Source: Leifsonia shinshuensis | GTDB taxonomy: Bacteria; Actinomycetota; Actinomycetes; Actinomycetales; Microbacteriaceae | Assembly (NCBI RefSeq): GCF_031456835.1 | Contig: NZ_JAVDVK010000001.1 | Coordinates: 2,356,001 to 2,420,000, forward strand | Direction: 5' to 3' | Length of the DNA: 64,000 nt | In this document: one piece after another, positions 1-64,000 of the stretch | Layout: the number at the start of each line of letters is the position of its first letter | Numbering within the stretch: position 1 is the stretch's first letter | The notes under the pieces: model-generated | Seen by the model: the letters and a program-made list of their open reading frames with translations, nothing else | Databases searched by the model: none | What the model was told of the DNA's origin: nothing | Position numbers and translations under genes: made by a program

Positions 1-491
1 TGCTGGCCACATCGCTCTCGGCCATGCGCGGGCGCACCCCGCGGACCGACGACCTGCTCGTTCAGGCGCTGCGCATCGCGGACGAATACGGCCTGGTCTC
101 GGTGTTCCTGGATGCGGGCCCCGACACCACGTCGCGCATCCTGGGACTCGGGCTGCCCTCGCTGCCGCCGGTCGCGACCCAGGTGATCCGCTGCGCCTCG
201 ACGGCCGCACGGGCCGCGGACGGCGCCGGCCTGGCGGAGCCGCTCACCGACCGGGAGCGCGAACTCCTCGTCCTCCTCCCGACCGGTTTCACCAACACGC
301 AGCTCGCGGACCGCTACTTCGTGTCCGTCAACACCATCAAGAGCCACATGGCGCACCTCTACCGCAAGCTCGAGGTCTCCACCCGGAGCGGCGCCATCGA
401 GCGCGCGACGCTGCTCGGCCTCATCCGGCCCTGGTCGGACGGGGGGACATCGGCAGAGGGCGGGTTTGGCCCGGGGCGACGGACCGGGTAG
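1..491 (+). CDS. LuxR-type HTH regulator, C-terminal part
   Basis: This is the 3' end of a gene that begins before the window; the reading frame is open from the first bases. The last ~65 residues form a LuxR/FixJ-type DNA-binding domain: a LTDRERELLVLL start, then a helix-turn-helix whose recognition helix reads VSVNTIKSHMAHLYRKL, ending about 20 residues before the stop. The preceding ~75 residues are Ala/Leu-rich and could be the end of a MalT-like helical sensor region, but too little is present to name the class. It probably acts as a cytoplasmic transcription activator. It ends 18 bases before a strong palindrome and 49 bases before a tRNA. The DNA-binding domain is secure; the regulator class and target are unknown. 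Confidence 0.85.
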   Translation, partial: LATSLSAMRGRTPRTDDLLVQALRIADEYGLVSVFLDAGPDTTSRILGLGLPSLPPVATQVIRCASTAARAADGAGLAEPLTDRERELLVLLPTGFTNTQLADRYFVSVNTIKSHMAHLYRKLEVSTRSGAIERATLLGLIRPWSDGGTSAEGGFGPGRRTG

Positions 492-509
492 TCTGGGCCA
501 CAGCCTCAC

Positions 510-530
510 ATCCCAGTGATTCACTGGGAT
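510..530. terminator. Perfect 21-base palindrome between the LuxR gene and tRNA-Gly
   Basis: ATCCCAGTGA (510-519) and TCACTGGGAT (521-530) are exact reverse complements around a single T. As RNA it would form a 9-bp stem with a 3-base loop, 18 bases after the upstream stop codon. No U-tract follows, so it may be a factor-dependent terminator or a protein-binding site near the tRNA promoter. Confidence 0.5.
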
Positions 531-540
531 CCCGGGCCGC

Positions 541-614
541 GCGAGTGTAGTTCAATGGTAGAACCTCAGCTTCCCAAGCTGATAGCGCGGGTTCGATTCC
601 CGTCACTCGCTCCA
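541..614 (+). tRNA. tRNA-Gly(CCC)
   Basis: The acceptor stem pairs GCGAGTG (541-547) with CACTCGC (604-610), followed by a discriminator T and an encoded CCA (612-614). The D-arm contains GTTCAATGGTAGAAC. The anticodon stem is TCAGC/GCTGA enclosing loop TTCCCAA, giving anticodon CCC (glycine). The T-arm contains GGGTTCGATTCCC. All arms are intact. The convergent aldo/keto reductase gene stops only five bases beyond the 3' end, so there is no room for a separate terminator, and no integrase or att-like duplication is seen beside it. Confidence 0.98.
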
Positions 615-618
615 CGTG

Positions 619-1635
619 TCACTTCCGGTTGTCACCTGCCGCCGGGATCAGACCCTCCTCGATCAGCCGGCTCCACAGCGCGGTTGGGATCGGCTTCTCC
701 ATCAGCTGCGCGTTCGCCGATATCTGCGCGGCCGTGTCCGCTCCCGTCACGACGGTGGTGACCGCCGGGTGCCGAAGCGGGAATTGCAGGGCGAGCTGCG
801 GCACTGTCACCCCGTACTCGCCGGCGACGTCCGCTATGCGGTTCGTGCGTGCCACCAGTGACTGCGGCGGCTGGGCGTAATCGAAATGCGCTCCGGGGCG
901 CGGCCGGTCGGTGGCCAGCAGACCGGAGTTGAACACGGCGGCGACGACCACCTGAACCCCGCGCTCCTCCGCCGCCGGCAGCAGGTCGCGTGCGGCGGAG
1001 TCGTCGAGCAGGGTGTAGCGGCCGGCGCACATGACCACGTCGAGGTCCGTCTCGCGGACGAACCGGGCGAGCATGGCCGACTGGTTCATCCCGGCACCGT
1101 AGGCGCGGATGACGCCCTGCGACCGCAGCTCGTCGAGGGCCGGGAACGCCGTGTCGAGCGCCTCCCGCTCGTGGTCGTCCGGGTCGTGGGCGAAGAGCAC
1201 GTCGATGCGGTCCACGTCGAGCCGGATGAGCGACTCCTCGACCGAGCGGAGGATGCCGTCGCGGGAGTAGTCGACCCGGCGGCGCGAGGTGGCCGGGGTG
1301 TCGAACAGGTTCGGGAGGTCGGTGTCACCGGGCCGGTAGTCCGGGTTGGGCTCCAGGAGGCGCCCGACCTTGGTCGACAGGATGTACTGGTCGCGCGGCA
1401 GGCCGCGGAGCGACTCGCCGAGCCTCCGCTCCGAGAGTCCCAGTCCGTAGTGCGGCGCGGTGTCGAAGTACCGGACGCCGGCCTCCCACGCGGCGGGCAC
1501 GATGCCGGGCCAGACGTCGTCCGGCCGGGCACTGTAGAGGTTGCCCAGCGCGGCCGCGCCGTACCCGAGGGGGCCGAGCGGCAGGCGCGCGGGACGGTCG
1601 GGCTCAGCCCGCGAGACGGAGGAAGGCGTCGGCAT
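619..1635 (-). CDS. Aldo/keto reductase, probable L-fucose (D-threo-aldose) 1-dehydrogenase
   Basis: This 338-residue protein is a full-length AKR TIM barrel. The catalytic tetrad is visible as D58 and Y63 (RYFDTAPHYG), K89 (STKVG) and H150 (LFAHDPDDH). The GLSERRLGESLRG stretch and overall layout resemble D-threo-aldose 1-dehydrogenases, which oxidise L-fucose, L-galactose or D-arabinose to the lactone with NAD(P)+. It is the last gene of the leftward glycosidase operon, and its start overlaps the GH95 gene by 32 bases. A GAGGAGG ribosome site inside the GH95 coding sequence supports the 1635 start. In context it would catalyse the first oxidation of L-fucose released by the fucosidases. The exact sugar is inferred. 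Confidence 0.85.
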   Translation of the reverse strand: MPTPSSVSRAEPDRPARLPLGPLGYGAAALGNLYSARPDDVWPGIVPAAWEAGVRYFDTAPHYGLGLSERRLGESLRGLPRDQYILSTKVGRLLEPNPDYRPGDTDLPNLFDTPATSRRRVDYSRDGILRSVEESLIRLDVDRIDVLFAHDPDDHEREALDTAFPALDELRSQGVIRAYGAGMNQSAMLARFVRETDLDVVMCAGRYTLLDDSAARDLLPAAEERGVQVVVAAVFNSGLLATDRPRPGAHFDYAQPPQSLVARTNRIADVAGEYGVTVPQLALQFPLRHPAVTTVVTGADTAAQISANAQLMEKPIPTALWSRLIEEGLIPAAGDNRK

Positions 1636-4018
1636 CCAGCGTCACCTCCTCGCCGGCGTCGAGCGGGACGCGGATGCGGCCCTCGTCCAGGCGGACGACG
1701 ACGTCGCCGCTCCCCGCGGTGCGCGTCAGCGTCGCGCTCGTGAGCGCGCCGCCATCCCAGGTGAGGTCGACGGTGATCCCCCCGCGGGCTCGCAGGCCGC
1801 GGACGGAACCCGCCCCCCAGCTCGGCGGCAGCGCGGGCAGCAGGACGAGCTCGCCGGCGTGGCTCTGCAGGAGCAGCTCCGCCAGTGCGGCGGGGAGCCC
1901 GAGGCTCACATCCACCTGGAACGGCGGGTGAGCGCGCAGGAACGTGGGCACGAGTCCTCCCCACGCCCACCGCTCCGCTCCGCGGAGCTCGGGGTCGCCG
2001 TCCGGCGGGAGGAACGTGCTGCGGAGGATCGCCTCGGCGCCCGCGCCGTCGCGGAGGCGGGCTCGGAGGGCGATCGACCACGTCCAGGGCCAGCCCTCGG
2101 CGGGATGCGCACGTCCGGACGCGAAGGCGGCGGCGGCCGCCGCGAGCGCGGGGTCGCGGTCGGCGTCGATGCGGCCGAGCGGATACAGCCCGACCAGGGC
2201 GGAGAAGTGACCGTGGGCGGGGTTCGGGTCGTCGCGGTCGACGTGCCACTCGCGGATGCGGCCGTCCGCGCCGACGGCGTCCGGTTCGATGCGGGGAACG
2301 GCGCGCCGCGCTCGGTCGACGACGTCGTCCTCCTCGCGCCCGAGGACGGCAGCGGCCTCCACCAGGTCGTCGAGCACCTGCGCGATCAGCGCACGGTCGA
2401 TCGCGGTCGCCCGGTCGATCGCCGCGACGCCGTCGCCGTGGACGAAGTGGTTCTCCGGCGAGGTGGAGGGGTTGGTCACGAGCCACGGGCCGCCCTCGTC
2501 GAGCAGCCAGTCGAGAGCGAAGGCGGCCGCGCCGTGGAGGATCGGCCAGGCCCGGTCCCGCAGCCAGCTGGAGTCGAGGGTGAAGCGGTAATGCTCCATC
2601 AGGTGCGTGGTCAGCCAGGTGCCACCGGTCATCCAGACCGCCCAGGCGGGGTCGCCGTGACCGCGGCCGACGGGGAGCGGCCATCCCCAGAGGTCGGTGT
2701 TGTGGTGGCCGACCCAGCCTCTGGCGCCGTAGAGGGCTTCGGCGGCGATCGCGCCGGTCTCGGCCATGACCTCCACGAGGTGGACGAGCGGCTCGACCGT
2801 CTCCCCGAGTCCGGTCGTCTCGGCGGCCCAGTAGTGCATCGGCACGTTGATGTTGGTCGTGTAGTTCGACGACCAGGGCGGACGCAGGTCGTCGTTCCAC
2901 AGGCCCTGGAGGTTCACCGCGGGACCGCCCGGGCGCGAGGCGGAGACGAGCAGGTAGCGCCCGTACTGGAACAGCGCCGGAGCGATGGCCGCCTGGTCGT
3001 CGTCGGCTGTCAGCCGGTCGACGACCACGACCTCGGGCGTCCCCGCGAGACGCAGGGACGCTGCCGTGAGGAGCGGCCGCACGTCCGCGACGTGCCGGGC
3101 CAGCGCGTCCTCCGCTCCGCGGGCGACGGCGACCCGGGCGCGCGCCGTCGCCCGGTCGAGGTGCCGGTCGAGGCCGGGGACCGACGAGCGGTCGCGGAAC
3201 CAGTCCTCCGCCGCCGTCGAGGAGGCGAGCGCGAGTCGCACCGTGGTCGCACCCGTGATCTCCAGCCGGTCGCCGACGACGGTCTGCTGCCCGTCCGTCG
3301 TCACCGCCGTCACGGCCGCGGCGACGTTCTCCCAGCCGTCGACGACGCCGTCGGCGGGGTGTCCCGGGCGCGCCGGGTCGCCCGCCCAGCGGAACGGCGC
3401 CACATCCGTCTCGTGGAGCGGTGCGCCGTCCAGGGGCAGCTCGACGCCGAGTTCCAGGACGCCCGGCTCCACCCGCAGCGACCGCCGCCGCAGCCGGGTG
3501 GTCAGTTCGAGGGAGACGTCGAAGCGTCCTCCGTCGGCCGCCAGTTCGACCTGCAGCGCGTCGTCCGGGCGGCTCGCCCACACGCGGCGCGTGACCGAGA
3601 CGAGGTCGTTGGCGATGCGGTCCGTGTAGACGGCGTCCTCCAGGTCGAGTGTCCTCCCCTCGAAGGCGAGAGCGGCGCCGGCCGCAGAGAACCGCGCCCG
3701 CAGGTCGACATAGGGAAGGAACTCCTGGCTGTACGTCCCCTCGAACGCCCTGAGCATCCGATCGGCGTCGGCGAGGCGGTCCTCGCGCACCGCCCTCCGC
3801 ACCTCCTCCAGCGCCGCGGGGTCCGCGCCGGCGCGGACGAGGGCGTCGAGCTCGGCGCGCCAGGCGTCCGGGGCGCCGGACCAGACGGTTCCGTCGTTGA
3901 CCTGGAGATGGAGGCCGTCGGTGCCGGCGAGGATCATCGCGCCCAGCCGGCCGTTGCCGATCGGGGTGCCCTCGATCCATCGGGCGGGCGGCCCCTCCCA
4001 GCGCAACCGCCGGGTCAT
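1604..4018 (-). CDS. GH95 alpha-L-fucosidase (first copy)
   Basis: This 804-residue protein matches the full length of glycoside hydrolase family 95 (inverting alpha-1,2-L-fucosidases, some acting on alpha-L-galactosides). The N-terminal domain begins with the family signature around IGNGRLGAMI and VNDGTVWSG. The (alpha/alpha)6 barrel shows NYTTNIN (Asn ~389 and ~391), HHNTDLWGW and NPSTSPEN (catalytic Glu ~522). The usual FQIDGNxG motif with the second acidic residue reads FQVDVSLG (Asp ~702), so the Asp is kept but its neighbours differ from the second copy at 11028. No signal peptide is seen, so it probably cleaves imported oligosaccharides in the cytoplasm. ATGA overlap with the upstream CE7 gene implies translational coupling. 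Confidence 0.92.
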   Translation of the reverse strand: MTRRLRWEGPPARWIEGTPIGNGRLGAMILAGTDGLHLQVNDGTVWSGAPDAWRAELDALVRAGADPAALEEVRRAVREDRLADADRMLRAFEGTYSQEFLPYVDLRARFSAAGAALAFEGRTLDLEDAVYTDRIANDLVSVTRRVWASRPDDALQVELAADGGRFDVSLELTTRLRRRSLRVEPGVLELGVELPLDGAPLHETDVAPFRWAGDPARPGHPADGVVDGWENVAAAVTAVTTDGQQTVVGDRLEITGATTVRLALASSTAAEDWFRDRSSVPGLDRHLDRATARARVAVARGAEDALARHVADVRPLLTAASLRLAGTPEVVVVDRLTADDDQAAIAPALFQYGRYLLVSASRPGGPAVNLQGLWNDDLRPPWSSNYTTNINVPMHYWAAETTGLGETVEPLVHLVEVMAETGAIAAEALYGARGWVGHHNTDLWGWPLPVGRGHGDPAWAVWMTGGTWLTTHLMEHYRFTLDSSWLRDRAWPILHGAAAFALDWLLDEGGPWLVTNPSTSPENHFVHGDGVAAIDRATAIDRALIAQVLDDLVEAAAVLGREEDDVVDRARRAVPRIEPDAVGADGRIREWHVDRDDPNPAHGHFSALVGLYPLGRIDADRDPALAAAAAAFASGRAHPAEGWPWTWSIALRARLRDGAGAEAILRSTFLPPDGDPELRGAERWAWGGLVPTFLRAHPPFQVDVSLGLPAALAELLLQSHAGELVLLPALPPSWGAGSVRGLRARGGITVDLTWDGGALTSATLTRTAGSGDVVVRLDEGRIRVPLDAGEEVTLDADAFLRLAG

Positions 4019-4944
4019 GCGGCGCTCCCCGTCGAACCGAAGCGCTCACGCAGCACCGCGAGCGCACCCTGCCGGTCGTGCGTCCCGCCGGCTTCATGCC
4101 CGGCGGCGGGCCATTCCCGGAACACGACCGGTGCCGCGTAGGCCTCGGCGGCGGCGCGCGCGGTCTCGGGCGGGCAGATGTCGTCGGCGAGACCGTCGGT
4201 GATCCAGCCCGGCGCGGTGGCGTGGCGGGCGGACGTGACGCCGTCCACATACGCGAGGGTGCGCGCGACGGCGTCGGCGCGGTCGGGATGCTCGATGAGG
4301 TACTCGCGCAGCTCCAGCCAGGGACCCTGCGCTGCGAGCCGGACGCCGTCCGGCGCGTCGGTCAGGAACGGCGCCTGCGCGAGCACCGCGACGAGATCCG
4401 GGACCAGCGCGCCGACGCCCAGGGCGATCCCGCCACCCTGGCTGTTGCCGATCGCGGCGATGCGCGTGGCATCCACCTCGTCGAGCGCGCGGAGCGCGTC
4501 GACCGCGCGGGCCGCGTCCACGAAGACGCCCCGGTAATAAGAGGTGCGCGGGTCGAGGATCCCCTCCAGCAGGTGGCCGGTGCTGCCGCCGCCCTGCCCG
4601 TGGGTGTCGACGATCAGCTGGGCGAATCCGGCCGCCGGCCACGTGAGGTCGTCGATCGGCGACAGCCGGCCGGCGCCGTAGCCGTTCGCGTGCACGATGC
4701 CCGGCAGGGGCTCCGTGCGGTGATGCGGGAGCCGTAGCCAGCCGCGGACGCGACGGCCGTCGTACCCGCAGAAGGAAATGTCGAAGACGTCGACGGCGGT
4801 GAGGCCGGTGTCGACGGGTGCCAGGCGCAGGTCGAGCGGATGGCGGCGGGCGCCGGCGAGCGCCTCGTCCCAGAACTCCCTGTAGTCGTCGGGGGTCGGC
4901 AGCGGCTTGTGGCCGAGCACGGACGGGTGGGCGGGACGGCTCAT
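4015..4944 (-). CDS. CE7-type acetyl (xylan) esterase
   Basis: This 309-residue alpha/beta hydrolase fits carbohydrate esterase family 7 (acetyl xylan esterase / cephalosporin C deacetylase) in length and motifs. The nucleophile is S168 in AIGNSQGGG, the acid D255 in GLADDICPPE and the base H283 in AAGHEAGG. An oxyanion-region signature (NGYGAG, ~88) and HGQGGG (~115) are also present. There is no signal peptide, consistent with intracellular deacetylation of imported oligosaccharides. The stop overlaps the GH95 start, and its own start overlaps the enolase-superfamily stop, so it sits in the middle of a tightly coupled operon. The acetylated substrate in this locus is not shown by the sequence. 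Confidence 0.9.
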   Translation of the reverse strand: MSRPAHPSVLGHKPLPTPDDYREFWDEALAGARRHPLDLRLAPVDTGLTAVDVFDISFCGYDGRRVRGWLRLPHHRTEPLPGIVHANGYGAGRLSPIDDLTWPAAGFAQLIVDTHGQGGGSTGHLLEGILDPRTSYYRGVFVDAARAVDALRALDEVDATRIAAIGNSQGGGIALGVGALVPDLVAVLAQAPFLTDAPDGVRLAAQGPWLELREYLIEHPDRADAVARTLAYVDGVTSARHATAPGWITDGLADDICPPETARAAAEAYAAPVVFREWPAAGHEAGGTHDRQGALAVLRERFGSTGSAA

Positions 4945-6029
4945 GCGGCGAACCTCTCGAGGTCGGCCGGGTACTCGAGCCCGGCGGGAAGGGCGATGCC
5001 CGGTGTTGTCGGTGCGTGCAGCATCCCGTCGGCGTCCACGGCGGGCTCACGGCGGACCGGGTGCGATGTGACGAGCGACTCGTAATAGGTCGTGTTGGAG
5101 ATCGCCATGCACAGATGATGGGTCGGGATGTCCGAGCCGTGCACCTCGGCGCGCAGGAGGAACGAGTCGGCGAGGTGTGCGGTGCGCATGGCGCCGGTGA
5201 TGCCGCCACGCAGGTTCGTGCTCGTGCGGACGCCGAAGGTGGCGGCGCCGGCACGGATGAAGTCGGCGGAGTCGAAGTGCGCGCCGTCCGAGGTCTCCCC
5301 GACGAGCAGCGAGATCCGGACGGAGCGGGCCAGTGCCGCGTAGGCGCCCACGCTGAACTCGCGCATCGGCTCCTCGTACCAGAGGTATCCGGCGTCGGCG
5401 AGCGCGTCGCCGAGACGGATCGCGTCGGGCAGGTCGAAGCCCGCGGAGCCGTCGTACATCAGGGGGACCGCGTCGCCGACGTGCTCCCGCAGCGCGAGCG
5501 CGAGCTCCGCATCCCGGCGGGCGTCGCCCCACGCGTGCAGCTTGACGCCGCGATACCCGAGCGCGAGGGCCTGGTCGGCGACGTCGAGGAACTCGGGGAT
5601 GTCGGCGAACGTGCTCGTGGAGGCGTAGGCCGGGATCTCGGTGCGGAAGCCGCCGAGCAGGCGCCAGACCGGCTCGCCCTGCACACGGCCCGCCAGATCC
5701 CAGAGCGCCGTGTCCACCAGCCCGAGCACGTAGAGCGGGAGCTCGTGGATGCGGTCGAGCTCCCACACGCGGTGCCACAGCCACTCGCGCTGCAGCGGGT
5801 CCGCTCCGAGCAGCTCGGGGCGGAAGACGTTCTCCGCCAGGTACGAGAGCACTGCCCACGCCCCCGGCCGGGAGAGGAAGGCGACCCCCTCCGCACCCGC
5901 GTCGGTGCCGATCCTGAGGACCGCGCCGTCACCGGTCGCCGGGCTGCCGCTGAGGCCGTCCCGCCACCGGAACGGCGGGTCGGCGGGAGGCACGGCGACG
6001 CGGAACGCCTCCACGTGGGTGATCTTCAT
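4941..6029 (-). CDS. Enolase-superfamily (mandelate racemase/MLE) sugar-acid enzyme
   Basis: This protein of 362 residues has both the capping domain and the TIM barrel of the mandelate racemase/muconate lactonising group. Metal ligands are visible as D193 (LMYDGSAG), E219 or E220 (YEEP) and E245 (VGETSDG). The second-strand motif is K163-L-H165 rather than the common KxK, and the late barrel shows EVHGSD (H297). It probably dehydrates or epimerises a sugar acid, but the specificity cannot be read. The ATG at 6029 is preferred because GGAG lies 8 bases upstream. It is coupled (ATGA) to the CE7 gene. It differs clearly from the fucD-like enzyme at 19052 and may serve a second acid such as galactonate, or an L-galactose derivative. 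Confidence 0.85.
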   Translation of the reverse strand: MKITHVEAFRVAVPPADPPFRWRDGLSGSPATGDGAVLRIGTDAGAEGVAFLSRPGAWAVLSYLAENVFRPELLGADPLQREWLWHRVWELDRIHELPLYVLGLVDTALWDLAGRVQGEPVWRLLGGFRTEIPAYASTSTFADIPEFLDVADQALALGYRGVKLHAWGDARRDAELALALREHVGDAVPLMYDGSAGFDLPDAIRLGDALADAGYLWYEEPMREFSVGAYAALARSVRISLLVGETSDGAHFDSADFIRAGAATFGVRTSTNLRGGITGAMRTAHLADSFLLRAEVHGSDIPTHHLCMAISNTTYYESLVTSHPVRREPAVDADGMLHAPTTPGIALPAGLEYPADLERFAA

Positions 6030-6047
6030 CGAGAGCTCCAGGGATGG

Positions 6048-6078
6048 GGTGGGCCGGGACGCGGAGTCCCGGCCCACC
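6048..6078 (-). terminator. Strong hairpin between GH27 and enolase-superfamily genes
   Basis: GGTGGGCCGGGAC (6048-6060) and GTCCCGGCCCACC (6066-6078) are perfect complements around a GCGGA loop. The stem is 13 bp and starts 7 bases after the GH27 stop codon. It lacks a U-tract, so it may be a partial terminator or an mRNA-stabilising element that lowers expression of the downstream intracellular genes relative to the secreted enzyme. Confidence 0.65.
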
Positions 6079-6085
6079 CGGTGGA

Positions 6086-8653
6086 TCAGCGGACGGAGTA
6101 GCGGACGGCGTCGGTGCGCATCACGTCACCCGACTCCTTGACCGCCATGAAGGTGTGCGGCCCGGCGCGGAGCCCGGTCGCACTGAACAGCGTCTGCTGG
6201 GTGCGGCGGGTGTCGCTGTGAGTGTCGACGCGCTTGACGAGCTTGCCGTCGATGTACACGTCCACGACGCCCTGGTCGGGAGCGGTCGCGCCGATCCAGT
6301 CGACACCTGTCCCGGTGAAGACGTAGGACACCGAGGCGCCCGCGGTCTTCGTCGAGTGGACGTCGTCCAGGTAGTCGCCGCGGAACCCGACGTTCAGCGT
6401 GGTCGCTCCGACGGGCAGCGTCGCCAGGTACGTCGTGCTCAGCGTGACCGTCGACCCGGACACCGTGTAGTCGGTGCCCTTCGTGAGCGCCTTGCCGTTC
6501 GCCGTGATGCCGGTGAACTCGTCCGGGTCGCGGAGGACACCGAAGCTGGCCGCGGCCGGCGCCTTGGTGTCGAACGACACGGAGGACGGGTCGATCAGGT
6601 TCGGCTGGATCACGTCGAGCCGGTCGATCAGCATGAACTGCCCGGACTTCATGACCACGCGCAGCGTGTGCTGCCCGTTGGTCAGGTCGTTCGTCGTGAA
6701 CACGACCTGCTGCGCGGTGTGCGAAGCGGTCGGGATGTTGGCGCTGACCGTCTTCACCAGCTGCCCGTCGATGTACACGTCCGCGTCGCCCTCGGACGAG
6801 TCGAGCTCGGTGTAGTACGAGATGCCGGTCCCGGTGAAGGTGTACGAGAACGAGTCGCTGCCCGGGTGCTCGGCGTAGTGGACATCGTCCTGGTAGTCGC
6901 CGAAGTTGCGCCCGTTGCTGTACCCCCACTGCCCGGAGTACGTGATCCCGGGGTCGGTGTCGTTGACGGTCGTGGTGCGGGTCGGGCCGGTGGGCGTGGA
7001 GGGCGCGGGCGAGCCCGTGTCCGTCACGTTCACGGTCAGCGGCTGGGAGGTCGAGGCGACCTCGGCCCCGCCGTTGCGGGTCCAGTCGCCGCCGTACTTC
7101 ATGCCGAGCGCGTCGTCGTTGACCGTGACGGTGGCTCCCTTGTCGGGCGTCACCTTCAGCAGCCGGACGCCGTGGATCGGCACGTCGGAGGCGGTGAAGC
7201 CGGTGGCGGCCTTGCCGAGGTTCTTGCGCGCCCACAGGTCACGGACCGTCGCCGACCCCTTCAGCCCGATGTCGGACCACTTCGCGCTCACGTCCGACTC
7301 CGATCGCCCGAGGTTGAACAGGGCGACGGTGTAGCTGCCGTCCGCGTTGAGGGCGTACCAGACCTGCTGCTTGGAGGTGGTGGAGACGGGACGCGCGGGC
7401 ACACCGGCCTGGTCCACGGCCACCACTTCGGGGTTGGTCAGCAGGTCGATCCCGAACTGGTCGAGGTTCGTCAGATCGTTGCCGGTGTACATCGGCGCCG
7501 CAGAGATCGCCCACAGCGTGGTGGCCGTCCGCCGCTCGTCCGGGGTCAGGCCGTCCATCTTGCCGTTGCCGACGTCGAGCGAGTCGAAGTCGTTCCACCC
7601 GCCGGGTCCGGCGTGACGCCACCAGTCGGCCGCGCGCGGGAACAGACGGTTGATGTTGTCCCACTGGGTGAGCGCCTCTCCGCCGCAGTAGCACTCGACG
7701 TCCCACTCCACGCGCCAGCCGTTGGCGTACTGCTTCCAGTAGTCGGCGTAGTTGATGTCGAGCGCCCACGAGATCTCGAACCAGATCTTGTGCGCCTTCA
7801 GCGCTTTCGACCACGCGGCGACGTCGTCGCGTGCGTCCACCGATCCGTCGCTGATGCCCGAACCGGGGGTGACGCTGTCGAACTTGACGAAGTTCACGCC
7901 CCAGGAGGCGAGCTGGTCGACGATGGAGTCGACGTACTTCTGGGAGCACGGGTTCGTGAAGTCGATGCGGTAGCCGATCTTCCAGTAGTCGGCCTGCTGC
8001 AGCGGCTGCTTCACGATGTCGTGGGTCGTGCAGCCCGGGGCGTTCGCGATGGGGTACGCCTTCTCGTACACGGCCGGGGAGATGCCCGGGATCAGGTACA
8101 CGCCGAACTTCTGGCCGTTCGCGTGGACGTGGTCGATCACCTTCTGCAGGCCCTGCGGGTAGAGCTTGGCGCTCGGGGTGGGGCGGCCGTTCCCGTCGAC
8201 CCCGTCGCTCCAGCCGGCGTCGACGTTGATGTGGTCGTAGCCGGCCTTCTGCAGCTTCGCGTGCATGGCGTCGGACTGGGCGATGAGCTGGTCGCCGGTG
8301 ATCCACTGCCCGTTCGTGTAGACCTGCATGCTGTAGCTGCTCCAGCCCATGTAGGGCTTCTGCGCCCAGGGGTCGCCGGTCGTGGCAGGAGGCTGGATGG
8401 GGGTGGGGACGTCGGCGGACTTGGCGGACGCCTTGGTGGACGCCTTCGCGGTCGGTGATGCGGTGGGCGACGGGGTTCCGGTCGGCGACGGCGTCGCCGT
8501 CGGCGACTCGGTCGGCGTCGGTGTCGCGGTCGTCGTGGGCGGCGGCGTCGGCGACGCGGTGGCGGGCAGCGCGGCGGCCGCCACCAGTCCCAGCGCCGCG
8601 ACCGTCACGGCCGCAGCCTGCAGGCCGCGACGCGCACGTGTCATGCGGGTCAT
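6086..8653 (-). CDS. Secreted GH27 alpha-galactosidase with C-terminal modules
   Basis: This 855-residue protein starts with a Sec signal peptide (MTRMTRARRGLQAAAVTVAA, cleavage near ATA|SP), then an unusually long Thr/Pro/Ser/Lys linker to about residue 90. The GH27 (melibiase) domain follows: MGWSSYS, nucleophile D259 in FVKFDS and probable acid/base D318 in RVEWD. A beta domain, a carbohydrate-binding-like module (~560-685), an X2-type Ig-like domain (~690-755, with TDYTVSG and ATLPVG) and a second binding-like module to the C-terminus complete it. It should release terminal alpha-galactose outside the cell. ATG at 8653 has AGGAAG upstream. It is the only clearly exported glycosidase in the locus, and no cell-wall anchor is present. 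Confidence 0.93.
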   Translation of the reverse strand: MTRMTRARRGLQAAAVTVAALGLVAAAALPATASPTPPPTTTATPTPTESPTATPSPTGTPSPTASPTAKASTKASAKSADVPTPIQPPATTGDPWAQKPYMGWSSYSMQVYTNGQWITGDQLIAQSDAMHAKLQKAGYDHINVDAGWSDGVDGNGRPTPSAKLYPQGLQKVIDHVHANGQKFGVYLIPGISPAVYEKAYPIANAPGCTTHDIVKQPLQQADYWKIGYRIDFTNPCSQKYVDSIVDQLASWGVNFVKFDSVTPGSGISDGSVDARDDVAAWSKALKAHKIWFEISWALDINYADYWKQYANGWRVEWDVECYCGGEALTQWDNINRLFPRAADWWRHAGPGGWNDFDSLDVGNGKMDGLTPDERRTATTLWAISAAPMYTGNDLTNLDQFGIDLLTNPEVVAVDQAGVPARPVSTTSKQQVWYALNADGSYTVALFNLGRSESDVSAKWSDIGLKGSATVRDLWARKNLGKAATGFTASDVPIHGVRLLKVTPDKGATVTVNDDALGMKYGGDWTRNGGAEVASTSQPLTVNVTDTGSPAPSTPTGPTRTTTVNDTDPGITYSGQWGYSNGRNFGDYQDDVHYAEHPGSDSFSYTFTGTGISYYTELDSSEGDADVYIDGQLVKTVSANIPTASHTAQQVVFTTNDLTNGQHTLRVVMKSGQFMLIDRLDVIQPNLIDPSSVSFDTKAPAAASFGVLRDPDEFTGITANGKALTKGTDYTVSGSTVTLSTTYLATLPVGATTLNVGFRGDYLDDVHSTKTAGASVSYVFTGTGVDWIGATAPDQGVVDVYIDGKLVKRVDTHSDTRRTQQTLFSATGLRAGPHTFMAVKESGDVMRTDAVRYSVR

Positions 8654-8741
8654 GCGTTCTTCCTCTCTGAAGAGCCCGGCGCTCGGCGTCAGGCGGTGAT
8701 GCGGTGGGCCGTCTATGGGAGCGGGAGTGCGTCCGGCCGGG

Positions 8742-10940
8742 TCACTCCCGGACCAGGTCGAACAGCATCCCCTGCTGCGGATTGAGGGTGGGCATCGGAA
8801 CACCGGCCGTCGCGAGCACGGAGCCGGGCAGTGCGATGCCCTCGGGGTTCAGGGCGGCGGTGATCCAGGAGGGGTCTGCGCTCTGGTGCCGGCTGGCGAC
8901 GCCGAACTCGTCCCGGATGCGGACGGTGTAGCGCGCTCCCGCGTCGAGGCCGGGGAACCGGACCCGGCCGGACTGGCCCGGCGCCGACGTCGCGAGACGC
9001 GCCCAGGTGTAGACCGCGCGGCCGCCGTCCTGGGCGATGATGCCGGTCAGCGCGGCGGCGTCGTCGGCGAGGTCGGCGTTGACCACCCGCCCGCTGTGGA
9101 TGAGCTCGCGCAGTTCGCGGTAGACCGCACCCCAGCGGGCGATCGCCTCGAGCTCGTCGTCGTCCGCCTCCTGCAGGTCCCACTCGATGCCCGCGTGCGC
9201 GGTGAGCGCGACGACCAGCCGGAAGGAGAGGTCGGTGCGCCGCGAGGTGGTATGCGACCTGGCGGCGCCGAGGTGCGAGCCGATGAGCTCCGGCGGCACG
9301 AGCATCCGGGTCCAGCGCTCGATCTGCAGGCGCTCGACCGGGTCGTTGCAGTCCGAGGCCCAGACCCGGTCCGTCCGCTGCAGGATGCCGAGGTCGACAC
9401 GTCCACCGCCGCCGGAGCAGGTCTCGATCTCGAGGTGCGGGTGCCGCTCGCGGAGCGTGTCCAGCATCCGGTAGAGAGCCAGGGTCTGCTCGTGGACGGC
9501 GGGGCGGTCGATGCCCGCGTACCCGCTGACCGCCTCCGACAGGTCCCGGTTGTGGTCCCACTTGATGTAATCGACCGCGTACTCGTCGACGATCGCGCTG
9601 ATCTGCCCGAGCACGTGCTCGTAGGCCTCCGGCCGGGTCAGGTCGAGCACGTACTGGTCGCGCGCTGCGGCCCCGAGCTCTCGCGGGCCGAGCACCCATT
9701 CCGGATGCGCGCGCGCCAGGTCGGAGTCGAGGTTGACCATCTCGGGCTCCACCCAGATGCCGAACTGCATCCCGTGCGCCCGCACCTCCTGGACCAGCGG
9801 GGTGAGCCCGTCCGGCCACACCGTGCGGTCGACCACCCAGTCGCCGAGGCCGGCGTTGGCGTCGCGACGGTCGTGGAACCAGCCGTCGTCGAGCACGAAG
9901 CGCTCCACACCGACCCGCGCGGCGCGCCCGACCAGCGCCGTCAGCCGGTCGAGGTCGTGGTCGAAGTAGACCGCCTCCCAGGAGTTCAGGGTGAGGGGAC
10001 GCGGTGTGCGGGGATGCGACGGCCGGGCACGCAGGCGGCGGTGCAGCCGGTCGGCGATCCCGTCGAGGCCCTCGCCGGACCAGACGAACAGGGCGGTGGG
10101 CGCCACGTAGCGGTCGCCCGCCTCGAGTGCGATCTCACCCGGCCCCAGGCCTTCGCCCGCTCCGAGCACCGCCGAGAAGGCGCCGGCGCCCTCGGTCAGC
10201 CGCTCGACGACGTACTCGGCGTCGCCGCTCCAGGCCAGGTGCGTCGCCCACGCCTCGCCGCGGCTGAAACCGAGGTCCTCGGTGGCCGCGACGACGAGGA
10301 ACGGTGCGTCGTGCCCGGGCTTGCCGCGGTGCGCGCGGCGCACGTGGCTGCCGAAGAACAGCGGCCCGCGCTGCGGCGCCCGCTCCCGGCACCACTTGCC
10401 GGTGAAGTCGAGCACGTCGACGGCGCGCTCCGGCACCGGGAGGAGCACGCGCAGGGCGTCGAGCGTGTACGGGAGCGCTGCGCCGTCGCGGGCGAGGGAC
10501 GCGTCCCGCACCAGGGCGATGTCGACCGACAGCACACCGTATGCGTCCAGGACGATGGTCATGGTCGAGCGGAGGCCGGTGATCTCGTCGGCGAGGTCGA
10601 TCTCGATCCGGCCGCCGTGCTCGCCGCCGTCGTCGTAGCGGACCGCCTCGGTGCGAGGGCGCGGCGTCGTCGCGGTCCCGGCGGCGTGGCCCTCCTGCGC
10701 GGGTGTGCCCGCCCAGCCCTCGTACTCCGTCGGCCACAGGCTGAACGTTCGCGGGATGTCGGGCGAGTTGTTGAGGAGCGCGGGCCCGGCCGTCTCGCGC
10801 AGGGCTTCCGCGGCGGCGTCGTCGAGGGGTCCGGGATCGGCTCCCCAGTGCAGGACGCGCGGCACGCGTCCCGCCGTGTCGATCACGAGGGATGTGCCTG
10901 CTGCGCGCAGGGCCAGAACGGCGCCATAGCCGTCGAGCAT
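8742..10940 (-). CDS. GH36 alpha-galactosidase (cytoplasmic)
   Basis: The 732-residue protein has the full three-domain GH36 layout: an N-terminal beta-sandwich, a TIM barrel beginning near NSWEAVYFDHD and a C-terminal beta-domain. The nucleophile is D462 in YIKWDHNRD and the acid/base D530 in WASDCND. FGIWVEPEMVN and CSGGGGRVD are typical family signatures. There is no signal peptide, so it should hydrolyse imported alpha-galactosides. It is the first gene of the leftward operon. The start at 10940 has AGGAG 7 bases upstream, and the promoter region with the ROK-type palindrome lies just beyond. Paired with the secreted GH27, it gives extracellular and intracellular alpha-galactosidase steps. 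Confidence 0.95.
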   Translation of the reverse strand: MLDGYGAVLALRAAGTSLVIDTAGRVPRVLHWGADPGPLDDAAAEALRETAGPALLNNSPDIPRTFSLWPTEYEGWAGTPAQEGHAAGTATTPRPRTEAVRYDDGGEHGGRIEIDLADEITGLRSTMTIVLDAYGVLSVDIALVRDASLARDGAALPYTLDALRVLLPVPERAVDVLDFTGKWCRERAPQRGPLFFGSHVRRAHRGKPGHDAPFLVVAATEDLGFSRGEAWATHLAWSGDAEYVVERLTEGAGAFSAVLGAGEGLGPGEIALEAGDRYVAPTALFVWSGEGLDGIADRLHRRLRARPSHPRTPRPLTLNSWEAVYFDHDLDRLTALVGRAARVGVERFVLDDGWFHDRRDANAGLGDWVVDRTVWPDGLTPLVQEVRAHGMQFGIWVEPEMVNLDSDLARAHPEWVLGPRELGAAARDQYVLDLTRPEAYEHVLGQISAIVDEYAVDYIKWDHNRDLSEAVSGYAGIDRPAVHEQTLALYRMLDTLRERHPHLEIETCSGGGGRVDLGILQRTDRVWASDCNDPVERLQIERWTRMLVPPELIGSHLGAARSHTTSRRTDLSFRLVVALTAHAGIEWDLQEADDDELEAIARWGAVYRELRELIHSGRVVNADLADDAAALTGIIAQDGGRAVYTWARLATSAPGQSGRVRFPGLDAGARYTVRIRDEFGVASRHQSADPSWITAALNPEGIALPGSVLATAGVPMPTLNPQQGMLFDLVRE

Positions 10941-10962
10941 GAAGGAGCTCCTAGCGGATGTC

Positions 10963-10998
10963 GGTTATTTGACAGTGTCAATTAACCATGCCTAAGGT
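10963..10998. promoter_or_regulatory. Divergent promoter with 25-base ROK-type operator
   Basis: A palindrome spans 10963-10987: left arm GGTTATTTGACA, centre G, right arm TGTCAATTAACC, with one mismatch. Its core TTGACAGTGTCAA (10969-10981) contains a consensus -35 hexamer TTGACA for the rightward gene, and TAAGGT (10993-10998) lies 18 bases further as a -10. A repressor bound here would occlude the -35 of the GH95/ROK operon and would also sit in the leader of the leftward glycosidase operon. A similar core occurs at 25701-25713 before the importer operon. Assignment to the ROK proteins is inferred from position. Confidence 0.7.
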
Positions 10999-11027
10999 GT
11001 CGACTGCAACCTCGAGAAGGAAGACCA

Positions 11028-13433
11028 ATGACGATCTCCGGCGATCGAACCCTCCAGCTCGCGTGGCGTGAGCCCGCGGCGCACTGGGAGGAGGCCATCC
11101 CCCTCGGGGACGGCCGTCTCGGCGCGATGGTGTTCGGCGGCGAGACCGGTCGCTACCAGGTGAACGACGCCACGGTGTGGTCCGGGACGCCCGGCATCCC
11201 GGCCGAGGAACTGCGTCGCGTGCTCGCCGGCGGCGCCGGGCCGGAGCGCCTCGGCGAGGTCCGCGCAGCGCTCGCGGACGGCGACCTCGCGCGCGCCGAA
11301 GCCCTGCTGATGACCTTCGAGGGACGCTACAGCCAGGAGTTCCTGCCGTTCGTCGACCTCCGGGTGGAGATCCCCGGGGCCGCGCCTCGGGACGGCTCGC
11401 CCGCGCGCGTGCTGGACCTCGACCGCTCCCTTGTGGAGGAGTCGCTGGTCGCCGACGGCATCCGGATCGATCGCGTCTCCCGCGTCCACGACGGCGTGCT
11501 GCTGGTCGAGCTGGTCGCGGACGCGCCCCTCCCCCAGATCCGGCTCGCGCTGAGCACACCGCTCCGCGAGCACGCGCGCACCGCGACGGACGGGATGCTG
11601 ACGCTCGACATCGCCGTCCCGATCGACGGCGCCCCCCTTCATGAGCAGTCCGTGGTCCCGCCGCTCCGCTATGCGGAGCCGGGCGACGGCACCTACGACG
11701 GCTTCGCCGCCGCGGCCCTGGCGGTGCGGAGCGACGGCACGACGGATGCCGGGGACCCCGGTCTCACCATCCGCGGCGCCCGTCGGGTGCTCATCTCCCT
11801 CTCGTCGTCGACCCGCGCTGAGTCGTGGTGGGCCGGCGTGGACGACGAGTGGCGGACCGTCTCCACGGAGACGATCCGGAACCGCGCCCGGGACCGTGCG
11901 CGCGGCGCCATCGCCGCGAACACGGTCCCGGGCCGGGACGACGTCTCGCCCGCTGCCGACCCCGCGCGGTTCGCGATCGGCGGCCGCCGCGAGGGGCGCT
12001 GGGATGTGGAGTCCGACATCCTCCGTGGAGACGACGACGCCCTCCGTGCCACCGTCGCCGCCGAGTACGGCCGGTACCTTCTGACGTCGTCGTCGCGCGC
12101 CGGTGGCCCGGCGGCGAACCTGCAGGGCATCTGGAACGGCGAACTGCGCCCGGCCTGGTCCTCGAACTACACGATCAACATCAACACGCAGATGAACTAC
12201 TGGGCGGCCGGGCCGCTCGGCGTGACCCGGCACGCGGAGCCGCTGATCTCGCTCGTCGAACGCCTCGCAGCGAATGGGCGGGATGTCGCCCGCGACCTCT
12301 ACGGCTGCCGCGGCTGGGTCGCGCACCACAACACCGACCTCTGGGGCTGGAGCCTCCCCGTCGGCATGGGACACGGCGCGCCCAGCTGGGCGATCTGGAT
12401 GATGGGCGGCGTCTGGCTCACCCACTCCCTCTGGGACCACTCGGAGTTCTCCGACGACCGTCGCACGCTGCGCGAACGGATCTGGCCGCTGCTGCGCGGC
12501 GCGAGCGAGTTCTGCCTCGACTGGCTGCAGGTCGACGCCGACGGCCGTGTCTTCCTCGCGCCGTCCACCTCCCCCGAGAACGCCTACCTCGACGCCGACG
12601 GGGTCCCCCGGGCACTCGGGCTCACGGCGACGATGGACCTCGAGCTGATCCGTTCCCTGTTCCAGCGCGCGCTCCACGCGATCGAGCTGCTGGAGCTCGC
12701 CGATCCGCTCCGCGACGAGCTGGAGGCGGCGCTCGCACTCCTCCCGGAGCTCGGCATCGGCAGCGACGGGCGTCTGCTGGAGTGGTCGGAGGAGGTGCCG
12801 GAGCACGAGCCGGCGCACCGCCACCTCTCCGCGCTGGTCGGCCTGTACCCGCTCGACCTGATCACCCCGGAGGGCACGCCGCAGACAGCCGACGCCGCCC
12901 GTCGCTTCCTCGATGCGCGCGGACCCGGCGCGATGGGTTGGTCGTGGGCGTGGAAGATCGCCCTCCGCGCCCGCCTCGGCGACGGCGAGGCCGCGCACGA
13001 CCTGCTCACCCAGGCGCTCACCCCCTACGACGGGGATGCGCGGCGCCACGGACCGGTCGACGGCTCGGAATGGGGCGGCCTCCTGCCGAACCTGTTCAGC
13101 ACGCATCCGCCGTTCCAGATCGACGGCAACCTGGGCTTCCCCGCCGCGATCGCCGAACTGCTCCTGCAGAGCCACGCGGGAGCCGTCCATCTGCTGCCCG
13201 CGCTGCCCGAGGCCTGGCCCGAGGGCCGCGTGACCGGGCTCGGCGCGCGCGGCGGACTCCGGGTGGATCTGGCGTGGTCGGGCGGACGCCTCGAGTCCGC
13301 GGTCGTGCACAATCCGGGGACCGAGCCGCGGGCGATCCGCGTCCGCTACGGGAGCGCCGAGGCGGAGGTGCTCCTGTCCGCCGGGGGTGAGCACGCCATC
13401 CAGCTCGCGCCCGACACGGCCGGCACCGCATGA
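11028..13433 (+). CDS. GH95 alpha-L-fucosidase (second copy)
   Basis: This 801-residue protein is a complete GH95 enzyme with the expected catalytic set: the two Asn of NYTININ (384 and 386), Glu517 in APSTSPEN and Asp699 in FQIDGNLG. The N-terminal domain has PLGDGRLGAMVFGG and VNDATVWSG. It is clearly homologous to, but divergent from, the copy at 1604-4018. A poorly conserved segment around residues 305-340 (RAIAANTVPGRDDVSPAAD-like) looks like an extra loop. No signal peptide is seen. It is the first gene of the rightward operon, with AAGGA upstream of ATG and ATGA overlap with the ROK gene. The two copies probably split linkage or sugar preference (L-fucose against L-galactose). Confidence 0.93.
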   Translation: MTISGDRTLQLAWREPAAHWEEAIPLGDGRLGAMVFGGETGRYQVNDATVWSGTPGIPAEELRRVLAGGAGPERLGEVRAALADGDLARAEALLMTFEGRYSQEFLPFVDLRVEIPGAAPRDGSPARVLDLDRSLVEESLVADGIRIDRVSRVHDGVLLVELVADAPLPQIRLALSTPLREHARTATDGMLTLDIAVPIDGAPLHEQSVVPPLRYAEPGDGTYDGFAAAALAVRSDGTTDAGDPGLTIRGARRVLISLSSSTRAESWWAGVDDEWRTVSTETIRNRARDRARGAIAANTVPGRDDVSPAADPARFAIGGRREGRWDVESDILRGDDDALRATVAAEYGRYLLTSSSRAGGPAANLQGIWNGELRPAWSSNYTININTQMNYWAAGPLGVTRHAEPLISLVERLAANGRDVARDLYGCRGWVAHHNTDLWGWSLPVGMGHGAPSWAIWMMGGVWLTHSLWDHSEFSDDRRTLRERIWPLLRGASEFCLDWLQVDADGRVFLAPSTSPENAYLDADGVPRALGLTATMDLELIRSLFQRALHAIELLELADPLRDELEAALALLPELGIGSDGRLLEWSEEVPEHEPAHRHLSALVGLYPLDLITPEGTPQTADAARRFLDARGPGAMGWSWAWKIALRARLGDGEAAHDLLTQALTPYDGDARRHGPVDGSEWGGLLPNLFSTHPPFQIDGNLGFPAAIAELLLQSHAGAVHLLPALPEAWPEGRVTGLGARGGLRVDLAWSGGRLESAVVHNPGTEPRAIRVRYGSAEAEVLLSAGGEHAIQLAPDTAGTA

Positions 13434-14596
13434 ACGACGAGACGCTGACGCGGACGACGCTGCTCGGGGCCTCCTCGGACGCGGCGACCCGCGTGTTCAC
13501 CACCATCCTCACCCGCAGCCCGATCAGCCGGACCGACGTCTCCCGATTGACCGGGCTGTCGCAGGCCGCCGTCACCAAGGCCGTGACACCTCTCGTGGCC
13601 GCCGGCCTCGTCAACGACTCCCTCGACCCGACCCCGACGGGCCTTCCCGGCCGTCCGGTCAGCCCGGTCGCCGTGGTGCCGGATGCCGTCGTGGCGCTCG
13701 GGGTCAAGGTGAACGTCGACGAACTGGTCGGTGTCGCCACCGACCTCACCACCCGGATCATCACGTCCGACCGCCTCCCGCTGCTCTCGCACGATCCGGT
13801 CGCGGTCGCCGACGCCATCGTCGCGATGTGCGACCGCCTGCAGGAGGGGCTCGGCGGCCTGGAGGCGCGGCTGGCGTGCATCGGCGTCTCCGTGTCCGGC
13901 GACGTGGACAGCGACACCGGCATGGTCCGCGACTCCGCCCTGATGGGCTGGCGCGGCGTCGACCTGGGCGCGCTCCTCCGCGAGCGGCTGGGGGTGACCA
14001 TCGTCGTGGAGAACGACGTCCGCGCCCTCACCATCGGCGAGCACTGGTTCGGGGTGGGACTCGGCACCGGCTCCTTCGCGATCGTGACGATCGGTCGCGG
14101 CATCGGCAGCGGCCTGCACCTCAACGGCGAAGTCGTCGAGGGCGCCTACGGCGTCGCGGGCGAGATCGGTCACCTGCCGCTCACCTCCCGCGACCGCCTG
14201 TGCGCGTGCGGGCGCCGCGGCTGCGTGGAGGCGGTCGCCGCGACGGACGCGATCGTGGCCGCCGTCTCCGCCGCGCACGGCCGGGCGGTCCCCATCGGCG
14301 AGGCCGTCGACCTCGCTCGCGCAGGCGACTCCGCCGCCGCGGGCGCCTTCGCCGAGGCGGGGACCGTCATCGGCGCGGCGATCGCCAGCGTGGTCAACAT
14401 GATCGGCCCCGAGCTCGTCATCATCGGCGGCGAAGGCGTCGCCAACTTCGATCTCTTCGAGGGGCCGCTCCGCCGGTCCTATGCTGAGCACGTCTTCGGC
14501 TCCGCCGACCGCTGCCGCATCGTCGTCCGCCCGCACACCTTCGAGGACTGGGCGCGGGGCGCCGCGGCCAGCGCCATCCGCTCCCTCGTCGTCTGA
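13430..14596 (+). CDS. ROK-family transcriptional repressor (first copy)
   Basis: The 388-residue protein has an N-terminal winged helix (~10-75, with SRTDVSRLTGLSQAAVTKAV) and a ROK sugar-kinase-like domain. The zinc and sugar motif GH...CACGRRGCVEA (~247-267) is intact, as are the family signature ENDVRALTIGEHWFG and the TIGRGIGSG loop. ROK repressors release DNA when a sugar or sugar phosphate binds. The gene overlaps the GH95 stop by four bases, so it is translationally coupled to the enzymes it probably controls. The nearest operator candidate is the palindrome at 10963-10987, implying autoregulation. A second ROK protein at 25809 is a recognisable paralogue with the same motifs. The inducer (fucose, galactose or a fucoside) is unknown. 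Confidence 0.92.
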   Translation: MNDETLTRTTLLGASSDAATRVFTTILTRSPISRTDVSRLTGLSQAAVTKAVTPLVAAGLVNDSLDPTPTGLPGRPVSPVAVVPDAVVALGVKVNVDELVGVATDLTTRIITSDRLPLLSHDPVAVADAIVAMCDRLQEGLGGLEARLACIGVSVSGDVDSDTGMVRDSALMGWRGVDLGALLRERLGVTIVVENDVRALTIGEHWFGVGLGTGSFAIVTIGRGIGSGLHLNGEVVEGAYGVAGEIGHLPLTSRDRLCACGRRGCVEAVAATDAIVAAVSAAHGRAVPIGEAVDLARAGDSAAAGAFAEAGTVIGAAIASVVNMIGPELVIIGGEGVANFDLFEGPLRRSYAEHVFGSADRCRIVVRPHTFEDWARGAAASAIRSLVV

Positions 14597-14606
14597 AAGG
14601 AACCCC

Positions 14607-15458
14607 ATGCGATTTCTGCGCCTCGGCGCCCCCGGTGCCGAGATCCCGGCCGTCAGCGACGGCGACGGCACCTGGGACCTCCGTCCGCTCACCGCCGACA
14701 TCGACGGCGCCTTCCTCGCGGCCGACGGGCTCGCCCGGGCGGAGGCCGCCGCGCGTGCGGGAGACCTGCCGCCGCTCGACCCGTCCGGGCTCCGTGTCGG
14801 CGCACCGATCGCCCGCCCACAGGCTGTGGTCTGCATCGGGATGAACTACGCGGCGCACGCGCGCGAGTCCGGCTCCGAGCCGCCGGGAGACATCGTGGTG
14901 TTCTACAAGCACCCGAACACCGTCGTCGGCCCGTATGACGACATCCTGCTGCCGCCCGGCTCGACGACCACCGACTGGGAGGTGGAGCTGGCCGTCGTGA
15001 TCGGGCGCCGTGCCCGCTACCTGGACTCGCCCGAGGAGGCGCTGGCGCACGTCGCCGGCTTCGCCGTCGCCAACGACGTCTCGGAGCGCGAGTACCAGCT
15101 GCAGCGCTCCCTCGGCCAGTGGAGCAAGGGCAAGAGCTTCGAGACCTTCAACCCGCTGGGGCCGTGGCTCGTCCCGGCCGCCGAGGTCGGCGACGGCTCC
15201 GGCCTGGGCATCCGTTCGTGGGTGAACGGCGAGCCCCGGCAGGACTCGTCCACCAGCGACCTCGTCTTCGGCATCGCGGACATCATTTACCGGCTCAGTC
15301 GCTTCATGGTGCTGGAGCCGGGTGACCTCATCAACACCGGGACCCCGGAGGGCGTCGGTCTCTCCGGCCGTTTCCCCTACCTCGGCGCCGGCGACGTCGT
15401 CGAGGTGACCATCGACGGGCTGGGCGAACAGCGCTCGGTCGTCCGCCCCGCGCCCTGA
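14607..15458 (+). CDS. FAH-family hydrolase, probable 2,4-diketo-3-deoxy-L-fuconate hydrolase
   Basis: This 283-residue protein belongs to the fumarylacetoacetase C-terminal domain family. It shows the IGMNYAAHARE opening (~81), the DWEVELAVVIG metal-binding strand (~124-134), the NDVSERE segment, the W-KGKSFETFNPLGPWL substrate-loop signature and the NTGTPEGVG closing motif. Family members in sugar-acid pathways cleave 2,4-diketo-3-deoxy acids, here to pyruvate and L-lactate. The start was set at 14607, ten bases after the ROK stop, with AAAGGA at good spacing. It lies between the ROK regulator and the SDR dehydrogenase that should make its substrate. The product lactate would feed the lldD enzyme at 20332. 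Family secure; substrate from context. Confidence 0.85.
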   Translation: MRFLRLGAPGAEIPAVSDGDGTWDLRPLTADIDGAFLAADGLARAEAAARAGDLPPLDPSGLRVGAPIARPQAVVCIGMNYAAHARESGSEPPGDIVVFYKHPNTVVGPYDDILLPPGSTTTDWEVELAVVIGRRARYLDSPEEALAHVAGFAVANDVSEREYQLQRSLGQWSKGKSFETFNPLGPWLVPAAEVGDGSGLGIRSWVNGEPRQDSSTSDLVFGIADIIYRLSRFMVLEPGDLINTGTPEGVGLSGRFPYLGAGDVVEVTIDGLGEQRSVVRPAP

Positions 15459-15475
15459 CCTGTAAGGAGACCCCC

Positions 15476-16222
15476 ATGTCCCACTTCGACGGACTCGTCG
15501 CCGCTGTCACCGGCGGCGCCTCCGGTCTCGGCCGCGCCATCGCCGACGAGCTCGCCGCGCACGGCGCCCGCGTCTTCGCGCTCGACCTCGACCCCGATGC
15601 GGTGGCGGCGCCGCACACCGGCATCCGCTGCGACATCGGCGACGACGTCAGCGTCCGCGACGCGATCGCCGAGGTCGTCGCGCAGTCCGGACGTCTCGAC
15701 ATCGTCATCGCGAACGCCGGGATCGGCGCGCAAGGCGACGTCGAGGCGAACGACGACGCCGAGTGGATGCGCGTGCTCAACGTCAACGTGATCGGCTCGG
15801 CCCGTACCGTCCGGCACGCCATGCCGCACCTGCGGCTGTCGCCGTCCCCCGCCGTGGTGCTGACCAGCTCCATCGCCGCGTGGGCCGGGCTGCCGCAGCG
15901 CGTGCTGTACTCGGCTTCGAAGGGCGCGATCTCGGCGATGACACTCGCGATCGCCGCCGACTGCCTGCCGCTCGGCATCCGCGTCAACGCCGTCGCCCCC
16001 GGCACCGCCGACACTCCCTGGGTGAGCCGGCTGCTGGACTCCGCCGCCGACCCCCAGGCGGAGCGTGCGGCGCTGGAGGCCCGGCAGCCCAGCGGTCGCC
16101 TGGTGCGTCCGCAGGAGGTCGCGGAGGCGGTCGCCTACCTGGCGTCGCCGAGCTCCGGGTCGAGCACCGGCGTCATCCTGCCGGTCGACGGCGGGATGTT
16201 CTCGCTGCGTCCGCGGCGCTGA
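15476..16222 (+). CDS. SDR dehydrogenase, probable 2-keto-3-deoxy-L-fuconate dehydrogenase
   Basis: The 248-residue protein is a classical short-chain dehydrogenase. The nucleotide-binding glycine motif is TGGASGLG (12-19). An Asp after the second strand (ALDLDP, D37) suggests NAD+ over NADP+. NAG is at 80-82 and the catalytic residues are S132, Y145 and K149 (YSASKG). The C-terminal VDGGMF is typical. It follows the FAH-family gene by 17 bases with AAGGAG before ATG, so the two are co-transcribed. In the oxidative fucose route this family oxidises 2-keto-3-deoxy-L-fuconate at C4. An alternative is the initial L-fucose dehydrogenase step, also done by SDRs, with the aldo/keto reductase doing something else. 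Confidence 0.85.
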   Translation: MSHFDGLVAAVTGGASGLGRAIADELAAHGARVFALDLDPDAVAAPHTGIRCDIGDDVSVRDAIAEVVAQSGRLDIVIANAGIGAQGDVEANDDAEWMRVLNVNVIGSARTVRHAMPHLRLSPSPAVVLTSSIAAWAGLPQRVLYSASKGAISAMTLAIAADCLPLGIRVNAVAPGTADTPWVSRLLDSAADPQAERAALEARQPSGRLVRPQEVAEAVAYLASPSSGSSTGVILPVDGGMFSLRPRR

Positions 16223-16224
16223 GG

Positions 16225-17073
16225 TCAGGGCAGGCGGTACACGCGCCGCGCGGTGCCGCCGAGCACCTCGCGCGTCCCGTCCGCATCCACTCCGGACAGC
16301 AGCGCGAGGGTGAACCCCATCGTCTCCGCGTAGGTCGTCGCCAGCGTCGACACGGGCCAGTCGCCGCCGAACAGCACCCGGCCCGGCCCGAACGCCCCGA
16401 GCACGGTGTCGCTGAACGGACGCAGGTCATCCGCGGACGCCCGCCCGGAGGGGCCGAGCGTGGTGAGGCCGGAGAGCTTGACGGCGACGTTCGGCCGCTC
16501 GGCCAGCTCGAGGATCAGCTCGCGCCAGATCGAGACCTCGTTCGCGCCTGCGCCGACCGGCGGCGAGCCGAGATGGTCGACCACGAGCTGCAACCCGGGA
16601 AGCTCGTCGGCGAGGACGAGCGCATGCACGAGGTGGCGCGGCAGCACGCCGATCACATCGAAGGCGAGGTCCCGAGCCGCCAGCTGCGCGAGCGACTCAT
16701 GGACCGCGCGCTGTGCCAGCCATTCCGGATCCGGTTCGTCGTGGATGAGGTGGCGCAGCCCCACGAGCGGACCCGACGCCGCGTACTCGTCCAACGTCGC
16801 GCCGAGCCCGTCGGGATTCAGCAGGTCCGCCCAGGCGACGACGCCGGCGACCCGCGGCGAACCAGCGTCGACGGCGAACATGGCTCGCGTGTCCGCCTCC
16901 GCGTCCGCCGCCTGCACGAGGATGGCCTGCTCGACGCGGGCGGCATCCAGGTGCGGCTCGGCGTCGGCGAGGCGGAACGTGCGGTTGATCGGCGCGACCG
17001 CGTCCGAGAGCCAGCCGTACACGCCGTGCTCGAGGTCCCAGAGGTGGAGGTGCGCATCGATGGTCACTGCCAT
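16225..17073 (-). CDS. Amidohydrolase-family lactonase, probable L-fuconolactonase
   Basis: The protein (282 residues from ATG 17073) is of the amidohydrolase-2 / COG3618 type that hydrolyses sugar lactones such as L-fucono- and L-rhamnonolactone. It opens with TIDAHLHLWD (~4-13), the metal-binding HxH motif, and has VVDHLG (~165) and FGGDWPVS (~235), the late His and Asp sites. A GTG at 17067 has better spacing to AGGA than the ATG, so the true start may be two codons later. It converges on the SDR gene with only two bases between stops, and is divergent from the gene at 17117. It supplies the lactone-to-fuconate step between the dehydrogenase and FucD. Confidence 0.87.
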   Translation of the reverse strand: MAVTIDAHLHLWDLEHGVYGWLSDAVAPINRTFRLADAEPHLDAARVEQAILVQAADAEADTRAMFAVDAGSPRVAGVVAWADLLNPDGLGATLDEYAASGPLVGLRHLIHDEPDPEWLAQRAVHESLAQLAARDLAFDVIGVLPRHLVHALVLADELPGLQLVVDHLGSPPVGAGANEVSIWRELILELAERPNVAVKLSGLTTLGPSGRASADDLRPFSDTVLGAFGPGRVLFGGDWPVSTLATTYAETMGFTLALLSGVDADGTREVLGGTARRVYRLP

Positions 17074-17088
17074 ATCCTATAGGCAATA
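17073..17088. promoter_or_regulatory. Putative GntR operator, site 1
   Basis: The sequence TATCCTATAGGCAATA lies in the 43-base gap between the divergent lactonase and enolase-superfamily genes. It shares the core ATCCTATAGG with a perfect palindrome at 19010-19021 before fucD. The GntR/FCD gene at 18265 lies between the two sites. The site abuts the lactonase start codon, so binding would block that gene and probably both divergent promoters. Confidence 0.6.
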
Positions 17089-17116
17089 GCATTCCGCCCG
17101 GCTGATCGGAGAACCG

Positions 17117-18235
17117 ATGACCGACACCTTCGCCATCCCGACCGTGGACGGCACGATCGTCAGCGCCGAAGCCTGGCTCAGCGACCTCGAGGTGGAGACC
17201 GTCCGGACCGATGCGATGCAGTCGTTTCTCAAGCAGGAGACGGTCTTCGTCCGGCTCCGCACGGCCGACGGGATCGAGGGGCTGGGCTACAGCTACACGA
17301 TCGGCACCGGCGGCCGCGCCGTCCTCAGCCTGCTGCGCGAGACACTGCTGCCCGCGCTGCTCGGACTGGACGCGAACCGGCCGGAGCACGTCTGGCGCGC
17401 CCTCCACTCGACGACCCGCGCCACGACGGTCGGCGTGATCACGTCACTCGCGCTCGCGGCCGTCGACACCGCCGTCTGGGACGCGCGCTGCCGCGCGGCG
17501 GGGCTGCCGCTCTGGGTCGCGGCGGGCGGCGCGGAGCCCTCCATCCCCCTCTACGACACCGAGGGAGGCTGGCTCCACTTCGACACCGACGAGCTGGTCG
17601 CCCAGGCCCTCGAATCCCAGCGGCGCGGCCTCGGCGGGGTGAAGGTCAAGGTCGGCAAGCCGCGGGCGCGCGAGGACTTCGAGCGGCTGGCGGCGGTCCG
17701 TGCGGCCGTCGGCGACACGATGGACATCATGGTGGACGCCAACCAGTCGCTGACCGCGGCCGAGGCCATCCGTCGCGCCGCCCTGTTCGAGCAGCTCGAC
17801 ATCTTCTGGTTCGAGGAGCCGCTGCCGGCCGACGACATCGCCGGGCATCGCCGCCTGGCGGCCAGCACGCGCGTACCGGTCGCGGTCGGCGAGTCCATGT
17901 ACTCGGTCGGACAGTTCCGCGAGTACTTGCAGTCGCAGGCGGCGTCGATCGTGCAGGTCGACGTGGCACGCATCGGCGGCATCACGCCGTGGCTGAAGGT
18001 CGCGCACCTGGCCGAGGCGTTCAACGTCGCCGTCGCCCCGCACTTCCTGATGGAGCTGCACGTCTCGCTGTGCTGCGCCGTCCCGAACGCGCTCTACCTG
18101 GAGCACATCCCGCAGCTGCGCGCCGTCACCCGGTCGGAGCTGGTCGTGGAGGCGGGACGCGCGCTCGCCCCGTCCGCCCCCGGGCTCGGGATCGAGTGGG
18201 ACCTCGACGCCGTCGACGACCTCCGGGTCGCGTGA
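17117..18235 (+). CDS. Mandelate racemase/MLE-type enzyme, sugar-acid dehydratase candidate
   Basis: The 372-residue protein is a full-length enolase-superfamily member of the mandelate racemase subgroup. It carries the KxK base pair K176/K178 (GGVKVKVGK), metal ligands D207 (VDAN), E233 (FEEP) and E259 (VGES), D282 in QVDVARIGGIT and H309 in APHF, so both acid/base sides are intact. Members of this subgroup racemise, cycloisomerise or dehydrate acid sugars; the substrate here cannot be assigned. It starts with GGAG six bases upstream of ATG and is followed by the GntR gene after 29 bases. As the third enolase-superfamily gene of the island, it may act on a second sugar acid from the same polysaccharide. 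Confidence 0.87.
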   Translation: MTDTFAIPTVDGTIVSAEAWLSDLEVETVRTDAMQSFLKQETVFVRLRTADGIEGLGYSYTIGTGGRAVLSLLRETLLPALLGLDANRPEHVWRALHSTTRATTVGVITSLALAAVDTAVWDARCRAAGLPLWVAAGGAEPSIPLYDTEGGWLHFDTDELVAQALESQRRGLGGVKVKVGKPRAREDFERLAAVRAAVGDTMDIMVDANQSLTAAEAIRRAALFEQLDIFWFEEPLPADDIAGHRRLAASTRVPVAVGESMYSVGQFREYLQSQAASIVQVDVARIGGITPWLKVAHLAEAFNVAVAPHFLMELHVSLCCAVPNALYLEHIPQLRAVTRSELVVEAGRALAPSAPGLGIEWDLDAVDDLRVA

Positions 18236-18264
18236 GCGCCCGGAGGCCGACCTAGGATGTGCGC

Positions 18265-18966
18265 ATGACCATCCACTCCGGGGAGCGCTTCCTGCCCGCA
18301 CGGCGGGCGCTGGCCGACGACGTCTACGACGCCGTGCTCGGCCTCCTGATGGACCAGGTCATCGAGCCGGGCAGCCGGGCCAGCATCGACGGGATCGCCC
18401 GTCAGCTGAACGTCTCCCCCACCCCGGTCCGCGAGGCGCTCGCGCGGCTCGAGTCGGAAGGCCTCGTGGTCAAGCAGGCGCTGAAGGGCTACACGGCAGC
18501 GGCGCTGCTCGACGAGGACGGCCTGCGGCAGCTCTTCGAGATGCGGCGGCTGCTAGAGCCGTACGCGACACGGCGCGCGGCGACCGAGCTCGACGGCGGG
18601 ACGCTCGACCGCCTGGGAGAGGTCTGCGACGCGATGCAGCGCAGCGGCCGGGCGACGCAGAGCGGCGACGACCGGTTCGAGGACTACAAGGAGTTCGCGG
18701 AGCAGGACGCGGAGTTCCACCGGCTGATCGCCCAACACTCCGGCAACGCCCTGTTGGGGGATGCGATCGCTCGGCTCCGGGCGCACACCCACCAGTACCG
18801 GATCTACTTCCGTCACGGCGTCGTCGACGAGACCTCGGAAGAGCACCTGGCGGTGCTGGAGGCACTCCGGGCGAACGACGCCGATCGGGCCGATCGGGCG
18901 ATGCGGGACCACATCGACCGGTCGTATGCGCGCATCTCGGCCAGCCTCTCGGAGAACGCCGGCTGA
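18265..18966 (+). CDS. GntR-family regulator, FCD (FadR-type) subgroup
   Basis: This 233-residue regulator has a winged helix (~12-75; ARQLNVSPTPVREALARLES is typical GntR) and an all-helical FCD ligand domain (~95-220). The FCD domain has a plausible metal-binding set: the acidic EDYKEFAEQDAEFHRLIA segment and a later EEHLAVLEAL His. Such domains often sense organic or sugar acids. ATG 18265 is preferred over the GTG at 18259 because the AGGA ribosome site is then correctly spaced. It is flanked by two copies of ATCCTATAGG (17074 and 19010), which are candidate operators. It probably represses the fuconate dehydratase segment and is released by a fuconate-like acid. Regulation is inferred. 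Confidence 0.9.
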   Translation: MTIHSGERFLPARRALADDVYDAVLGLLMDQVIEPGSRASIDGIARQLNVSPTPVREALARLESEGLVVKQALKGYTAAALLDEDGLRQLFEMRRLLEPYATRRAATELDGGTLDRLGEVCDAMQRSGRATQSGDDRFEDYKEFAEQDAEFHRLIAQHSGNALLGDAIARLRAHTHQYRIYFRHGVVDETSEEHLAVLEALRANDADRADRAMRDHIDRSYARISASLSENAG

Positions 18967-19009
18967 AGCCACGGCACGGAGACGGCATCCCCTTCTCGCT
19001 TGAGCAGCG

Positions 19010-19021
19010 ATCCTATAGGAT
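19010..19021. promoter_or_regulatory. Putative GntR operator, site 2, in the fucD promoter
   Basis: ATCCTATAGGAT is a perfect 12-base palindrome 30 bases before the fucD start. TAGGAT (19016-19021) within it resembles a -10 hexamer, so a bound repressor would cover the promoter. It shares a ten-base core with the site at 17073-17088. Confidence 0.65.
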
Positions 19022-19051
19022 ATAGCCGACACGAGCCGAGGAAGGCCTCCG

Positions 19052-20335
19052 ATGAGCACCGTTACCGCATTCGACACCGTCGACGTCCGCTTCGAGACAT
19101 CCGCCCTGCTGGACGGGTCCGACGCCATGAATCCCGACCCCGACTACTCCGCCGCCTACCTCCGGCTGAGCACGGACGCCGCCGATGGGCACGAGGGCCA
19201 TGCATTCGTCTTCACGATCGGCCGCGGCAACGACGTCCAGGTGGCGGCGATCGAGGCGGTCGCCGAGCGCGTCGTCGGGCGCGACCTGGAGGCGGACCTC
19301 GCCGACCTGGGAGGCTTCTGGCGAGAGCTCGTCCACGACTCGCAGCTGCGCTGGCTCGGCCCGGAGAAGGGCGTCATGCACATGGCGATCGGCGCGGTGG
19401 TCAACGCGTACTGGGACCTCAAGGCCAAGCGCGCCGGTCTGCCGCTCTGGCAGCTCCTCGGGCGGATGACGCCGGAGGAGCTGGTCGCGCTCGTCGACTT
19501 CCGCTATCTCACCGACGCCCTCACCCCGGAGGAGGCGCTCGACATCCTCCGCGCCGCCGAGCCCGGGCGCGCCGCTCGCGAGGCGGAACTGCTCGCCTCC
19601 GGCTACCCCGGTTACACGACCACGCCCGGCTGGCTGGGGTACTCGGACGACAAGCTGCGCCGGCTCGCGCGGGAGGCGGTGGACGACGGCTTCGCCCAGA
19701 TCAAGCTGAAGGTCGGCGACCGGCTGGAAGACGACCTCCGCCGCCTGGCCATCGCCCGCGACGAGGTCGGCCCCGGCATCCGGATCGCCGTCGACGCGAA
19801 CCAGCGCTGGGATCGCGACCAGGCGGTGGAGTGGATCCGCGCGCTCGAGCCGTTCGACCTCGCCTGGGTGGAGGAGCCGACCAGCCCGGACGACATCCTG
19901 GCGCACGCGGCCATCGCCGACGCGGTCGCTCCGGTGCCGATCGCGACCGGGGAGCACGGGATGAACCGCGTGCTGTTCAAACAGCTGCTGCAGGCGCGCG
20001 CCGCCTCCATCGTCCAGATCGACGCAACGCGGGTCGCCGGGGTGAACGAGAACGTCGCCATCCTGCTCCTCGCCGCCAAGTTCGGCGTCCGGGTCTGCCC
20101 GCACGCCGGCGGGGTGGGCCTGTGCGAGGCTGTGCAGCACTTCTCGATGTTCGACTTCGTGGCCGTCTCCGGCTCGATGGAAGGCCGCATGATCGAGTAC
20201 ACGACGCATCTGCACGAGCACATGGTCGCGCCGGCCGTGGTCGAGGGCGGACGCTACCGGGCGCCGCTCTCACCCGGCAACGGCATGGAGATGCGGGCCG
20301 AGTCGCTGCGGGACCACCGGGTGACCTCGTGGTGA
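19052..20335 (+). CDS. fucD: L-fuconate dehydratase
   Basis: The 427-residue protein matches L-fuconate dehydratases over its full length, with the typical N-terminus [26 protein letters not shown] and [15 protein letters not shown]. Active-site residues are K218/K220 (IKLKVG), metal ligands D248, E274 and E301, D324 in QIDATR and H351 in CPHAGG. K220 and H351 coincide with the known catalytic pair of the Xanthomonas enzyme (recalled numbering). It removes water from L-fuconate to give 2-keto-3-deoxy-L-fuconate. The start has AGGAAGG upstream and a GntR-type palindrome in its promoter. Its stop overlaps the lldD GTG. L-galactonate is a known alternative substrate of this family. Confidence 0.95.
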
Positions 20336-21597
20336 CCCGGCAGGCGCCGCGTCCGGCCGAGCTGCTGGAGTTGATGCAGTTCAAGAAGCCGGAGCTGAAC
20401 CTGAAGAAGCGGCGGCTGGAGTCGGCGCTGACGATCGAGGACCTGGCGCGGATCGCCCGCCGGCGCACACCTCGTGCGGCGTTCGACTACACCGAGGGTG
20501 CCGCCGAGGGGGAGCTGTCGTTGGCGCGGGCGCGGCAGGCGTTCCAGGATGTGGAGTTCCACCCCTCGATCCTGCGGGACGTGTCCACTGTCGACACGTC
20601 CTGCGAGATCTGGGGTGGTCCCTCGGCGTTGCCGTTCGGGATCGCCCCGACCGGGTTCACGAGGCTGATGCAGACCGAGGGGGAGACCGCCGGAGCCGGC
20701 GCTGCCGGTGCGGCGGGCATCCCGTTCACCCTCTCCACGCTCGGGACGACGTCGATCGAGGGGGTGAAGGCGGCGAACCCGAACGGGCGCAACTGGTTCC
20801 AGCTGTATGTGATGCGGCAACGCGAAATCAGCTACGGGCTGGTGGAGCGGGCGGCGCAGGCGGGGTTCGACACGCTGTTCTTCACGGTCGATACGCCGAT
20901 CGCGGGGGCGAGGTTGCGGGATAAGCGCAACGGGTTCTCCATCCCACCCCAGCTCACCCTCGGCACCATTCTGAACGCGATCCCCAGGCCGTGGTGGTGG
21001 TACGACTTCCTGACCACTCCGAAACTCGAGTTCGCGTCCCTGTCCTCCACCGGAGGGACGGTGGGCGACCTGCTGAACGCGGCGATGGATCCGTCGATCA
21101 ATTACGATGATTTGGCGATCATCCGGGAGATGTGGCCGGGGAAGCTCGTCATCAAGGGCGTGCAGAACGTCGAAGACGCCCGCACCCTGGTGGATCACGG
21201 GGTGGACGGGATCGTTCTCTCCAACCACGGCGGACGGCAGCTGGACCGTGCCCCCATCCCCTTCCATCTCCTCCCCTCGGTGGTGCGTGAGGTGGGGCAT
21301 CACACCGAGGTCGCGATCGACACCGGCATCATGAACGGCGCCGACATCATCGCCGCCTACGCGTTGGGCGCCAAGTTCACCCTGATCGGCCGCGCCTACC
21401 TCTACGGCCTGATGGCCGGCGGCCGCGCGGGCGTCGACCGCACCATCCAGATCCTCACCGACCAGCTCATCCGCACCATGAAACTCCTCCAGGTCACCTC
21501 GCTCGCCGAACTCGGCCCGCACCACGTCACGCAACTCACCCGGCTGCAGCCCCTCCGCCGCGACCCCGAGCCCGTCCGGCAGGACACCGACGCCTGA
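20332..21597 (+). CDS. lldD: FMN-dependent L-lactate dehydrogenase
   Basis: This 421-residue protein is an FMN-dependent alpha-hydroxy-acid dehydrogenase. It has the N-terminal FDYTEGAAE region, FMN contacts around APTGF and [22 protein letters not shown] and the catalytic His299 in [10 protein letters not shown], followed by [19 protein letters not shown] hydrophobic WWWYDFL insert in the middle (~residue 222) is the membrane-associating loop expected for the respiratory LldD type. It starts at GTG 20332, overlapping the fucD stop (GTGA), so the two are translationally coupled. In this locus it oxidises the L-lactate formed by the FAH-family step to pyruvate, feeding electrons to quinone. 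Codon use becomes slightly less GC-biased in its middle, without obvious sign of recent transfer. Confidence 0.93.
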
Positions 21598-21599
21598 TC

Positions 21600-21720
21600 G
21601 GGCAGACATTCGTGCCGAATGTCGCCCCGCCCGACCCCCTTTCACGGCGGCGGTGGCTCACGATTTGTGCCAAATCGCGGTTATGAGCGCGCGATAACCA
21701 CGATTTGTGCCAAATCGCGG
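21600..21720. repeat. Cluster of three covarying short palindromes plus a fourth hairpin
   Basis: Three copies of ATTYGTGCCRAAT lie downstream of lldD: ATTCGTGCCGAAT (21608-21620), ATTTGTGCCAAAT (21663-21675) and the same again (21703-21715). The arms change together (C/G to T/A), so pairing is preserved. The last two lie in identical 22-base direct repeats (21659-21680 and 21699-21720) that flank another dyad, GGTTAT...ATAACC (21679-21699). The first copy extends into a GGGC...GCCC outer stem, and may terminate lldD. Confidence 0.7.
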
Positions 21721-21802
21721 CGCCGCGCGACGGTCCGTGCCGACCCCGAGCCCGTCCGCGAGGTCCGCGAGTTCCCCGAAGTCCGCTAGGCCGCCGGACG
21801 CG

Positions 21803-21849
21803 AAAGAACCCGGGCCGAGCTCCTGACGGAGGCTCGGCCCGGGTTCTTT
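21803..21849. terminator. Bidirectional rho-independent terminator
   Basis: AAAGAACCCGGGCCGAGC (21803-21820) pairs perfectly with GCTCGGCCCGGGTTCTTT (21832-21849) around an 11-base loop. The 18-bp stem has A/T ends that give a short U-run on either strand. It sits between the convergent lldD and solute-binding-protein genes and ends 10 bases beyond the latter's stop. Confidence 0.92.
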
Positions 21850-21859
21850 CTTCAGTTGG

Positions 21860-23542
21860 TCAGTTCTTCGACTTGTCGTACGCCGTCTGGAGCGTGCTCA
21901 GGTAGTCCTTGAGGCCGAGGCCGTCGAAGCCCTTCACGTACGCGTCCCAATCGGTGTCGAGGTTCTTCGACCCGGTGATGAAGGCCAGGGCGTTCTGGGT
22001 CACGTAGTTGTCGATGTTCGTCTGCTCCGTGGCGACCTGGGTGGCCTTGGACGGGTCCGGCCACACCCGCCATGACGGGTACACCTGGTCCTTCGGCTCG
22101 TGCCCCTTGTACAGCAGGGTCGCGTCGAACAGCCGTCGCTCGTAGCCCGAGGGGTCGTAGAGGTCGGTCGGCACCGCCTGCGACCCGCGGAACGCCTCGT
22201 TCTGGTTGTAGGTCGACAGCGCGCCCCACTGCACGGCGTTGGCCGCATCCTGGTCGAGCTGCAGGTTGACGAACGCCGCCTTCTCGTTCGGGTCGAGGGC
22301 CTTGTCGTCGGCGCCGGCCTTGGCCCAGCCCTTGCCCTCCGGACCAAAGTTGCCGTCGAGCTGGCCCTTCTCCGTGAAGAGGTAGTTCACCATCTTGATC
22401 GCGGCGACCTGGTCGTTCTTGGAGGCCTTGTTCGTCAGCAGGAAGGTGGCGCCGGGGGTGCTTCCGAAGGCGTACGTCGCGTAGTCCGCGCCGTCCGGGC
22501 CGGTCAGCGGCGGCACCGCGTCGTACTGCTTGTCACGGCCGTCCTTGGCGCCCGGGCTGACGAAGATGTACGGGTGCAGCGAGCTGGCGCTTCCCAGCAG
22601 CACGGGACCTTCGTTGTTGCCCTCCTGGGCGAGCGCCGCGGGGTTCTGCGTGAAGGCGCCCTTGTCGATGAGGCCCGCGTCCCACAGCGACTTGATGTAC
22701 TTCAGTCCCTCGCGCCAGCCGTCCTTGTTCGCCTGGATGTCGACCTTGCCCTTGTTGAGGACCGTCGTCGACTGGATGCCCTTGTCGGGGTTCTGCGGGT
22801 CGTAGATGAAGGCGTTCATGAAGTACGGGATCAGCGTGTCGTGCGAGTCGCCGCTCAGCGGGATCTCGTCCTTCTTGCCGTTGCCGTTCGGGTCGCCGTT
22901 CTTGAAGGCCTCGAGGACCTTCGTCATGTCGTCCGTCGTCTTCGGCATCTGCAGGCCCAGCTTCTTCAGCCAGTCGGTGTTGATCCAGAGCTTCGACGGG
23001 TACTGGATGTGCAGCGTCTCGGCGAGCTGCGGCAGCCCGTAGATCTTGCCGTCCGGCGAGGTCGCCATCGCCTTGTAGTCCGGGTTGCTGTCGAGCACCT
23101 TCTGGATGTCCGGCGCATACTGCTTGATGAGGTCGTTCAGTGGAACGGCGACGCCCTGCTTCGCGAGCTTCTCGACATCCACCTGGTTGAACTGGTCCAC
23201 CCACGGGATGAGCAGGAACGCGTCCGGGTAGTCGCCGCTCGCCATGAGGATCTGGCGCTTCTCCGGCGCCACCGACGAGTCCTGCGTGGTGGTCTGCCAG
23301 TTGAACTTGATGTTGAACTTCTTGGCCACCTCCTTGGTGAAGGCGTTGGTGGCGAGGTCCTGCCCGGTCCCCTGCTGCGCGAAGACGCTGAGGTTCGCGG
23401 TGCCGCCGATCTTGTCGTCCGCGCCGTTGCCCTGCGAGGGCGTGCAGGCCGAGAGCGCGAGCAGCGCCGCACCGCTCACCGCGACGGCGAGCGTCGCCGA
23501 GCGCCGGCGCCGGCGGGCGCGGCTGTCCGTGATGGAAAACAT
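21860..23542 (-). CDS. ABC importer extracellular solute-binding lipoprotein (LplA-like)
   Basis: The 560-residue protein begins with an Arg-rich signal peptide and a lipobox LSAC (Cys33), so it is a lipoprotein on the outer face of the membrane. The mature part has the two-lobed oligosaccharide-binding fold of the large LplA/YtcQ-type binding proteins, with a ligand-type EF-like loop GDPNGNGKKDEIP (~215) often seen as a calcium site in this group. A perfect AAAGGAGG ribosome site lies 8 bases before ATG, stronger than any other in the operon, as expected for a protein needed in excess over the permeases. It is the last gene of the importer operon. The ligand is probably an oligosaccharide from the glycosidase island. 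Confidence 0.93.
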   Translation of the reverse strand: MFSITDSRARRRRRSATLAVAVSGAALLALSACTPSQGNGADDKIGGTANLSVFAQQGTGQDLATNAFTKEVAKKFNIKFNWQTTTQDSSVAPEKRQILMASGDYPDAFLLIPWVDQFNQVDVEKLAKQGVAVPLNDLIKQYAPDIQKVLDSNPDYKAMATSPDGKIYGLPQLAETLHIQYPSKLWINTDWLKKLGLQMPKTTDDMTKVLEAFKNGDPNGNGKKDEIPLSGDSHDTLIPYFMNAFIYDPQNPDKGIQSTTVLNKGKVDIQANKDGWREGLKYIKSLWDAGLIDKGAFTQNPAALAQEGNNEGPVLLGSASSLHPYIFVSPGAKDGRDKQYDAVPPLTGPDGADYATYAFGSTPGATFLLTNKASKNDQVAAIKMVNYLFTEKGQLDGNFGPEGKGWAKAGADDKALDPNEKAAFVNLQLDQDAANAVQWGALSTYNQNEAFRGSQAVPTDLYDPSGYERRLFDATLLYKGHEPKDQVYPSWRVWPDPSKATQVATEQTNIDNYVTQNALAFITGSKNLDTDWDAYVKGFDGLGLKDYLSTLQTAYDKSKN

Positions 23543-23626
23543 GGTTCGTTCCTCCTTTGGAACTGGGATTGCGTGACGGGTGTGCAGTGGTGGGTTCGGG
23601 GAGGGGTGTGATCGCGTCGGCCGGGC

Positions 23627-24589
23627 TCAGCCCTTGACCGATCCGATGAGCACCCCTTTGCTGAAGTACCGGGCGACGAAGGGGTAGATGATGAGCACCG
23701 GCACGCTCGTGATGACGATGAGCGAGTACTTGAGCAGGTTGACGAGTTCCTGGTTCTGAGCCTGAGCCGCCAGGTCGTTGGTGCCGCCGTTCGTCGCGTT
23801 GAGCACGAGGATGTTGCGCAGCACCAGCTGGAGTGGGAACAGGTCGGAGCTCTTCAGGTAGAGGAGGGCGTCGAAGTAGCCGTTCCATTGACCGATCGCG
23901 TACATCAGCGCGATCACGGCGATGAGCGGCTTGGACAGCGGGAGCACCATCGTCCAGAGGAAGCGCCAGTCGCTCGCGCCGTCGAGCTCCGCCGCTTCGA
24001 CCAGCTCGTCCGGGATCGCGGAGCGGAAGAAGGTCCGCGCGATGATCACCTGCCAGACGGCGACGGCCTGCGGGAGCAGCAGCGCCCAGCGGGTGTCGAG
24101 CATCCCCAGGTTCTGCACGACCATGTAGGTCGGGATGAGGCCGCCGCTGAACAGCATCGTGAACAGCAGGAGCGACATGATCACGTTGCGTCCCATGAAG
24201 GTCCGCCGGGACAGCGGCCAGGCGATGCACACGGTCAGCGTCGTGCTGATCAGCGTCCCCGCGACCATGTAGAAGAGGGAGTTCGCATACCCCAAAAGCA
24301 CCTGCGGGTCGGAGAGGACCGTCTGGTAGCCCTTCAGCGTGAAGTCGACCGGCCAGAGGAACACCTCCCCCGCCGTGACGGCGTGCGGGGACGAGAACGA
24401 ACTCGCGAGGATGTAGAGGAGCGGCAGGATGACGAACAGCGCTCCGAGCGTCAGCCCGAGGTAGATCAGGACGAGCAGGGCGCGGTCCGCGGGCGACTCG
24501 CGGATGCGGCGCGGCTTCTTCGTGCGCGGCTTCCAGTTCGCGTTCGCGCGCGTCGTCCTGCTGTCGGCCAGGCGGTCGAGGGTCACCAC
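23627..24589 (-). CDS. ABC sugar importer permease (LplC/YtcP-like)
   Basis: The 320-residue inner-membrane protein has six predicted membrane segments after a ~35-residue basic cytoplasmic tail. The cytoplasmic EAA loop for ATPase docking reads EAAELDGASDWRFLWTMVLP (~residue 200). The C-terminus ARYFSKGVLIGSVKG is the hallmark of the LplC/MalG-like carbohydrate permeases. It overlaps the upstream permease gene by seven bases and is followed by the binding-protein gene after 84 bases. No ATP-binding subunit gene is present, so it probably uses a shared MsiK-type ATPase encoded elsewhere. Confidence 0.93.
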   Translation of the reverse strand: MVTLDRLADSRTTRANANWKPRTKKPRRIRESPADRALLVLIYLGLTLGALFVILPLLYILASSFSSPHAVTAGEVFLWPVDFTLKGYQTVLSDPQVLLGYANSLFYMVAGTLISTTLTVCIAWPLSRRTFMGRNVIMSLLLFTMLFSGGLIPTYMVVQNLGMLDTRWALLLPQAVAVWQVIIARTFFRSAIPDELVEAAELDGASDWRFLWTMVLPLSKPLIAVIALMYAIGQWNGYFDALLYLKSSDLFPLQLVLRNILVLNATNGGTNDLAAQAQNQELVNLLKYSLIVITSVPVLIIYPFVARYFSKGVLIGSVKG

Positions 24590-25602
24590 AGTCCGCTCCC
24601 ACTCACTCGGCGTGCGACCCAGTTGACGACGAGGAGCAGCACGAGGTTGATCACGGAGTTGAAGAGGCCGACGGCGGTCGCCGTCCCGAAGTCGGCGTTG
24701 AGGATGCCCAGCTTGTAGACGTAGGTCGCGATGATCTCGGACTGGCCGAGGTTCAGCGGGTTCTGCAGGAGGAACGCCTTCTCGAACCCGATCGCCATGA
24801 TGTTGCCGACGCTCAGGATCAGCACGATCATCGCCGTGGGCATGATGCCGGGGATGTCGACGTGCCAGATCTTGCGGAGCCGGGAGGCGCCATCCACCCT
24901 CGCCGCCTCATAGAGCGACGGGTCGATGCCGGAGAGCGCCGCCATGTAGATGACCGCGGAGTAGCCGGCCGTCTGCCAGACGTCGGACCACACGTACACG
25001 TGCCGGAAGTAGTCGGGGTCGCCGAGGAAGTCGGGCGACGGGACGCCGAAGAAGCCGAACACCTCGCTGAGGATGCCGAGCCGCGGAGCCATGATGAGGA
25101 TCAGCATCGACACCACGACGACTGTCGAGATGAAGTACGGAGCGTACGTGATCATCTGCACGGTCTTCTGGAACCAGCGGTGGCGCACCTCGTTGAGCGC
25201 CAGTGCCAGGATGAGCGGGATGGGGAAGCTCGCCAGCACCGCGTAGCCGGACAGGATGAGCGTGTTCGAGAGAAGCGTCGGGAACTGCGGGTTCTGCAGG
25301 AAGAGTTCGAAGTTGGTCCAGCCGGTCCACGGGCTGCCCCACACCCCGAGGACGGGGCTGTAGTCCTTGAAGGCGATGATCGCGTTCGAGATCGGGACGT
25401 ACTTGAAGATCACGAAGTACGCGAGCGGGAGGATGGTCAGCAGGTAGAGCTGCCAGTGCCGCCGCAGCGCGATCTTCCAGCGCTGGCCGAGGCTCCTCTT
25501 GCGTCTCGTTGTGGTCGTCGCACCTCGCGTGACGGTCGACCGGGGCTGTCCCGCCGGTGCGGCCACGGGGGGTGCGCTGGATACGGGCGGTGCGCTCGTC
25601 AC
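24583..25602 (-). CDS. ABC sugar importer permease (LplB-like)
   Basis: This 339-residue membrane protein starts at a GTG with AGAGG upstream. A cytoplasmic N-terminal extension rich in Ala, Pro and Arg (~1-45) precedes six predicted membrane segments. The EAA loop reads YEAARVDGASRLRKIWHVDI (~residue 232). It is the partner of the downstream permease in an LplABC-type importer. It is the first gene of the operon and lies 99 bases downstream of a TTGACA-containing operator-like site. The N-terminal extension is low-complexity and its role is unknown. Confidence 0.93.
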   Translation of the reverse strand: MTSAPPVSSAPPVAAPAGQPRSTVTRGATTTTRRKRSLGQRWKIALRRHWQLYLLTILPLAYFVIFKYVPISNAIIAFKDYSPVLGVWGSPWTGWTNFELFLQNPQFPTLLSNTLILSGYAVLASFPIPLILALALNEVRHRWFQKTVQMITYAPYFISTVVVVSMLILIMAPRLGILSEVFGFFGVPSPDFLGDPDYFRHVYVWSDVWQTAGYSAVIYMAALSGIDPSLYEAARVDGASRLRKIWHVDIPGIMPTAMIVLILSVGNIMAIGFEKAFLLQNPLNLGQSEIIATYVYKLGILNADFGTATAVGLFNSVINLVLLLVVNWVARRVSGSGLW

Positions 25603-25694
25603 GCGACGCGCCTCTCGTTGGTACTGCTCACCTTCGTCATCGAAGACTCCACTAGATCCATCCGGCCGATCCGGATTGAGTTACAGCAAAACGT

Positions 25695-25718
25695 ATTTTT
25701 TTGCCGTTGTCAATAATT
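25695..25718 (-). promoter_or_regulatory. Importer operon promoter with ROK-type site
   Basis: On the minus strand, TTGACAACGGCAA (25713-25701) matches the core of the island's other operator, TTGACACTGTCAA, at 10 of 13 positions. It begins with a consensus -35 TTGACA, and an A-tract and a weak -10-like TTTGCT follow. This 40-60 base stretch is strikingly AT-rich for the genome. It lies in the 206-base gap between the importer operon and the divergent second ROK gene, the expected place for an autoregulated operator. Confidence 0.6.
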
Positions 25719-25808
25719 TATGGCGACCGCCGCGGATGCCTCGAAAATCGACCCCTGACAATTAGGCCACGGCATCAAAGAATCTCCGCCGTGCACTAAC
25801 CTCGATAT

Positions 25809-27026
25809 GTGCGAGACGACAGCGTCCGGGCCGGGCGGAGTGCCATCACGGCGCGCCGGCCTGCGCTCGGCACGGCGAAGTCCGCAGAGATCTTCACCCG
25901 CATCATCACCCACGGCCCCGTCAGCAGACTGGACATCGGGCGCATGACAGGGCTGTCGCAGGCGAAGGTCACGAAGACGGTCAGCCCGCTCATCGAGAGC
26001 GGGTACGTCCAGGTGGGCGAGCATGCCGAGCACTCGGTCCCCGGTCGGCCGGTGCGGCCGCTCAGTGCGGTGCCGAGCTCGATGATCGCCATCGGGGTCA
26101 AGGTCAATGAGGGCGAGCTTTTCGCCGTCTCCGTCGATCTCCGCAATGACGTGCTGGGCTCGACGCACCGCGTACTGGCAAGCCACGACCCCGAGTCGGT
26201 GACGGACGCGATCGTCGCTTCGGTCGACGCGCTGATCGCACAGCTCGGCGCCGACGCAGCGAATCTCGTCGGCGTCGGAGTCTCCGTGTCCGGCGACATC
26301 GACACGAGCACGGGAACCGTCCGCCATTCGCCCTTGCTCGACTGGTCCCAGGTGCCGCTGGGAGACCGGCTCGAGTCGCTGCTCGGCCTCCCGGTCACCG
26401 TGGAGAACGACGTCCGCGCGCTGGCCAAGGCGGAGCACTGGTTCGGGGTGGGCAGAGACGCGACCTCGTTCGCGATCGTCACTATCGGCGCGGGCATCGG
26501 CTGCGGCATCTACGTCAACGGCGACGTCGTGACCGGGTCCCACGGTGTGGCCGGCGAGATCGGGCACCTTCCCCTCGCGTCCTCGGACGCGATCTGCGTG
26601 TGCGGCAGACGGGGATGCGTCGAGGCCGTGGCCTCCTCGCATGCCATCCTCGAGGCGGTCCGGCGCGGGCATGGTGACTCCGGCCTCGAAATGACGGACG
26701 CGATCCGGCTCGCCCATGAGGGCGACCCGAGCGCCGTGGAGGCGTTCGAGCGTGCGGGGACGGCGGTCGGCGACGCACTGGCTGCCACGGTGAACCTGTT
26801 CGGGCCGGAAGTCGTTCTCATCGCCGGCGAGGGCGTCATGGATTACGACCTGTACGAGCGCCGGTTCCGCGAGGAGTTCCAAGCGCACGCGTTCGGCGCA
26901 GCCGCGAACTGCCGTCTCGTCGTCCGCCGCCACACCTTCTACGACTGGGCTCGCGGCGCCGCCGTCGCCATGCTTCGCGAAGCCATAGCGAACTCGCCTC
27001 TCGACCGAGCAGACGTGGACACCTAG
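25809..27026 (+). CDS. ROK-family transcriptional repressor (second copy)
   Basis: The 405-residue protein has an N-terminal winged helix (~25-90, SRLDIGRMTGLSQAKVTKTV) and a ROK domain with the intact zinc/sugar motif GHLPLASSDAICVCGRRGC (~255-275), ENDVRALAKAEHWFGVG and TIGAGIGCG. It closely parallels the first ROK protein at 13430. It starts at a GTG with no clear ribosome site, so it may be translated from a leaderless or near-leaderless message. It is divergent from the ABC importer operon and probably controls it through the TTGACA-type site at 25701-25713. Its stop codon shares the four-base CTAG with that of the convergent esterase gene. Confidence 0.92.
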   Translation: MRDDSVRAGRSAITARRPALGTAKSAEIFTRIITHGPVSRLDIGRMTGLSQAKVTKTVSPLIESGYVQVGEHAEHSVPGRPVRPLSAVPSSMIAIGVKVNEGELFAVSVDLRNDVLGSTHRVLASHDPESVTDAIVASVDALIAQLGADAANLVGVGVSVSGDIDTSTGTVRHSPLLDWSQVPLGDRLESLLGLPVTVENDVRALAKAEHWFGVGRDATSFAIVTIGAGIGCGIYVNGDVVTGSHGVAGEIGHLPLASSDAICVCGRRGCVEAVASSHAILEAVRRGHGDSGLEMTDAIRLAHEGDPSAVEAFERAGTAVGDALAATVNLFGPEVVLIAGEGVMDYDLYERRFREEFQAHAFGAAANCRLVVRRHTFYDWARGAAVAMLREAIANSPLDRADVDT

Positions 27027-27877
27027 GCCGAGACGGGACCGTTCCACAGCCATCGCAGCGCCTCAGGAAGAAGCACCCCACCGTGATTCGGGCTGTGACC
27101 TCCGTCACCGACGACGAGCCGGAAGTCGTATCCGGCCCGGGCCAGCGCTGAAGCCGTCTCGAGGTTCTCTGCGAACCAGTTGTCCTCGGGGTGGTCCCAG
27201 TTGAGGTCTCGGTGCGCCGCGTGAATGAACACGCGGAGGTTCCGTCGGGGTTCGCTGGCGAGCAGTGTCGGGTAGGGGTTGCCATCCGGCATCTGCGCGA
27301 AGCTCCCATTGAATGCGATCGCTCGCCCGATCGCATCCGGTCGGTTCCACGCTGCAGTGAACGCCGCGTTCCCGCCGCTGCTCCCACCGCAGATGCCCCG
27401 CATCGACGGGTTTTCGGAGATCCGGTGCCGCGAGCGGACGAGCGGGAGAACCTCGTCGATGAGGAAGTTCGCGTACCGGCTGTCGGCAGCGTCGTACTCG
27501 ACGTTGCGGTTCTTGATCGCCTGCCCGCCTTCTTCGCTGACGCCCGGGTCGATGAACACACCGATGAGCGGCGGGATCGCACGCGTGGCGGCCAGGTGAT
27601 CGAGCACTATGCCGCCGCGGACGTCGCCGTCCGGGTCGAGGTACCACCAGCCGTCGTTGAAGAACATCACCCCGGCTTCGACGTCGGCAGGCAGGTCAGC
27701 GGGTCGGTGGATCCAGATGGTCCTCGTCGTCCCCGGGTAGATGACGCTGTCCGTCAGGCGGATTTCCTCGATGTGGCTCGCCGGCACGGCGGGGTCGGGA
27801 ACCGAATCCGGACCGTATTCGTAGACGACGTCGGTTTGATCCACGGGGATGGCCTGGAAGGGAATCGTCGTCGACAC
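27023..27877 (-). CDS. Esterase D/enterochelin esterase-like alpha/beta hydrolase
   Basis: This 284-residue protein resembles the putative esterase family PF00756 (enterochelin esterase, trilactone hydrolase, feruloyl-esterase-like). The nucleophile elbow is GGSSG (Ser ~166, in ICGGSSGGN), and a late GDGGHSPNHGG supplies the catalytic His. MFFNDGWWYL (~71) and an aromatic N-terminal beta region fit the family. No signal peptide is visible. It starts at GTG with AGGG upstream and is convergent with the second ROK gene, sharing CTAG. It could remove ester substituents (feruloyl or acetyl) from plant-derived oligosaccharides, given the island next door, but it lies outside the operons and may be unrelated. 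Confidence 0.8.
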   Translation of the reverse strand: MSTTIPFQAIPVDQTDVVYEYGPDSVPDPAVPASHIEEIRLTDSVIYPGTTRTIWIHRPADLPADVEAGVMFFNDGWWYLDPDGDVRGGIVLDHLAATRAIPPLIGVFIDPGVSEEGGQAIKNRNVEYDAADSRYANFLIDEVLPLVRSRHRISENPSMRGICGGSSGGNAAFTAAWNRPDAIGRAIAFNGSFAQMPDGNPYPTLLASEPRRNLRVFIHAAHRDLNWDHPEDNWFAENLETASALARAGYDFRLVVGDGGHSPNHGGVLLPEALRWLWNGPVSA

Positions 27878-27886
27878 ACCACGACC

Positions 27887-28690
27887 CTAGCGGCGGCGTT
27901 CGACCCGCCCCGTACCGAGGAGGTGGTTGCTGAAGTCACGGATGTCCGCCGTTTCTTCGAAGGTGTAAGCGAGACGCTTTGCTGCTTCGTAGTCCGAGGC
28001 GGACACTTCTGCAGTGGTCTCGAGGGCGAGTCCCGCCGGCCCCTCCAGCCCGATCACCCGCACATCGGTGAGTCCGGCTGCTGACAGCTCTTCATGCAAC
28101 TCGTGAGGGGTGTGGAAATGCCCTGCGGGGAAACGCAGCGATGGAACCGGCGTGCCGTGCCGGAGCAGGTTCAGCCAGGCGTCCGGTGCTTCGTCCAGCA
28201 ACGCCGGGTCCAGAGCCGCCGCCGCGAACGCAGTGAGCCGAGGTATCGCCGCAGCATGCACGAATCCACCCACCCGACTCACACGGCGCGCTTCCTGCAA
28301 AGCGAGCAATCGATCTTCTCGGGAGGCGAGATGGTAGAGGGGCCCCGCCATGAGTACCGCGTCGAAGGTGCCGTCCGGGAAGTCGAGCTGACGCGCATCA
28401 CCGACGACGGCCCGAAAGGTGCCCACCCGCTGAGCCGCTGCGACGTGACTCTCGACGGGGTCGACCAGCACCACCTCGTATCCGTCGGCGGCCAGAGCGG
28501 CCGCATGAACGCCGGTCGCGCCGCCCACATCCAGGATGCGAGCGGGCGTGGGTGTTGCGGTGCGCACGATCTCCTGCGTCCGTTCGAACTCGAGGCGTCC
28601 TTGCGCTGAGCGGCTCGTGAGCCGCGCATCCTCATCGAAGACCCCGCCGTAGAACGCCTGGATGGCATCGTCGATCCGCTGCTGGTTCAC
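27887..28690 (-). CDS. Class I SAM-dependent methyltransferase
   Basis: The 267-residue protein has a Rossmann-type methyltransferase core. Motif I is ILDVGGATGVH (~residue 52), the acidic end of strand 2 is VVLVDP (~75), motif post-II contains GDARQLDFPDGTFDAVLMAGPLYH-like features (~97-120), and a mixed C-terminal cap follows. The substrate is not recognisable; small-molecule or antibiotic-type methylation is typical of this group. It starts at GTG with a GGGG-rich upstream stretch and is followed by the esterase gene after nine bases, so the pair may be co-transcribed. Codon use here is less GC-extreme than in the sugar island. Confidence 0.8.
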   Translation of the reverse strand: MNQQRIDDAIQAFYGGVFDEDARLTSRSAQGRLEFERTQEIVRTATPTPARILDVGGATGVHAAALAADGYEVVLVDPVESHVAAAQRVGTFRAVVGDARQLDFPDGTFDAVLMAGPLYHLASREDRLLALQEARRVSRVGGFVHAAAIPRLTAFAAAALDPALLDEAPDAWLNLLRHGTPVPSLRFPAGHFHTPHELHEELSAAGLTDVRVIGLEGPAGLALETTAEVSASDYEAAKRLAYTFEETADIRDFSNHLLGTGRVERRR

Positions 28691-28780
28691 ACGTCACCCC
28701 TTCTGTGGAAACGGTCGCTACGTGCCGTCAGACTGAGGCAGCCGCACGGATCCCTCGTTCGGGATCTTAGGCTGTCCAAC

Positions 28781-29437
28781 ATGGGTCTCCTCGCCGCGCT
28801 CGCACGGGCGAGCGCAGCACACCCGTGGTCGCATAACGACGCCTACGCCGGGTTCGTCCTGCGGCATGCCCGATCGGTCCACCGTCGCGGCGGTACGGCG
28901 GCGCTGGATGTGGGTTGCGGGACAGGAAACCTGCTGGCTCGACTATCCGAAGTGTTCCCTTCGGCGGTCGGCTTGGAGCCGGACGGAGGTACCGCAGCAG
29001 TCGCCGCTGAGCGCTTCAGCGACGTGCCCAACGTCCGCATCGAGCAGCGCCGATTCGGCGATGAACCGGTGCAGGCGTACGACGTGATCGTGTTCGCCGC
29101 CTCGCTCCACCACATGCCCCTACGTGAAGCGCTCGACACAGCACGGGCGTCGCTCAGATCCGGCGGCCGTCTGGTCATCATCGGAGTGGCGAAAGAGACG
29201 AGCGCAGATGCCCTGCGCTCCTGGATCTCGGTGCTCCTCAACCCGATCATCGGTCTGATTCGCCACCCGCATCGAGCGCACGAGATGCCCCGGCACATGC
29301 GGGCCCCGACAGCGGAGGCCAGCCAGTCGTTCACGGAGATCCGCGCAGTCGCCGCCGCGCTACTTCCCGGTGTCCGGATGCGGCAGCGGCTGTTCTGGCG
29401 GTACACCGCGGTCTGGGTCAAGCGCCCGGGACTGTAG
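28781..29437 (+). CDS. Class I SAM-dependent methyltransferase (small)
   Basis: This 218-residue methyltransferase has motif I LDVGCGTGNLL (~residue 46), the strand-2 acidic residue in GLEPDGGT (~67) and VIVFAASLHHMPLREAL (~105). The C-terminal third is basic (HPHRAHEMPRHMRAP). The substrate is unknown; the layout resembles ubiquinone/menaquinone-type or general small-molecule methyltransferases. No ribosome site is evident, but TAGGCT at 28768-28773 could be a -10 for a leaderless transcript starting at ATG. Its last 78 bases overlap the convergent YdcF-like gene, suggesting one of the two has an extended C-terminus. Confidence 0.78.
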   Translation: MGLLAALARASAAHPWSHNDAYAGFVLRHARSVHRRGGTAALDVGCGTGNLLARLSEVFPSAVGLEPDGGTAAVAAERFSDVPNVRIEQRRFGDEPVQAYDVIVFAASLHHMPLREALDTARASLRSGGRLVIIGVAKETSADALRSWISVLLNPIIGLIRHPHRAHEMPRHMRAPTAEASQSFTEIRAVAAALLPGVRMRQRLFWRYTAVWVKRPGL

Positions 29438-30037
29438 CGGCGCTTTGCTTCTTGTGAGACGGCGAAGCCCCCGGAGCCCGATCACTGCTGCGATCGGCTT
29501 GAGGAAGATGATCTCACCGAAGCGGTAGTCAGCCCCGCGGCGCAGTCGCGCGGCGAGGTCCGGGCGCAACTGCCACAAGTACGCTCGACCCTTCTCGGCA
29601 TGCAGCGAGTTGGAGACGATCTTGATCGAGTCCGCGCCTTCGAGAAACGGAATCGCATTGGTGATGTTCTCCCGCGTGGTGAGGCTGTCCGTATCGAGTA
29701 CGAAGGCGTCGGTGTAGCCCCTCTCACGTGCGTAGTCATACAAGAGCGTCGCCTCAGCGGTGTCGCCCGCGACCGGTCCGCCGCAGAGAACGAGAAGCCG
29801 GTCACGAGCGCGATCGTCGAACGAACGGAGGCCGGCGCGAACCCGACACCGGTTGACGTAGTTCGCGCGCGGTCCCCGATTCCTGTACCCGAGCACCACA
29901 ACCGCTTCACGGTTGGGGACAGCCCTCACGACCGAATTCAGTCTGCGTCTGGATGCCCGCGCATGCACCACCTCTGACCACACGACGACCGCTATAGCGC
30001 TCGACATCAGGAGCGTCGCTTTCACCGTTGTTCTCAT
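29360..30037 (-). CDS. YdcF-like (DUF218) membrane-associated protein
   Basis: The 225-residue protein starts with an N-terminal membrane segment (TLLMSSAIAVVVWS) followed by a DUF218/YdcF domain. The domain shows AVVVLGYRNRGPR (~45), LLVLCGG (~83), AEATLLYDYARERG (~93) and DTDSLTTRENITNA (~115), the typical conserved Ser/Thr-Glu segment, and KIVSNSLHAEKGRAYLW. DUF218 proteins (including SanA/YdcF) are linked to cell-envelope integrity, but their reaction is unclear. The start at 30037 overlaps the upstream phosphotransferase-fold gene stop (ATGA). The C-terminal ~25 residues are basic, Pro-rich and overlap the convergent methyltransferase gene. Confidence 0.78.
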   Translation of the reverse strand: MRTTVKATLLMSSAIAVVVWSEVVHARASRRRLNSVVRAVPNREAVVVLGYRNRGPRANYVNRCRVRAGLRSFDDRARDRLLVLCGGPVAGDTAEATLLYDYARERGYTDAFVLDTDSLTTRENITNAIPFLEGADSIKIVSNSLHAEKGRAYLWQLRPDLAARLRRGADYRFGEIIFLKPIAAVIGLRGLRRLTRSKAPLQSRALDPDRGVPPEQPLPHPDTGK

Positions 30038-30765
30038 CGTCGATCGCGCTGGAGCGCTTCGGCGAAGACCTCGAGGTTCGTGCTCAACACGTTCCGGCAG
30101 CTGCCGGCCCACTCGACGGCGGCGCGTGCGTGGTGACGACGCTGGTCGCTGAGGCGCTCATCGACGGCGTTCGCTCCCTCGATTCGGATGATCGCGTCCT
30201 GGCACCGAAAGACCGCCTCGATCAGGGCGTCGGCGCCCATCTGCGGGTCGTAACCGTCTGCGAGCAGCCGCAGCCGTCGCGCTTGGTCGGCAACAGGCAC
30301 GTTCCCCGTGGCGTAGATGCACCACGTCCATCCCGCATAACCGACGTCCTCCATCGGGTCACCGGGATGGACGCTGTCCCAGTCGATCAGCGCCACCGGC
30401 ATCCCCGCCGACATGACCACATTGAACGGACCGGGGTCACCGTGAACCAGACACTCGGCGCCGGACGCGAGCGGGATGCCGCGGCTGAAGTCGTGAAGTT
30501 CGCACAGGATCCCTCCGATGGCCGCGTAGCAGCGCTCGTCGCGCTGTGAGGGGTGATCGGTGGTCGCCCCGGGAATGTAGGAGAAGGTGTCGCGGCCTTC
30601 CTCGTCGATGCCGAGATAGGCGGGCGCCCACACGAAACCGGCCTCATTCAACGCACGAAGGACTTCGCTCGCGAACGTCGAACGATGGTCGCGCGGGCGT
30701 CGAACGGTTCGGCCTGCTCTTACGACGCCCTCGGTCGTATTGCCCCCGGCCAGCAACTCTTCCAT
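30034..30765 (-). CDS. Aminoglycoside phosphotransferase-fold kinase
   Basis: This ~243-residue protein has an APH/choline-kinase-like fold. The opening GGNTTEGVVRAGRTVRRP is a nucleotide-loop pattern common in this family. The catalytic loop is VHGDPGPFNVV (HGDxxxxN) and the metal site LIDWDSVHPG. The substrate is unknown and need not be an antibiotic. The ATG at 30765 gives a protein starting exactly at the family's usual beginning. An alternative GTG at 30825 overlaps the HAD gene stop (GTGA) and would add 20 residues. The downstream YdcF-like gene is coupled by ATGA, forming a HAD-phosphotransferase-YdcF operon. Confidence 0.8.
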   Translation of the reverse strand: MEELLAGGNTTEGVVRAGRTVRRPRDHRSTFASEVLRALNEAGFVWAPAYLGIDEEGRDTFSYIPGATTDHPSQRDERCYAAIGGILCELHDFSRGIPLASGAECLVHGDPGPFNVVMSAGMPVALIDWDSVHPGDPMEDVGYAGWTWCIYATGNVPVADQARRLRLLADGYDPQMGADALIEAVFRCQDAIIRIEGANAVDERLSDQRRHHARAAVEWAGSCRNVLSTNLEVFAEALQRDRR

Positions 30766-30821
30766 CAGCCCCCATCCTCGCGACGAGCATACGGCCCGAC
30801 GCAGGATGCCGCCCGGCGGCC

Positions 30822-31763
30822 TCACTCGGGGAAGACACGAGCCCAGTCGTCCCTCACGCTCACCACCGTGAAGCCGTTCGCGGCGGCGCCTACGAGCGCT
30901 TCCTCGGCGCCCTTGTCGTAGGGGAGGTCGCCGCGGCCCGTGTCGTCGTCGTGATGAATCAGCAGACTCAGGCTCAGGGGGTGCTTCTGCACGTACTGGA
31001 GCATCGGCACGTCGCCGTCGGAGTTGCCCACCGCGACGAGCGGCCGCCTGCCGATCCGGCTCCAGATCCGCACCGGCTTCTGCGGTCCGTCGTCGAGGAA
31101 GCCGAACGTCGAGCTGTAACGCACCTCGCCGTCTTCGTAGATGAGGCCGACGGCGGACCCCACGACGCGTTCGGGCGGGATGCCGTCGTTCGCGACGGTC
31201 ATCGGTCGCATGAAATCCCTGTCGCCGCCGGACACGATGTAGCAGGTGAATCCGTTGGCCTCCAGGTACCTCAACAGCTCCACCATCGGCTGGTAGACCA
31301 CGCTGCTGTAGGGCCGGCCCAACGTCAGATGCTGGGCCTCCCTGAAGAACGCGTCGACCGCGTCCTCGTACACCTCGACGCTCATCCCGGCCGTCAGCTT
31401 CAGAAGAGCGCCGATGACCACCTGGAGGTCGGCGTCATCGCCGGCGTAGTGCTTGTCGATGGCTGCGCCGAGCCACGAGAAGTCCCCCGCGACGACCGAG
31501 CGGTACGGCTCGCTCTCCGCCAGCGACGGATCGGCGCGGGCCGCTGCCGCCCACTGTTGCACGATGAAATGCAGCTGCGTCGGCATCGGCTTCTCGGTCC
31601 ACAGAGTTCCGTCGTTGTCGAACACGGCCACGCGCCCTTCGACGGGGACGGCGTCGCGGCCGTCGCCCGCGATGCAGCCCACGAAGTCGACGATGGTCTG
31701 CCTGGCCACGCCGTCCCTCCACGAGGGGAGGGCGGTCGATGGGGATCGGCTGTATTCGGACAT
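30822..31763 (-). CDS. HAD-family hydrolase
   Basis: The 313-residue protein shows the full set of HAD motifs: VFDNDGTLW (nucleophile D49, acid D51), a Ser/Thr motif in YIVSGG, a later Lys region (DGPQKPVRIW) and GNSDGDVPML with the metal-binding acids. A large helical cap (~80-165) lies between motifs I and II. The DNDGT form is seen in HAD hydrolases related to phosphoserine phosphatase. The sequence suggests a cytoplasmic phosphatase, but the substrate is not evident. It is the first gene of a three-gene leftward operon. A ~130-base gap separates it from the divergent ArsR gene. Confidence 0.82.
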   Translation of the reverse strand: MSEYSRSPSTALPSWRDGVARQTIVDFVGCIAGDGRDAVPVEGRVAVFDNDGTLWTEKPMPTQLHFIVQQWAAAARADPSLAESEPYRSVVAGDFSWLGAAIDKHYAGDDADLQVVIGALLKLTAGMSVEVYEDAVDAFFREAQHLTLGRPYSSVVYQPMVELLRYLEANGFTCYIVSGGDRDFMRPMTVANDGIPPERVVGSAVGLIYEDGEVRYSSTFGFLDDGPQKPVRIWSRIGRRPLVAVGNSDGDVPMLQYVQKHPLSLSLLIHHDDDTGRGDLPYDKGAEEALVGAAANGFTVVSVRDDWARVFPE

Positions 31764-31858
31764 CCACGCTCCGTTCGTTGCGCACGACTCGTCACGTTCC
31801 TAGCGCCTGCGTGGCGGTGGCGGCTAGGGACGACGTGTTCACACCACGGAGGAGGATT

Positions 31859-31904
31859 TTGCACCGGAGGCTGGAAGGGTTTTAATCTGCGTATGCACGC
31901 AGAT
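31859..31904 (+). promoter_or_regulatory. Leaderless promoter and operator of the ArsR-CDF operon
   Basis: TTGCAC (31859-31864) and TTTAAT (31881-31886) are spaced by 16 bases as -35 and -10. The ATG at 31893 follows the -10 by six bases, so the transcript may start at or next to the start codon. A perfect dyad, ATCTGCGT (31885-31892) and ACGCAGAT (31897-31904) around ATGC, overlaps the -10 end and the first codons. A repressor bound here would block transcription start directly. ArsR is the obvious candidate ligand. Confidence 0.65.
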
Positions 31905-32273
31905 AAGCCGATATGCGGACGCCTTCCCGACAGCCAGTACGTCGAACTCGCCGTGGAGGTGTTCGCGATGCTCGCCGATGCGACCCGGGTGCGCATCGTG
32001 CTGGCGCTGCGGGATGCGGGCGAGCTGTCGGTGAACCACCTCGCGGACATCCTCGACAAGCAGCCCGCGGCCGTGTCTCAGCATCTGGCGAAGCTGCGGC
32101 TGGCGCGGATCGTCGCCACGCGGCAGGACGGCCAGCGGGTCTTCTACCGGCTCGAGAACGAGCACGCGAGCCGTCTGGTGAGCGACGCGATCTTCCAGGC
32201 CGAGCACTCCCTGGGCGGCACGCCGCGGCACCACCACGCGGCGGCTGGTGTGGACGAAGAGGCGACCGCGTGA
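31893..32273 (+). CDS. ArsR/SmtB-family metal-responsive repressor
   Basis: The 126-residue protein has the ArsR winged helix: AMLADATRVRIVLAL (~27-41), the recognition region NHLADILDKQPAAVSQHLAKL (~50-70) and a beta-wing IVATRQDGQRVFYRLEN. Candidate metal ligands are a Cys/His pair near the N-terminus (HADKPICG) and a C-terminal EHSLGG-RHHH cluster (~105-117), consistent with the helix-5 type site of zinc, nickel or cobalt sensors. It starts at 31893 within its own putative operator and is coupled (GTGA) to the CDF exporter. It probably represses the operon until Zn2+ or a similar ion accumulates. Confidence 0.92.
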   Translation: MHADKPICGRLPDSQYVELAVEVFAMLADATRVRIVLALRDAGELSVNHLADILDKQPAAVSQHLAKLRLARIVATRQDGQRVFYRLENEHASRLVSDAIFQAEHSLGGTPRHHHAAAGVDEEATA

Positions 32274-33331
32274 CCCACGAGGCGCACACGCACGACGGTC
32301 ACGGACATCCACACGACCACGACCACGACCACCCGCACGACCACGGGCACCCGCACGACCACGATCACGGCCACCACCACCCAACCGGCTTCAAGGGCTT
32401 CCTCTACGGCCTCTTCGTCCCGCATTCGCACGACGCCGCCGACGCGATCGATGACGCGATGGAGGCGAGCACCGAGGGCGTGCGGGCGTTGAAGATCAGC
32501 CTCTTCGTGCTGCTCGGGACGACCCTGCTGCAGGCGGTGATCGTCGCCTTCAGCGGTTCGGTCGCGCTGCTCGCCGACACGGTTCACAACTTCTCGGACG
32601 CGCTGACGGCCGTACCGCTCTGGATCGCCTTCGTCCTCGGGCGCCGGGCCGCCTCCCGCCGGTACACCTACGGGTACGGACGCGCCGAGGACCTTTCCGG
32701 GCTGTTCATCATCGCCGTCGTCGCGCTGTCCGCCGTCGTCGCGGCCTGGCAGTCGATCGACCGGCTCTTCCACCCGCACCCGCTGGAGAACCTGGGCTGG
32801 GTGATCGTCGCCGGCCTGATCGGATTCGCCGGCAACGAGGCGGTCGCGATCTACCGCATCCGCGTCGGACAGCGCATCGGGTCCGCGGCACTCGTCGCGG
32901 ACGGCGTCCATGCGCGGATCGACGGCTTCACCTCGCTGGCGGTCGTCCTCGGCGCGCTCGGCGTCATGCTCGGCTTCCCCCTGGCCGACCCGATCGTCGG
33001 CCTGCTCATCTCCGCCGCGATCATCGTGCTGCTCTGGGGAACCGTCCGCAGCATCGGCCGACGGCTGCTCGACGGCATCGAACCGCACCTGGTCGACCAG
33101 CTGGAGCACGCACTGGCCGAGACGAGCGGTGTCGTCGCGGTGCCGCGCGTGCAGCTGCGCTGGATCGGTCACCGGCTGCACGGGAGCGCCCGGCTGGTCG
33201 TCGACACCCCCAACCTCACGGACGCCCACCGCATCGCCGAGGCCGCTCGGCAGCATGCGACGACGCACCTCCGCAACCTGGACGACCTCCAGCTCGAACT
33301 GGTGCCCGCGAGCATCGACCCGGCGCGATGA
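32270..33331 (+). CDS. His-rich CDF-family metal exporter
   Basis: The 353-residue protein starts with ~37 residues dominated by His and Asp (HDHDHDHPHDHGHPHDHD), then a CDF (cation diffusion facilitator) membrane domain with six segments. Both metal-site helices carry HxxxD: VHNFSD in helix 2 and VHARID in helix 5. The HxxxD pattern is typical of zinc-type CDFs. A cytoplasmic domain (from ~270) follows. The His-rich head probably captures or buffers cytoplasmic metal before export. The GTG start overlaps the ArsR stop, so production is tied to the sensor. Zn2+ is the likely substrate; Ni2+, Co2+ or Cd2+ are possible. Confidence 0.93.
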   Translation: MTHEAHTHDGHGHPHDHDHDHPHDHGHPHDHDHGHHHPTGFKGFLYGLFVPHSHDAADAIDDAMEASTEGVRALKISLFVLLGTTLLQAVIVAFSGSVALLADTVHNFSDALTAVPLWIAFVLGRRAASRRYTYGYGRAEDLSGLFIIAVVALSAVVAAWQSIDRLFHPHPLENLGWVIVAGLIGFAGNEAVAIYRIRVGQRIGSAALVADGVHARIDGFTSLAVVLGALGVMLGFPLADPIVGLLISAAIIVLLWGTVRSIGRRLLDGIEPHLVDQLEHALAETSGVVAVPRVQLRWIGHRLHGSARLVVDTPNLTDAHRIAEAARQHATTHLRNLDDLQLELVPASIDPAR

Positions 33332-33927
33332 CGGACACCCGGCTGGCCGAGGACGCCCGGCTCCGGCTGACTCGGTTCGGCATCGGCCTGGAGGCGTTCA
33401 CCCTCGCCTGGAACGTCGTCGGGGTGATCGTGCTCGCCGTCCTCGCCTACCGGAGCGCCTCGGTCGCGCTGCTCGGCTTCGGGCTGGACAGCCTGATCGA
33501 GATCTTCGCCAGCGTCGTCGTGATCTGGGAGCTGACCGGTGCCGGCGAGCGTCGCCAGCGGCGTGCGCTGCGGCTGATCGGCGTGGCGTTCCTCCTGCTG
33601 GCCGCGTACCTCCTCGTCCAGGCGGTCGTCGCACTCATCGTCGGCCATCACGCCGCGCCCGCCCCCGGCGGCGTCGGCTGGACGGCCGTGACCGCGCTGG
33701 TGATGTTCGCACTCGCCTTCGGCAAAGCCCGCACCGGCCGTCGGCTCGGCAACCCGGTGCTGACCACGGAGGGCCGCGTGACGCTCGTGGATGGCATCCT
33801 CGCCACCGCGGTCCTGCTGGGCATCGCCCTCGACGCACTCCTCGGCTGGTGGTGGGCGGATCCCGTGGCCGGACTCGTGATCGTCGCCTACGCCGTGCGC
33901 GAGGCCGTCCACATCTTCCGGGAGTGA
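33328..33927 (+). CDS. Short CDF-like cation transporter homologue
   Basis: This 199-residue membrane protein corresponds to a CDF transmembrane domain alone, without the cytoplasmic C-terminal domain. Helix 2 carries FGLDSLIEI in place of HxxxD, and helix 5 keeps an Asp (TLVDGIL), so the usual His ligands are absent. It may transport a different ion or form a hetero-oligomer with the preceding CDF. ATGA overlap couples it to that gene. The length fits a known group of short cation-transporter-like proteins rather than a truncation, since the reading frame has its own start and stop. Confidence 0.8.
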   Translation: MTDTRLAEDARLRLTRFGIGLEAFTLAWNVVGVIVLAVLAYRSASVALLGFGLDSLIEIFASVVVIWELTGAGERRQRRALRLIGVAFLLLAAYLLVQAVVALIVGHHAAPAPGGVGWTAVTALVMFALAFGKARTGRRLGNPVLTTEGRVTLVDGILATAVLLGIALDALLGWWWADPVAGLVIVAYAVREAVHIFRE

Positions 33928-33929
33928 CC

Positions 33930-34382
33930 GTGCCCGAGTGGATGCGGCCCGTCGTCGGAGTGCTCATCGGCCTGGCCGTCATCTGGATCGCCCTCGTGGC
34001 CGTCCTGCTCGTCCAGCAGCGGCGGGCGGGGCGAGACGTGGACTGGCGTGCCGTCCTGCGGCTGGTGCCCGACGTGATCCGGTTGATCCGGCGCCTCGCG
34101 ACGGACCCGTCGGTGCCGCGCGGCACCCGCTGGTGGCTGTACGGGCTGCTCGCCTACCTGATCGTCCCGATCGACCTCATCCCCGACTTCCTCCCCGGCA
34201 TCGGCTACGCCGACGACGCGATCATCACCGTCCTCGCTCTGCGCTTCGCCGCCAAGCACGCCGGCTACGAGGCGCTCGAACGCAACTGGCCGGGGACGCC
34301 CGACGGGCTGGCGAGCCTCGTGACGCTCGCGCGCATCCCGCGGTCCGTGCGGCACACTGGGGGACGGGAGGAGACGCCATGA
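33930..34382 (+). CDS. YkvA-like (DUF1232) membrane protein
   Basis: The 150-residue protein has an N-terminal membrane segment (VGVLIGLAVIWIALVAVLLV) and a DUF1232 domain whose signature reads YLIVPIDLIPDFLPGIGYADDAI (split here; ~residues 70-92). The domain is found in small membrane proteins of unknown biochemical role. It starts at GTG two bases after the CDF-like gene with GGGAG upstream, and its stop overlaps the racemase start (ATGA). Membership of the metal operon is by coupling only. Confidence 0.82.
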   Translation: MPEWMRPVVGVLIGLAVIWIALVAVLLVQQRRAGRDVDWRAVLRLVPDVIRLIRRLATDPSVPRGTRWWLYGLLAYLIVPIDLIPDFLPGIGYADDAIITVLALRFAAKHAGYEALERNWPGTPDGLASLVTLARIPRSVRHTGGREETP

Positions 34383-35068
34383 GACGCATCGGCCTGCTCG
34401 GCGGGATGAGCTGGGAGAGCACCGCGCTCTACTACTCGCTGCTCAACGAAGGGATCCGCGAGCGGCTCGGCGGCCTGCACTCCGCCGACCTCGTGCTGGT
34501 GTCGGTGGACTTCGCCGAGATCGAGCGGCTCCAGACCGCCGGCGAATGGGACCGCGCCGGTGAGATCCTGGCCGCCGAGGCGCAGCGGCTCGAGAGCGCC
34601 GGAGCGGAGTGCGTCGTGCTCTGCACGAACACCATGCACAAGGTCGCCGACCGGGTCTCCCGCGATCTGCGCATCCCGCTGCTGCACCTGGGGGATGTGA
34701 CCGCCGCGGCCGCGCTCGACGCCGGGATGGGCACGGTCGCGCTGCTCGGCACCCGCTTCACGATGCGCGAGTCGTTCTACCGCGACCGCCTCGAGGCGGC
34801 CGGACTGCGCGTCCTCGTTCCGGACCCCGACGCCCAGGCGTCGCTCAACGAGATCATCTACGGCGAACTCGTGCTCGGGGTCGTCCGCGAGGAGTCGCGC
34901 GCGGTCTACCGCAGCGCCATCGACGAGCTCGTCGCCCGTGGCGCGGAGGGCGTCATCCTCGGCTGCACCGAAATCGAGCTGCTCGTGCGTCCCGAGGATT
35001 CACCGGTGCCGACCCTCCCGACCACCGCACTGCACGCGGCAGCCGCGATCGACTTCGCCCTGGCGTAA
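34379..35068 (+). CDS. Aspartate/glutamate racemase-family protein
   Basis: The 229-residue protein has the two-Cys active site of cofactor-independent Asp/Glu racemases: C82 in VLCTNTMHK and C196 in LGCTEIELL. The N-terminal LLGGMSWESTALYY is the RacD-type signature. It probably interconverts L- and D-aspartate or a related amino acid in the cytoplasm. It is the last gene of the ArsR operon and overlaps the YkvA-like stop. The link between metal export and a racemase is unexplained. It converges on a large surface-protein gene with three bases between stops. Confidence 0.88.
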   Translation: MRRIGLLGGMSWESTALYYSLLNEGIRERLGGLHSADLVLVSVDFAEIERLQTAGEWDRAGEILAAEAQRLESAGAECVVLCTNTMHKVADRVSRDLRIPLLHLGDVTAAAALDAGMGTVALLGTRFTMRESFYRDRLEAAGLRVLVPDPDAQASLNEIIYGELVLGVVREESRAVYRSAIDELVARGAEGVILGCTEIELLVRPEDSPVPTLPTTALHAAAAIDFALA

Positions 35069-35071
35069 GAC

Positions 35072-38000
35072 TTACGCCGCCCTGCGCCGGCGGCGAGCGG
35101 CGAGGAGCGCGAAGCCGGCCAGGAGGAGCGCCGCCCCGGCGACGGCCGTGCCCCCCATCGCGAGTCCGGTGGAGGCGAGCCCGGCGCCCGTCGGACCGGT
35201 GGCCGACGGCACGTCGCGCACGTCGACGACACGCGCCGTCGACGGGCCGGAGGCCACCGGCGCGCCACCCGGGTCGATGGCGGACGCGGTCGCGGTGTTC
35301 ACGAGCGGCTTACCCGTGAGGTCACTCGGCTGAACCGTGTAGGACGCGGTGCAGACCGTGATCTGTCCCGGCGCCAACGGGGTCGACGCCGTCGGGCAAT
35401 CCGGTGGGGAGACCTTCCCCGCGCCGCTGAACGAGCCTTCGATCACGGTCAGCCCGCTGAGCGTCGTATTGCCGATGTTGGTGATCGTGAAGCTGTAATC
35501 GACGACCTGTCCGGCGGTCGTGATCGCCGTCGTCGACGTCTTCTTGACCAGAGTCAGAGCCGGCTTCGCCAGCTGCGGCATGGTGACAGACGAGCTCGGC
35601 GACGTGCGCGGGGTCGCGCTTCCCGCCGGGCGCGCTGTCGCCGTGGCGGCGTTCGTCACGGACCCGGCATCCACGTCGTCCTGCGTCAGGGTGTAGTCGG
35701 TCGTGCAGACCAGCTGCTGCCCGGGCGCCAGCGAACCGGCGCCGGCGGGGCAGGCCGGCGCGGGCAGGGCACCGCTTCCGGTGAAGGCGCCCTCGACGAC
35801 GCCGACGTCCGTGAGCGTCACGTTCCCGGTGTTGGTCACGACGAACGAGTAGGTGACCACTTGGCCGGCCGTGAAGTCGGCGGAACCGCTCGGGGACGCG
35901 GACTTCACCAGCGTCAGGGCCGGCGCGGCCGGGATCGCGACCGTCGCGGAGGACGGCGTCGACACGGGTGCGGTCATGCCCGCGGGAGCCGTGGCGGTGG
36001 CGGTCGCGGTGTTCACGATCGAGCCTCCGTCGACGTCCGCCTGCGTCAGGGCGTAGGACGCGGTGCACGTGGCGGACTCCTGCGGGTGGAAGAGCACCGG
36101 CGGACAGGTCACGGTCGGAGCCGAACCTGTGCCTGTGAACACCGTCTCGTCGATGGCCGGGTTGGCGAGGTCGACCGTCCCGGTGTTCGTGACGAGGAAC
36201 GAATAGGTGATCGCCGTCCCTGCCGAAGTGGCGCTCGCGGGAGTGGCCGACTTCTGCAGGGAGATGCCCGCGTTCGAGGCCGTGGTGACGAGCGCTTGGG
36301 ACGGGAGCGACACGATGGGCGTCGGCGTACCGACCGGCGTGGCGCTCGCGGTCGCCGTGTTGGTCAGGCCTCCGCTGTTCACGTCTGCCTGGGTCAGCGG
36401 GTACGTCGCGGTGCACGTGGTCGCCTCCCCTGCGTCCAGCGTTGAGGCCGGGCACACGATGGCGCTGAGCGTGCCGGTCCCGCTGAACGCCGTCTCCTGG
36501 ACCGCGACACCGGTGACAGTGACATTTCCGGTGTTGGTGACCTGGAACGAGTAGGTGACGACGTCACCGGCTACGCCGGAACCCGCGACGGCGGCCGTCT
36601 TCACGAGATCGAGCGAGGCAGCGGAGGGGATGGAGACGGTCGCCGTCGACGGGGCCGACACCGGTGTGCCGACACCCGGCGCGACGGCGGAGGCGGTGGC
36701 CGTGTTCGTGAGCGTCCCCGCGTTCACGTCGGCCTGCGTGAGGGTGTACGCAGCGGTGCAGGTCACGGTCTGGCCGGGGATGAACGAACCGGCCGGGCAG
36801 GTGGGCGCCGGTCGTGGTCCGGTGCCCGAGAACGCGGTCTCCGTGACGGCCGCAGCGCTGAGCGTCACGTTCCCGGTGTTGGTCACGTCGAACTCGTACG
36901 TGATCACGTCGCCGGGCAACGTCGCGGTGCTCGGTGTCGCCCGCTTGGTCAGGCTGACGCCGGCGGCGGGGGCGACCGGGATGGTCGCTGTGGACGGCGT
37001 CGTGGTGATCGTGGGCGGGCCACCGTTCGGCACGCCGGTCGCCGTGGCCGAGTTGGTCACGTGGCCCGCGTCGACATCCGCCTGGGTGAGCGTGTAGGTC
37101 GCCGTGCAGGTGGCCTCCGTGTTCGGGGAGAGTGTCCCGAATCCCGTCGGGCAGTCCAGAGCGCCGAACGTCCCCGTTCCACTGAATCCGCTGTCGTCGA
37201 TCGCGATGCCGCCGACCGGTACGTTCCCGGTGTTGCGCACGACGAAGCTGTAGGTGATCTGCTGCCCGACGACGTACGCAGCCGCCGACGACGGCGTCGC
37301 GGACTTGGTGAGGGTCAGGGCGGGCGCCGGCGCTGTCGTCGGGGTGCTGGTGGAGGACGTGTTCGAGGTCAGCACCGCGGTGGAACCGGACGGATGAGCG
37401 GTGGCGGTCGCCGTGTTGACGACGGCGGCGGCCGTCACATCCCCCGCCGTGATCACGTACGGGGCCGCGGCCGTGCACGTGACTGCAGCCGTGGGAGCGA
37501 CCGTGCCCGAGGGGCAGGCGACAGCGCCGACCTTGGCGTCGGAGACCGCGACGGTGTCGATGTCCGTCTGACCGATGTCCGTGATCGTGAACGAGTACGC
37601 GATCCTGTCGCCCGCATCGGTGATCCCGTTGCCGTTAACGTCGACCGGCGGCGCGGCGACCTTCTGCAGCGAGATGCCGGTGTTCTTCGCCGTGTTGGTG
37701 ACGGTGCAGACGATGTCGTCGCCCGCGGCCGGGACCACGCTCTGCGTCAGCCCCGGGCCGGAGGGCAGCACGGTCGGGCTGGCGGGAGCGTTGTTCACGC
37801 ACGCCCACGACGGGCTGTAGTTAGCGAGGTTCGCGGGCGATCCGGCGGCTGCGGCCTCACCGACCATGTACGTGCTGCCGGGGGGGACCACGAGTGCGCC
37901 CGTCGTGGCGGTGCCGGAGGTGCCCGTGCTTGCCTGCCCGACGACGACGCCGGACGAGTTGGTCGCCGTCACCGTGAAGGCGTCGACCGGAGCGATACGG

Positions 38001-38842
38001 CCGTTCACCTGCTTGACGACGGTGAGCTTGGCCGTCTGCACCCCGATCGCGATCGCGGAGCGAGCACTCGTCGTCCACGTCGTGGCGAAGGAGGTCGGCG
38101 AGTCGGCCGCGACGAGCAGCGCCGTCGACTTGCCGCCCGCGGTCGTGGTGCCGCCGGCGCCCGTCCCTGCGCAGGAGACGGAGGTGGTGGCCAACCCGAT
38201 CGGGTTCTTGCATCCCCATCCACCATTCGGAGCGAGCCGCTCGATCTCCTTCAGCGGCTTGTCCGAATTCCAGGCGAAGCTCTCCCCCGCCACGTTGTCC
38301 TCGGCGTCTGCGGCGACGAACGAATACCCGGCGACGGGCTGCCCGAGCGCGTCGGTGACCCGGATGTCGTCGAAGGTGATGGTGGCGGCCTTGCTGCCCG
38401 CCGGCGAGCCGAGGCTGTACAGCGCGTTCAGACCGGGGATGCCGCGGTACGCGTCCGTGCCGAACGCGAAGCGCGTCTCCAGCGGTGTCGACCGCTTCTC
38501 GAAGCTCATCGGCACCTTGTTGGGCACGTCGGTGACCTTCACGGTGAAGTTCGCGACGAGGCCGCCATCGAGCGCGATCTGGAGTTGCTGGCCGGCCGGC
38601 TGGCGTGCCGCGGTCTGATCGAACGGGGTGAAGTCGAACCAGCAGACGGTGGATGCGTACTTGCCGTTGCCGGCCGACGAGTTCGCGTATCCGCACCCGC
38701 TGGAGGCGGCGGCAGCCGGCGACGCTGCGAGCGTCGAGGCGCCGAGAACCAGCCCGGCCGCCACGAGGACGACTGCCAGCAGACCCGACAGGGAACGGCG
38801 CACCCGTCCCGCGCTGGAGGCCACCATCCGACGTCGCTTCAC
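35072..38842 (-). CDS. LAxTG-anchored surface protein with seven DUF11-like repeats
   Basis: This ~1256-residue protein starts at GTG 38842 (GAGGAG six bases upstream) with a basic signal peptide ending near AAAAS. Residues ~50-260 form a non-repetitive N-terminal domain with several Cys. An SdrD/Cna-like or prealbumin-like segment (~270-385, LTVVKQVNG) follows. Seven DUF11/DUF7507-like beta repeats of ~115 residues (~389-1207) come next, each with a LTLxK-type opening, YSFxVTNTGNV and CTATYTLTQADV. The C-terminus is LASTG, a hydrophobic helix and an Arg-rich tail, the signal of sortase E substrates. It is presumably a cell-wall-attached stalk or adhesin. No sortase is seen in this window. 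Confidence 0.9.
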   Translation of the reverse strand: MKRRRMVASSAGRVRRSLSGLLAVVLVAAGLVLGASTLAASPAAAASSGCGYANSSAGNGKYASTVCWFDFTPFDQTAARQPAGQQLQIALDGGLVANFTVKVTDVPNKVPMSFEKRSTPLETRFAFGTDAYRGIPGLNALYSLGSPAGSKAATITFDDIRVTDALGQPVAGYSFVAADAEDNVAGESFAWNSDKPLKEIERLAPNGGWGCKNPIGLATTSVSCAGTGAGGTTTAGGKSTALLVAADSPTSFATTWTTSARSAIAIGVQTAKLTVVKQVNGRIAPVDAFTVTATNSSGVVVGQASTGTSGTATTGALVVPPGSTYMVGEAAAAGSPANLANYSPSWACVNNAPASPTVLPSGPGLTQSVVPAAGDDIVCTVTNTAKNTGISLQKVAAPPVDVNGNGITDAGDRIAYSFTITDIGQTDIDTVAVSDAKVGAVACPSGTVAPTAAVTCTAAAPYVITAGDVTAAAVVNTATATAHPSGSTAVLTSNTSSTSTPTTAPAPALTLTKSATPSSAAAYVVGQQITYSFVVRNTGNVPVGGIAIDDSGFSGTGTFGALDCPTGFGTLSPNTEATCTATYTLTQADVDAGHVTNSATATGVPNGGPPTITTTPSTATIPVAPAAGVSLTKRATPSTATLPGDVITYEFDVTNTGNVTLSAAAVTETAFSGTGPRPAPTCPAGSFIPGQTVTCTAAYTLTQADVNAGTLTNTATASAVAPGVGTPVSAPSTATVSIPSAASLDLVKTAAVAGSGVAGDVVTYSFQVTNTGNVTVTGVAVQETAFSGTGTLSAIVCPASTLDAGEATTCTATYPLTQADVNSGGLTNTATASATPVGTPTPIVSLPSQALVTTASNAGISLQKSATPASATSAGTAITYSFLVTNTGTVDLANPAIDETVFTGTGSAPTVTCPPVLFHPQESATCTASYALTQADVDGGSIVNTATATATAPAGMTAPVSTPSSATVAIPAAPALTLVKSASPSGSADFTAGQVVTYSFVVTNTGNVTLTDVGVVEGAFTGSGALPAPACPAGAGSLAPGQQLVCTTDYTLTQDDVDAGSVTNAATATARPAGSATPRTSPSSSVTMPQLAKPALTLVKKTSTTAITTAGQVVDYSFTITNIGNTTLSGLTVIEGSFSGAGKVSPPDCPTASTPLAPGQITVCTASYTVQPSDLTGKPLVNTATASAIDPGGAPVASGPSTARVVDVRDVPSATGPTGAGLASTGLAMGGTAVAGAALLLAGFALLAARRRRRAA

Positions 38843-39043
38843 GTACTGCTCCTCACACCCGCCGGCATCGTCCTCCGGGCGCGGGGCAGCGCTCCACTGC
38901 GAGGCGCGGACTGAGAGAACGCTAGCGGGCACCGGGCGTGCAGAGCGATGGCCCAGCGGGGTGAAGCCGGGGTGAAATCACGTCCGGGCTGTGCCACGGT
39001 GGCGTCGGTGCCATCTCCGGCCCACGTGCGGGAAGATGGCCGC

Positions 39044-40240
39044 ATGCGGGGTCGGTGGCGTGGGATGGGCAAGGGGGCACGCGTCGGCGCTGCCGCTCTG
39101 GCCTTCGCCCTGGTCGCGAGCGTGCTGACCGGCTGCTCGCAGGCTCCCCGCGTCGAAGAGGATCTGCTGGCCCGGCCCTACACCGGCAGGTTCTACGATG
39201 ACCCGCCGAGCGCGACCGGAACGCCCGGCACAGTTGTCCGAGCCGAGATCACGCCGGGTGCGCCCGAGGGCTCGACCGCATGGCGCATCCTGTTCCGCTC
39301 CACCGAGCTTGACGGGCGGACGGTGCTCAACAGCGGCATGCTCGTCGTCCCGGACGGCGCGGCGCCCCTCGGCGGCCGCACCATCGTCTCGTGGGGGCAC
39401 CCGACGACCGGAAGCGCCGAGAAGTGCGCACCGTCACGATCCGTCGACCCGTACTTCTGGATGGAGGGGCTGCCCGACCTGCTCGCTCAGGGATACGCCG
39501 TGGTGGCCACGGACTACACCGGGATGGGCGTGCCGGGCCCCGACTCGTACCTGGTCGGCGCGACCGAGGGCCGCAACGTCCTGGACGCGGCCCGCGCCGC
39601 CCGCAACGTGCTCGGCACCGATGCGAGCGACCGCCTGCTGCTGTGGGGGCACTCGCAGGGCGGGCAGGCGGTCCTGTTCGCCACCGAGCTGTGGAAGCAA
39701 TACGCCCCGGAGCTCGACCTGCGCGGCGTCGCGGTCGCCGCCCCCGCCGCGGACCTGGCGTCACTGCTCCGCGCGGACATCGGCGACCTCTCCGGCGTCA
39801 GTATCGGCTCCTACGCCTTCGCGGCGTACGCGCAGGTCTACGGCGCCGACGTCGGCACCATCCTCACCCCGGCCGCCGTCGCGGCGCTGCCGACGATCAA
39901 CGGCTTCTGCCTGATCACCCAGAACGACGCCCTCCACGCGGTGGCGAAGCCGTTGATCGGCCGCTTCGTGACGGGCGACCCGGAGACCACCGAACCATGG
40001 GCCACTCTCCTGCGCCAGAACACGCCCGGGAGTGCGCGACTGCCGGTGCCCCTGCTCGTGGCTCAGGGTCTCGACGACACCCTCGTCCGGCCGGAGTCGA
40101 CGGCCGCCTTCGTCGATCATGAGCGGCAGCTCGGGACCGCCGTCACCTACCACGAAGTCCCAGGCGCGACGCACGCGACGATCGCCGACCGCGCGCTTCC
40201 GGCCGTGCTCGGGTTCCTGCGGGACGCGGCGAAAGGCTGA
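39044..40240 (+). CDS. Lipoprotein lipase/esterase (secretory lipase-like)
   Basis: The 398-residue protein begins with a signal peptide and lipobox VLTGC (Cys31), so it is membrane-anchored outside. The catalytic domain is an alpha/beta hydrolase similar to secretory (LIP-type) lipases: VSWGHPTTG (~oxyanion region), nucleophile Ser in LLWGHSQGGQA (~202), an Asp in VAQGLDDTLV and a His in PGATHATIA. It should hydrolyse lipid esters or similar at the cell surface. GGAAG eight bases upstream supports ATG 39044. A 201-base gap separates it from the divergent surface-protein gene. Confidence 0.87.
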   Translation: MRGRWRGMGKGARVGAAALAFALVASVLTGCSQAPRVEEDLLARPYTGRFYDDPPSATGTPGTVVRAEITPGAPEGSTAWRILFRSTELDGRTVLNSGMLVVPDGAAPLGGRTIVSWGHPTTGSAEKCAPSRSVDPYFWMEGLPDLLAQGYAVVATDYTGMGVPGPDSYLVGATEGRNVLDAARAARNVLGTDASDRLLLWGHSQGGQAVLFATELWKQYAPELDLRGVAVAAPAADLASLLRADIGDLSGVSIGSYAFAAYAQVYGADVGTILTPAAVAALPTINGFCLITQNDALHAVAKPLIGRFVTGDPETTEPWATLLRQNTPGSARLPVPLLVAQGLDDTLVRPESTAAFVDHERQLGTAVTYHEVPGATHATIADRALPAVLGFLRDAAKG

Positions 40241-40315
40241 AATGCCGGTGTCTATTACGAACCGCGGATGGTGCCCGAGGCTGGGGCCCTAGCGCAACCA
40301 GAGAGCAGGATCAGC

Positions 40316-40990
40316 ATGGGACCCGTCATCGGAGACATCCTCCCCCTCGCGCTCGGTGTCGCGATCAGCCCCATCCCGATCATCGCGGCCATCCTGATGC
40401 TGCTGTCGCCGAAGGCCCGCGGCACCAGCCTCGGCTTCCTCCTCGGCTGGGTGCTCGGGATCGTCGTGGCGGTGGTCCTCTTCACCCTGCTCTCCACGGT
40501 CATCCCGCACGGCGACGACGCCGAGCAGTCGAAGCCTGTCGTGGGGACGATCACGATCATCCTGGGCCTGCTGCTGCTCGTGCTCGCGGTGCGGCAGTGG
40601 CGGTCGCGTCCCGCAGCGGGCGCCGAGCCGGCCCTGCCGAAGTGGATGGCCGCCATCGACACGATGACCGCGGTCCGGGCGCTCGTGCTCGGGTTCCTCC
40701 TCTCCGCCCTCAACCCGAAGAACCTCCTGATGGGCGTCGCGGCCGGCGTCGCGATCGGATCCGACGCGCAGAACGCAGGGGAGGCCGTCGTCGCCGTGAT
40801 CGTCTACACCGTCATCGCCGCGTCCACCGTCGCCGTGCCCGTCATCGCGTACCTGGCCGCCTCCTCGCGGATGGCCCGGCCGCTCGAAGCCCTGCGCACC
40901 TGGCTCGTGCACAACAACGCCACCATCATGTCCGTCCTGCTCCTGGTGATCGGCGTCGTGCTGATCGGCAAGGGCATCGGGCGGTTCTGA
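40316..40990 (+). CDS. GAP-family (Sap-like) membrane protein
   Basis: The 224-residue protein has six predicted membrane segments in the LysE/GAP arrangement: PLALGVAISPIPIIAAILML at the N-terminus, a conserved SPKARGTSLGFLLGW loop, and FLLSALNPKNLLMGVAAG in the middle. Mycobacterial relatives (Sap) take part in glycolipid transport across the membrane; some family members are of unknown function. ATG has AGGA six bases upstream. It stands alone between the lipase gene (75-base gap) and a tandem hairpin repeat. A lipid or small-solute export role is inferred only from the family. Confidence 0.82.
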   Translation: MGPVIGDILPLALGVAISPIPIIAAILMLLSPKARGTSLGFLLGWVLGIVVAVVLFTLLSTVIPHGDDAEQSKPVVGTITIILGLLLLVLAVRQWRSRPAAGAEPALPKWMAAIDTMTAVRALVLGFLLSALNPKNLLMGVAAGVAIGSDAQNAGEAVVAVIVYTVIAASTVAVPVIAYLAASSRMARPLEALRTWLVHNNATIMSVLLLVIGVVLIGKGIGRF

Positions 40991-41000
40991 ACCGGGATAG

Positions 41001-41088
41001 TGAAGGTTGCGGCCTAACCTTTACTTACGAGGCGCGTTAGTAAAGGTTGCGGCCTAACCTTTACTTACGAGGCGCGTTAGTGAAGGTT
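41001..41088. repeat. Two tandem 40-base units with hairpins, plus partial third
   Basis: Units 41001-41040 and 41041-41080 are identical except at one base, and eight bases of a third copy follow. Each contains an AAGGTT...AACCTT hairpin with seven-base loop; the second has perfect TAAAGGTT/AACCTTTA arms. The second unit includes the last codons and stop of the surface-protein gene (stop 41061-41063), and the first unit repeats that 3' end downstream. It may act as a double terminator for the convergent genes. Confidence 0.85.
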
Positions 41089-43793
41089 CCCGAGCGCCGA
41101 TCACGGCGCCCGATCCTGAGGACGAGCGCACCGGCCGCGATCGCCGCCAGCCCCAGCCAGACGGCCGGCACGTCAGGGGCGCGGCCGCCGGTCGCCGCGA
41201 GGTCGCCGTCCGGTCCTCCCGCCGCCGCGCTGCCCGAGCCGCCGCCGGGACCGTCGGGCGGCCCGACCGTTCCAGCCGTGACCTGCACGGTGACCGTCGT
41301 CGTGTCGCACAGCGTCGGTGCGATGGAGGCGCAGATCGTGTAGGTGAACGCATCGCTGCCGGAGAAGCCGGGTTCGGGCGTGTAGACGATGGACGGTCCG
41401 TTCGCGGTCGCCGTGCCGTGCGCCGGTGGCGTCGCGACGGTCGGCGGCCCCACGGTGCCCTGGTCGTTGTCCGTGACGGGGATGCTCACCGCGGTTCCGG
41501 CGGGCGTCGTCGCGCTGTCCGGGTTCGCCACCGGGTAGATGTCGACGTCGACCAGCCCGGTCGCGCACAGTACGGGCACGCCGTCGTCGCAGACGATCAC
41601 GGAGTACTGGTCGGTGCCCGCGAAGACGGTGCGCGGGAGATACGTCGTCTGGTCGGCGGACACCGTCGCCGTTCCGGTGCGGGGAGGGATGCCGCGGGCG
41701 AACGCGAGCGTCTGGCCCGGGTCGGGATCGGTGGCCCGGATGGCGCGGGTCACGGGCGTCGCGACCGTCGTCGTCAGTTGGAGGGACTCGACGACGGGCG
41801 GGTTGTTCAGGGGCCGCACTGTGACGGTCACCGTGGCGGTGGCGCAGAGGGACGGGTTCGTCGGCGAGCAGATGCGGTACTGGAAGGCATCCTGGCCGGT
41901 GAAGCCGCCGACGGGCGTGTACCTGATCGTTCCGGCGACGGCATCCACAGTGGCCGTGCCGTTCGACGGCGGGGTCGTGAGCGCCGGGCTGAGGGCGGCG
42001 CCCAGCGAGTCGTTGGCCGAGATTGGGATGACGACCGGCGCGCCCGCGGAGGTCTCGGCGGAGTCGTCGACCGCGATCGGGCTGATCGGCAGGGAGACGG
42101 TGGCCGTGTCGCAGAGCACCGGCGTCCCGTCGTCGCAGACCGTGTAGATGAAGCTGTCGTCACCGGTGAAGTCGTCCGCCGAGCGGTAGCCGAAGCCGCC
42201 GCCGGCGACCATGAGCGCCCGGCCGTGGACGGGCGGAGTCGTGATCGTGTACGTCAGCTTCTGTCCGGTGTCCGGGTCGGTGGCGCTCACCCGGCCGAAG
42301 AGCAGCTCGGCGGTGAACCCGGGACGGGTCAGCGGCTGAGCGACGGGCGGCGAATTGGGCGGCGGCGCGACCCCGACCACGGTGGTGTCCGCCTGGCTGT
42401 CCGCGCTCGACCCGTCGCTGTTCGACGGGTCGGGGTCGTCGATGTCCGAGATCGCGGAGGCGACGTCATGGAGCACCGTTCCGACCGCGGCCGCCTGGGA
42501 GACGGTGAACGTCCGGGCGGTGGAGGCTCCCGGCGCCAGCGTGCCGATGGCCCAGCTGATCGTTCCGCCCGCGACCGTGCCGCCTCCCGCATCCACCACG
42601 CCGGTGACCCCGGCGGGCAGCGTGTCGGTCAGCACCACGCCCTCGGCGTCGTCGGGGCCGGCGTTCGCCACGACGAGCGTGTACGTCACGTCCCCGTTCT
42701 GCAGCACGGTCGCCGGACCCGACTTCGAGACGGAGAGGTCGGCGAACGGCACGGCGTTGACGGTGCATCCCGACAGGGGCGCGTCGAGGGTGGCCGCGCG
42801 GGTGGCAGCGACCCGGACGACGTTGGCGACGACGCCCGTCTGCACGTCGAAGATGCTGCCCGCGGGCGCCTGGGTCTGCACCTGGATGGGAGTGCCGGGC
42901 GAGTCGCCGGTGAACCGGCCCTGCACGCTGGTCGGTCCGGCGAACCGGTACGAGCCGAATCCACTCACCTCGCCGTCGTCGGTGAGACCGGTGGACGAGA
43001 GCAGGCCCTCCACCGACTGCCGCCAGGTGCCGTTGTTGGTGAACACCCCTCCCGTGATGACGATCCCCGCGTTCGCGGACGTCGCGGAGTTGTTCGACAG
43101 CGCCCCGGTCGTGCGGACGCGGCAGTCGTTGGCGAACATCCCGCCGCCGTTCACGGTCAGCGATCCGGCGATCTCCACGTTGCCCGTGTTCTGCAAGCGG
43201 CCGTTGAGGTTCGCGTCGCCGACGATCCTCAGGTCGTTGGAGTTCTCGATGCGGGCGCCGCTGTTCAGGCTCAGCGGACCCGAGATGGTCATCGTCCCCG
43301 CGTTGTCGAACGTTCCCGCGGAGGGCGCGAAGCCTCCCGCGATCGTCAGCGATCCGCCGCCGGCGACCGTGAACGTGGATGCGCCGTTGACGTTCAGCCC
43401 GGCGAACTCGACGGTGCCCTCGACGCCGAGGGCGAAGCCCGTGCCGACGGCGATGGACGGGAAGGCCGCGAGCGCGCCGGGCGCGACGACCAGCGCGCCC
43501 GATGCGTTGTTGACGTAGGAGGGACGGAGGACGGCGCCCGCCCCGACGCACAGGGTCGCTCCGGACGGCAGAGCATCCACCCCTCCCGCGAACGTTCCGG
43601 AGGCGAGGAGCACCGTCTCGCCCGCGGCGAGGGAGACGGACGAGGCGCCCGCGTCCAGCACCCGCGTCGGAGCTCCGCACTGCGTCGCGAACGACGCCGA
43701 TGCCGGAGCCGCGCCGGCGCCCAGGGCGAGGAGCGCTCCGACGGCGAGCGCCGTGAACGCGCTGACCAGCTTCCCGACCCCCTGCCCGCGCAT
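41061..43793 (-). CDS. LAxTG-anchored surface protein with beta-helix-like head and Ig-like repeats
   Basis: This 910-residue protein has a signal peptide (GALLALGAGAAPASA). Residues ~35-330 are Gly/Asn/Thr-rich with many short TFTVAGGGSLTIAGG-type strands, suggesting a right-handed beta-helix. A DUF11-type domain (~351-465, DLSVSKSGPA) follows, then four bacterial Ig-like/cadherin-type domains (~480-840; PVAQPL, AVDDSAETSAG, NPPVVES, ANPDSATTPAG). The C-terminus has LAATG (~866), a hydrophobic helix and a basic tail, so it is probably sortase-anchored. The last codons (FTNAPRK) lie in a tandem DNA repeat. No clear ribosome site precedes ATG 43793. An adhesin or glycan-binding stalk is likely. 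Confidence 0.88.
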   Translation of the reverse strand: MRGQGVGKLVSAFTALAVGALLALGAGAAPASASFATQCGAPTRVLDAGASSVSLAAGETVLLASGTFAGGVDALPSGATLCVGAGAVLRPSYVNNASGALVVAPGALAAFPSIAVGTGFALGVEGTVEFAGLNVNGASTFTVAGGGSLTIAGGFAPSAGTFDNAGTMTISGPLSLNSGARIENSNDLRIVGDANLNGRLQNTGNVEIAGSLTVNGGGMFANDCRVRTTGALSNNSATSANAGIVITGGVFTNNGTWRQSVEGLLSSTGLTDDGEVSGFGSYRFAGPTSVQGRFTGDSPGTPIQVQTQAPAGSIFDVQTGVVANVVRVAATRAATLDAPLSGCTVNAVPFADLSVSKSGPATVLQNGDVTYTLVVANAGPDDAEGVVLTDTLPAGVTGVVDAGGGTVAGGTISWAIGTLAPGASTARTFTVSQAAAVGTVLHDVASAISDIDDPDPSNSDGSSADSQADTTVVGVAPPPNSPPVAQPLTRPGFTAELLFGRVSATDPDTGQKLTYTITTPPVHGRALMVAGGGFGYRSADDFTGDDSFIYTVCDDGTPVLCDTATVSLPISPIAVDDSAETSAGAPVVIPISANDSLGAALSPALTTPPSNGTATVDAVAGTIRYTPVGGFTGQDAFQYRICSPTNPSLCATATVTVTVRPLNNPPVVESLQLTTTVATPVTRAIRATDPDPGQTLAFARGIPPRTGTATVSADQTTYLPRTVFAGTDQYSVIVCDDGVPVLCATGLVDVDIYPVANPDSATTPAGTAVSIPVTDNDQGTVGPPTVATPPAHGTATANGPSIVYTPEPGFSGSDAFTYTICASIAPTLCDTTTVTVQVTAGTVGPPDGPGGGSGSAAAGGPDGDLAATGGRAPDVPAVWLGLAAIAAGALVLRIGRRDRRSGTFTNAPRK

Positions 43794-43830
43794 GCTCGCA
43801 GTATGGTCCCCTGGCGGCGAAAGCTCTAGA

Positions 43831-43856
43831 TCGGGCGGCGGCCGCCTACCGCCCGA
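43831..43856 (-). terminator. GC-rich hairpin at the VanZ-like stop codon
   Basis: TCGGGCGG (43831-43838) pairs with CCGCCCGA (43849-43856) over the stop codon of the VanZ-like gene. There is no U-tract. It could limit read-through into the downstream surface-protein gene. Confidence 0.4.
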
Positions 43857-44406
43857 CCGCGGGCATCGGGGGCAGCGGATGCAGCGGTCCGCCGAGCAGG
43901 GAGGCGCCCCAGAGCGCCGCGAGAACGGTCGCGATCGAGCAGGTCCACAGGATGACCGGCACCGCCCGTCCACCCGACATCCGCCGTGCGACGGTGAGAG
44001 CGAGTAGCCCGCTGACGGCGCCGACCGTGTTGAGGATCACATCCGTGACGTCCGAGCTGCCCACCGCCAGCACGTACTGGGCGGCCTCCAGCGCACAACT
44101 CGCCAGTGCCGCGACGGCGGCGACGCGGAGCGCCCGCCAGCGCGGCGCGAGCACGCCGAGGTAGACGCCGAACGGCACGAACAGCAGGACGTTCGCCAGC
44201 ATCTCGGACGGCCGGTTCTGGCCGAAGCCCTCGCCCGCGACGAAGGGGACGAGCTTGACGGCGCGCACGCCCTCCCCGCCGAAGTCGGGCGTGTGGAACT
44301 TCCACAGCACCGCCCAGACCAGCAGCACGAGGTACGCGGCGAACAGCGCGACCGGCAGCGGCCCGGACGCGGTGCGCGGGCGGTGGACGGAGACGGATGC
44401 GGTCAT
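43846..44406 (-). CDS. VanZ-like membrane protein
   Basis: The 186-residue protein has four to five predicted membrane segments and the VanZ-family pattern: RPSEMLANVLLFVPFGVYLGVL (~65-87) and ALEAAQYVLAVGSSDVTDVILNTVGAVSG (~105-133). The name comes from teicoplanin resistance clusters, but most actinobacterial members have no known link to resistance. It lies 52 bases upstream of the LAATG surface-protein gene in the same orientation, so the two may be co-transcribed. An envelope role is inferred from family and neighbours. Confidence 0.85.
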   Translation of the reverse strand: MTASVSVHRPRTASGPLPVALFAAYLVLLVWAVLWKFHTPDFGGEGVRAVKLVPFVAGEGFGQNRPSEMLANVLLFVPFGVYLGVLAPRWRALRVAAVAALASCALEAAQYVLAVGSSDVTDVILNTVGAVSGLLALTVARRMSGGRAVPVILWTCSIATVLAALWGASLLGGPLHPLPPMPAVGR

Positions 44407-44510
44407 CCTTCGACGCTAGGCATCCGGGCGGAGCGACGGATCGGCCGCAGGTAGCGAACGGCTCCGTCGCAAGGTGTACCTGCGCAGCCGCCGCCTGAGA
44501 GGCCGCCGGC

Positions 44511-45419
44511 TCAGAGGTCGTCGGGGTTCAGATTCAGCGTGACCGACGAATACAGCTGTTGCTGCGCGTCGAACACCTGTCGGTCGGCGTTCAGCCAGAC
44601 CAGGTACGAGACCGGGATGCCGAACCGCTGCGCGACCTTCTCCGTGGTGTCGCCGACCGCGACGACGTAGCGCGCTGGCGCGCCGCTCGCCGTGGTCTCC
44701 GTCACCGCGCCGCGCGCGCCGACGAGCGGTCCGCCGTCCACCGGGTGGACGTTGGACTGGCGCGGCGGGATCGACCACGACACCTTGTTGACCGCGAGCA
44801 CCTTGTTCGGCCCGAGCTCGACCGGCACCCCGTCCTCCGATGCGACGGAGGAGTAGGTGACGAGCGTCGTGAGGTAGGAGGGCTTCTTGCCCAGCACCGC
44901 GGAGGTCTGCGGCGCCGCGGCGGTCGTCGGTCCGCCCAGCGCGTGGTCGCCGATGCCGTGATAGGTGAGCCCGTCGCCGACGCTGGGAGGTGTCTCGAGG
45001 AACGTGGCCGAGACCGGCACCGGCACCGTCGACGTGAAGCCCGAGTACTCGACGCTGTACATCCCGTCGCCGGTGGACACGACGCGGTAGCGGTAGTGGA
45101 TGCTGCCCTTCGGCGAGGCGACGCTGCCCTGGGCGACGACCGTGCCGGCCGGCACCTGCGTCAGCGTGGGGGCGGGCGGGGGAGGCGCTGTCGGGGTGGC
45201 CGTCGGGGTCGGCGACCCGGTCAGGATCCCGACGCCGGGAGTGCTGCGAGGAGGCGTGGTCGCCGTCCCGGAGGTGTGCGGCGTCCGGTGCGGCGCAGAC
45301 ACCGCCTTCGCGTCGCCGCCGAACAGCGCGCATCCACTCAACCCCGCGGTCGCCGCGACGAGCGCGGCCGTCGCGACCGTTCGCAGCATGAGCCGCCGGA
45401 ACGCTCTCCTGTGAACCAT
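44511..45419 (-). CDS. LysM-domain lipoprotein
   Basis: The 302-residue protein has a signal peptide and lipobox GLSGC (Cys30), then a ~50-residue Thr/Pro-rich linker (STPGVGILTGSPTPTATPTA). The central region (~85-235) has beta-rich sequence without a recognised domain. The C-terminus carries one LysM domain (~248-290: YVVAVGDTTEKVAQRFGIPV), which binds peptidoglycan-type GlcNAc glycans. It is likely a membrane-tethered protein reaching into the wall. ATG 45419 has a GGGGG-rich ribosome site. No catalytic domain is recognised. Confidence 0.85.
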   Translation of the reverse strand: MVHRRAFRRLMLRTVATAALVAATAGLSGCALFGGDAKAVSAPHRTPHTSGTATTPPRSTPGVGILTGSPTPTATPTAPPPPAPTLTQVPAGTVVAQGSVASPKGSIHYRYRVVSTGDGMYSVEYSGFTSTVPVPVSATFLETPPSVGDGLTYHGIGDHALGGPTTAAAPQTSAVLGKKPSYLTTLVTYSSVASEDGVPVELGPNKVLAVNKVSWSIPPRQSNVHPVDGGPLVGARGAVTETTASGAPARYVVAVGDTTEKVAQRFGIPVSYLVWLNADRQVFDAQQQLYSSVTLNLNPDDL

Positions 45420-45509
45420 GGTTCCCCCCCCACCCGGGATGCTAACAGGTCGTGCGCCCCGTTTCGCCGCCGGCCCGGCGTATGGTGTGCTCGACACGGA
45501 GGAGGCGGC

Positions 45510-46235
45510 ATGGCGCGGGTGCTGGTGACGGGCGCGGGCAGCGGACTGGGGTTCGGAGCCGCCCGCGAGCTGGTCGAAGACGGCCACACGGTGGTCGGCC
45601 ACGTCCGGAGCCTCGACCGGGCAGACGACCTGCGGGCCGTGCTCGGCGACCGCGGCAGCATCCTCGCCGCAGAGCTCGCGGACGACGAGCAGGTGCGCGC
45701 ACTCGCCGAGAAGGTGCGCTCGGCCGGTGGAGTGGACGCGGTGATCCACAACGCGGGCGTCGTCGATGGGCGCGACCTGCTGCCGGTCAACGTGGTGGCG
45801 CCGTACGTTCTGACGGCGCTGGTGCCGGCGGAGCGCGTCGTGTTCCTCAGCAGCGGCATGCACCGGGGTGGGCACCCGCGGCTCGACGGACTCGACTGGT
45901 CGGGCGAACGGAGGACGGCGACCTACTCCGACACCAAGCTGATGGTCACCGCCCTGGCGGCGGCGCTCCCCCGCTACCGACCCGGCGTCTTCAGCAACGC
46001 CGTCGATCCCGGCTGGGTTCCGACCCGGATGGGCGGCGCGCACGCCCCGGACGACCTGGAGCTCGGCCACCGCACCCAGGTCTGGCTCGCCGAAGGCGAG
46101 GACCCGGCGACGCGCACCTCCGCCTACTGGCACCACCAGCGGCCGCAGCGGCCGCATCCCGCAGCGCTCGACGAGGCGTTCCAGGACCGGCTCGTGGATG
46201 CACTGGCGCAGCACACGGGGCTGAGCCTCCGGTAG
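45510..46235 (+). CDS. SDR-family oxidoreductase
   Basis: The 241-residue protein is an SDR with cofactor motif TGAGSGLG (7-14), NAG in IHNAGVVDG (~81), catalytic Ser in FLSSGMH and the Tyr-Lys pair YSDTK (~149-153). It is shorter in the mid-region than classical SDRs, as in retinol-dehydrogenase-like or atypical groups. The substrate is unknown. GGAGG precedes ATG at 45510. It is divergent from the LysM lipoprotein gene and followed by the manganese riboswitch region, with which it has no evident link. Confidence 0.83.
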   Translation: MARVLVTGAGSGLGFGAARELVEDGHTVVGHVRSLDRADDLRAVLGDRGSILAAELADDEQVRALAEKVRSAGGVDAVIHNAGVVDGRDLLPVNVVAPYVLTALVPAERVVFLSSGMHRGGHPRLDGLDWSGERRTATYSDTKLMVTALAAALPRYRPGVFSNAVDPGWVPTRMGGAHAPDDLELGHRTQVWLAEGEDPATRTSAYWHHQRPQRPHPAALDEAFQDRLVDALAQHTGLSLR

Positions 46236-46244
46236 CGACGATTT

Positions 46245-46260
46245 CTGAGGACTTCCTCAG
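46245..46260 (+). terminator. Short dyad after the SDR gene
   Basis: CTGAGGA (46245-46251) and TCCTCAG (46254-46260) are perfect complements with a two-base centre, ten bases after the SDR stop. No U-tract follows. It could terminate the SDR gene or be an operator for the promoter of the riboswitch transcript, whose probable -10 is TAAGAT (46273-46278). Confidence 0.4.
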
Positions 46261-46282
46261 GATCCGTCCCGATAAGATAGAC

Positions 46283-46397
46283 ATAACAAGGGGAGTACTC
46301 CCGCACGCAGCGAGCCCGTCAATACGGATGCGCCACCGCATCCCGGGCCGCTGGTCCTGACGCCGCAACGGCGCGGGGCGGAGGAGACCTTGGCGAA
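46283..46397 (+). ncRNA. yybP-ykoY (Mn2+) riboswitch
   Basis: The 5' segment ACAAGGGGAGTACTCCC and the internal CCCGTCAATACGG are the conserved loops of the yybP-ykoY class. The 3' GGAGGAGACCTTGGCG supplies the closing strand: CAAGG (46287-46291) pairs with CCTTG (46388-46392). A GC-rich hairpin region lies between. This class binds Mn2+ and turns on Mn-export genes. It sits 28 bases before the GTG of a TerC-family gene, a typical target. The ribosome-site region lies just beyond the closing helix, which suggests translational control. Confidence 0.9.
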
Positions 46398-46424
46398 TCG
46401 CTACGCCTACCCCTTGGAGTCCCG

Positions 46425-47426
46425 GTGCAGGTCACCCCGCTCATCTGGATCATCACCATCGCGGTGACGATCGCCTTCTTCGTCTACGAGTTCTTCGCGC
46501 ACGTGCGCAAGCCGCACGAGCCCACCATCGGCGAGTCCGCGCGCTGGTCCGCCTTCTACATCGGTCTCGCGCTGCTGTTCGGCGTGGGCATCGGCCTGGT
46601 CTCCGGGTGGGACTTCGGCGGACAGTACTTCGCCGGCTACCTGACCGAGAAGGTACTGTCGGTCGACAACCTGTTCGTCTTCCTGCTGCTGATGACCGCG
46701 TTCGCCGTGCCGAAGGCGTACCAGCAGAAGGTGCTGATGATCGGCATCATCATCGCGCTGGTGCTGCGCGGCGCGTTCATCGCGGTCGGCGCCACCCTGA
46801 TCGAGAGCTACTCGTGGGTGTTCTACCTGTTCGGCGCCCTGCTGCTGGTGCTGGCCTGGCGGCAGGCGTTCGGCGCGCACGACTCCGACCCGTCCGACAA
46901 CCGGGCGATGCGCTTCATCCGCCGCCACCTTCCGGTCACCGAGGAGTATCACCGCGACCGTCTGACGGTGAAGAAGGACGGCCGTCGCTTCGTCACGCCG
47001 ATGCTCCTCACGATCATCGCCATCAGCCTGATCGACGTCGTCTTCGCCGTGGACTCCATCCCCGCGATCTACGGCCTGACCAGCGAGGCGTACATCGTCT
47101 TCACCGCCAACGCGTTCGCCCTGATGGGACTGCGGCAGCTGTTCTTCCTGATCGGCGGCCTGCTCGAGCGGCTGGTCTACCTCTCGCAGGGGCTGGCCGT
47201 CATCCTCGGTTTCATCGGCGTGAAGCTGGTCTTCCACGCGCTGCACGTCAACGAGCTGCCGTTCATCAACGGCGGACGGCCGGTGGAGTGGATCCCCGAG
47301 ATCCCGGTCTGGTTCTCGCTGGTCTTCATCGGCGCGACCATCGCCGTCGCCGCGATCGCCAGCCTGCGCAAGACGCGCAACGAGCGCCCGGCCGAGGTCA
47401 CGACGGGCGAGGCTGCGCAGCGTTGA
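46425..47426 (+). CDS. TerC-family membrane protein, probable manganese exporter
   Basis: The 333-residue protein has about nine membrane segments in the TerC/Alx pattern, with the conserved acidic motifs SVDNLFVFLLL (~77) and FAVDSIPAIYG (~208). TerC proteins have been associated with tellurite resistance and, in recent work on bacillary relatives, with Mn2+ export. It starts at GTG 46425 with GGAG five bases upstream. The yybP-ykoY riboswitch in its leader is direct support for a manganese-homeostasis role, with expression rising under excess Mn2+. The last 29 bases overlap the convergent LtrA-like gene. Confidence 0.93.
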   Translation: MQVTPLIWIITIAVTIAFFVYEFFAHVRKPHEPTIGESARWSAFYIGLALLFGVGIGLVSGWDFGGQYFAGYLTEKVLSVDNLFVFLLLMTAFAVPKAYQQKVLMIGIIIALVLRGAFIAVGATLIESYSWVFYLFGALLLVLAWRQAFGAHDSDPSDNRAMRFIRRHLPVTEEYHRDRLTVKKDGRRFVTPMLLTIIAISLIDVVFAVDSIPAIYGLTSEAYIVFTANAFALMGLRQLFFLIGGLLERLVYLSQGLAVILGFIGVKLVFHALHVNELPFINGGRPVEWIPEIPVWFSLVFIGATIAVAAIASLRKTRNERPAEVTTGEAAQR

Positions 47427-48732
47427 GCCGAGACGCCTCGGGGTCGCGCTTCCACGCGCGGAGGGTGTGCCCGTAGCCGACCAGCTCGTGGCCGACGACC
47501 TCGATCACGGCGCCCAGCGCGACCAGGCCGATGACGATGCTCAGAGCGGTCAGCTCGCCCGGCCGGTCGAGGTCGATCGACTGGCCGGGATGCGTCACCG
47601 CGCCGAAGATGACGGCGGCGGCGAGCGGGGTCAAGGTGACCAGCAGCAGCGGGATGTGGGTGAGATCGAGCGAGTGGAGCAGCACGCTCCAGGTGCCGAA
47701 GATCAGGACGATCGTGATCGCGAGCGGGACGGCGAGAGCCAGGGCGATCCCGAGCAGCGAGACGCCGCCGCTCTCCATCGCGATCGTCGTCAGGTGGAGG
47801 CCGGCGCCGATGGCGGCGATCGACCCGAACAGCGGCAGGTGGGCGTACCGCCAGCCGTAGGCGCGCTCCCGCAGCCGTTCGAGCACCAGCCTCGACGGGA
47901 CCAGGAAGTACGTCCACCAGACGCAGGCGGCCGTCACGAGCCCGGAGGCCGCGATCAGCACCGCCTCCGGCGACCAGCCGCTCTCCTGGGTGAGCACGCC
48001 GACCGCGGCAGTGGTGCCGGCGATGACCTCGCCGATGGTGATGATCGTGAGGAGTGCGAAACGCTCGGCGAGGTGCCCGGCGTTCCAGGGCGAATAGCCG
48101 TACCAGCGGGCGGCGACGGCCGGGGCGACCATCTCGAAGAGGGCCAGTGCGACCAGCAGCCAGACGGTGACCGCGGTGGGCAACGGCACGATCGCGCTCA
48201 GCAGCCAGCAGACCTGCACGACGGAGATGATGACGACGTACGAGAGCGCGTTGCGCCGGTGCTCCGGGTCCTCGCGAGCGGCCCTCAGCCAGAGGGCGAT
48301 CTGCGGCACGCGCATGATGATGTAGCCGATCACCATGAGCAGGTTGTTGGGGCTCTCGCCGTGCGCCGCCCGCTCGAAGCTCACCGGCAGGCCGTAGGTC
48401 AGCACCAGAACGCCGATCATCTGCACGATGGTCGCCAGCCGGAGCAGCGCGTCGTCGTTGCCGTAGGCCGACGTGAACCAGGTGAAGTTGAGCCACGCCC
48501 AGCTGACCGCCCACACGGCGAAGATGTAGGCGCCGATCGCGGGCCAGATGTCCCCGTGGCCGAGCTGCTCGGCCAGCTGGTCGGAGGCGGCGGCGAACGC
48601 GACCACGTAGGTCAGGTCGTAGAGCAGCTCCAGCGGGGTCGTGGTCCGGCCGCGCTCGCGCGGGTCGCGGCCCGGCATCGGCCGGATCCGGTGCCGCAGC
48701 TCGTGCCGTAATTCGTCCGCGAAGTCGGTCAT
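47398..48732 (-). CDS. Low-temperature-requirement A (LtrA) family membrane protein
   Basis: The 444-residue protein has about twelve predicted membrane segments and the LtrA-family N-terminal signature TPLELLYDLTYVVAFAAAS (~33-51), with AERFALLTIITIGEVIAG (~220-237). The family was named from a Listeria cold-growth phenotype and has no settled biochemical function. Start 48732 is preferred because the family signature begins about 33 residues later and a GGTGG-like ribosome site precedes it. It is convergent with terC, overlapping by 29 bases. Confidence 0.87.
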   Translation of the reverse strand: MTDFADELRHELRHRIRPMPGRDPRERGRTTTPLELLYDLTYVVAFAAASDQLAEQLGHGDIWPAIGAYIFAVWAVSWAWLNFTWFTSAYGNDDALLRLATIVQMIGVLVLTYGLPVSFERAAHGESPNNLLMVIGYIIMRVPQIALWLRAAREDPEHRRNALSYVVIISVVQVCWLLSAIVPLPTAVTVWLLVALALFEMVAPAVAARWYGYSPWNAGHLAERFALLTIITIGEVIAGTTAAVGVLTQESGWSPEAVLIAASGLVTAACVWWTYFLVPSRLVLERLRERAYGWRYAHLPLFGSIAAIGAGLHLTTIAMESGGVSLLGIALALAVPLAITIVLIFGTWSVLLHSLDLTHIPLLLVTLTPLAAAVIFGAVTHPGQSIDLDRPGELTALSIVIGLVALGAVIEVVGHELVGYGHTLRAWKRDPEASRLNAAQPRPS

Positions 48733-48806
48733 CGTCCACCTGCCCCTCGGCGACGAGTCTGGCTCATCCGGCCACCCTGCGGGAAGCGGTGCGGGCCTCC
48801 GGCTGC

Positions 48807-49712
48807 TCAGAGCCCGGATATCCGCTCCTCCAGCAGGGCGAGCATCGCCTCCGCCGCCCGGCCGGGCCGTCGGCGCGCGATCGCGCTCAGCCGCCATGCG
48901 ACCGGTTCGCGCAGAGCACGCACCACTGCGCCGGGCGCGGGGATCACAGTCAGCTCGGGGAGCGCGGCGACGCCGAGACCCGCGGCGACGAACCGCGGGA
49001 TCTCGCCCAGGTCGGACAGCTCGGTCGGCACCCGGCGCGTCAGGCCGCGCGCCGCGAGGGCGCGGTCGAGGGTGACCCGGTTGCCGAAGCCGCTGCGCGC
49101 ATCCACCCAGGTCTCATCGGCGAGGTCGGCGAGCGACACCGACCGCTTGCGGGCGAGGGGATGCGCCTCCGGCAGCACAACGACGTACGGCGAGTCGGCG
49201 AGCGGATGCGTCAGGAGGTCGGAGACCGGATCGGGGAGGCCGTGGAAGGCGATGTCGAGGCGGCCCTGGCGCACGTCCTCGACGAGACCGGTCGAACCGC
49301 TCGGGGACGGGCCGAGCCGCAGGTCGACCTCGGGGTGGCGCCGATGGAACTCGCCCATCACGCCGGGGAGGTCGATCGTCGTCAGGTTCGTGAAGATGCC
49401 CACGCGGACGGTGCCCCGCAGCGGGCCCTGCCGGTCGGCCAGCTCGCGCATCCGCTCGACCGACTGCAGCGTCGCCCGGGCTTCGGCCACCACCGCCTCT
49501 CCGACGTCGGTGAGCCGGACTCCGTGCGCGTCGCGCTCGAACAGCGGAGCGCCGAGCTCGCGCTCCAGGCCGCGGATGCCGGCGGAGACGGTGGACTGGG
49601 CCGCGAAGACCCGCTCGGCGGCGCGGGTGAAGCTGCGCTCGTCCGCGATGGCGACGACGTATTCGAGCTGGCGCGTGTCCACTCGTGCATCGTATCCGTC
49701 GATGCTCAGCAT
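48807..49712 (-). CDS. LysR-family transcriptional regulator
   Basis: The 301-residue protein has the LysR N-terminal helix-turn-helix (~12-70: RSFTRAAERVFAAQSTVSAG) and a periplasmic-binding-like effector domain (~100-295). The start at 49712 has CGGAA upstream; a GTG at 49682 would remove ten residues and begin directly at the conserved DTRQLEYVV. It is divergent from an MFS exporter gene, a classic LysR arrangement in which the regulator controls both. A 15-base dyad covers its start codon. The effector is unknown. Confidence 0.92.
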   Translation of the reverse strand: MLSIDGYDARVDTRQLEYVVAIADERSFTRAAERVFAAQSTVSAGIRGLERELGAPLFERDAHGVRLTDVGEAVVAEARATLQSVERMRELADRQGPLRGTVRVGIFTNLTTIDLPGVMGEFHRRHPEVDLRLGPSPSGSTGLVEDVRQGRLDIAFHGLPDPVSDLLTHPLADSPYVVVLPEAHPLARKRSVSLADLADETWVDARSGFGNRVTLDRALAARGLTRRVPTELSDLGEIPRFVAAGLGVAALPELTVIPAPGAVVRALREPVAWRLSAIARRRPGRAAEAMLALLEERISGL

Positions 49713-49714
49713 CG
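49700..49714. promoter_or_regulatory. Putative LysR box
   Basis: CGATGCT (49700-49706) and AGCATCG (49708-49714) form a perfect 7-1-7 dyad overlapping the LysR start. Another CGATGCT half-site occurs at 49732-49738, before the MFS gene. The spacing fits an autoregulatory site plus a second contact near the target promoter. Confidence 0.5.
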
Positions 49715-49760
49715 TCTATTTCCGTTGGACTCGATGCTGGACGAGGAGCATATTCGACTC

Positions 49761-50984
49761 ATGACCACCACGATCGAATCCCTCGCCATCGGCCGCCGGC
49801 CGTTCCGCCTCCGTCACGGAGCCGGCTTCTGGGTGATCGCCGCCGCCTTCCTCGCAGTGATGGCGTTCTCGACCATCCCGACTCCGCTGTACGCCCTCTA
49901 CCAGGTGCGCGACGGCTTCCCGACCTGGGTGGTGACCGTCATCTTCGCCGCCTACGCGGTCGGCGTCATCGCCAGCCTCTTCCTGATCGGCCACCTGAGC
50001 GACTTCGCCGGCCGCCGCCGCATGGTGCTCATCGCGGTGCTCATCGAGATCGTGTCCGCGGCGCTCTTCCTGGTCTGGAACGACGTGGCCGGCCTGATCG
50101 TCGCCCGGACGCTGTCCGGGATCGGCGTCGGCGCGCTGACCGCCAGCGCGACCGCACACCTGTCCGAGCTGCGCGCCGTCGCGCGCCCCGAGGAGGGACC
50201 GCGGCTCGCGGGGACGGTGTCCACCGCCGTGAACACCGGCGGCCTGGCCCTCGGTCCGCTGATCGGCGGCGCGTTCGCGCAGTTCCTACCCGCGCCGCTG
50301 CTGCTCCCCTACGCGGTGTTCCTCGTGCTGCTCGCCGTCGCGGCGGTCGCCGTCGCACTCGTACCCGAGACAGTCGAGCGGGCCGAGGAGCGCCCGGCGT
50401 ACCGGCCGCAGCGCATCTCGCTGCCCGCGGAGGCGCGCGGCGCCTTCTCGGCGGCCGCTGTCGCAGCGTTCGCCGGGTTCGCGGTCTTCGGCCTGTTCAC
50501 CTCGCTCGCGCCGAGCGTCCTCGCCGGGACCCTGCACCAGACGTCGCACCTGCTCGCCGGCGCCGTACCGTTCGCCGTGTTCGCCGCCTCCGCCGTCTCG
50601 CAGATCGTGTTCGCGCGGGTCAGCACGCGGACCCAGCTCGTGCTGGCGCTCGTGCTCATGCTGGTCGGCCTGGCCGGGCTCGCTGTGGGCGTGCTCGCCG
50701 CATCCCTCGCGGTGTTCATCGTCAGCGGCGTGCTGGCCGGCGCCGGTGTCGGGCTGCAGTTCCGGTCGTCGATCGCGGTCGCCGCATCGCTGGCCGCGCC
50801 GGAGCGCCGCGGCGAGGTGCTCGCCGCGATCTTCCTGATCGCATACATCGGCCTGGCGCTCCCGGTGCTGCTGGTCGGGGTCGCGCTCATCCTGTGGCCG
50901 CTGGTGCCGGTGCTGGTCGTGTTCGTCGCGGCGATCGCGGTGCTGTCGGTGCCGGCAGGGCTGCGGATGATGCGGCGGGCGTGA
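49761..50984 (+). CDS. MFS transporter
   Basis: The 407-residue membrane protein has twelve predicted segments. The loop between helices 2 and 3 carries the MFS signature GHLSDFAGRRRMV (~76-88). A long central loop (~195-215) separates the halves. Closely related proteins are annotated as drug or small-molecule exporters, but the substrate is not visible. An in-frame ATG at 49734 would add nine residues and has weaker context. It is divergent from the LysR gene, which probably regulates it, and is followed by an SDR gene after 18 bases, so the two may form one unit. Confidence 0.87.
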   Translation: MTTTIESLAIGRRPFRLRHGAGFWVIAAAFLAVMAFSTIPTPLYALYQVRDGFPTWVVTVIFAAYAVGVIASLFLIGHLSDFAGRRRMVLIAVLIEIVSAALFLVWNDVAGLIVARTLSGIGVGALTASATAHLSELRAVARPEEGPRLAGTVSTAVNTGGLALGPLIGGAFAQFLPAPLLLPYAVFLVLLAVAAVAVALVPETVERAEERPAYRPQRISLPAEARGAFSAAAVAAFAGFAVFGLFTSLAPSVLAGTLHQTSHLLAGAVPFAVFAASAVSQIVFARVSTRTQLVLALVLMLVGLAGLAVGVLAASLAVFIVSGVLAGAGVGLQFRSSIAVAASLAAPERRGEVLAAIFLIAYIGLALPVLLVGVALILWPLVPVLVVFVAAIAVLSVPAGLRMMRRA

Positions 50985-51002
50985 GACGCATAGGGTCGGT
51001 GT

Positions 51003-51707
51003 ATGGCCGCTGCACCCTCTGACCGACCCATCGCCCTCGTCACCGGAGCGTCGCGCGGCATCGGCCGCGCGATCGCGGTCGATCTGGGACGCACGCACCA
51101 CGTCCTCGTCGGCGGGCGGGATGCGGCCGCGGTCGAGGCGGTCGTCGCCGAGTTGCCGTCAGCTGAGCCCTTCGTCGCCGACCTGACCGCGGACCCGAGC
51201 GGCGCATCCCTGCCGTCCCTTCCCGACCGCCTCGACGTGCTCGTGCACTCGGCGGGCGTCGAGGACGGCGGGACGATCGCGGAGACGGACGCCGAGACCT
51301 GGCGTCACGTCTTCGAGGTGAACGTCTTCGCGGTCGCGGCGCTGACGCGCGTCGCGCTTCCCGCACTGCGCGCGGCGAAGGGGCTCGTGGTCGCGATCAA
51401 CAGCGGCTCCGGACTGACGAGCGGGCCGGGAGGCGGGGTCTACGCGGGTTCGAAGTTCGCGCTGCGCGCTCTGACCGACGCCCTGCGCGAGGAGGAGCGG
51501 CCCAGCGGCGTGCGCGTCACGAGCATCCACCCCGGGCGCGTGGACACCGACATGCAGCGCGCGCTCGTCGCCCGGGAGGGCCACGACTACGACACCGCCT
51601 ACACGATCACGCCCGAGATGGTGGCCGCGACCGTGCGTCTCGCGGTCGACATGCCGCCCGCCGGCACGGTCGAGTCGCTGAGCGTGCGCCCGTTCCACCG
51701 GCGCTGA
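51003..51707 (+). CDS. SDR-family oxidoreductase
   Basis: The 234-residue protein is a classical SDR: cofactor motif TGASRGIG (15-22), NAG replaced by HSAG (~81), catalytic Ser in INSGSG (~137) and YAGSK (~150-154). An Arg after strand 2 (GGRDA) suggests NADP(H). The substrate is unknown. It lies 18 bases after the MFS gene and may share its LysR control. A large structured hairpin follows the stop. Confidence 0.85.
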   Translation: MAAAPSDRPIALVTGASRGIGRAIAVDLGRTHHVLVGGRDAAAVEAVVAELPSAEPFVADLTADPSGASLPSLPDRLDVLVHSAGVEDGGTIAETDAETWRHVFEVNVFAVAALTRVALPALRAAKGLVVAINSGSGLTSGPGGGVYAGSKFALRALTDALREEERPSGVRVTSIHPGRVDTDMQRALVAREGHDYDTAYTITPEMVAATVRLAVDMPPAGTVESLSVRPFHRR

Positions 51708-51751
51708 CGCGCGGCGCGGCGCTCGCCGGGCGCCGGGCGCCCCGCTCCGTT

Positions 51752-51818
51752 TCGCCGAGGTGCACGTCGTTGCGCACCCGCGCGGCGTGTCGCCCGCAAC
51801 AACGTGCACTTCGGCGGA
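51752..51818. terminator. 67-base imperfect hairpin between convergent genes
   Basis: Arms 51752-51774 and about 51796-51818 are complementary at 20 of 23 positions, and the internal mismatches are G/A and C/T changes that still allow G-U pairs on one strand. It contains GTGCACGT, itself palindromic. It lies between the SDR and a small leftward gene, so it may terminate both, and it resembles a repeated intergenic element more than a simple terminator. Confidence 0.6.
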
Positions 51819-51837
51819 GGGGGGAGGCGCGGAGCGG

Positions 51838-51975
51838 CTACTTGCCGTCCGTGTCCTTGTGCTCGTCGGGGCCGCCGCCCGAGACGGTGTCCTCGCCGGG
51901 CTCGGGGGAGCTTCCGTCGGAGCCGGAGCCGTCGGGCAGCTCGTCCGCGTCCGGTCGCTTGTTCTCGTCGCTCAT
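51838..51975 (-). CDS. Small acidic hypothetical protein (45 aa)
   Basis: This short gene encodes 45 residues, rich in Asp, Glu, Gly, Ser and Lys (MSDENKRPDADELPDGSGSD...), predicted to be disordered and very acidic. A GGAAGGA ribosome site lies seven bases before ATG 51975. There is no membrane segment or known domain. Similar short acidic proteins are common in actinobacteria, but the function is unknown. Confidence 0.6.
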   Translation of the reverse strand: MSDENKRPDADELPDGSGSDGSSPEPGEDTVSGGGPDEHKDTDGK

Positions 51976-52058
51976 GCGTCGTCCTTCCGTTCGGTGCTGA
52001 CCGCGCGACGGTACCCCTCCGCGCCCGGGAGGTCCATGCACCGCATCCACGGGACGGG

Positions 52059-52211
52059 TCAGGAGATCAGCGCCACCATCCCCGCAATGAGGGTCGGGAG
52101 CCCCACCAGGACCGCGATCGCGATGGCGACGCGGCGGCCCCAGAGGTCGAGCGGGTTCGTCGGGGTGGTGTCGGTGGCGCCCGGGAGGGCGATGCGGCGG
52201 ATGCTGCTCAT
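52059..52211 (-). CDS. Small single-span membrane protein (50 aa)
   Basis: The gene encodes 50 residues: a polar N-terminus (MSSIRRIALPGATDTTPT), then a hydrophobic segment from ~29 to 50 (RVAIAIAVLVGLPTLIAGMV). AGGAG lies seven bases before ATG 52211, a good ribosome site. No domain is recognised; it could be a small membrane protein or a modulator of a neighbour. It shares orientation with the 45-residue gene downstream, 83 bases away. Confidence 0.6.
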   Translation of the reverse strand: MSSIRRIALPGATDTTPTNPLDLWGRRVAIAIAVLVGLPTLIAGMVALIS

Positions 52212-52402
52212 GGTCGGCTCCTGCGATGTCGTACCGCCCGCGACCGTGCGGGCTCGATACGAGTCTCCGTCGGCGGCCCAGCGGGTGCGAGGGCTTGACA
52301 GGATACGCGACAGCGACCCGTGACATTCCGGTGCCCGGTGCGTCACCCGCGCGCCCTAGACTGACGCCGCATCCGCAGAGGCGAGAGGACGGTCGGGATC
52401 CG

Positions 52403-53698
52403 GTGAGCAGCGCATCCACCCCTCCGGCCGGGTCGCTCGCGCGCCGGCTGGGGCTCGGCGACGCCATCGCGATCGGCCTCGGCTCGATGATCGGCGCCGG
52501 GGTCTTCGCCGCCTTCGCGCCGGCCGCCGCAGCAGCCGGGGCCGCGCTGCTGGTCGGGCTGGTGATCGCGGGCTTCGTCGCGTTCTGCAACGCGACCTCG
52601 TCGGCGCAGCTGGCCGCGCAGTATCCGACCTCCGGCGGAACGTACGTCTACGGTCGCGAGCGCCTCGGCGAGTGGACCGGCTTCGTCGCGGGCTGGTCGT
52701 TCGTCGTCGGCAAGACGGCGAGCTCGGCGGCGATGGCGCTGACCTTCGCGAGCTACGCGGTGCCCGGTCCGTGGGTGAAGCCGGTGGCCGTGCTGGCCGT
52801 CGCGGCGCTCACCGTCGTGAACACGCTCGGGGTGACGCGCACCGCGCTGCTGACGCGCGTCCTCGTCGTCGTCTCCCTCATCGCTCTGGCGGTCGCCATC
52901 ACGATCGGCTTCGGGCACACCGCGGCGAGCGCCGCGCTGCCGGGTCCCGAGGTCACGCTGTACGGGGTCCTGCAGTCGGCCGGATTCCTGTTCTTCGCCT
53001 TCGCCGGGTACGCCCGGGTGGCGACGATGGGCGAGGAGGTGGTGGATCCGGCGCGCACCATCCCGCGCGCGATCACGACCGCCCTCGCGGCGGTGCTGGT
53101 GGTCTACGCCCTCGTCGCGGTGTCGGCCCTGCACGCACTTGGGCCGGCGGGGCTGGCCGCGTCACCGGCGCCGCTCGACACTGTCGCGGCCACCAGCGGT
53201 GCGGCGTGGCCGGGCGTCGTCATCCGGATCGGCGCCGCCACCGCCGCGCTCGGCGCACTGCTGGCGATGATCGCGGGAATCGGACGGACGACGCTGGCGA
53301 TGGCCCGCAACCGCGACCTCCCCGGGTGGCTGTCGGCCGTGCATCCGCGCTTCCGCGTGCCGTACCGGGCGGAGCTCCTGCTCGGCCTGATCGTCTGCGT
53401 TCTCGTCCTGACGACCGACCTGCGCGGCGCGATCGGGTTCTCGTCGTTCGGCGTGCTGCTCTACTACCTGGTCGCCAACGCCTCCGCCTGGACCCAGGAC
53501 CGCCCCCATAGGCGGTACCCGCGCCTCCTCGCCGTCGCGGGGGCGATCGGCTGCGCGGTGCTGGTCGCGACTCTGCCGCCGACGTCCATCCTGGCCGGGG
53601 TGCTGGTCGTCGCCGCCGGGATCGGCTACCGTTTCGTGCGTCTACGGGCGATGGCCGCGCGAGACAGACGCAGCGAGAAGAGCGGAGGGATGCCATGA
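52403..53698 (+). CDS. APC-superfamily amino acid permease
   Basis: The 431-residue protein has about twelve membrane segments in the APC fold. The unwound first helix signature is IGLGSMIGAGVFAAFAPA (~22-39). The TSGGTYVYGRERLGEWTGFVAGW segment (~75-97, split here) is typical of amino acid/amine permeases. It starts at GTG 52403; no strong ribosome site is seen. The stop overlaps the UBP-type zinc-finger gene start (ATGA). Substrate specificity cannot be assigned from the sequence. Confidence 0.88.
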   Translation: MSSASTPPAGSLARRLGLGDAIAIGLGSMIGAGVFAAFAPAAAAAGAALLVGLVIAGFVAFCNATSSAQLAAQYPTSGGTYVYGRERLGEWTGFVAGWSFVVGKTASSAAMALTFASYAVPGPWVKPVAVLAVAALTVVNTLGVTRTALLTRVLVVVSLIALAVAITIGFGHTAASAALPGPEVTLYGVLQSAGFLFFAFAGYARVATMGEEVVDPARTIPRAITTALAAVLVVYALVAVSALHALGPAGLAASPAPLDTVAATSGAAWPGVVIRIGAATAALGALLAMIAGIGRTTLAMARNRDLPGWLSAVHPRFRVPYRAELLLGLIVCVLVLTTDLRGAIGFSSFGVLLYYLVANASAWTQDRPHRRYPRLLAVAGAIGCAVLVATLPPTSILAGVLVVAAGIGYRFVRLRAMAARDRRSEKSGGMP

Positions 53699-54057
53699 GC
53701 ACGGCGCGCATCGACGGGATCGACCCGGCGGCGGCCCCGTCCGGCACCGGGTGTGAGGAGTGCGGCGAGACCGGCAGCTGGTGGCTGCACCTGCGCCGCT
53801 GCGCCGAGTGCGGGCACGTCGGATGCTGCGACGACTCGCTGAACACGCATGCGACGAAGCACGCGCAGAGCACCGGGCATCCGATCATCCAGAGCTTCGA
53901 GCCCGGCGAGGACTGGTTCTACGACTACCGCACCCAAGCTTTCGTCGACGGCCCGCGGCTCGCTCCCCCGGAGAGCCATCCGAGCACCCAGTCCGTGCCG
54001 GGACCGGCGGACCGCGTACCGCGCGACTGGGAGCGCAGGCTCGAGGAGCGCGGCTGA
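53695..54057 (+). CDS. UBP-type zinc-finger protein
   Basis: The 120-residue protein is essentially one ZnF-UBP domain: CEECGETGSWWLHLRRCAEC (20-39), GHVGCCDDS and NTHATKHAQSTGHPI supply the Cys and His ligands. In eukaryotes such domains bind the C-terminus of ubiquitin; in bacteria they are common small proteins of unknown role, sometimes binding protein C-termini. The start overlaps the APC permease stop by four bases, so the two are co-translated. A ~40-residue Pro-rich tail follows the domain. Confidence 0.85.
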   Translation: MSTARIDGIDPAAAPSGTGCEECGETGSWWLHLRRCAECGHVGCCDDSLNTHATKHAQSTGHPIIQSFEPGEDWFYDYRTQAFVDGPRLAPPESHPSTQSVPGPADRVPRDWERRLEERG

Positions 54058-54140
54058 CGCTCGCGGCTGACGGCGCTGACGCGGCACCGCATCCTGATCG
54101 GGGCCTGTTCCGCGACCCGCTTCCCGGTTAGCGTGGCGGC

Positions 54141-55364
54141 ATGAGCCCGTCGTCGAAGTCGGAGACCTTCCTGGAGGTCGACGGCGAGCAGGTGCGCATC
54201 TCCAGCCCGGACAAGGTCGTGTTCCCGGAGCCCGGGCTGACCAAGCTCGACCTGGCCCGGTACTACGTGTCCGTGGCGGACGGCGCGCTGCGCGGCGCGG
54301 GCGGTCGGCCCATGGTGCTCAAGCGCTACGTCAAAGGGCTGACGCAGGAGCCGTTCTTCCAGAAGCGCGTGCCGGAGGGGCATCCCGCCTACATCGACAC
54401 CGCCACCCTGCACTACGCCCGCGGCACCTCGGCCGAGGAGGCCGTCGTGCGCAACGCCGCCGGGCTGGCGTGGGTCTCCAACCTCGGCTGCCTCGACCTC
54501 AACCCGCATCCCGTGCGCGCGGAGGACCTTGACCATCCCGACGAGCTGCGCGTCGACCTCGACCCGATGCCCGGGGTCGACTGGTCGCAGATCATCGACG
54601 TCGCCTTCATCGCGCGCGACGTGCTCGAGGACACCGGACTGGTCGGCTGGCCGAAGACGAGCGGGTCGCGCGGGCTGCACATCCTGGTCCGCATCGAGCC
54701 GCGCTGGAGCTTCGCCGACGTGCGCCTGGCCGCCGAGACGCTCGCGCGCGAAGTCGAGAACCGCGCCCCGGGGCTCGCGACCACGCGCTGGTGGAAGGAG
54801 GAGCGCGGCGAGAGCGTCTTCGTCGACTTCAACCAGAACGCGAAAGACCGCACGGTCGCCTCCGCGTACTCCATCCGGGCGCTGCCGGACGCACGCGTCT
54901 CCACCCCGCTGGACTGGGACGAGGTCCGCTCACGGCGCCCCGAGGAGTTCACCGTTCCGACCGTGCTGCAGCGCTTCGCCGAGCGCGGCGACCCGCACGC
55001 CGGGCTCGACGACGCCGCCGGCTCCTTGAATGCGCTGCTCGACCTGACGCGACAGCTCGGCCCCGCCGAGAAGCCGCCGCGGGGCGGTGACGGCGCGGGC
55101 CGCCGCGTCTCGCAGATGCCGCTCATCGAGGTCGCGCGCACCAAGACGAAGCCCGAGGCGATGGAGGCGCTCGACCGCTGGAAGGCGGAGCATCCGGACG
55201 CCGCCGCGCAGCTGCATCCCGCGGACGAGCTCGTCGACGGGATGCGCGGCTCCAGCTCGCTCTGGTACCGCGTGCGGATCAACCTGCAGCACATCCCGGA
55301 GGCCGACCGCCCGGAGCAGGGCCCGCTGCTGGCCGACTACGACCCGTGGGCGGGACGCGGCTGA
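54141..55364 (+). CDS. LigD-type polymerase/primase domain protein
   Basis: The 407-residue protein corresponds to the LigD polymerase (archaeo-eukaryotic primase) domain, with a ~100-residue C-terminal extension. The catalytic Asp pair is in RVDLDPMPG (~DxD), SGSRGLHILV supplies the His-loop and VFVDFNQN the third acid. No ATP-dependent ligase or phosphoesterase domain is attached, and no Ku gene is in this window. It would add nucleotides or fill gaps at breaks, acting with a separately encoded ligase. The C-terminal part (RVSQMPLIEVARTKTKPEA) is a stand-alone feature of LigD-like proteins. The gene is preceded by an ~80-base gap. Confidence 0.9.
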   Translation: MSPSSKSETFLEVDGEQVRISSPDKVVFPEPGLTKLDLARYYVSVADGALRGAGGRPMVLKRYVKGLTQEPFFQKRVPEGHPAYIDTATLHYARGTSAEEAVVRNAAGLAWVSNLGCLDLNPHPVRAEDLDHPDELRVDLDPMPGVDWSQIIDVAFIARDVLEDTGLVGWPKTSGSRGLHILVRIEPRWSFADVRLAAETLAREVENRAPGLATTRWWKEERGESVFVDFNQNAKDRTVASAYSIRALPDARVSTPLDWDEVRSRRPEEFTVPTVLQRFAERGDPHAGLDDAAGSLNALLDLTRQLGPAEKPPRGGDGAGRRVSQMPLIEVARTKTKPEAMEALDRWKAEHPDAAAQLHPADELVDGMRGSSSLWYRVRINLQHIPEADRPEQGPLLADYDPWAGRG

Positions 55365-55660
55365 GCGTTCGTTCGTGAGCGGCGGCCGAGCCACCAACCC
55401 ACTGTGCCGGCCACCAGGATGAGCGATGCCGCCGCGAGACCGAGCGCCCATTGGAGGGCGGCATCCACACCGGAGGGCGCGAAGTACGACGAGCTCAGCG
55501 GGGCGTAGGCGTACCAGCCGAAACTCGTCACCGTACGCGGGACGGCGAACAGGATCGCGGAGACGATCGCGCACGCGATGCCGAGAGCGAAGAGCACGGC
55601 GGCGACGGCGGACGACCGCGAGCGGCGCCCGGACGCGTCCGGTCGGTTCCCCTGCGTCAT
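55337..55660 (-). CDS. Small two-span membrane protein
   Basis: The 107-residue protein has a basic N-terminus (TQGNRPDASGRRSRSS), two predicted membrane segments (~18-40, AVLFALGIACAIVSAILFAV; and ~68-92, ALGLAAASLILVAGTVGWWL) and a basic tail. A GGGGGAG stretch lies before ATG 55660. There is no recognised domain. It converges on the LigD-type gene and overlaps its 3' end by 28 bases. Confidence 0.65.
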   Translation of the reverse strand: MTQGNRPDASGRRSRSSAVAAVLFALGIACAIVSAILFAVPRTVTSFGWYAYAPLSSSYFAPSGVDAALQWALGLAAASLILVAGTVGWWLGRRSRTNAQPRPAHGS

Positions 55661-55950
55661 TTCTCCCCCGTCCGCCGACCCGAATGGAACCATTCTGCCG
55701 GTATCGGACATTCCCCTATAGGAGCGCGGATCAGCACGGCGAAAAGGGGAGCCGGTGACCGCGCATCCGGACCCGGGGGCCGAGGCTTCGCCCGCGGGGC
55801 GGCGCGAGGGCCGTGCACGGAACCGGGGGGGGTGAGTGCGCGGCCCTCCTTGCCGACGCCGGGATGCGCTGTGCGGCACCGATCGGGCGACTCGCGCAAC
55901 GCGCCCGGCCAGGGGTGGATGCGCGCCCCGGCGTGCGACACGATGGTGGC
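55661..55950. other. 290-base intergenic region
   Basis: The stretch separates the divergent two-span membrane protein and MOSC genes. It includes a dyad GAATGG-AA-CCATTC (55682-55695) and a CCTATAGG at 55715. No credible small gene or structured RNA was identified. It presumably contains both promoters. Confidence 0.4.
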
Positions 55951-56487
55951 ATGACGGACGCACGCGTGACCTCGGTGAACCGCGACGACGAGCACCGCTT
56001 CTCGAAGCAGCCGCGCCCATCCATCACCCTGATCACCGGTCTGGGCGTCGAGGGGGATGCGCACTTCGGCGCCACCGTGCAGCACCGGTCCCGGGTGCGC
56101 CGCGACCCGACGCAGCCGAACCTCAGGCAGGTGCACCTCATCCAGGCGGAGCTCTTCGACGAGGTCACGCCCGACGTCGAGCCCGGTCAGCTCGGCGAGA
56201 ACGTCACCACCGAGGGCATCGACCTGCTTGGCCTTCCCCGCGGCGCGCGCCTCCGTCTCGGCGACGAGGCCGTCGTCGAAGTGACGGGCCTGCGCAACCC
56301 GTGCGTGCAGATCGACCGCTTCCAGCCGGGACTGCTGAAGCAGGTGGTCGGGACGGATGCCGACGGCGCGACAGTCCGCCGGGCGGGTGTGATGGGGGTC
56401 GTGCTCAGCGGAGGGGTGGTGCGGCCGGGCGACGCGATCGGGGTCGAGCTGCCGGACGGCGAGCGGGAGGCGCTGGCGCCGGTGTGA
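55951..56487 (+). CDS. MOSC-domain protein
   Basis: The 178-residue protein is a single MOSC domain (from molybdenum cofactor sulfurase). It has GVEGDAHFGATVQHRSR (~32-48), LRQVHLIQAELFDEV, LGENVTTEGIDL (~90) and the conserved Cys in GLRNPCVQID (~118). Such proteins bind molybdenum cofactor and often reduce N-hydroxylated compounds (YiiM type). No further Moco genes are near. Start 55951 has a GGTGG-rich context. The redox partner and substrate are unknown. Confidence 0.88.
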   Translation: MTDARVTSVNRDDEHRFSKQPRPSITLITGLGVEGDAHFGATVQHRSRVRRDPTQPNLRQVHLIQAELFDEVTPDVEPGQLGENVTTEGIDLLGLPRGARLRLGDEAVVEVTGLRNPCVQIDRFQPGLLKQVVGTDADGATVRRAGVMGVVLSGGVVRPGDAIGVELPDGEREALAPV

Positions 56488-56567
56488 CCAGCTCGGAGTA
56501 TCCCCGGAAAGGGGGGTAGACCGGGGCGTCAGTGGTCCGAGTACTCTCAAAAGATGAGGGAAGCTCG

Positions 56568-58613
56568 ATGAAGACGGCTCGGCTGCGCACGGAGCAGGGA
56601 CTCAACAGCCCTTCGCCGTCCCAGCGGCTCTCTCACATCGATGGACTCCGAGCAATCGCAGTGATCGCGGTCATCCTCTACCATTTCGGCGTTCCCGGTC
56701 TTTCGGGCGGCTTCCTCGGGGTCGACGTCTTCTTCGTCATCAGCGGGTACGTCATCAGCCGTTCCCTGACCGCGGCACACAGAGACGAACCCGGGCGCAT
56801 GAGGACGTGGCTACTGGCCTTCTACAGCCGACGGTTGTGGCGCATCGCACCGGCCCTGCTGGCGATGCTGCTCGTTGTGGGGGTGCTGTTCGCGCTCTTC
56901 GAGCCGCGCGGGTATTCGTCCGGAACGATTCTCTGGACGGGAATCGGGGCGTCTGTCGGAGTGTCCAATATGGTGCTGCTCGGGAGTCAGCAGGGGGACT
57001 ATTTCGACGCGACGACGGCGTTCAATCCATTCCTTCACACCTGGTCGCTCGGGGTCGAGGAGCAGTTCTACCTCGTCTTCCCTCTCATCCTCTGGCTCGT
57101 CGTCGCACGTCACTCCAGGCGTGGGCGCTTTCGGGGGCAGGTACTGCTCGGCCTGCTCGCCGCACTCTCCCTGGTGGCCGCCATCTGGATGTGGCGGGCG
57201 GCGCCCGAGGCGTCGTTCTACCTCCTCCCCACGCGGTTCTGGGAATTGGCCGCCGGCGCCCTGGCGTTTCAGGCTGTCGGATGGGCGTCGCGCAGCTTCC
57301 CTGGCGCTGGGGTCCGCCGCGCCATGGCCTGGGTCGCCTCTGCGGCGATCGTCGCGGCGATGGTCGGCCTGGGCGGTCATGACAGCCCCTTCCCCGCCGC
57401 GCTCCTTCCGGTTGCGGCGACCGTGATCCTCATCTGGTTCGCTCCGGCGACAAGCGGATGGTCCGCACCCGGACGCTGGCTGGAGGCGCGTCCGATGAGC
57501 TGGGTGGGCCGTGTCTCGTACTCGCTGTATCTGTGGCACTGGCCGGTGATCGTGATCTGGGTCTGGCTGCTCGGGCATCCGGGGCCGGTCGGCGTGGCGT
57601 GCGCGATCGCCGTCTCGGTCGGGTTCGCCGCGCTGTCGTATTACGTCGTGGAACGTCCAATCCTCCGTGGACGCATGGCCCTGCGACCGCTGCGGCGTCG
57701 CGAGCTGGTGGTCGGGCTGACGGCCGTTACCGCGACGCTCGCCCTCATCGTGGCCGTCGGCTGGCGCCACGACGGCTTCCTTCGCGACTCGCCGATCTCC
57801 CTCTCGGTGACAGCGCGGGCCGCATGGGCGAGCGCGGACCTCGGGGCCGATACAGCACCCTCGCAGAAGGAGACTGGGGGAACGGCGCGATTGATCGTGG
57901 TCGGAGATTCGCACGCCAACGCCTATCGGGCCATGCTCACGACTGCCGCCCGCAGACTCGACATGCCGATCGAGATCGCCAGCCGCTCCGGCTGCGGATA
58001 CACGCTGCTGACGCCGGTGCCCTCCGACGGCCGGTGCGACCCGATTCGCAACGCCGTCGACTCCGCCCGGCGTGGGGACGTCGTCCTGTTCCTCGGCCTG
58101 CGCTCGCCGCGGCTGGCGGACAATGGCGTGCTCGAGCCGACCTACCTTCCTCAGACTGCGGCGAACGCGAAGGAGCGCGAGGAGGCACTTCAACAGTTCA
58201 CGCCCATCGCAGCACGGCTGACGCATGCCGGAATCAGGGTGATCCTCAATAATCCAGAGCCCCTCTTCGCCCACTCGCCCTACATGTGCGACGACTGGTG
58301 GTTCGGTGCGAACAAGGCCTGTCGGCTCCCCGCGACGATGGCGCGCAGCGAAGAAGTGAAGCTCGGCCTTCCGGCCACCCAGAACATCGGCGCCGTGCGG
58401 GGAGAAGTGCCGGAGGTGATGGTCTGGGACGTCTTCGATGCTCTGTGCCCCCATTCCCACGACAGGTGCGGTCAGTACGACGATGACGGCCATCCTCTCT
58501 TCGTGGACACCGATCACGTCTCCGGGTGGGGCAACGCCGCGGCGCTCCCGAGTTTTCAGGAGCTGCTCGAGCGCGCTGCCAACCGCCAGCACGTCGGTGC
58601 AACCGATGATTGA
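56568..58613 (+). CDS. OafA-type acyltransferase with SGNH domain
   Basis: The 681-residue protein has an N-terminal acyltransferase-3 membrane domain (~25-380, ten or so segments) opening with HIDGLRAIAVIAVILYHFG and SGGFLGVDVFFVISGYVIS, then RLWRIAPALL and FLHTWSLGVEEQFYL. A periplasmic/extracellular SGNH domain (~430-675) follows: GDSHANAYRAM supplies the Ser, and DTDHVSGWGNAAAL the catalytic Asp/His. This layout O-acylates cell-surface polysaccharides or peptidoglycan. AGGGA precedes ATG 56568. Base composition is a little lower in GC than its neighbours, which hints at acquisition or relaxed selection. Confidence 0.9.
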   Translation: MKTARLRTEQGLNSPSPSQRLSHIDGLRAIAVIAVILYHFGVPGLSGGFLGVDVFFVISGYVISRSLTAAHRDEPGRMRTWLLAFYSRRLWRIAPALLAMLLVVGVLFALFEPRGYSSGTILWTGIGASVGVSNMVLLGSQQGDYFDATTAFNPFLHTWSLGVEEQFYLVFPLILWLVVARHSRRGRFRGQVLLGLLAALSLVAAIWMWRAAPEASFYLLPTRFWELAAGALAFQAVGWASRSFPGAGVRRAMAWVASAAIVAAMVGLGGHDSPFPAALLPVAATVILIWFAPATSGWSAPGRWLEARPMSWVGRVSYSLYLWHWPVIVIWVWLLGHPGPVGVACAIAVSVGFAALSYYVVERPILRGRMALRPLRRRELVVGLTAVTATLALIVAVGWRHDGFLRDSPISLSVTARAAWASADLGADTAPSQKETGGTARLIVVGDSHANAYRAMLTTAARRLDMPIEIASRSGCGYTLLTPVPSDGRCDPIRNAVDSARRGDVVLFLGLRSPRLADNGVLEPTYLPQTAANAKEREEALQQFTPIAARLTHAGIRVILNNPEPLFAHSPYMCDDWWFGANKACRLPATMARSEEVKLGLPATQNIGAVRGEVPEVMVWDVFDALCPHSHDRCGQYDDDGHPLFVDTDHVSGWGNAAALPSFQELLERAANRQHVGATDD

Positions 58614-58675
58614 GAACGGTCCACCAACGGCGTGAGTCTCTTGCCGCACGCCCGACGACGCGGTTCCATCGGGTC

Positions 58676-59065
58676 ATGCGCATCCGTCAGATCGCCCAGC
58701 GGGCCGTCGACCTGGACAGGGCCGCTCACTTCTACTCGCTGCTTCTCGAGCAGCCGGTCGCCGCGGTGTTCGACCCTCCCGGCCTCGTGTTCTTCACTGG
58801 CGGCGGGATGCGGCTGCTGATCGATCGGGCCGCGCCCAGCAGTCTCATCTACTTCGAGGTGGACGACGTCGATGCAGCCGTAGAACGAATGCGGCCGCAC
58901 GCCACGATCACCACGGAGCCGCACGTGATCTTCCGGCACGACGACGACACGCTGGGGCCGGCCGGGCAGGAGGAGGTACACGCGTTCCTCACCGACAGCG
59001 AGGGCAACACGGTCGGGCTGATCGGCTTCCGTTCCGTGGTCCCGGCGCAGGATGACAGGCGATGA
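58676..59065 (+). CDS. VOC (glyoxalase/bleomycin-resistance-like) protein
   Basis: The 129-residue protein has one or two betaalphabetabetabeta modules of the vicinal-oxygen-chelate fold: AVDLDRAAHFYSLLLEQPV (~12-30), LIYFEVDDVDAAVERM (~62-77) and AFLTDSEGNTVGLIGF (~105-120). Candidate metal ligands are His residues and the terminal Glu of DSEGN. It may be a metalloenzyme or a small-molecule binding protein, and the substrate is unknown. ATG 58676 lacks a strong ribosome site. It overlaps the next gene start by four bases. Confidence 0.82.
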   Translation: MRIRQIAQRAVDLDRAAHFYSLLLEQPVAAVFDPPGLVFFTGGGMRLLIDRAAPSSLIYFEVDDVDAAVERMRPHATITTEPHVIFRHDDDTLGPAGQEEVHAFLTDSEGNTVGLIGFRSVVPAQDDRR

Positions 59066-59673
59066 GCCCGGAACCGCCCCGACGGTACTGCTGGATCGGG
59101 CTGGACGACGCATCCCGGTTCGACATCGCCGACCTCCGTTTCGGTGAGAGCTCGCTGACGGCGCAGGGCACCTCGCTCACGAGCGCCTACGCGGCGGCGT
59201 GGACCCTGGACGTCGGGCCCGGCTGGATCACGCGCCGGATCACCGTCACTGTCGCCGCGGACACGTGGCGGCGCTCGCTCGAACTGACGATGGATGCGCG
59301 CGGCGCGTGGGCCGCGCACCCCGAGAGATCAACCGGCGGCCCCGCAGAGCCGCCGGGTCTCACGCCCGGCGCATCCCTCGCCGACGCCGTCGACTGCGAT
59401 CTCGGGCTGTGCCCGGTGACCAACACCATGCCGATCCGGCGACTCGGGCTGCTGCGCGGCGACGTAGCACCCACCCGGATCGCGACGGCGTGGGTCGAGG
59501 TGCCTTCACTCCGCGTCGTGCGAAGCGAGCAGGTCTACGCATCGCAGGGAGGCGTCATCACCTTCCGAACCGGGTCGGGCGACTTCACGGCCGACCTGGT
59601 GACGGACGAGCTGGGCGTGGTGACGCACTACCCGGGCCTCGCCACCGGCGCCGTACCCCCGGCAGCCAGCTGA
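59062..59673 (+). CDS. Putative glycolipid-binding (PF06475) protein
   Basis: The 203-residue protein has the features of the putative glycolipid-binding family: the start RRYCWIGLDDASRFDIADLR, a long beta-rich barrel-like body, and the highly conserved DCDLGLCPVTNTMPIRRLGL (~110-129). No signal peptide is present. The family name rests on structural prediction more than on biochemical evidence. The start overlaps the VOC gene stop (ATGA), so the two are co-translated. Confidence 0.8.
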   Translation: MSPEPPRRYCWIGLDDASRFDIADLRFGESSLTAQGTSLTSAYAAAWTLDVGPGWITRRITVTVAADTWRRSLELTMDARGAWAAHPERSTGGPAEPPGLTPGASLADAVDCDLGLCPVTNTMPIRRLGLLRGDVAPTRIATAWVEVPSLRVVRSEQVYASQGGVITFRTGSGDFTADLVTDELGVVTHYPGLATGAVPPAAS

Positions 59674-59697
59674 GCGGCCATCCTCCGCCAGACATCC

Positions 59698-59734
59698 AGG
59701 GGTCGCAACACGCCGTTATGGGCGCGCGACCCCT
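59698..59734. terminator. Hairpin between convergent PF06475 and helicase genes
   Basis: AGGGGTCGC (59698-59706) pairs with GCGACCCCT (59726-59734). The loop side contains GTTATGGGCGCGCGA, which differs from the lldD-downstream element GTTATGAGCGCGCGA (around 21680) at one base. The hairpin probably terminates both genes, but the shared sequence suggests a repeated element. Confidence 0.7.
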
Positions 59735-59762
59735 CGACGGTGCGGGAGGGGGGCGGCCGCCG

Positions 59763-61562
59763 TCAGCCGCGGCGCGGCTTGCGCGGCGGGCGGTCGTCGC
59801 TCTGCCAGGAGGAGGCGCGGCCGCCGCGACCGCGGTCGGGGCGCAGCTGGATGAGCTTGCCGCCGATGCGCGTGCCGGAGAGTCGCGAGAGCGTGTCGCC
59901 GGGGAGGTCGGCGGGCAGTTCGACGATGCTGAAGTCGGGCATGATCCGGATGTGCCCGAAGTCCTCGCGGCTCAGGCCGCCCTCGTTAGCCAGCGCGCCG
60001 ACGATCTGGCGCGGCTCCACCTTCTGGCGCTTGCCGACTTCGAGGCGGTACGGCGCCATCGGGGTGTCGTTCCGCTCGCGCCGACCCGGACGGTCGCCGC
60101 GGTCGGCCCGCGCTCCCCGGCCGCCCGCGCGGTCGGCTCCGCCGGCCCGGTCGCCCCGGCCCTCGCGCTCCGCCGGCGGCGCCAGCTCGTCGCGTTCGCT
60201 GAGCAGCAGCGGCTCGTCGCCCTGGGCGACCACGGCGAGCGCCGCCGCCACGTCCGCCTCCGGAACGTCGTGGTGCTCGACGTAGTGGGCGATGATCTCG
60301 CGGAAGCGCGAGATCCGCTCCTCCGCCGCGAGCGCCTGGGTGATGGCGTCGTCGAAGCGGGCGAGGCGGGTGACGTTCACGTCGTCCACGCTGGGCAGCT
60401 GCATCTGCGTGAGCGGCTGGCGCGTGGCCTTCTCGATGGCGGTCAGGAGCCGACGCTCACGTGGCGTGACGAAGCTGATCGCCGCGCCGCTGCGTCCGGC
60501 CCGGCCGGTGCGCCCGATGCGGTGGACGTACGACTCGGTGTCGACCGGGATGTCGAAGTTGACCACGTGGCTGATCCGCTCCACGTCGAGCCCGCGCGCC
60601 GCCACATCCGTCGCCACCAGGATGTCGAGCTTGCCCGACTTGAGCTGGTCGACCGTCCGCTCGCGCTGGGCCTGCGCGACGTCGCCGTTGATGGCCGCCG
60701 CCGAGTAACCGCGGGCTCGCAGCCGCTCCGCGAGGGTCTCGGTCTCGTTCTTGGTGCGGACGAAGATGATCATCCCCTCGAAGTTCTCCACCTCGAGGAT
60801 GCGCGTGAGCGCATCCACCTTCTGCGAGTACGACACGACGAGGTACCGCTGTGTCGTGTTCGCCGAGGTGGTCGTCTTCGACTTGACGGTGATCTCTTCG
60901 GGGTCGTGCAGGTACTTCTTCGAGATGCGGCGGATCTGCGCGGGCATCGTCGCCGAGAAGAGGGCGACCTGCTTGTCGTCCGGGGTGTCCGCGAGGATGG
61001 TCTCCACGTCCTCCGCGAACCCCATCTTCAGCATCTCGTCCGCCTCGTCGAGCACGAGGTACTTCAGCTCGGAGAGGTCGAGCGTCCCCTTCTCCAGGTG
61101 GTCCATGATGCGGCCCGGGGTGCCGACGACGATGTGGACGCCGCGGCGCAGCGCGGACAGCTGCACGCCGTATCCTTGCCCGCCGTAGACCGGCAGCAGG
61201 TGCACGCCCTTCATGTGCGTGGCGTAGCTCTCGAAGGCCTCGGCCACCTGCAGCGCCAATTCGCGCGTGGGCGCCAGCACGAGCGCCTGGGGGCTCTTCT
61301 GGGACAGGTCGAGGCGGGACAGGATGGGCAGCGCGAACGCGGCCGTCTTGCCCGTGCCGGTCTGGGCCAGGCCCACGACGTCACGGCCCTGCAGCAGCGG
61401 CGGGATGGTGGCCGCCTGGATGGCGGACGGGGTCTCGTAGCCGACGTCCTTGAGCGCTTTGAGGACGGCGCCCTCCAGCCCCAGCGAGGAGAAGGTCGGC
61501 GCGTCGTCGGCGGCTTCGGCGTCGACGTGGGCTTCGTCGGTGGCGGAATCTGGCGTGGTCAC
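59763..61562 (-). CDS. DEAD-box RNA helicase (DeaD/CsdA-like)
   Basis: The 599-residue protein has a complete DEAD-box core: Q-motif (FSSLGLEGAVLKAL...SAIQ), Walker A AQTGTGKT (~66-73), PTRELALQ, GTPGR, DEAD (VLDEADEM), SATM, then the second RecA domain with ARGLD and HRIGRTGRAGR. The C-terminus holds an acidic to Arg/Gly-rich linker (DRAGGADRAGGRGARADRGD) and a DbpA-type RNA-binding domain (~505-580, YRLEVGKRQKVEPRQIVGAL). It probably unwinds structured RNA during ribosome assembly and in cold. It is convergent with the PF06475 gene. The start has no obvious strong ribosome site beyond a GGGAC context. Confidence 0.95.
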   Translation of the reverse strand: MTTPDSATDEAHVDAEAADDAPTFSSLGLEGAVLKALKDVGYETPSAIQAATIPPLLQGRDVVGLAQTGTGKTAAFALPILSRLDLSQKSPQALVLAPTRELALQVAEAFESYATHMKGVHLLPVYGGQGYGVQLSALRRGVHIVVGTPGRIMDHLEKGTLDLSELKYLVLDEADEMLKMGFAEDVETILADTPDDKQVALFSATMPAQIRRISKKYLHDPEEITVKSKTTTSANTTQRYLVVSYSQKVDALTRILEVENFEGMIIFVRTKNETETLAERLRARGYSAAAINGDVAQAQRERTVDQLKSGKLDILVATDVAARGLDVERISHVVNFDIPVDTESYVHRIGRTGRAGRSGAAISFVTPRERRLLTAIEKATRQPLTQMQLPSVDDVNVTRLARFDDAITQALAAEERISRFREIIAHYVEHHDVPEADVAAALAVVAQGDEPLLLSERDELAPPAEREGRGDRAGGADRAGGRGARADRGDRPGRRERNDTPMAPYRLEVGKRQKVEPRQIVGALANEGGLSREDFGHIRIMPDFSIVELPADLPGDTLSRLSGTRIGGKLIQLRPDRGRGGRASSWQSDDRPPRKPRRG

Positions 61563-61604
61563 CGTCCCACGGTAGTCCCCGGACGTGGCGGCGTGTTGCC
61601 GGAG

Positions 61605-62021
61605 TCAGTCCTCGGCGACGAGATCCCGGTATTCGGCGTGCTGCTCGATGAACGACTTCACGATCGGGCACTCGACCTTCACGCGCATCCCTTCGTCGCG
61701 GATCTGGTCGAGCACGCGCTGGATCAGCGCGGTCGCGACCCCCTGCCCGCGGAACTCGGGGAACACGGACGTGGCGATCACGGTGACCACGTCGCCGTGC
61801 CGCGCGTACGTGATCCCGCCGACCAGGGTGTCCCCGCTGACGGCGTCGTACGTCTGCGACTCCTCGTTCTTGACGACGAAGAAGTCGATGCCCGGCTGCG
61901 CGGGCGCGTTGGACGTCACCTCGTCGATCAGCACGCGCTGCGTCTCGGTGAGCGTCCCGGTTCCATCCGGATAGCCGGCCTCATCCGGGTACTCGAAGTC
62001 GCCGCTCGCCCCATCAGTCAT
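61605..62021 (-). CDS. GNAT-family acetyltransferase
   Basis: The 138-residue protein has the GNAT acetyl-CoA motif: VTVIATSVFPEFRGQGVATALIQRVLDQIR (split here; ~80-105), containing the pyrophosphate-binding RGQGVA. This layout is like the small YidJ/GCN5-like (PF14542) acetyltransferases. The N-terminal ~40 residues are an acidic extension. ATG 62021 has AGG at the best spacing; ATG 62027 and GTG 62030 are alternatives that add two or three residues. It lies 42 bases downstream of the helicase gene start in the same orientation; the order suggests it is transcribed separately. The substrate is unknown. Confidence 0.85.
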   Translation of the reverse strand: MTDGASGDFEYPDEAGYPDGTGTLTETQRVLIDEVTSNAPAQPGIDFFVVKNEESQTYDAVSGDTLVGGITYARHGDVVTVIATSVFPEFRGQGVATALIQRVLDQIRDEGMRVKVECPIVKSFIEQHAEYRDLVAED

Positions 62022-62137
62022 CGTCATCACCTGCCCGAACCGCCCGCACGGGATGCGCGGGATGAGGGAACGCTATCCCCGGCGGGAGGGTGCGCGCCAC
62101 CGGGGATCGACGATGCCGCCCGCATCCCGTCCACCGC

Positions 62138-64000
62138 CTACCGCAGGCGTCGCCTCAGCCGCCTGACGAGGACGAGCGCGCTTCCCGAGACCAGGAGGAA
62201 TGCAGCGCCCACCAGGGCGGGAACTCTGTCCAGACCCGTCGAAGCCAGCCCGACGGGCCGGTCGGCGTCGACGGTCACCCGGGCGGTCGATGGCTGCGAG
62301 GTCGCCAATACCAGCGTCAGCGGGACGGCGCCGGTCGCGACCGCGGTGTTGACGATCGCGTCCGACTGTACGTCGGCGCTGGTTACGTCATAGGTCGCGG
62401 CGCAGGTCGCCTCTCCGCCAGGGGCCAGCGGCCCCGTCGGGCAGTCGACCGACAGCCGCCCGGTGCCAGTGAACGCGCGCTCCACGACGGCGACGTTCGC
62501 CAGCGTGACATTGCCGTCGTTGGTGATCCGATAGGTGTACCGGATGCTCTGGCCAGCTGCGCTGACGCTGTCACGATCCGCCTGCTTGACCAAGGTGAGC
62601 GCGGGATGCTGCGCGATGGTGACCGTTGCCGTCGAGGCGGCGGACGTCACGGCGGCGCCGTCAGGGTCGAGTCCGGAGGCCGTGGCGGTGTTATCGATCC
62701 GGCCGCGATCCAGGTCCGCCTGGGTCGCGGTGTAGCTCACCGAGCAGTCGACCACCTGCCCCGGCGCCAGGGTGCCGGTGCAGCCGCTGGGGACGAGCGG
62801 ACCGCTTCCGGTGAAGGTGCCCTCGACCACATCCACCCCACTGACCGTGACGTTGCCGGTGTTCGCGACGTGGAACCGGAAGGTCACGGCCTGCCCCGGC
62901 GCGGTGATCGAGGCGACGTCGGCCGTCTTGGTCAGTGCGAGGCCGGGTGTCCGGTCGACGGACACCGTGACCCGAGCCGAAGTCGCGGCGACGTTCGCGC
63001 CCGCCGGGTCGGTCGCCGTCGCGTCGCCGGTGTTCGTGATGCTGCCCGCGTCGATGTCGGCCTGAGTCACGCGGTAGGTGGCGACGCACGTCGTCTCTTC
63101 GTCCGGCGCAAGGGTCGTCGACGGGCAGCTGATCGCGGACACCGTGCCGGTGCCGGTGAAGGCCAGCTCGTGTGCAGCGACCGCAGCGACGCTGACGTTA
63201 CCGGTGTTGGTGACGAGGAAGCGGTACGTGATGGCCTGGCCGGCGGCATCCACGGTCGCCCGATCGGCGGACTTCGTGACGGTCAGCGCGGCCGACTGAA
63301 CCGCCATGACGCTCGCGCTGCTCGGATCCGAGGTGACCAGGGCGCCGCTCGGGGCGGACCCGGACGCGACGGCGGTGTTCGTGATGGAACCGCGGTCGAT
63401 GTCTTGTTGCGTGACCGCGTAGGCGGCGGAGCAGTCCATCGACGCGCCGGGGGCGAGGTCGGTGCGCGGGCACTGGATCTGCCCAGGGAGACCGGATCCA
63501 GTGAACGCCTGGTCGCCGACGACGATGCCGGTGACTACGACGTTGCCCGCGTTGGTCACATGCAGGTTGTAGTGGATGCTCTGCCCCGCCGCCGAAATAC
63601 TGGCCACATCAGCGGTTTTCGTGAGAGCCAGCGCCGGCGCCTGAGCCACTGTCACCGTCGCGGTGGACGTGGGGGAGGTCGTCGTCGCGCCGCCCGGGTC
63701 CGTGCCGGTCGCCACCGCGGTGTTGACGATCGTTCCGGCGTCGATGTCGGCCTGGGTGACCGCGTAGGCGGCGGTGCAGGTCATGGTCGCGTTCGGTGCC
63801 ACGCTGGTCTGCGGGCACGTGGGCTGATCCAGGTTCCCTGCCCCGGTTGTTGAACCGGTCCCGGTGAACGACACCTCCTTCACGGTCACGCCGTTGATGG
63901 TGACGTTGCCGTTGTTGCCGACCTCGAAGCTGTACTGCACGACCTGGCCGGGCGCGTTCACCTGGGCCGGTGTCGCGGACTTCTGGATGGTGAGGCCGGG
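62138..64000 (-). CDS. LAxTG-anchored DUF11-like repeat protein, C-terminal part
   Basis: The gene runs off the window end; its 5' part, including any signal peptide, is not here. The visible ~620 residues consist of five DUF11/DUF7507-like repeats (the first at 64000-63670 incomplete), each with a LTxxKxADxASxxAAGQ opening, YRFxVTNTGNV, and CxATYxVTQADIDxGSI. The C-terminus reads LASTGLDRVPALVGAAFLLV then a basic tail, a sortase E-type anchor, as in the protein at 35072-38842. The repeats differ enough to rule out recent duplication. It is presumably a cell-wall stalk or adhesin. Confidence 0.9.
   Translation of the reverse strand, partial: PGLTIQKSATPAQVNAPGQVVQYSFEVGNNGNVTINGVTVKEVSFTGTGSTTGAGNLDQPTCPQTSVAPNATMTCTAAYAVTQADIDAGTIVNTAVATGTDPGGATTTSPTSTATVTVAQAPALALTKTADVASISAAGQSIHYNLHVTNAGNVVVTGIVVGDQAFTGSGLPGQIQCPRTDLAPGASMDCSAAYAVTQQDIDRGSITNTAVASGSAPSGALVTSDPSSASVMAVQSAALTVTKSADRATVDAAGQAITYRFLVTNTGNVSVAAVAAHELAFTGTGTVSAISCPSTTLAPDEETTCVATYRVTQADIDAGSITNTGDATATDPAGANVAATSARVTVSVDRTPGLALTKTADVASITAPGQAVTFRFHVANTGNVTVSGVDVVEGTFTGSGPLVPSGCTGTLAPGQVVDCSVSYTATQADLDRGRIDNTATASGLDPDGAAVTSAASTATVTIAQHPALTLVKQADRDSVSAAGQSIRYTYRITNDGNVTLANVAVVERAFTGTGRLSVDCPTGPLAPGGEATCAATYDVTSADVQSDAIVNTAVATGAVPLTLVLATSQPSTARVTVDADRPVGLASTGLDRVPALVGAAFLLVSGSALVLVRRLRRRLR

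Follow-up and report, generated by a model that had tools for sequence, protein, structure and literature searches.

Results

The window is the whole 64,000-nt stretch of Leifsonia shinshuensis DNA analysed here (GCF_031456835.1, contig NZ_JAVDVK010000001.1, 2,356,001-2,420,000). Between positions 619 and 27026 it carries two GH95 enzymes, a GH27 and a GH36 enzyme, an acetyl esterase, a lactonase, FucD, an SDR, an FAH-family hydrolase, an AKR, LldD, an importer, two ROK regulators and one GntR regulator (Table 1), all of which had been named in a first-pass annotation. That annotation had counted one dehydratase; FucD is indeed present, but ENO_b and ENO_c were overlooked, and the island encodes three enzymes of the enolase superfamily. 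The tRNA-Gly gene at its left edge was likewise absent from that listing.

Table 1. Features of the island, in window positions

Feature	Position	Strand	Basis or remark
tRNA-Gly (CCC)	541..614	+	ARAGORN; left neighbour of island, beside AKR end
AKR, predicted L-fucose (L-galactose-type) 1-dehydrogenase	619..1635	-	PF00248; PDB matches
GH95b, GH95 enzyme of divergent clade	1604..4018	-	family domains; residue comparison
AXE1-family acetyl esterase	4015..4944	-	PF05448 E 1.5e-65; signal peptide none by eye
ENO_c, enolase superfamily; predicted alternative 6-deoxyhexonate (L-fuconate) dehydratase	4941..6029	-	domain, PDB matches, wider loci
GH27 with CBM_X2/CE2_N-type domains	6086..8653	-	PF16499, PF17801, PF03442, PF17996; signal peptide by eye
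GH36 alpha-galactosidase family	8742..10940	-	PF02065 E 8e-115; signal peptide none by eye
GGTTATTTGACAGTGTCAATTAACC palindrome, predicted ROK1 operator	10963..10987	.	in GH36/GH95a divergent promoter
GH95a, canonical GH95 (alpha-L-fucosidase/L-galactosidase family)	11028..13433	+	family domains; signal peptide none by eye
ROK1, ROK-family regulator	13430..14596	+	PF00480
FAH-family hydrolase, predicted 2,4-diketo-3-deoxy-L-fuconate hydrolase (FucG type)	14607..15458	+	PF01557; PDB 8GSR
SDR, predicted 2-keto-3-deoxy-L-fuconate 4-dehydrogenase (FucF type)	15476..16222	+	PDB 4DQX
Amidohydrolase, predicted L-fucono-1,5-lactonase (FucB type)	16225..17073	-	Amidohydro_2; NCBIfam; PDB 4DLF
ATCCTATAGGCAATAG, predicted GntR operator	17074..17089	.	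between lactonase and ENO_b; abuts lactonase start codon
ENO_b, enolase superfamily (L-talarate/galactarate dehydratase-like)	17117..18235	+	occurs in relatives' FucD clusters
GntR-FCD regulator of predicted FucD regulon	18259..18966	+	PF07729 + PF00392
ATCCTATAGGATATAG, predicted GntR operator	19010..19025	.	upstream of FucD
FucD, L-fuconate dehydratase	19052..20335	+	PDB alignment, residues 1-421
LldD-type FMN-dependent dehydrogenase, predicted L-lactate dehydrogenase	20332..21597	+	PF01070 (FMN_dh) E 1.5e-123
Lipoprotein solute-binding protein	21860..23542	-	lipobox by eye; homologue names
ABC permease PermB	23627..24589	-	PF00528
ABC permease PermA	24583..25602	-	PF00528
ROK2, ROK-family regulator	25809..27026	+	52% identical to ROK1; divergent from importer

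The ENO_c reading frame reaches 6077, and the 362-aa database copy begins at 6029. The solute-binding lipoprotein has no Pfam match at E <= 0.001; its named homologues are extracellular solute-binding or "putative aldouronate transport" proteins. We dismissed as genes the plus-strand reading frames 6044-8458 and 8715-10985, which are antisense and without domains, and the minus-strand frame 20254-21645, antisense of lldD. On each flank one gene is missing from most relatives; an integrase, as sought for a tRNA-borne genomic island, was not found among the few flank genes scanned.

FucD aligns over residues 1-421 with PDB entries 2HNE, 2HXT and 1YEY, named "L-fuconate dehydratase" (E about 6e-180). 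Several other predicted pathway enzymes score under the curated NCBIfam cut-offs: the lactonase scores best against L-fucono-1,5-lactonase (172 bits, NCBIfam cut-off 400), the FAH hydrolase reaches 255 bits (cut-off 500) with 8GSR, an L-2,4-diketo-3-deoxyrhamnonate hydrolase, as best PDB match, and LldD reaches 249 bits (cut-off 550). The best PDB match of the lactonase is 4DLF (E 8e-29), which we take to be a fuconolactonase. That of the SDR is 4DQX, which has been placed next to type-2 L-KDFDH (PMC11199699); the L-KDFDH entries 8XWK, 8Y4J and 8Y11 matched too, in what is a broad family. The AKR is closest in the PDB to L-galactose dehydrogenases and is 68-77% identical to the AKR of relatives' FucD clusters, where it typically lies between GntR and ENO_b. 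Isomerase, kinase and aldolase domains of the phosphorylating fucose route were absent among the island genes scanned with Pfam. The island also lacks an L-fucose mutarotase, the genome's single rhaM-family match sitting at 3.24 Mb; FucM is a step of the pathway with no stated cluster requirement (PMC11199699). Homology and gene context bear out the earlier proposal of a non-phosphorylating L-fucose route, and a predicted path to pyruvate and L-lactate, connected with import and with the cleavage of fucosides, is well supported. Because a second FucD-like gene (59%) at 3.27 Mb and two GH29 genes lie elsewhere in the genome, the island is possibly not its only fucose system.

Both GH95 enzymes keep the family domains and the catalytic Asn pair, Glu and Asp, and the catalytic residues of GH95a are kept in 17/17 sequences. 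On residue comparison GH95b is a member of a small divergent clade that conserves the catalytic set but differs in its surroundings, with N-to-H, K-to-S/A, G-to-V/I, N-to-S and, in most members, R-to-G changes at positions that hardly vary among 112 other homologues. A scan of genome contigs for GH95b found no relative. At the position of AfcA His419 both enzymes have Thr. Later work found that this position does not decide specificity (PMC8245568, PMC10063614), and we do not use it to judge whether L-galactose is preferred.

Gene order in relatives bears on how the island was assembled. GH36, GH95a and ROK1 are grouped in 17/17 same-genus loci examined. Of 28 genus genomes, 21 encode GH95 (E <= 1e-3), and exactly these 21 also encode FucD (E <= 1e-80); the genomes are kin, so the 21/7 pattern does not amount to 28 independent observations. 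The constant GH36-GH95a-ROK1 grouping and the single presence pattern of GH95 and FucD argue for an association beyond chance. The island had been described as one 26 kb segment, but it joins two loci that, among the 17 relatives examined, are separate in 12 and neighbours in 5. Because FucD is >100 kb from GH95a or on another contig in 12 of the 18 GH95a-bearing genomes, GH95a is not generally linked to the pathway; the distance is 19-27 kb in 5 further genomes. One relative has an identical GH95a/GH36 gene order without the FucD insert. Judged by this synteny, the island is a GH95a/GH36 locus into which a compact, predicted FucD regulon has been inserted.

In 15 of the 20 other FucD-positive genomes, the FucD cluster comes with a pair of GH29 genes (two such clusters were scanned with Pfam). 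Relatives' genes were labelled with a crude ORF caller and tblastn, and some stayed unlabelled. The compact arrangement of lactonase, site and ENO_b is found again in L133 (G026) and L134 (G006), and is indicated for G010; we accordingly rejected the idea that a compact, GH29-less FucD cluster is unique to the window, as we did, on the strength of L060, for the orientation of the importer.

The first-pass annotation proposed twin ROK and GntR control; we found predicted sites for GntR and ROK1 and none for ROK2, the block around ATTATTGACAACG being conserved in 7 sequences without a clear shared palindrome. The pattern CCTATAGGNNATAG has 34 sites in 28 genomes, 34/34 within 18,008 bases of FucD, and its reversed form has 0 sites; the window holds the only two copies in this genome. 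The GntR-FCD regulator is present at 75-81% in the 18 other site-bearing genomes. A GntR-FCD protein together with a palindromic site in front of genes is the arrangement of an FCD-type GntR regulon, and CCTATAGGNNATAG is the predicted GntR operator; a literature search on L-fuconate, fucose, GntR and operator gave no match. A 19-mer of the ROK1 palindrome (<=2 mismatches) lies in the GH36 divergent promoter in 18/18 GH95a-bearing genomes, and we predict the 25-bp palindrome there to be the ROK1 operator. ROK1 aligns, below cut-off, to Mlc/NagC models from their residue 14-18 onward.

The PDB entries nearest to ENO_c form an "isomerase/lactonizing enzyme" group (4MMW, 1RVK, 4HCD). Among NCBIfam models L-talarate/galactarate dehydratase fits it best, at 108 bits (cut-off 500); ENO_b scores 291 bits (cut-off 500). 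Out of 253 stretches encoding some relative, 80 ENO_c loci were kept, at 66-78% identity. GH141-like genes occur in 59/80, at least one fucose-pathway-type gene in 54/80 and FucD in 0/80. A GH78 probe matched 1/80, that one its own source genome. Lactate-oxidation genes, found in 8/80, lean to a 6-deoxyhexose but are a minority. AXE1 is linked to ENO_c in 7/7 genus genomes with ENO_c (the window, G003, G015 and four more), but in only 7/80 loci of the wider set, and was rejected as a general rule. Protein and locus comparison place ENO_c in an uncharacterised actinobacterial family, predicted to supply a second 6-deoxyhexonate dehydratase.

Discussion

The island is probably a Leifsonia glycan-to-pyruvate locus under predicted GntR and ROK1 control, a model based on gene identities by homology, synteny, co-occurrence and site specificity; its inferred parts are enzyme activities, cell location (by eye), regulator binding and the glycan. 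GH27, predicted to be secreted, would act outside the cell, and the ABC importer would take up oligosaccharides, from which GH36, AXE1 and the two GH95 enzymes, predicted to be cytosolic, would strip alpha-galactosyl, acetyl and alpha-L-fucosyl (or L-galactosyl) groups. L-fucose would be oxidised by the AKR, the lactone hydrolysed by the lactonase and the product dehydrated by FucD, beside which ENO_c may serve as a second dehydratase. Oxidation by the SDR and cleavage by the FAH hydrolase would yield pyruvate and L-lactate, the latter then oxidised by LldD. GntR-FCD would govern the lactonase and ENO_b-GntR-FucD-LldD units through the CCTATAGG palindromes, and ROK1 the divergent GH36 and GH95a units through the 25-bp palindrome. 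The FAH and SDR genes follow ROK1 immediately and lack a GntR site, so that control of the last pathway steps has probably passed to the promoter assigned to ROK1.

Alternatively, the key sugar could be L-galactose (e.g., from maize-type glucuronoarabinoxylan or rhamnogalacturonan II), with GH95 acting as an alpha-L-galactosidase and the same enzymes leading to pyruvate and L-glycerate, as the kinship of the AKR to L-galactose dehydrogenases would allow. L-lactate arises from 6-deoxyhexoses, not L-galactose, and the FucD unit includes an LldD-type gene; GH29 is moreover paired with the cluster in relatives, and we consider the L-galactose reading unlikely. GH95 enzymes can release L-galactose besides L-fucose, and the L-galactosidase BACOVA_03438 shares the Thr of both window enzymes (PMC4491172); later work (PMC8245568, PMC10063614), by which this position is not decisive, speaks against using it. 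A fucosylated xyloglucan or pectin side chain, the substrate first suggested, fits in outline with respect to its fucosyl, galactosyl and acetyl groups, and a Xanthomonas GH95 acts on fucosylated xyloglucan (PMC8245568). However, the Xanthomonas locus combines GH95 with GH74, GH31 and GH35, all three absent among the island genes by Pfam, which turned up no domain of a xylosidase, xyloglucanase or beta-galactosidase among them; nor did GH74, GH31 or GH35 appear in the few unlabelled ORFs scanned from 3/17 GH95a-locus genomes (G003, G001, G004). With no GH31, GH35 or xyloglucanase domain and with galactosidases of alpha-type families, xyloglucan is unsupported, and the gene content speaks neither for nor against a pectin side chain; taken as first proposed, we regard this substrate class as very unlikely.

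One could also envision that an alpha-galactoside is the target of the GH36/GH27/GH95a locus and that the FucD cassette became its neighbour by chance rearrangement: in one genome (G022) GH36, ROK1 and the palindrome occur in the absence of both GH95 and FucD, and in 12/17 relatives the two loci are widely separated or fall on different contigs. Yet the shared occurrence of GH95 and FucD, the window's FAH-SDR pair behind ROK1 and the 19-27 kb spacing in five further genomes make such an accident improbable. The role of ENO_c is more finely balanced. Its substrate may be a different sugar acid (L-rhamnonate, D-arabinonate or, as for some enolase relatives, an aldarate) and not fuconate, a reading to which we give close to an even chance: its nearest structures and its weak talarate/galactarate score would agree, and L-rhamnose and pentose routes include steps like those of FAH and SDR (PMC11199699, PMC6336799). 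Against it stand the frequent GH141-like neighbours, the GH78 probe that matched its own source alone and, in a minority of loci, the lactate-oxidation genes. Tentatively, and at somewhat less than an even chance, ENO_c would be a widespread Actinomycetes dehydratase taking the place of FucD in an L-fucose (6-deoxyhexose) pathway linked to GH141, and the window would be where it has been joined to a FucD regulon, next to the remodelled GH95 clade that would supply its substrate.

With ENO_c the locus draws attention to a large unnamed family of enzymes and offers a concrete prediction of its substrate. The two predicted operators are specific enough for direct testing, in a Gram-positive fucose locus where release, uptake, oxidation and control are readable together. 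The closest known pathway is route 3 of non-phosphorylating L-fucose degradation, described in Xanthomonas campestris, Herbaspirillum huttiense and others (PMC11199699), with which the island has in common a predicted dehydrogenase and lactonase, a FucD-type dehydratase, and a predicted SDR 2-keto-3-deoxyfuconate dehydrogenase and FAH hydrolase that would lead to pyruvate and L-lactate. It differs in having an AKR as predicted L-fucose dehydrogenase, LldD in the operon and no mutarotase in the locus, and it adds GH95, GH36, GH27, AXE1, an importer and the extra enolases ENO_b and ENO_c. These two are enolase-superfamily relatives of the galactarate/talarate dehydratase type (1RVK/4MMW; 2PP0), but they fall under the NCBIfam cut-offs and their gene context is a fucose-type pathway. 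The FucD and GH29-pair clusters of other Leifsonia (L126-L129, L131, L132, L135-L138, L142, L150) share FucD, lactonase, FAH/SDR, AKR, ENO_b, GntR and the CCTATAGG site, as labelled per locus, whereas the window is without the GH29 pair, second importer and rhaM, and has its AKR in the GH95b unit and FAH-SDR behind ROK1. Compared with the GH95 fucosidases and L-galactosidases AfcA (2EAB), BACOVA_03438 (4UFC), XacAfc95 (7KMQ), FucOB (7ZNZ) and BH0842 (2RDY), the window enzymes are alike in domains and catalytic residues, but the GH95b clade departs from them at near-invariant residues, and its specificity is not readable from known GH95 members.

Results

Because long antisense ORFs run through the window and its G+C content is 65–75% (2-kb steps), we used domain matches to settle gene calls in this part (positions 2,356,001–2,420,000) of a 3,788,128-base single-contig genome. 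The genes named in the first-pass annotation proved correct, but it had left out ENO_b and ENO_c, two enolase-superfamily enzymes beside the L-fuconate dehydratase FucD, the three sharing 23–31% pairwise identity (see table). A signal peptide on GH27 and a lipobox on the importer's binding protein (SBP) were recognizable by eye, and none was seen by eye on GH36, AXE1, GH95a or GH95b.

Layout of the island and other features in window coordinates
Feature	Position	Coordinates	Strand
AKR, GH95b, AXE1, ENO_c, GH27, GH36	leftmost island block, this order	GH27, 6086–8653	minus
GH95a, ROK1, FAH, SDR	right of GH36, this order		plus
lactonase	between SDR and ENO_b		minus
ENO_b, GntR, FucD, LldD	after lactonase, this order		plus
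SBP, PermB, PermA	right of LldD, this order		minus
ROK2	right end of island		plus
related inverted repeats, GACATTCGTGCCGAATGTC once and CGATTTGTGCCAAATCG twice	between convergent lldD and SBP genes	21605–21717	
LuxR (full gene in locus L145)	left flank	24–491	
methyltransferase	right flank	27887–28690	

The FucD pathway to pyruvate and lactate put forward earlier finds its enzyme set here, as matched by homology. FucD aligns over residues 1–421 with L-fuconate dehydratase in a PDB search, and the LldD gene directly follows it. The lactonase is nearest to 4DLF in the PDB and to L-fucono-1,5-lactonase in NCBIfam (score under the cut-off), and the AKR is nearest to L-galactose dehydrogenases, with counterparts of 68–77% identity in 14 fetched FucD clusters (L126–L129, L131–L138, L142 and L150). 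The nearest match of the FAH protein is L-2,4-diketo-3-deoxyrhamnonate hydrolase, whose substrate is described as common to the L-fucose and L-rhamnose routes, and the top PDB match of the SDR, 4DQX, is placed beside type-2 2-keto-3-deoxyfuconate dehydrogenase (both PMC11199699). By homology, the predicted pathway is thus route 3, ending in pyruvate and L-lactate, plus lactate oxidation.

Counterparts of GH95a (72–80% identity) occur in 17 of 27 other genus genomes, always with GH36, GH95a and ROK1 adjoining; GH27 was detected at 16 of these 17 loci and AXE1 at 13, the remaining four fetched stretches stopping within GH27. FucD (E ≤ 1e-80) was found in 20 of the 27 as well as the window, and GH95 (E ≤ 1e-3) in the identical set, with neither gene in the other seven (hypergeometric 8.4e-7, ignoring the kinship of the genomes); FucD of G006 is split into two pieces in different frames. 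FucD and GH95a lie 19–27 kb apart in five genomes (G001, G013, G014, G019 and G025), at least 147 kb apart in eight and on different contigs in four. In the three close-spaced genomes for which the FucD side was fetched (G001, G014 and G019), FucD, GntR, AKR, importer, lactonase, FAH and a 110-aa ORF adjoin the AXE1-GH27-GH36/GH95a-ROK1 locus, and a GH29 pair lies inside the FucD cluster; G013 and G025 have FucD, the GH29 pair, the lactonase and GntR-type sites at similar spacing. In L128 of G008, Pfam identifies this ORF beside FAH as rhaM. Beyond the window's genome, 20 genomes carry FucD, and 15 of them have a GH29 pair of this type. Elsewhere in the window's own genome, a second fucose-type region (G000:C1:3240000-3281999; L140 and L141) encodes two GH29 enzymes, a FucD-like gene (59%), lactonase (38%), rhaM, a GH141-like protein, GH42, GH2, GH39 and AKR genes.

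Two site families accompany these genes. Across 38 fetched loci totalling 755 kb, picked around pathway and island genes and partly overlapping, the pattern CCTATAGG is found 31 times, where 5.7 copies would be expected at a fixed 70% G+C. CCTATAGGNNATAG occurs 34 times in the 28 genomes and its reversed pattern never; every copy shares a contig with FucD and is at most 18,008 bases away from it. All 19 genomes bearing it have GntR in the FucD cluster (75–81% identity in the 18 others), and the FucD-positive G003 and G015 have neither the pattern nor, near FucD, a GntR match above about 25%. We infer that GntR binds these sites. The window's genome has exactly two, one preceding FucD and one between lactonase and ENO_b, where the predicted site touches the lactonase start codon; the 20-mer of the latter is identical in eight fetched loci, seven of which have the GH29 pair and carry it between both GH29 genes.

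GGTTATTTGACAGTGTCAATTAACC is located in the gap separating GH36 from GH95a. A 19-mer search allowing at most two mismatches places this palindrome in the GH36 divergent promoter of all 18 GH95a genomes; in G027 the match is on a single strand. In 12 of them GH36 and GH95a flank it directly, and in six (G003, G006, G011, G012, G016 and G026) it lies between GH36 and an importer gene preceding GH95a; G006 has one extra copy elsewhere. G022, in which no GH95 was found, has it once, between GH36 and ROK1; there, GH36 (80%), ROK1 (76%) and the palindrome form a possible simpler unit (L152:6865-10323). The TTGACA within it may partly be a -35 box; the palindrome is wider than TTGACA, which argues for an operator, predicted to be that of ROK1.

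In the window, FAH starts 10 bases past ROK1, with no GntR site. By contrast, the CCTATAGGAAATAG form, found in 14 of the 28 genomes, lies beside FAH in all nine scanned loci having it; the final two pathway steps (FAH and SDR) have therefore probably come under changed control.

Discussion

In the genus, ENO_c, possibly a second dehydratase of the route, occurs in six of 27 genomes (E ≤ 1e-60); in G022, G007, G026 and G010 it lies together with permease, SDR, AKR and AXE1-like genes, and in all but G026 also near FAH and lactonase. An adjoining GH141_M match is above the cut-off in G022 and G007 and slightly under it in G026 (26.6 of 27 bits), and none was seen in the two G010 ORFs that were scanned. 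A search of G022 found no FucD, GH95 or GH29. A GTDB r220 scan gave 253 stretches encoding some ENO_c relative, and the 80 best were retained. Several of the 80 share a genome, and three come from Leifsonia genomes that already figure in the counts above. Among these best 80 of 253, permease is present at 69, SBP at 67 and a GH141-like protein at 59; at least one of AKR, SDR, FAH and lactonase is present at 54, at least two at 27, all four at 12 and none at 26, at the sensitivity and flank used. The 53 full-length loci have GH141-like proteins at 42, AKR at 34, SDR at 22, lactonase at 16 and FAH at 10. FucD is at none of the 80 (top probe identity 30%). LutB or LldD, at eight of the 80, leans the reading towards lactate and hence a 6-deoxyhexose. 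The GH141 label comes from a scan of proteins outside a second subgroup of matches (mostly 35–39%), with weak above-cut-off GH141_M matches in four of them (L146, L147, L195 and own-genome L140) and a strong one in L144. GH141 activities include fucosidase-type and xylanase (PMC10154630), so the family does not fix the sugar. ENO_b adjoins ENO_c at four of the 80 loci and in the genus goes with FucD, which makes it look more like an accessory than a replacement. At L143:7587-9140 (G007), an altronate/galactarate-dehydratase-family protein is possibly a third dehydratase kind for the route; its neighbours include a FAH, an SDR, a lactonase and a permease gene as well as GH36 and GH95-like genes.

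Of the 27 genus genomes, only G003 has a GH95b counterpart (78%). With seven homologues of 64–78% (a 99% copy being left out), GH95b forms a clade of eight in which N to H, K to S/A, G to V/I and N to S changes are universal and R to G is found in seven; among the 112 other homologues within 120 listed, of 4445 found, these positions are N in 111, K in 111, G in 110, N in 111 and R in 112. All eight retain the catalytic residues (an Asn pair, Glu and Asp), and GH95a counterparts retain the family residues in 17 of 17. By motif alignment the R-to-G position corresponds to R612 of FucOB, described as touching glycerol in the pocket (PMC10063614). An altered specificity of the GH95b clade can be inferred.

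Outside the window, about 1.6–4.9 kb beyond its left edge and close to the GH95b end of the island, a sulfatase adjoins a sulfatase-modifying (FGE) protein (L145:6097-9409). At E ≤ 1e-60 the flanking LuxR is matched in only one and the methyltransferase in only two of 27 genus genomes, so the island's neighbourhood is largely genome-specific. GH27 reads VDAGW where two aligned solved alpha-galactosidases have IDDCW, at what is presumably a sugar-contact position, and may be other than an alpha-galactosidase.

An acetylated glycan or oligosaccharide bearing alpha-galactosyl and alpha-L-fucosyl (or L-galactosyl) ends would fit the evidence as the substrate; xyloglucan, named in the earlier suggestion, is unsupported.

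The pathway and enzyme families are already known; among the open-licence papers searched we found no earlier account of how the loci are joined, of either site family or of the ENO_c and GH95b predictions. Compared with relatives' FucD clusters, the window has no GH29 pair, rhaM or second importer, its AKR is placed far left, and its pathway genes sit between ROK1 and the importer. FucD clusters without GH29 are also found in L133 (G026) and L134 (G006), and one is implied from spacing in G010. In L054–L058 the importer block is inverted relative to the window. Read from the opposite end, L060 of G004 shows the same gene order as the window, AXE1-GH27-GH36/GH95a-ROK1-SBP-PermB-PermA-ROK2, minus the pathway genes; FucD of G004 is 631 kb off; the window thus looks like a G004-type order carrying an inserted compact FucD cassette.
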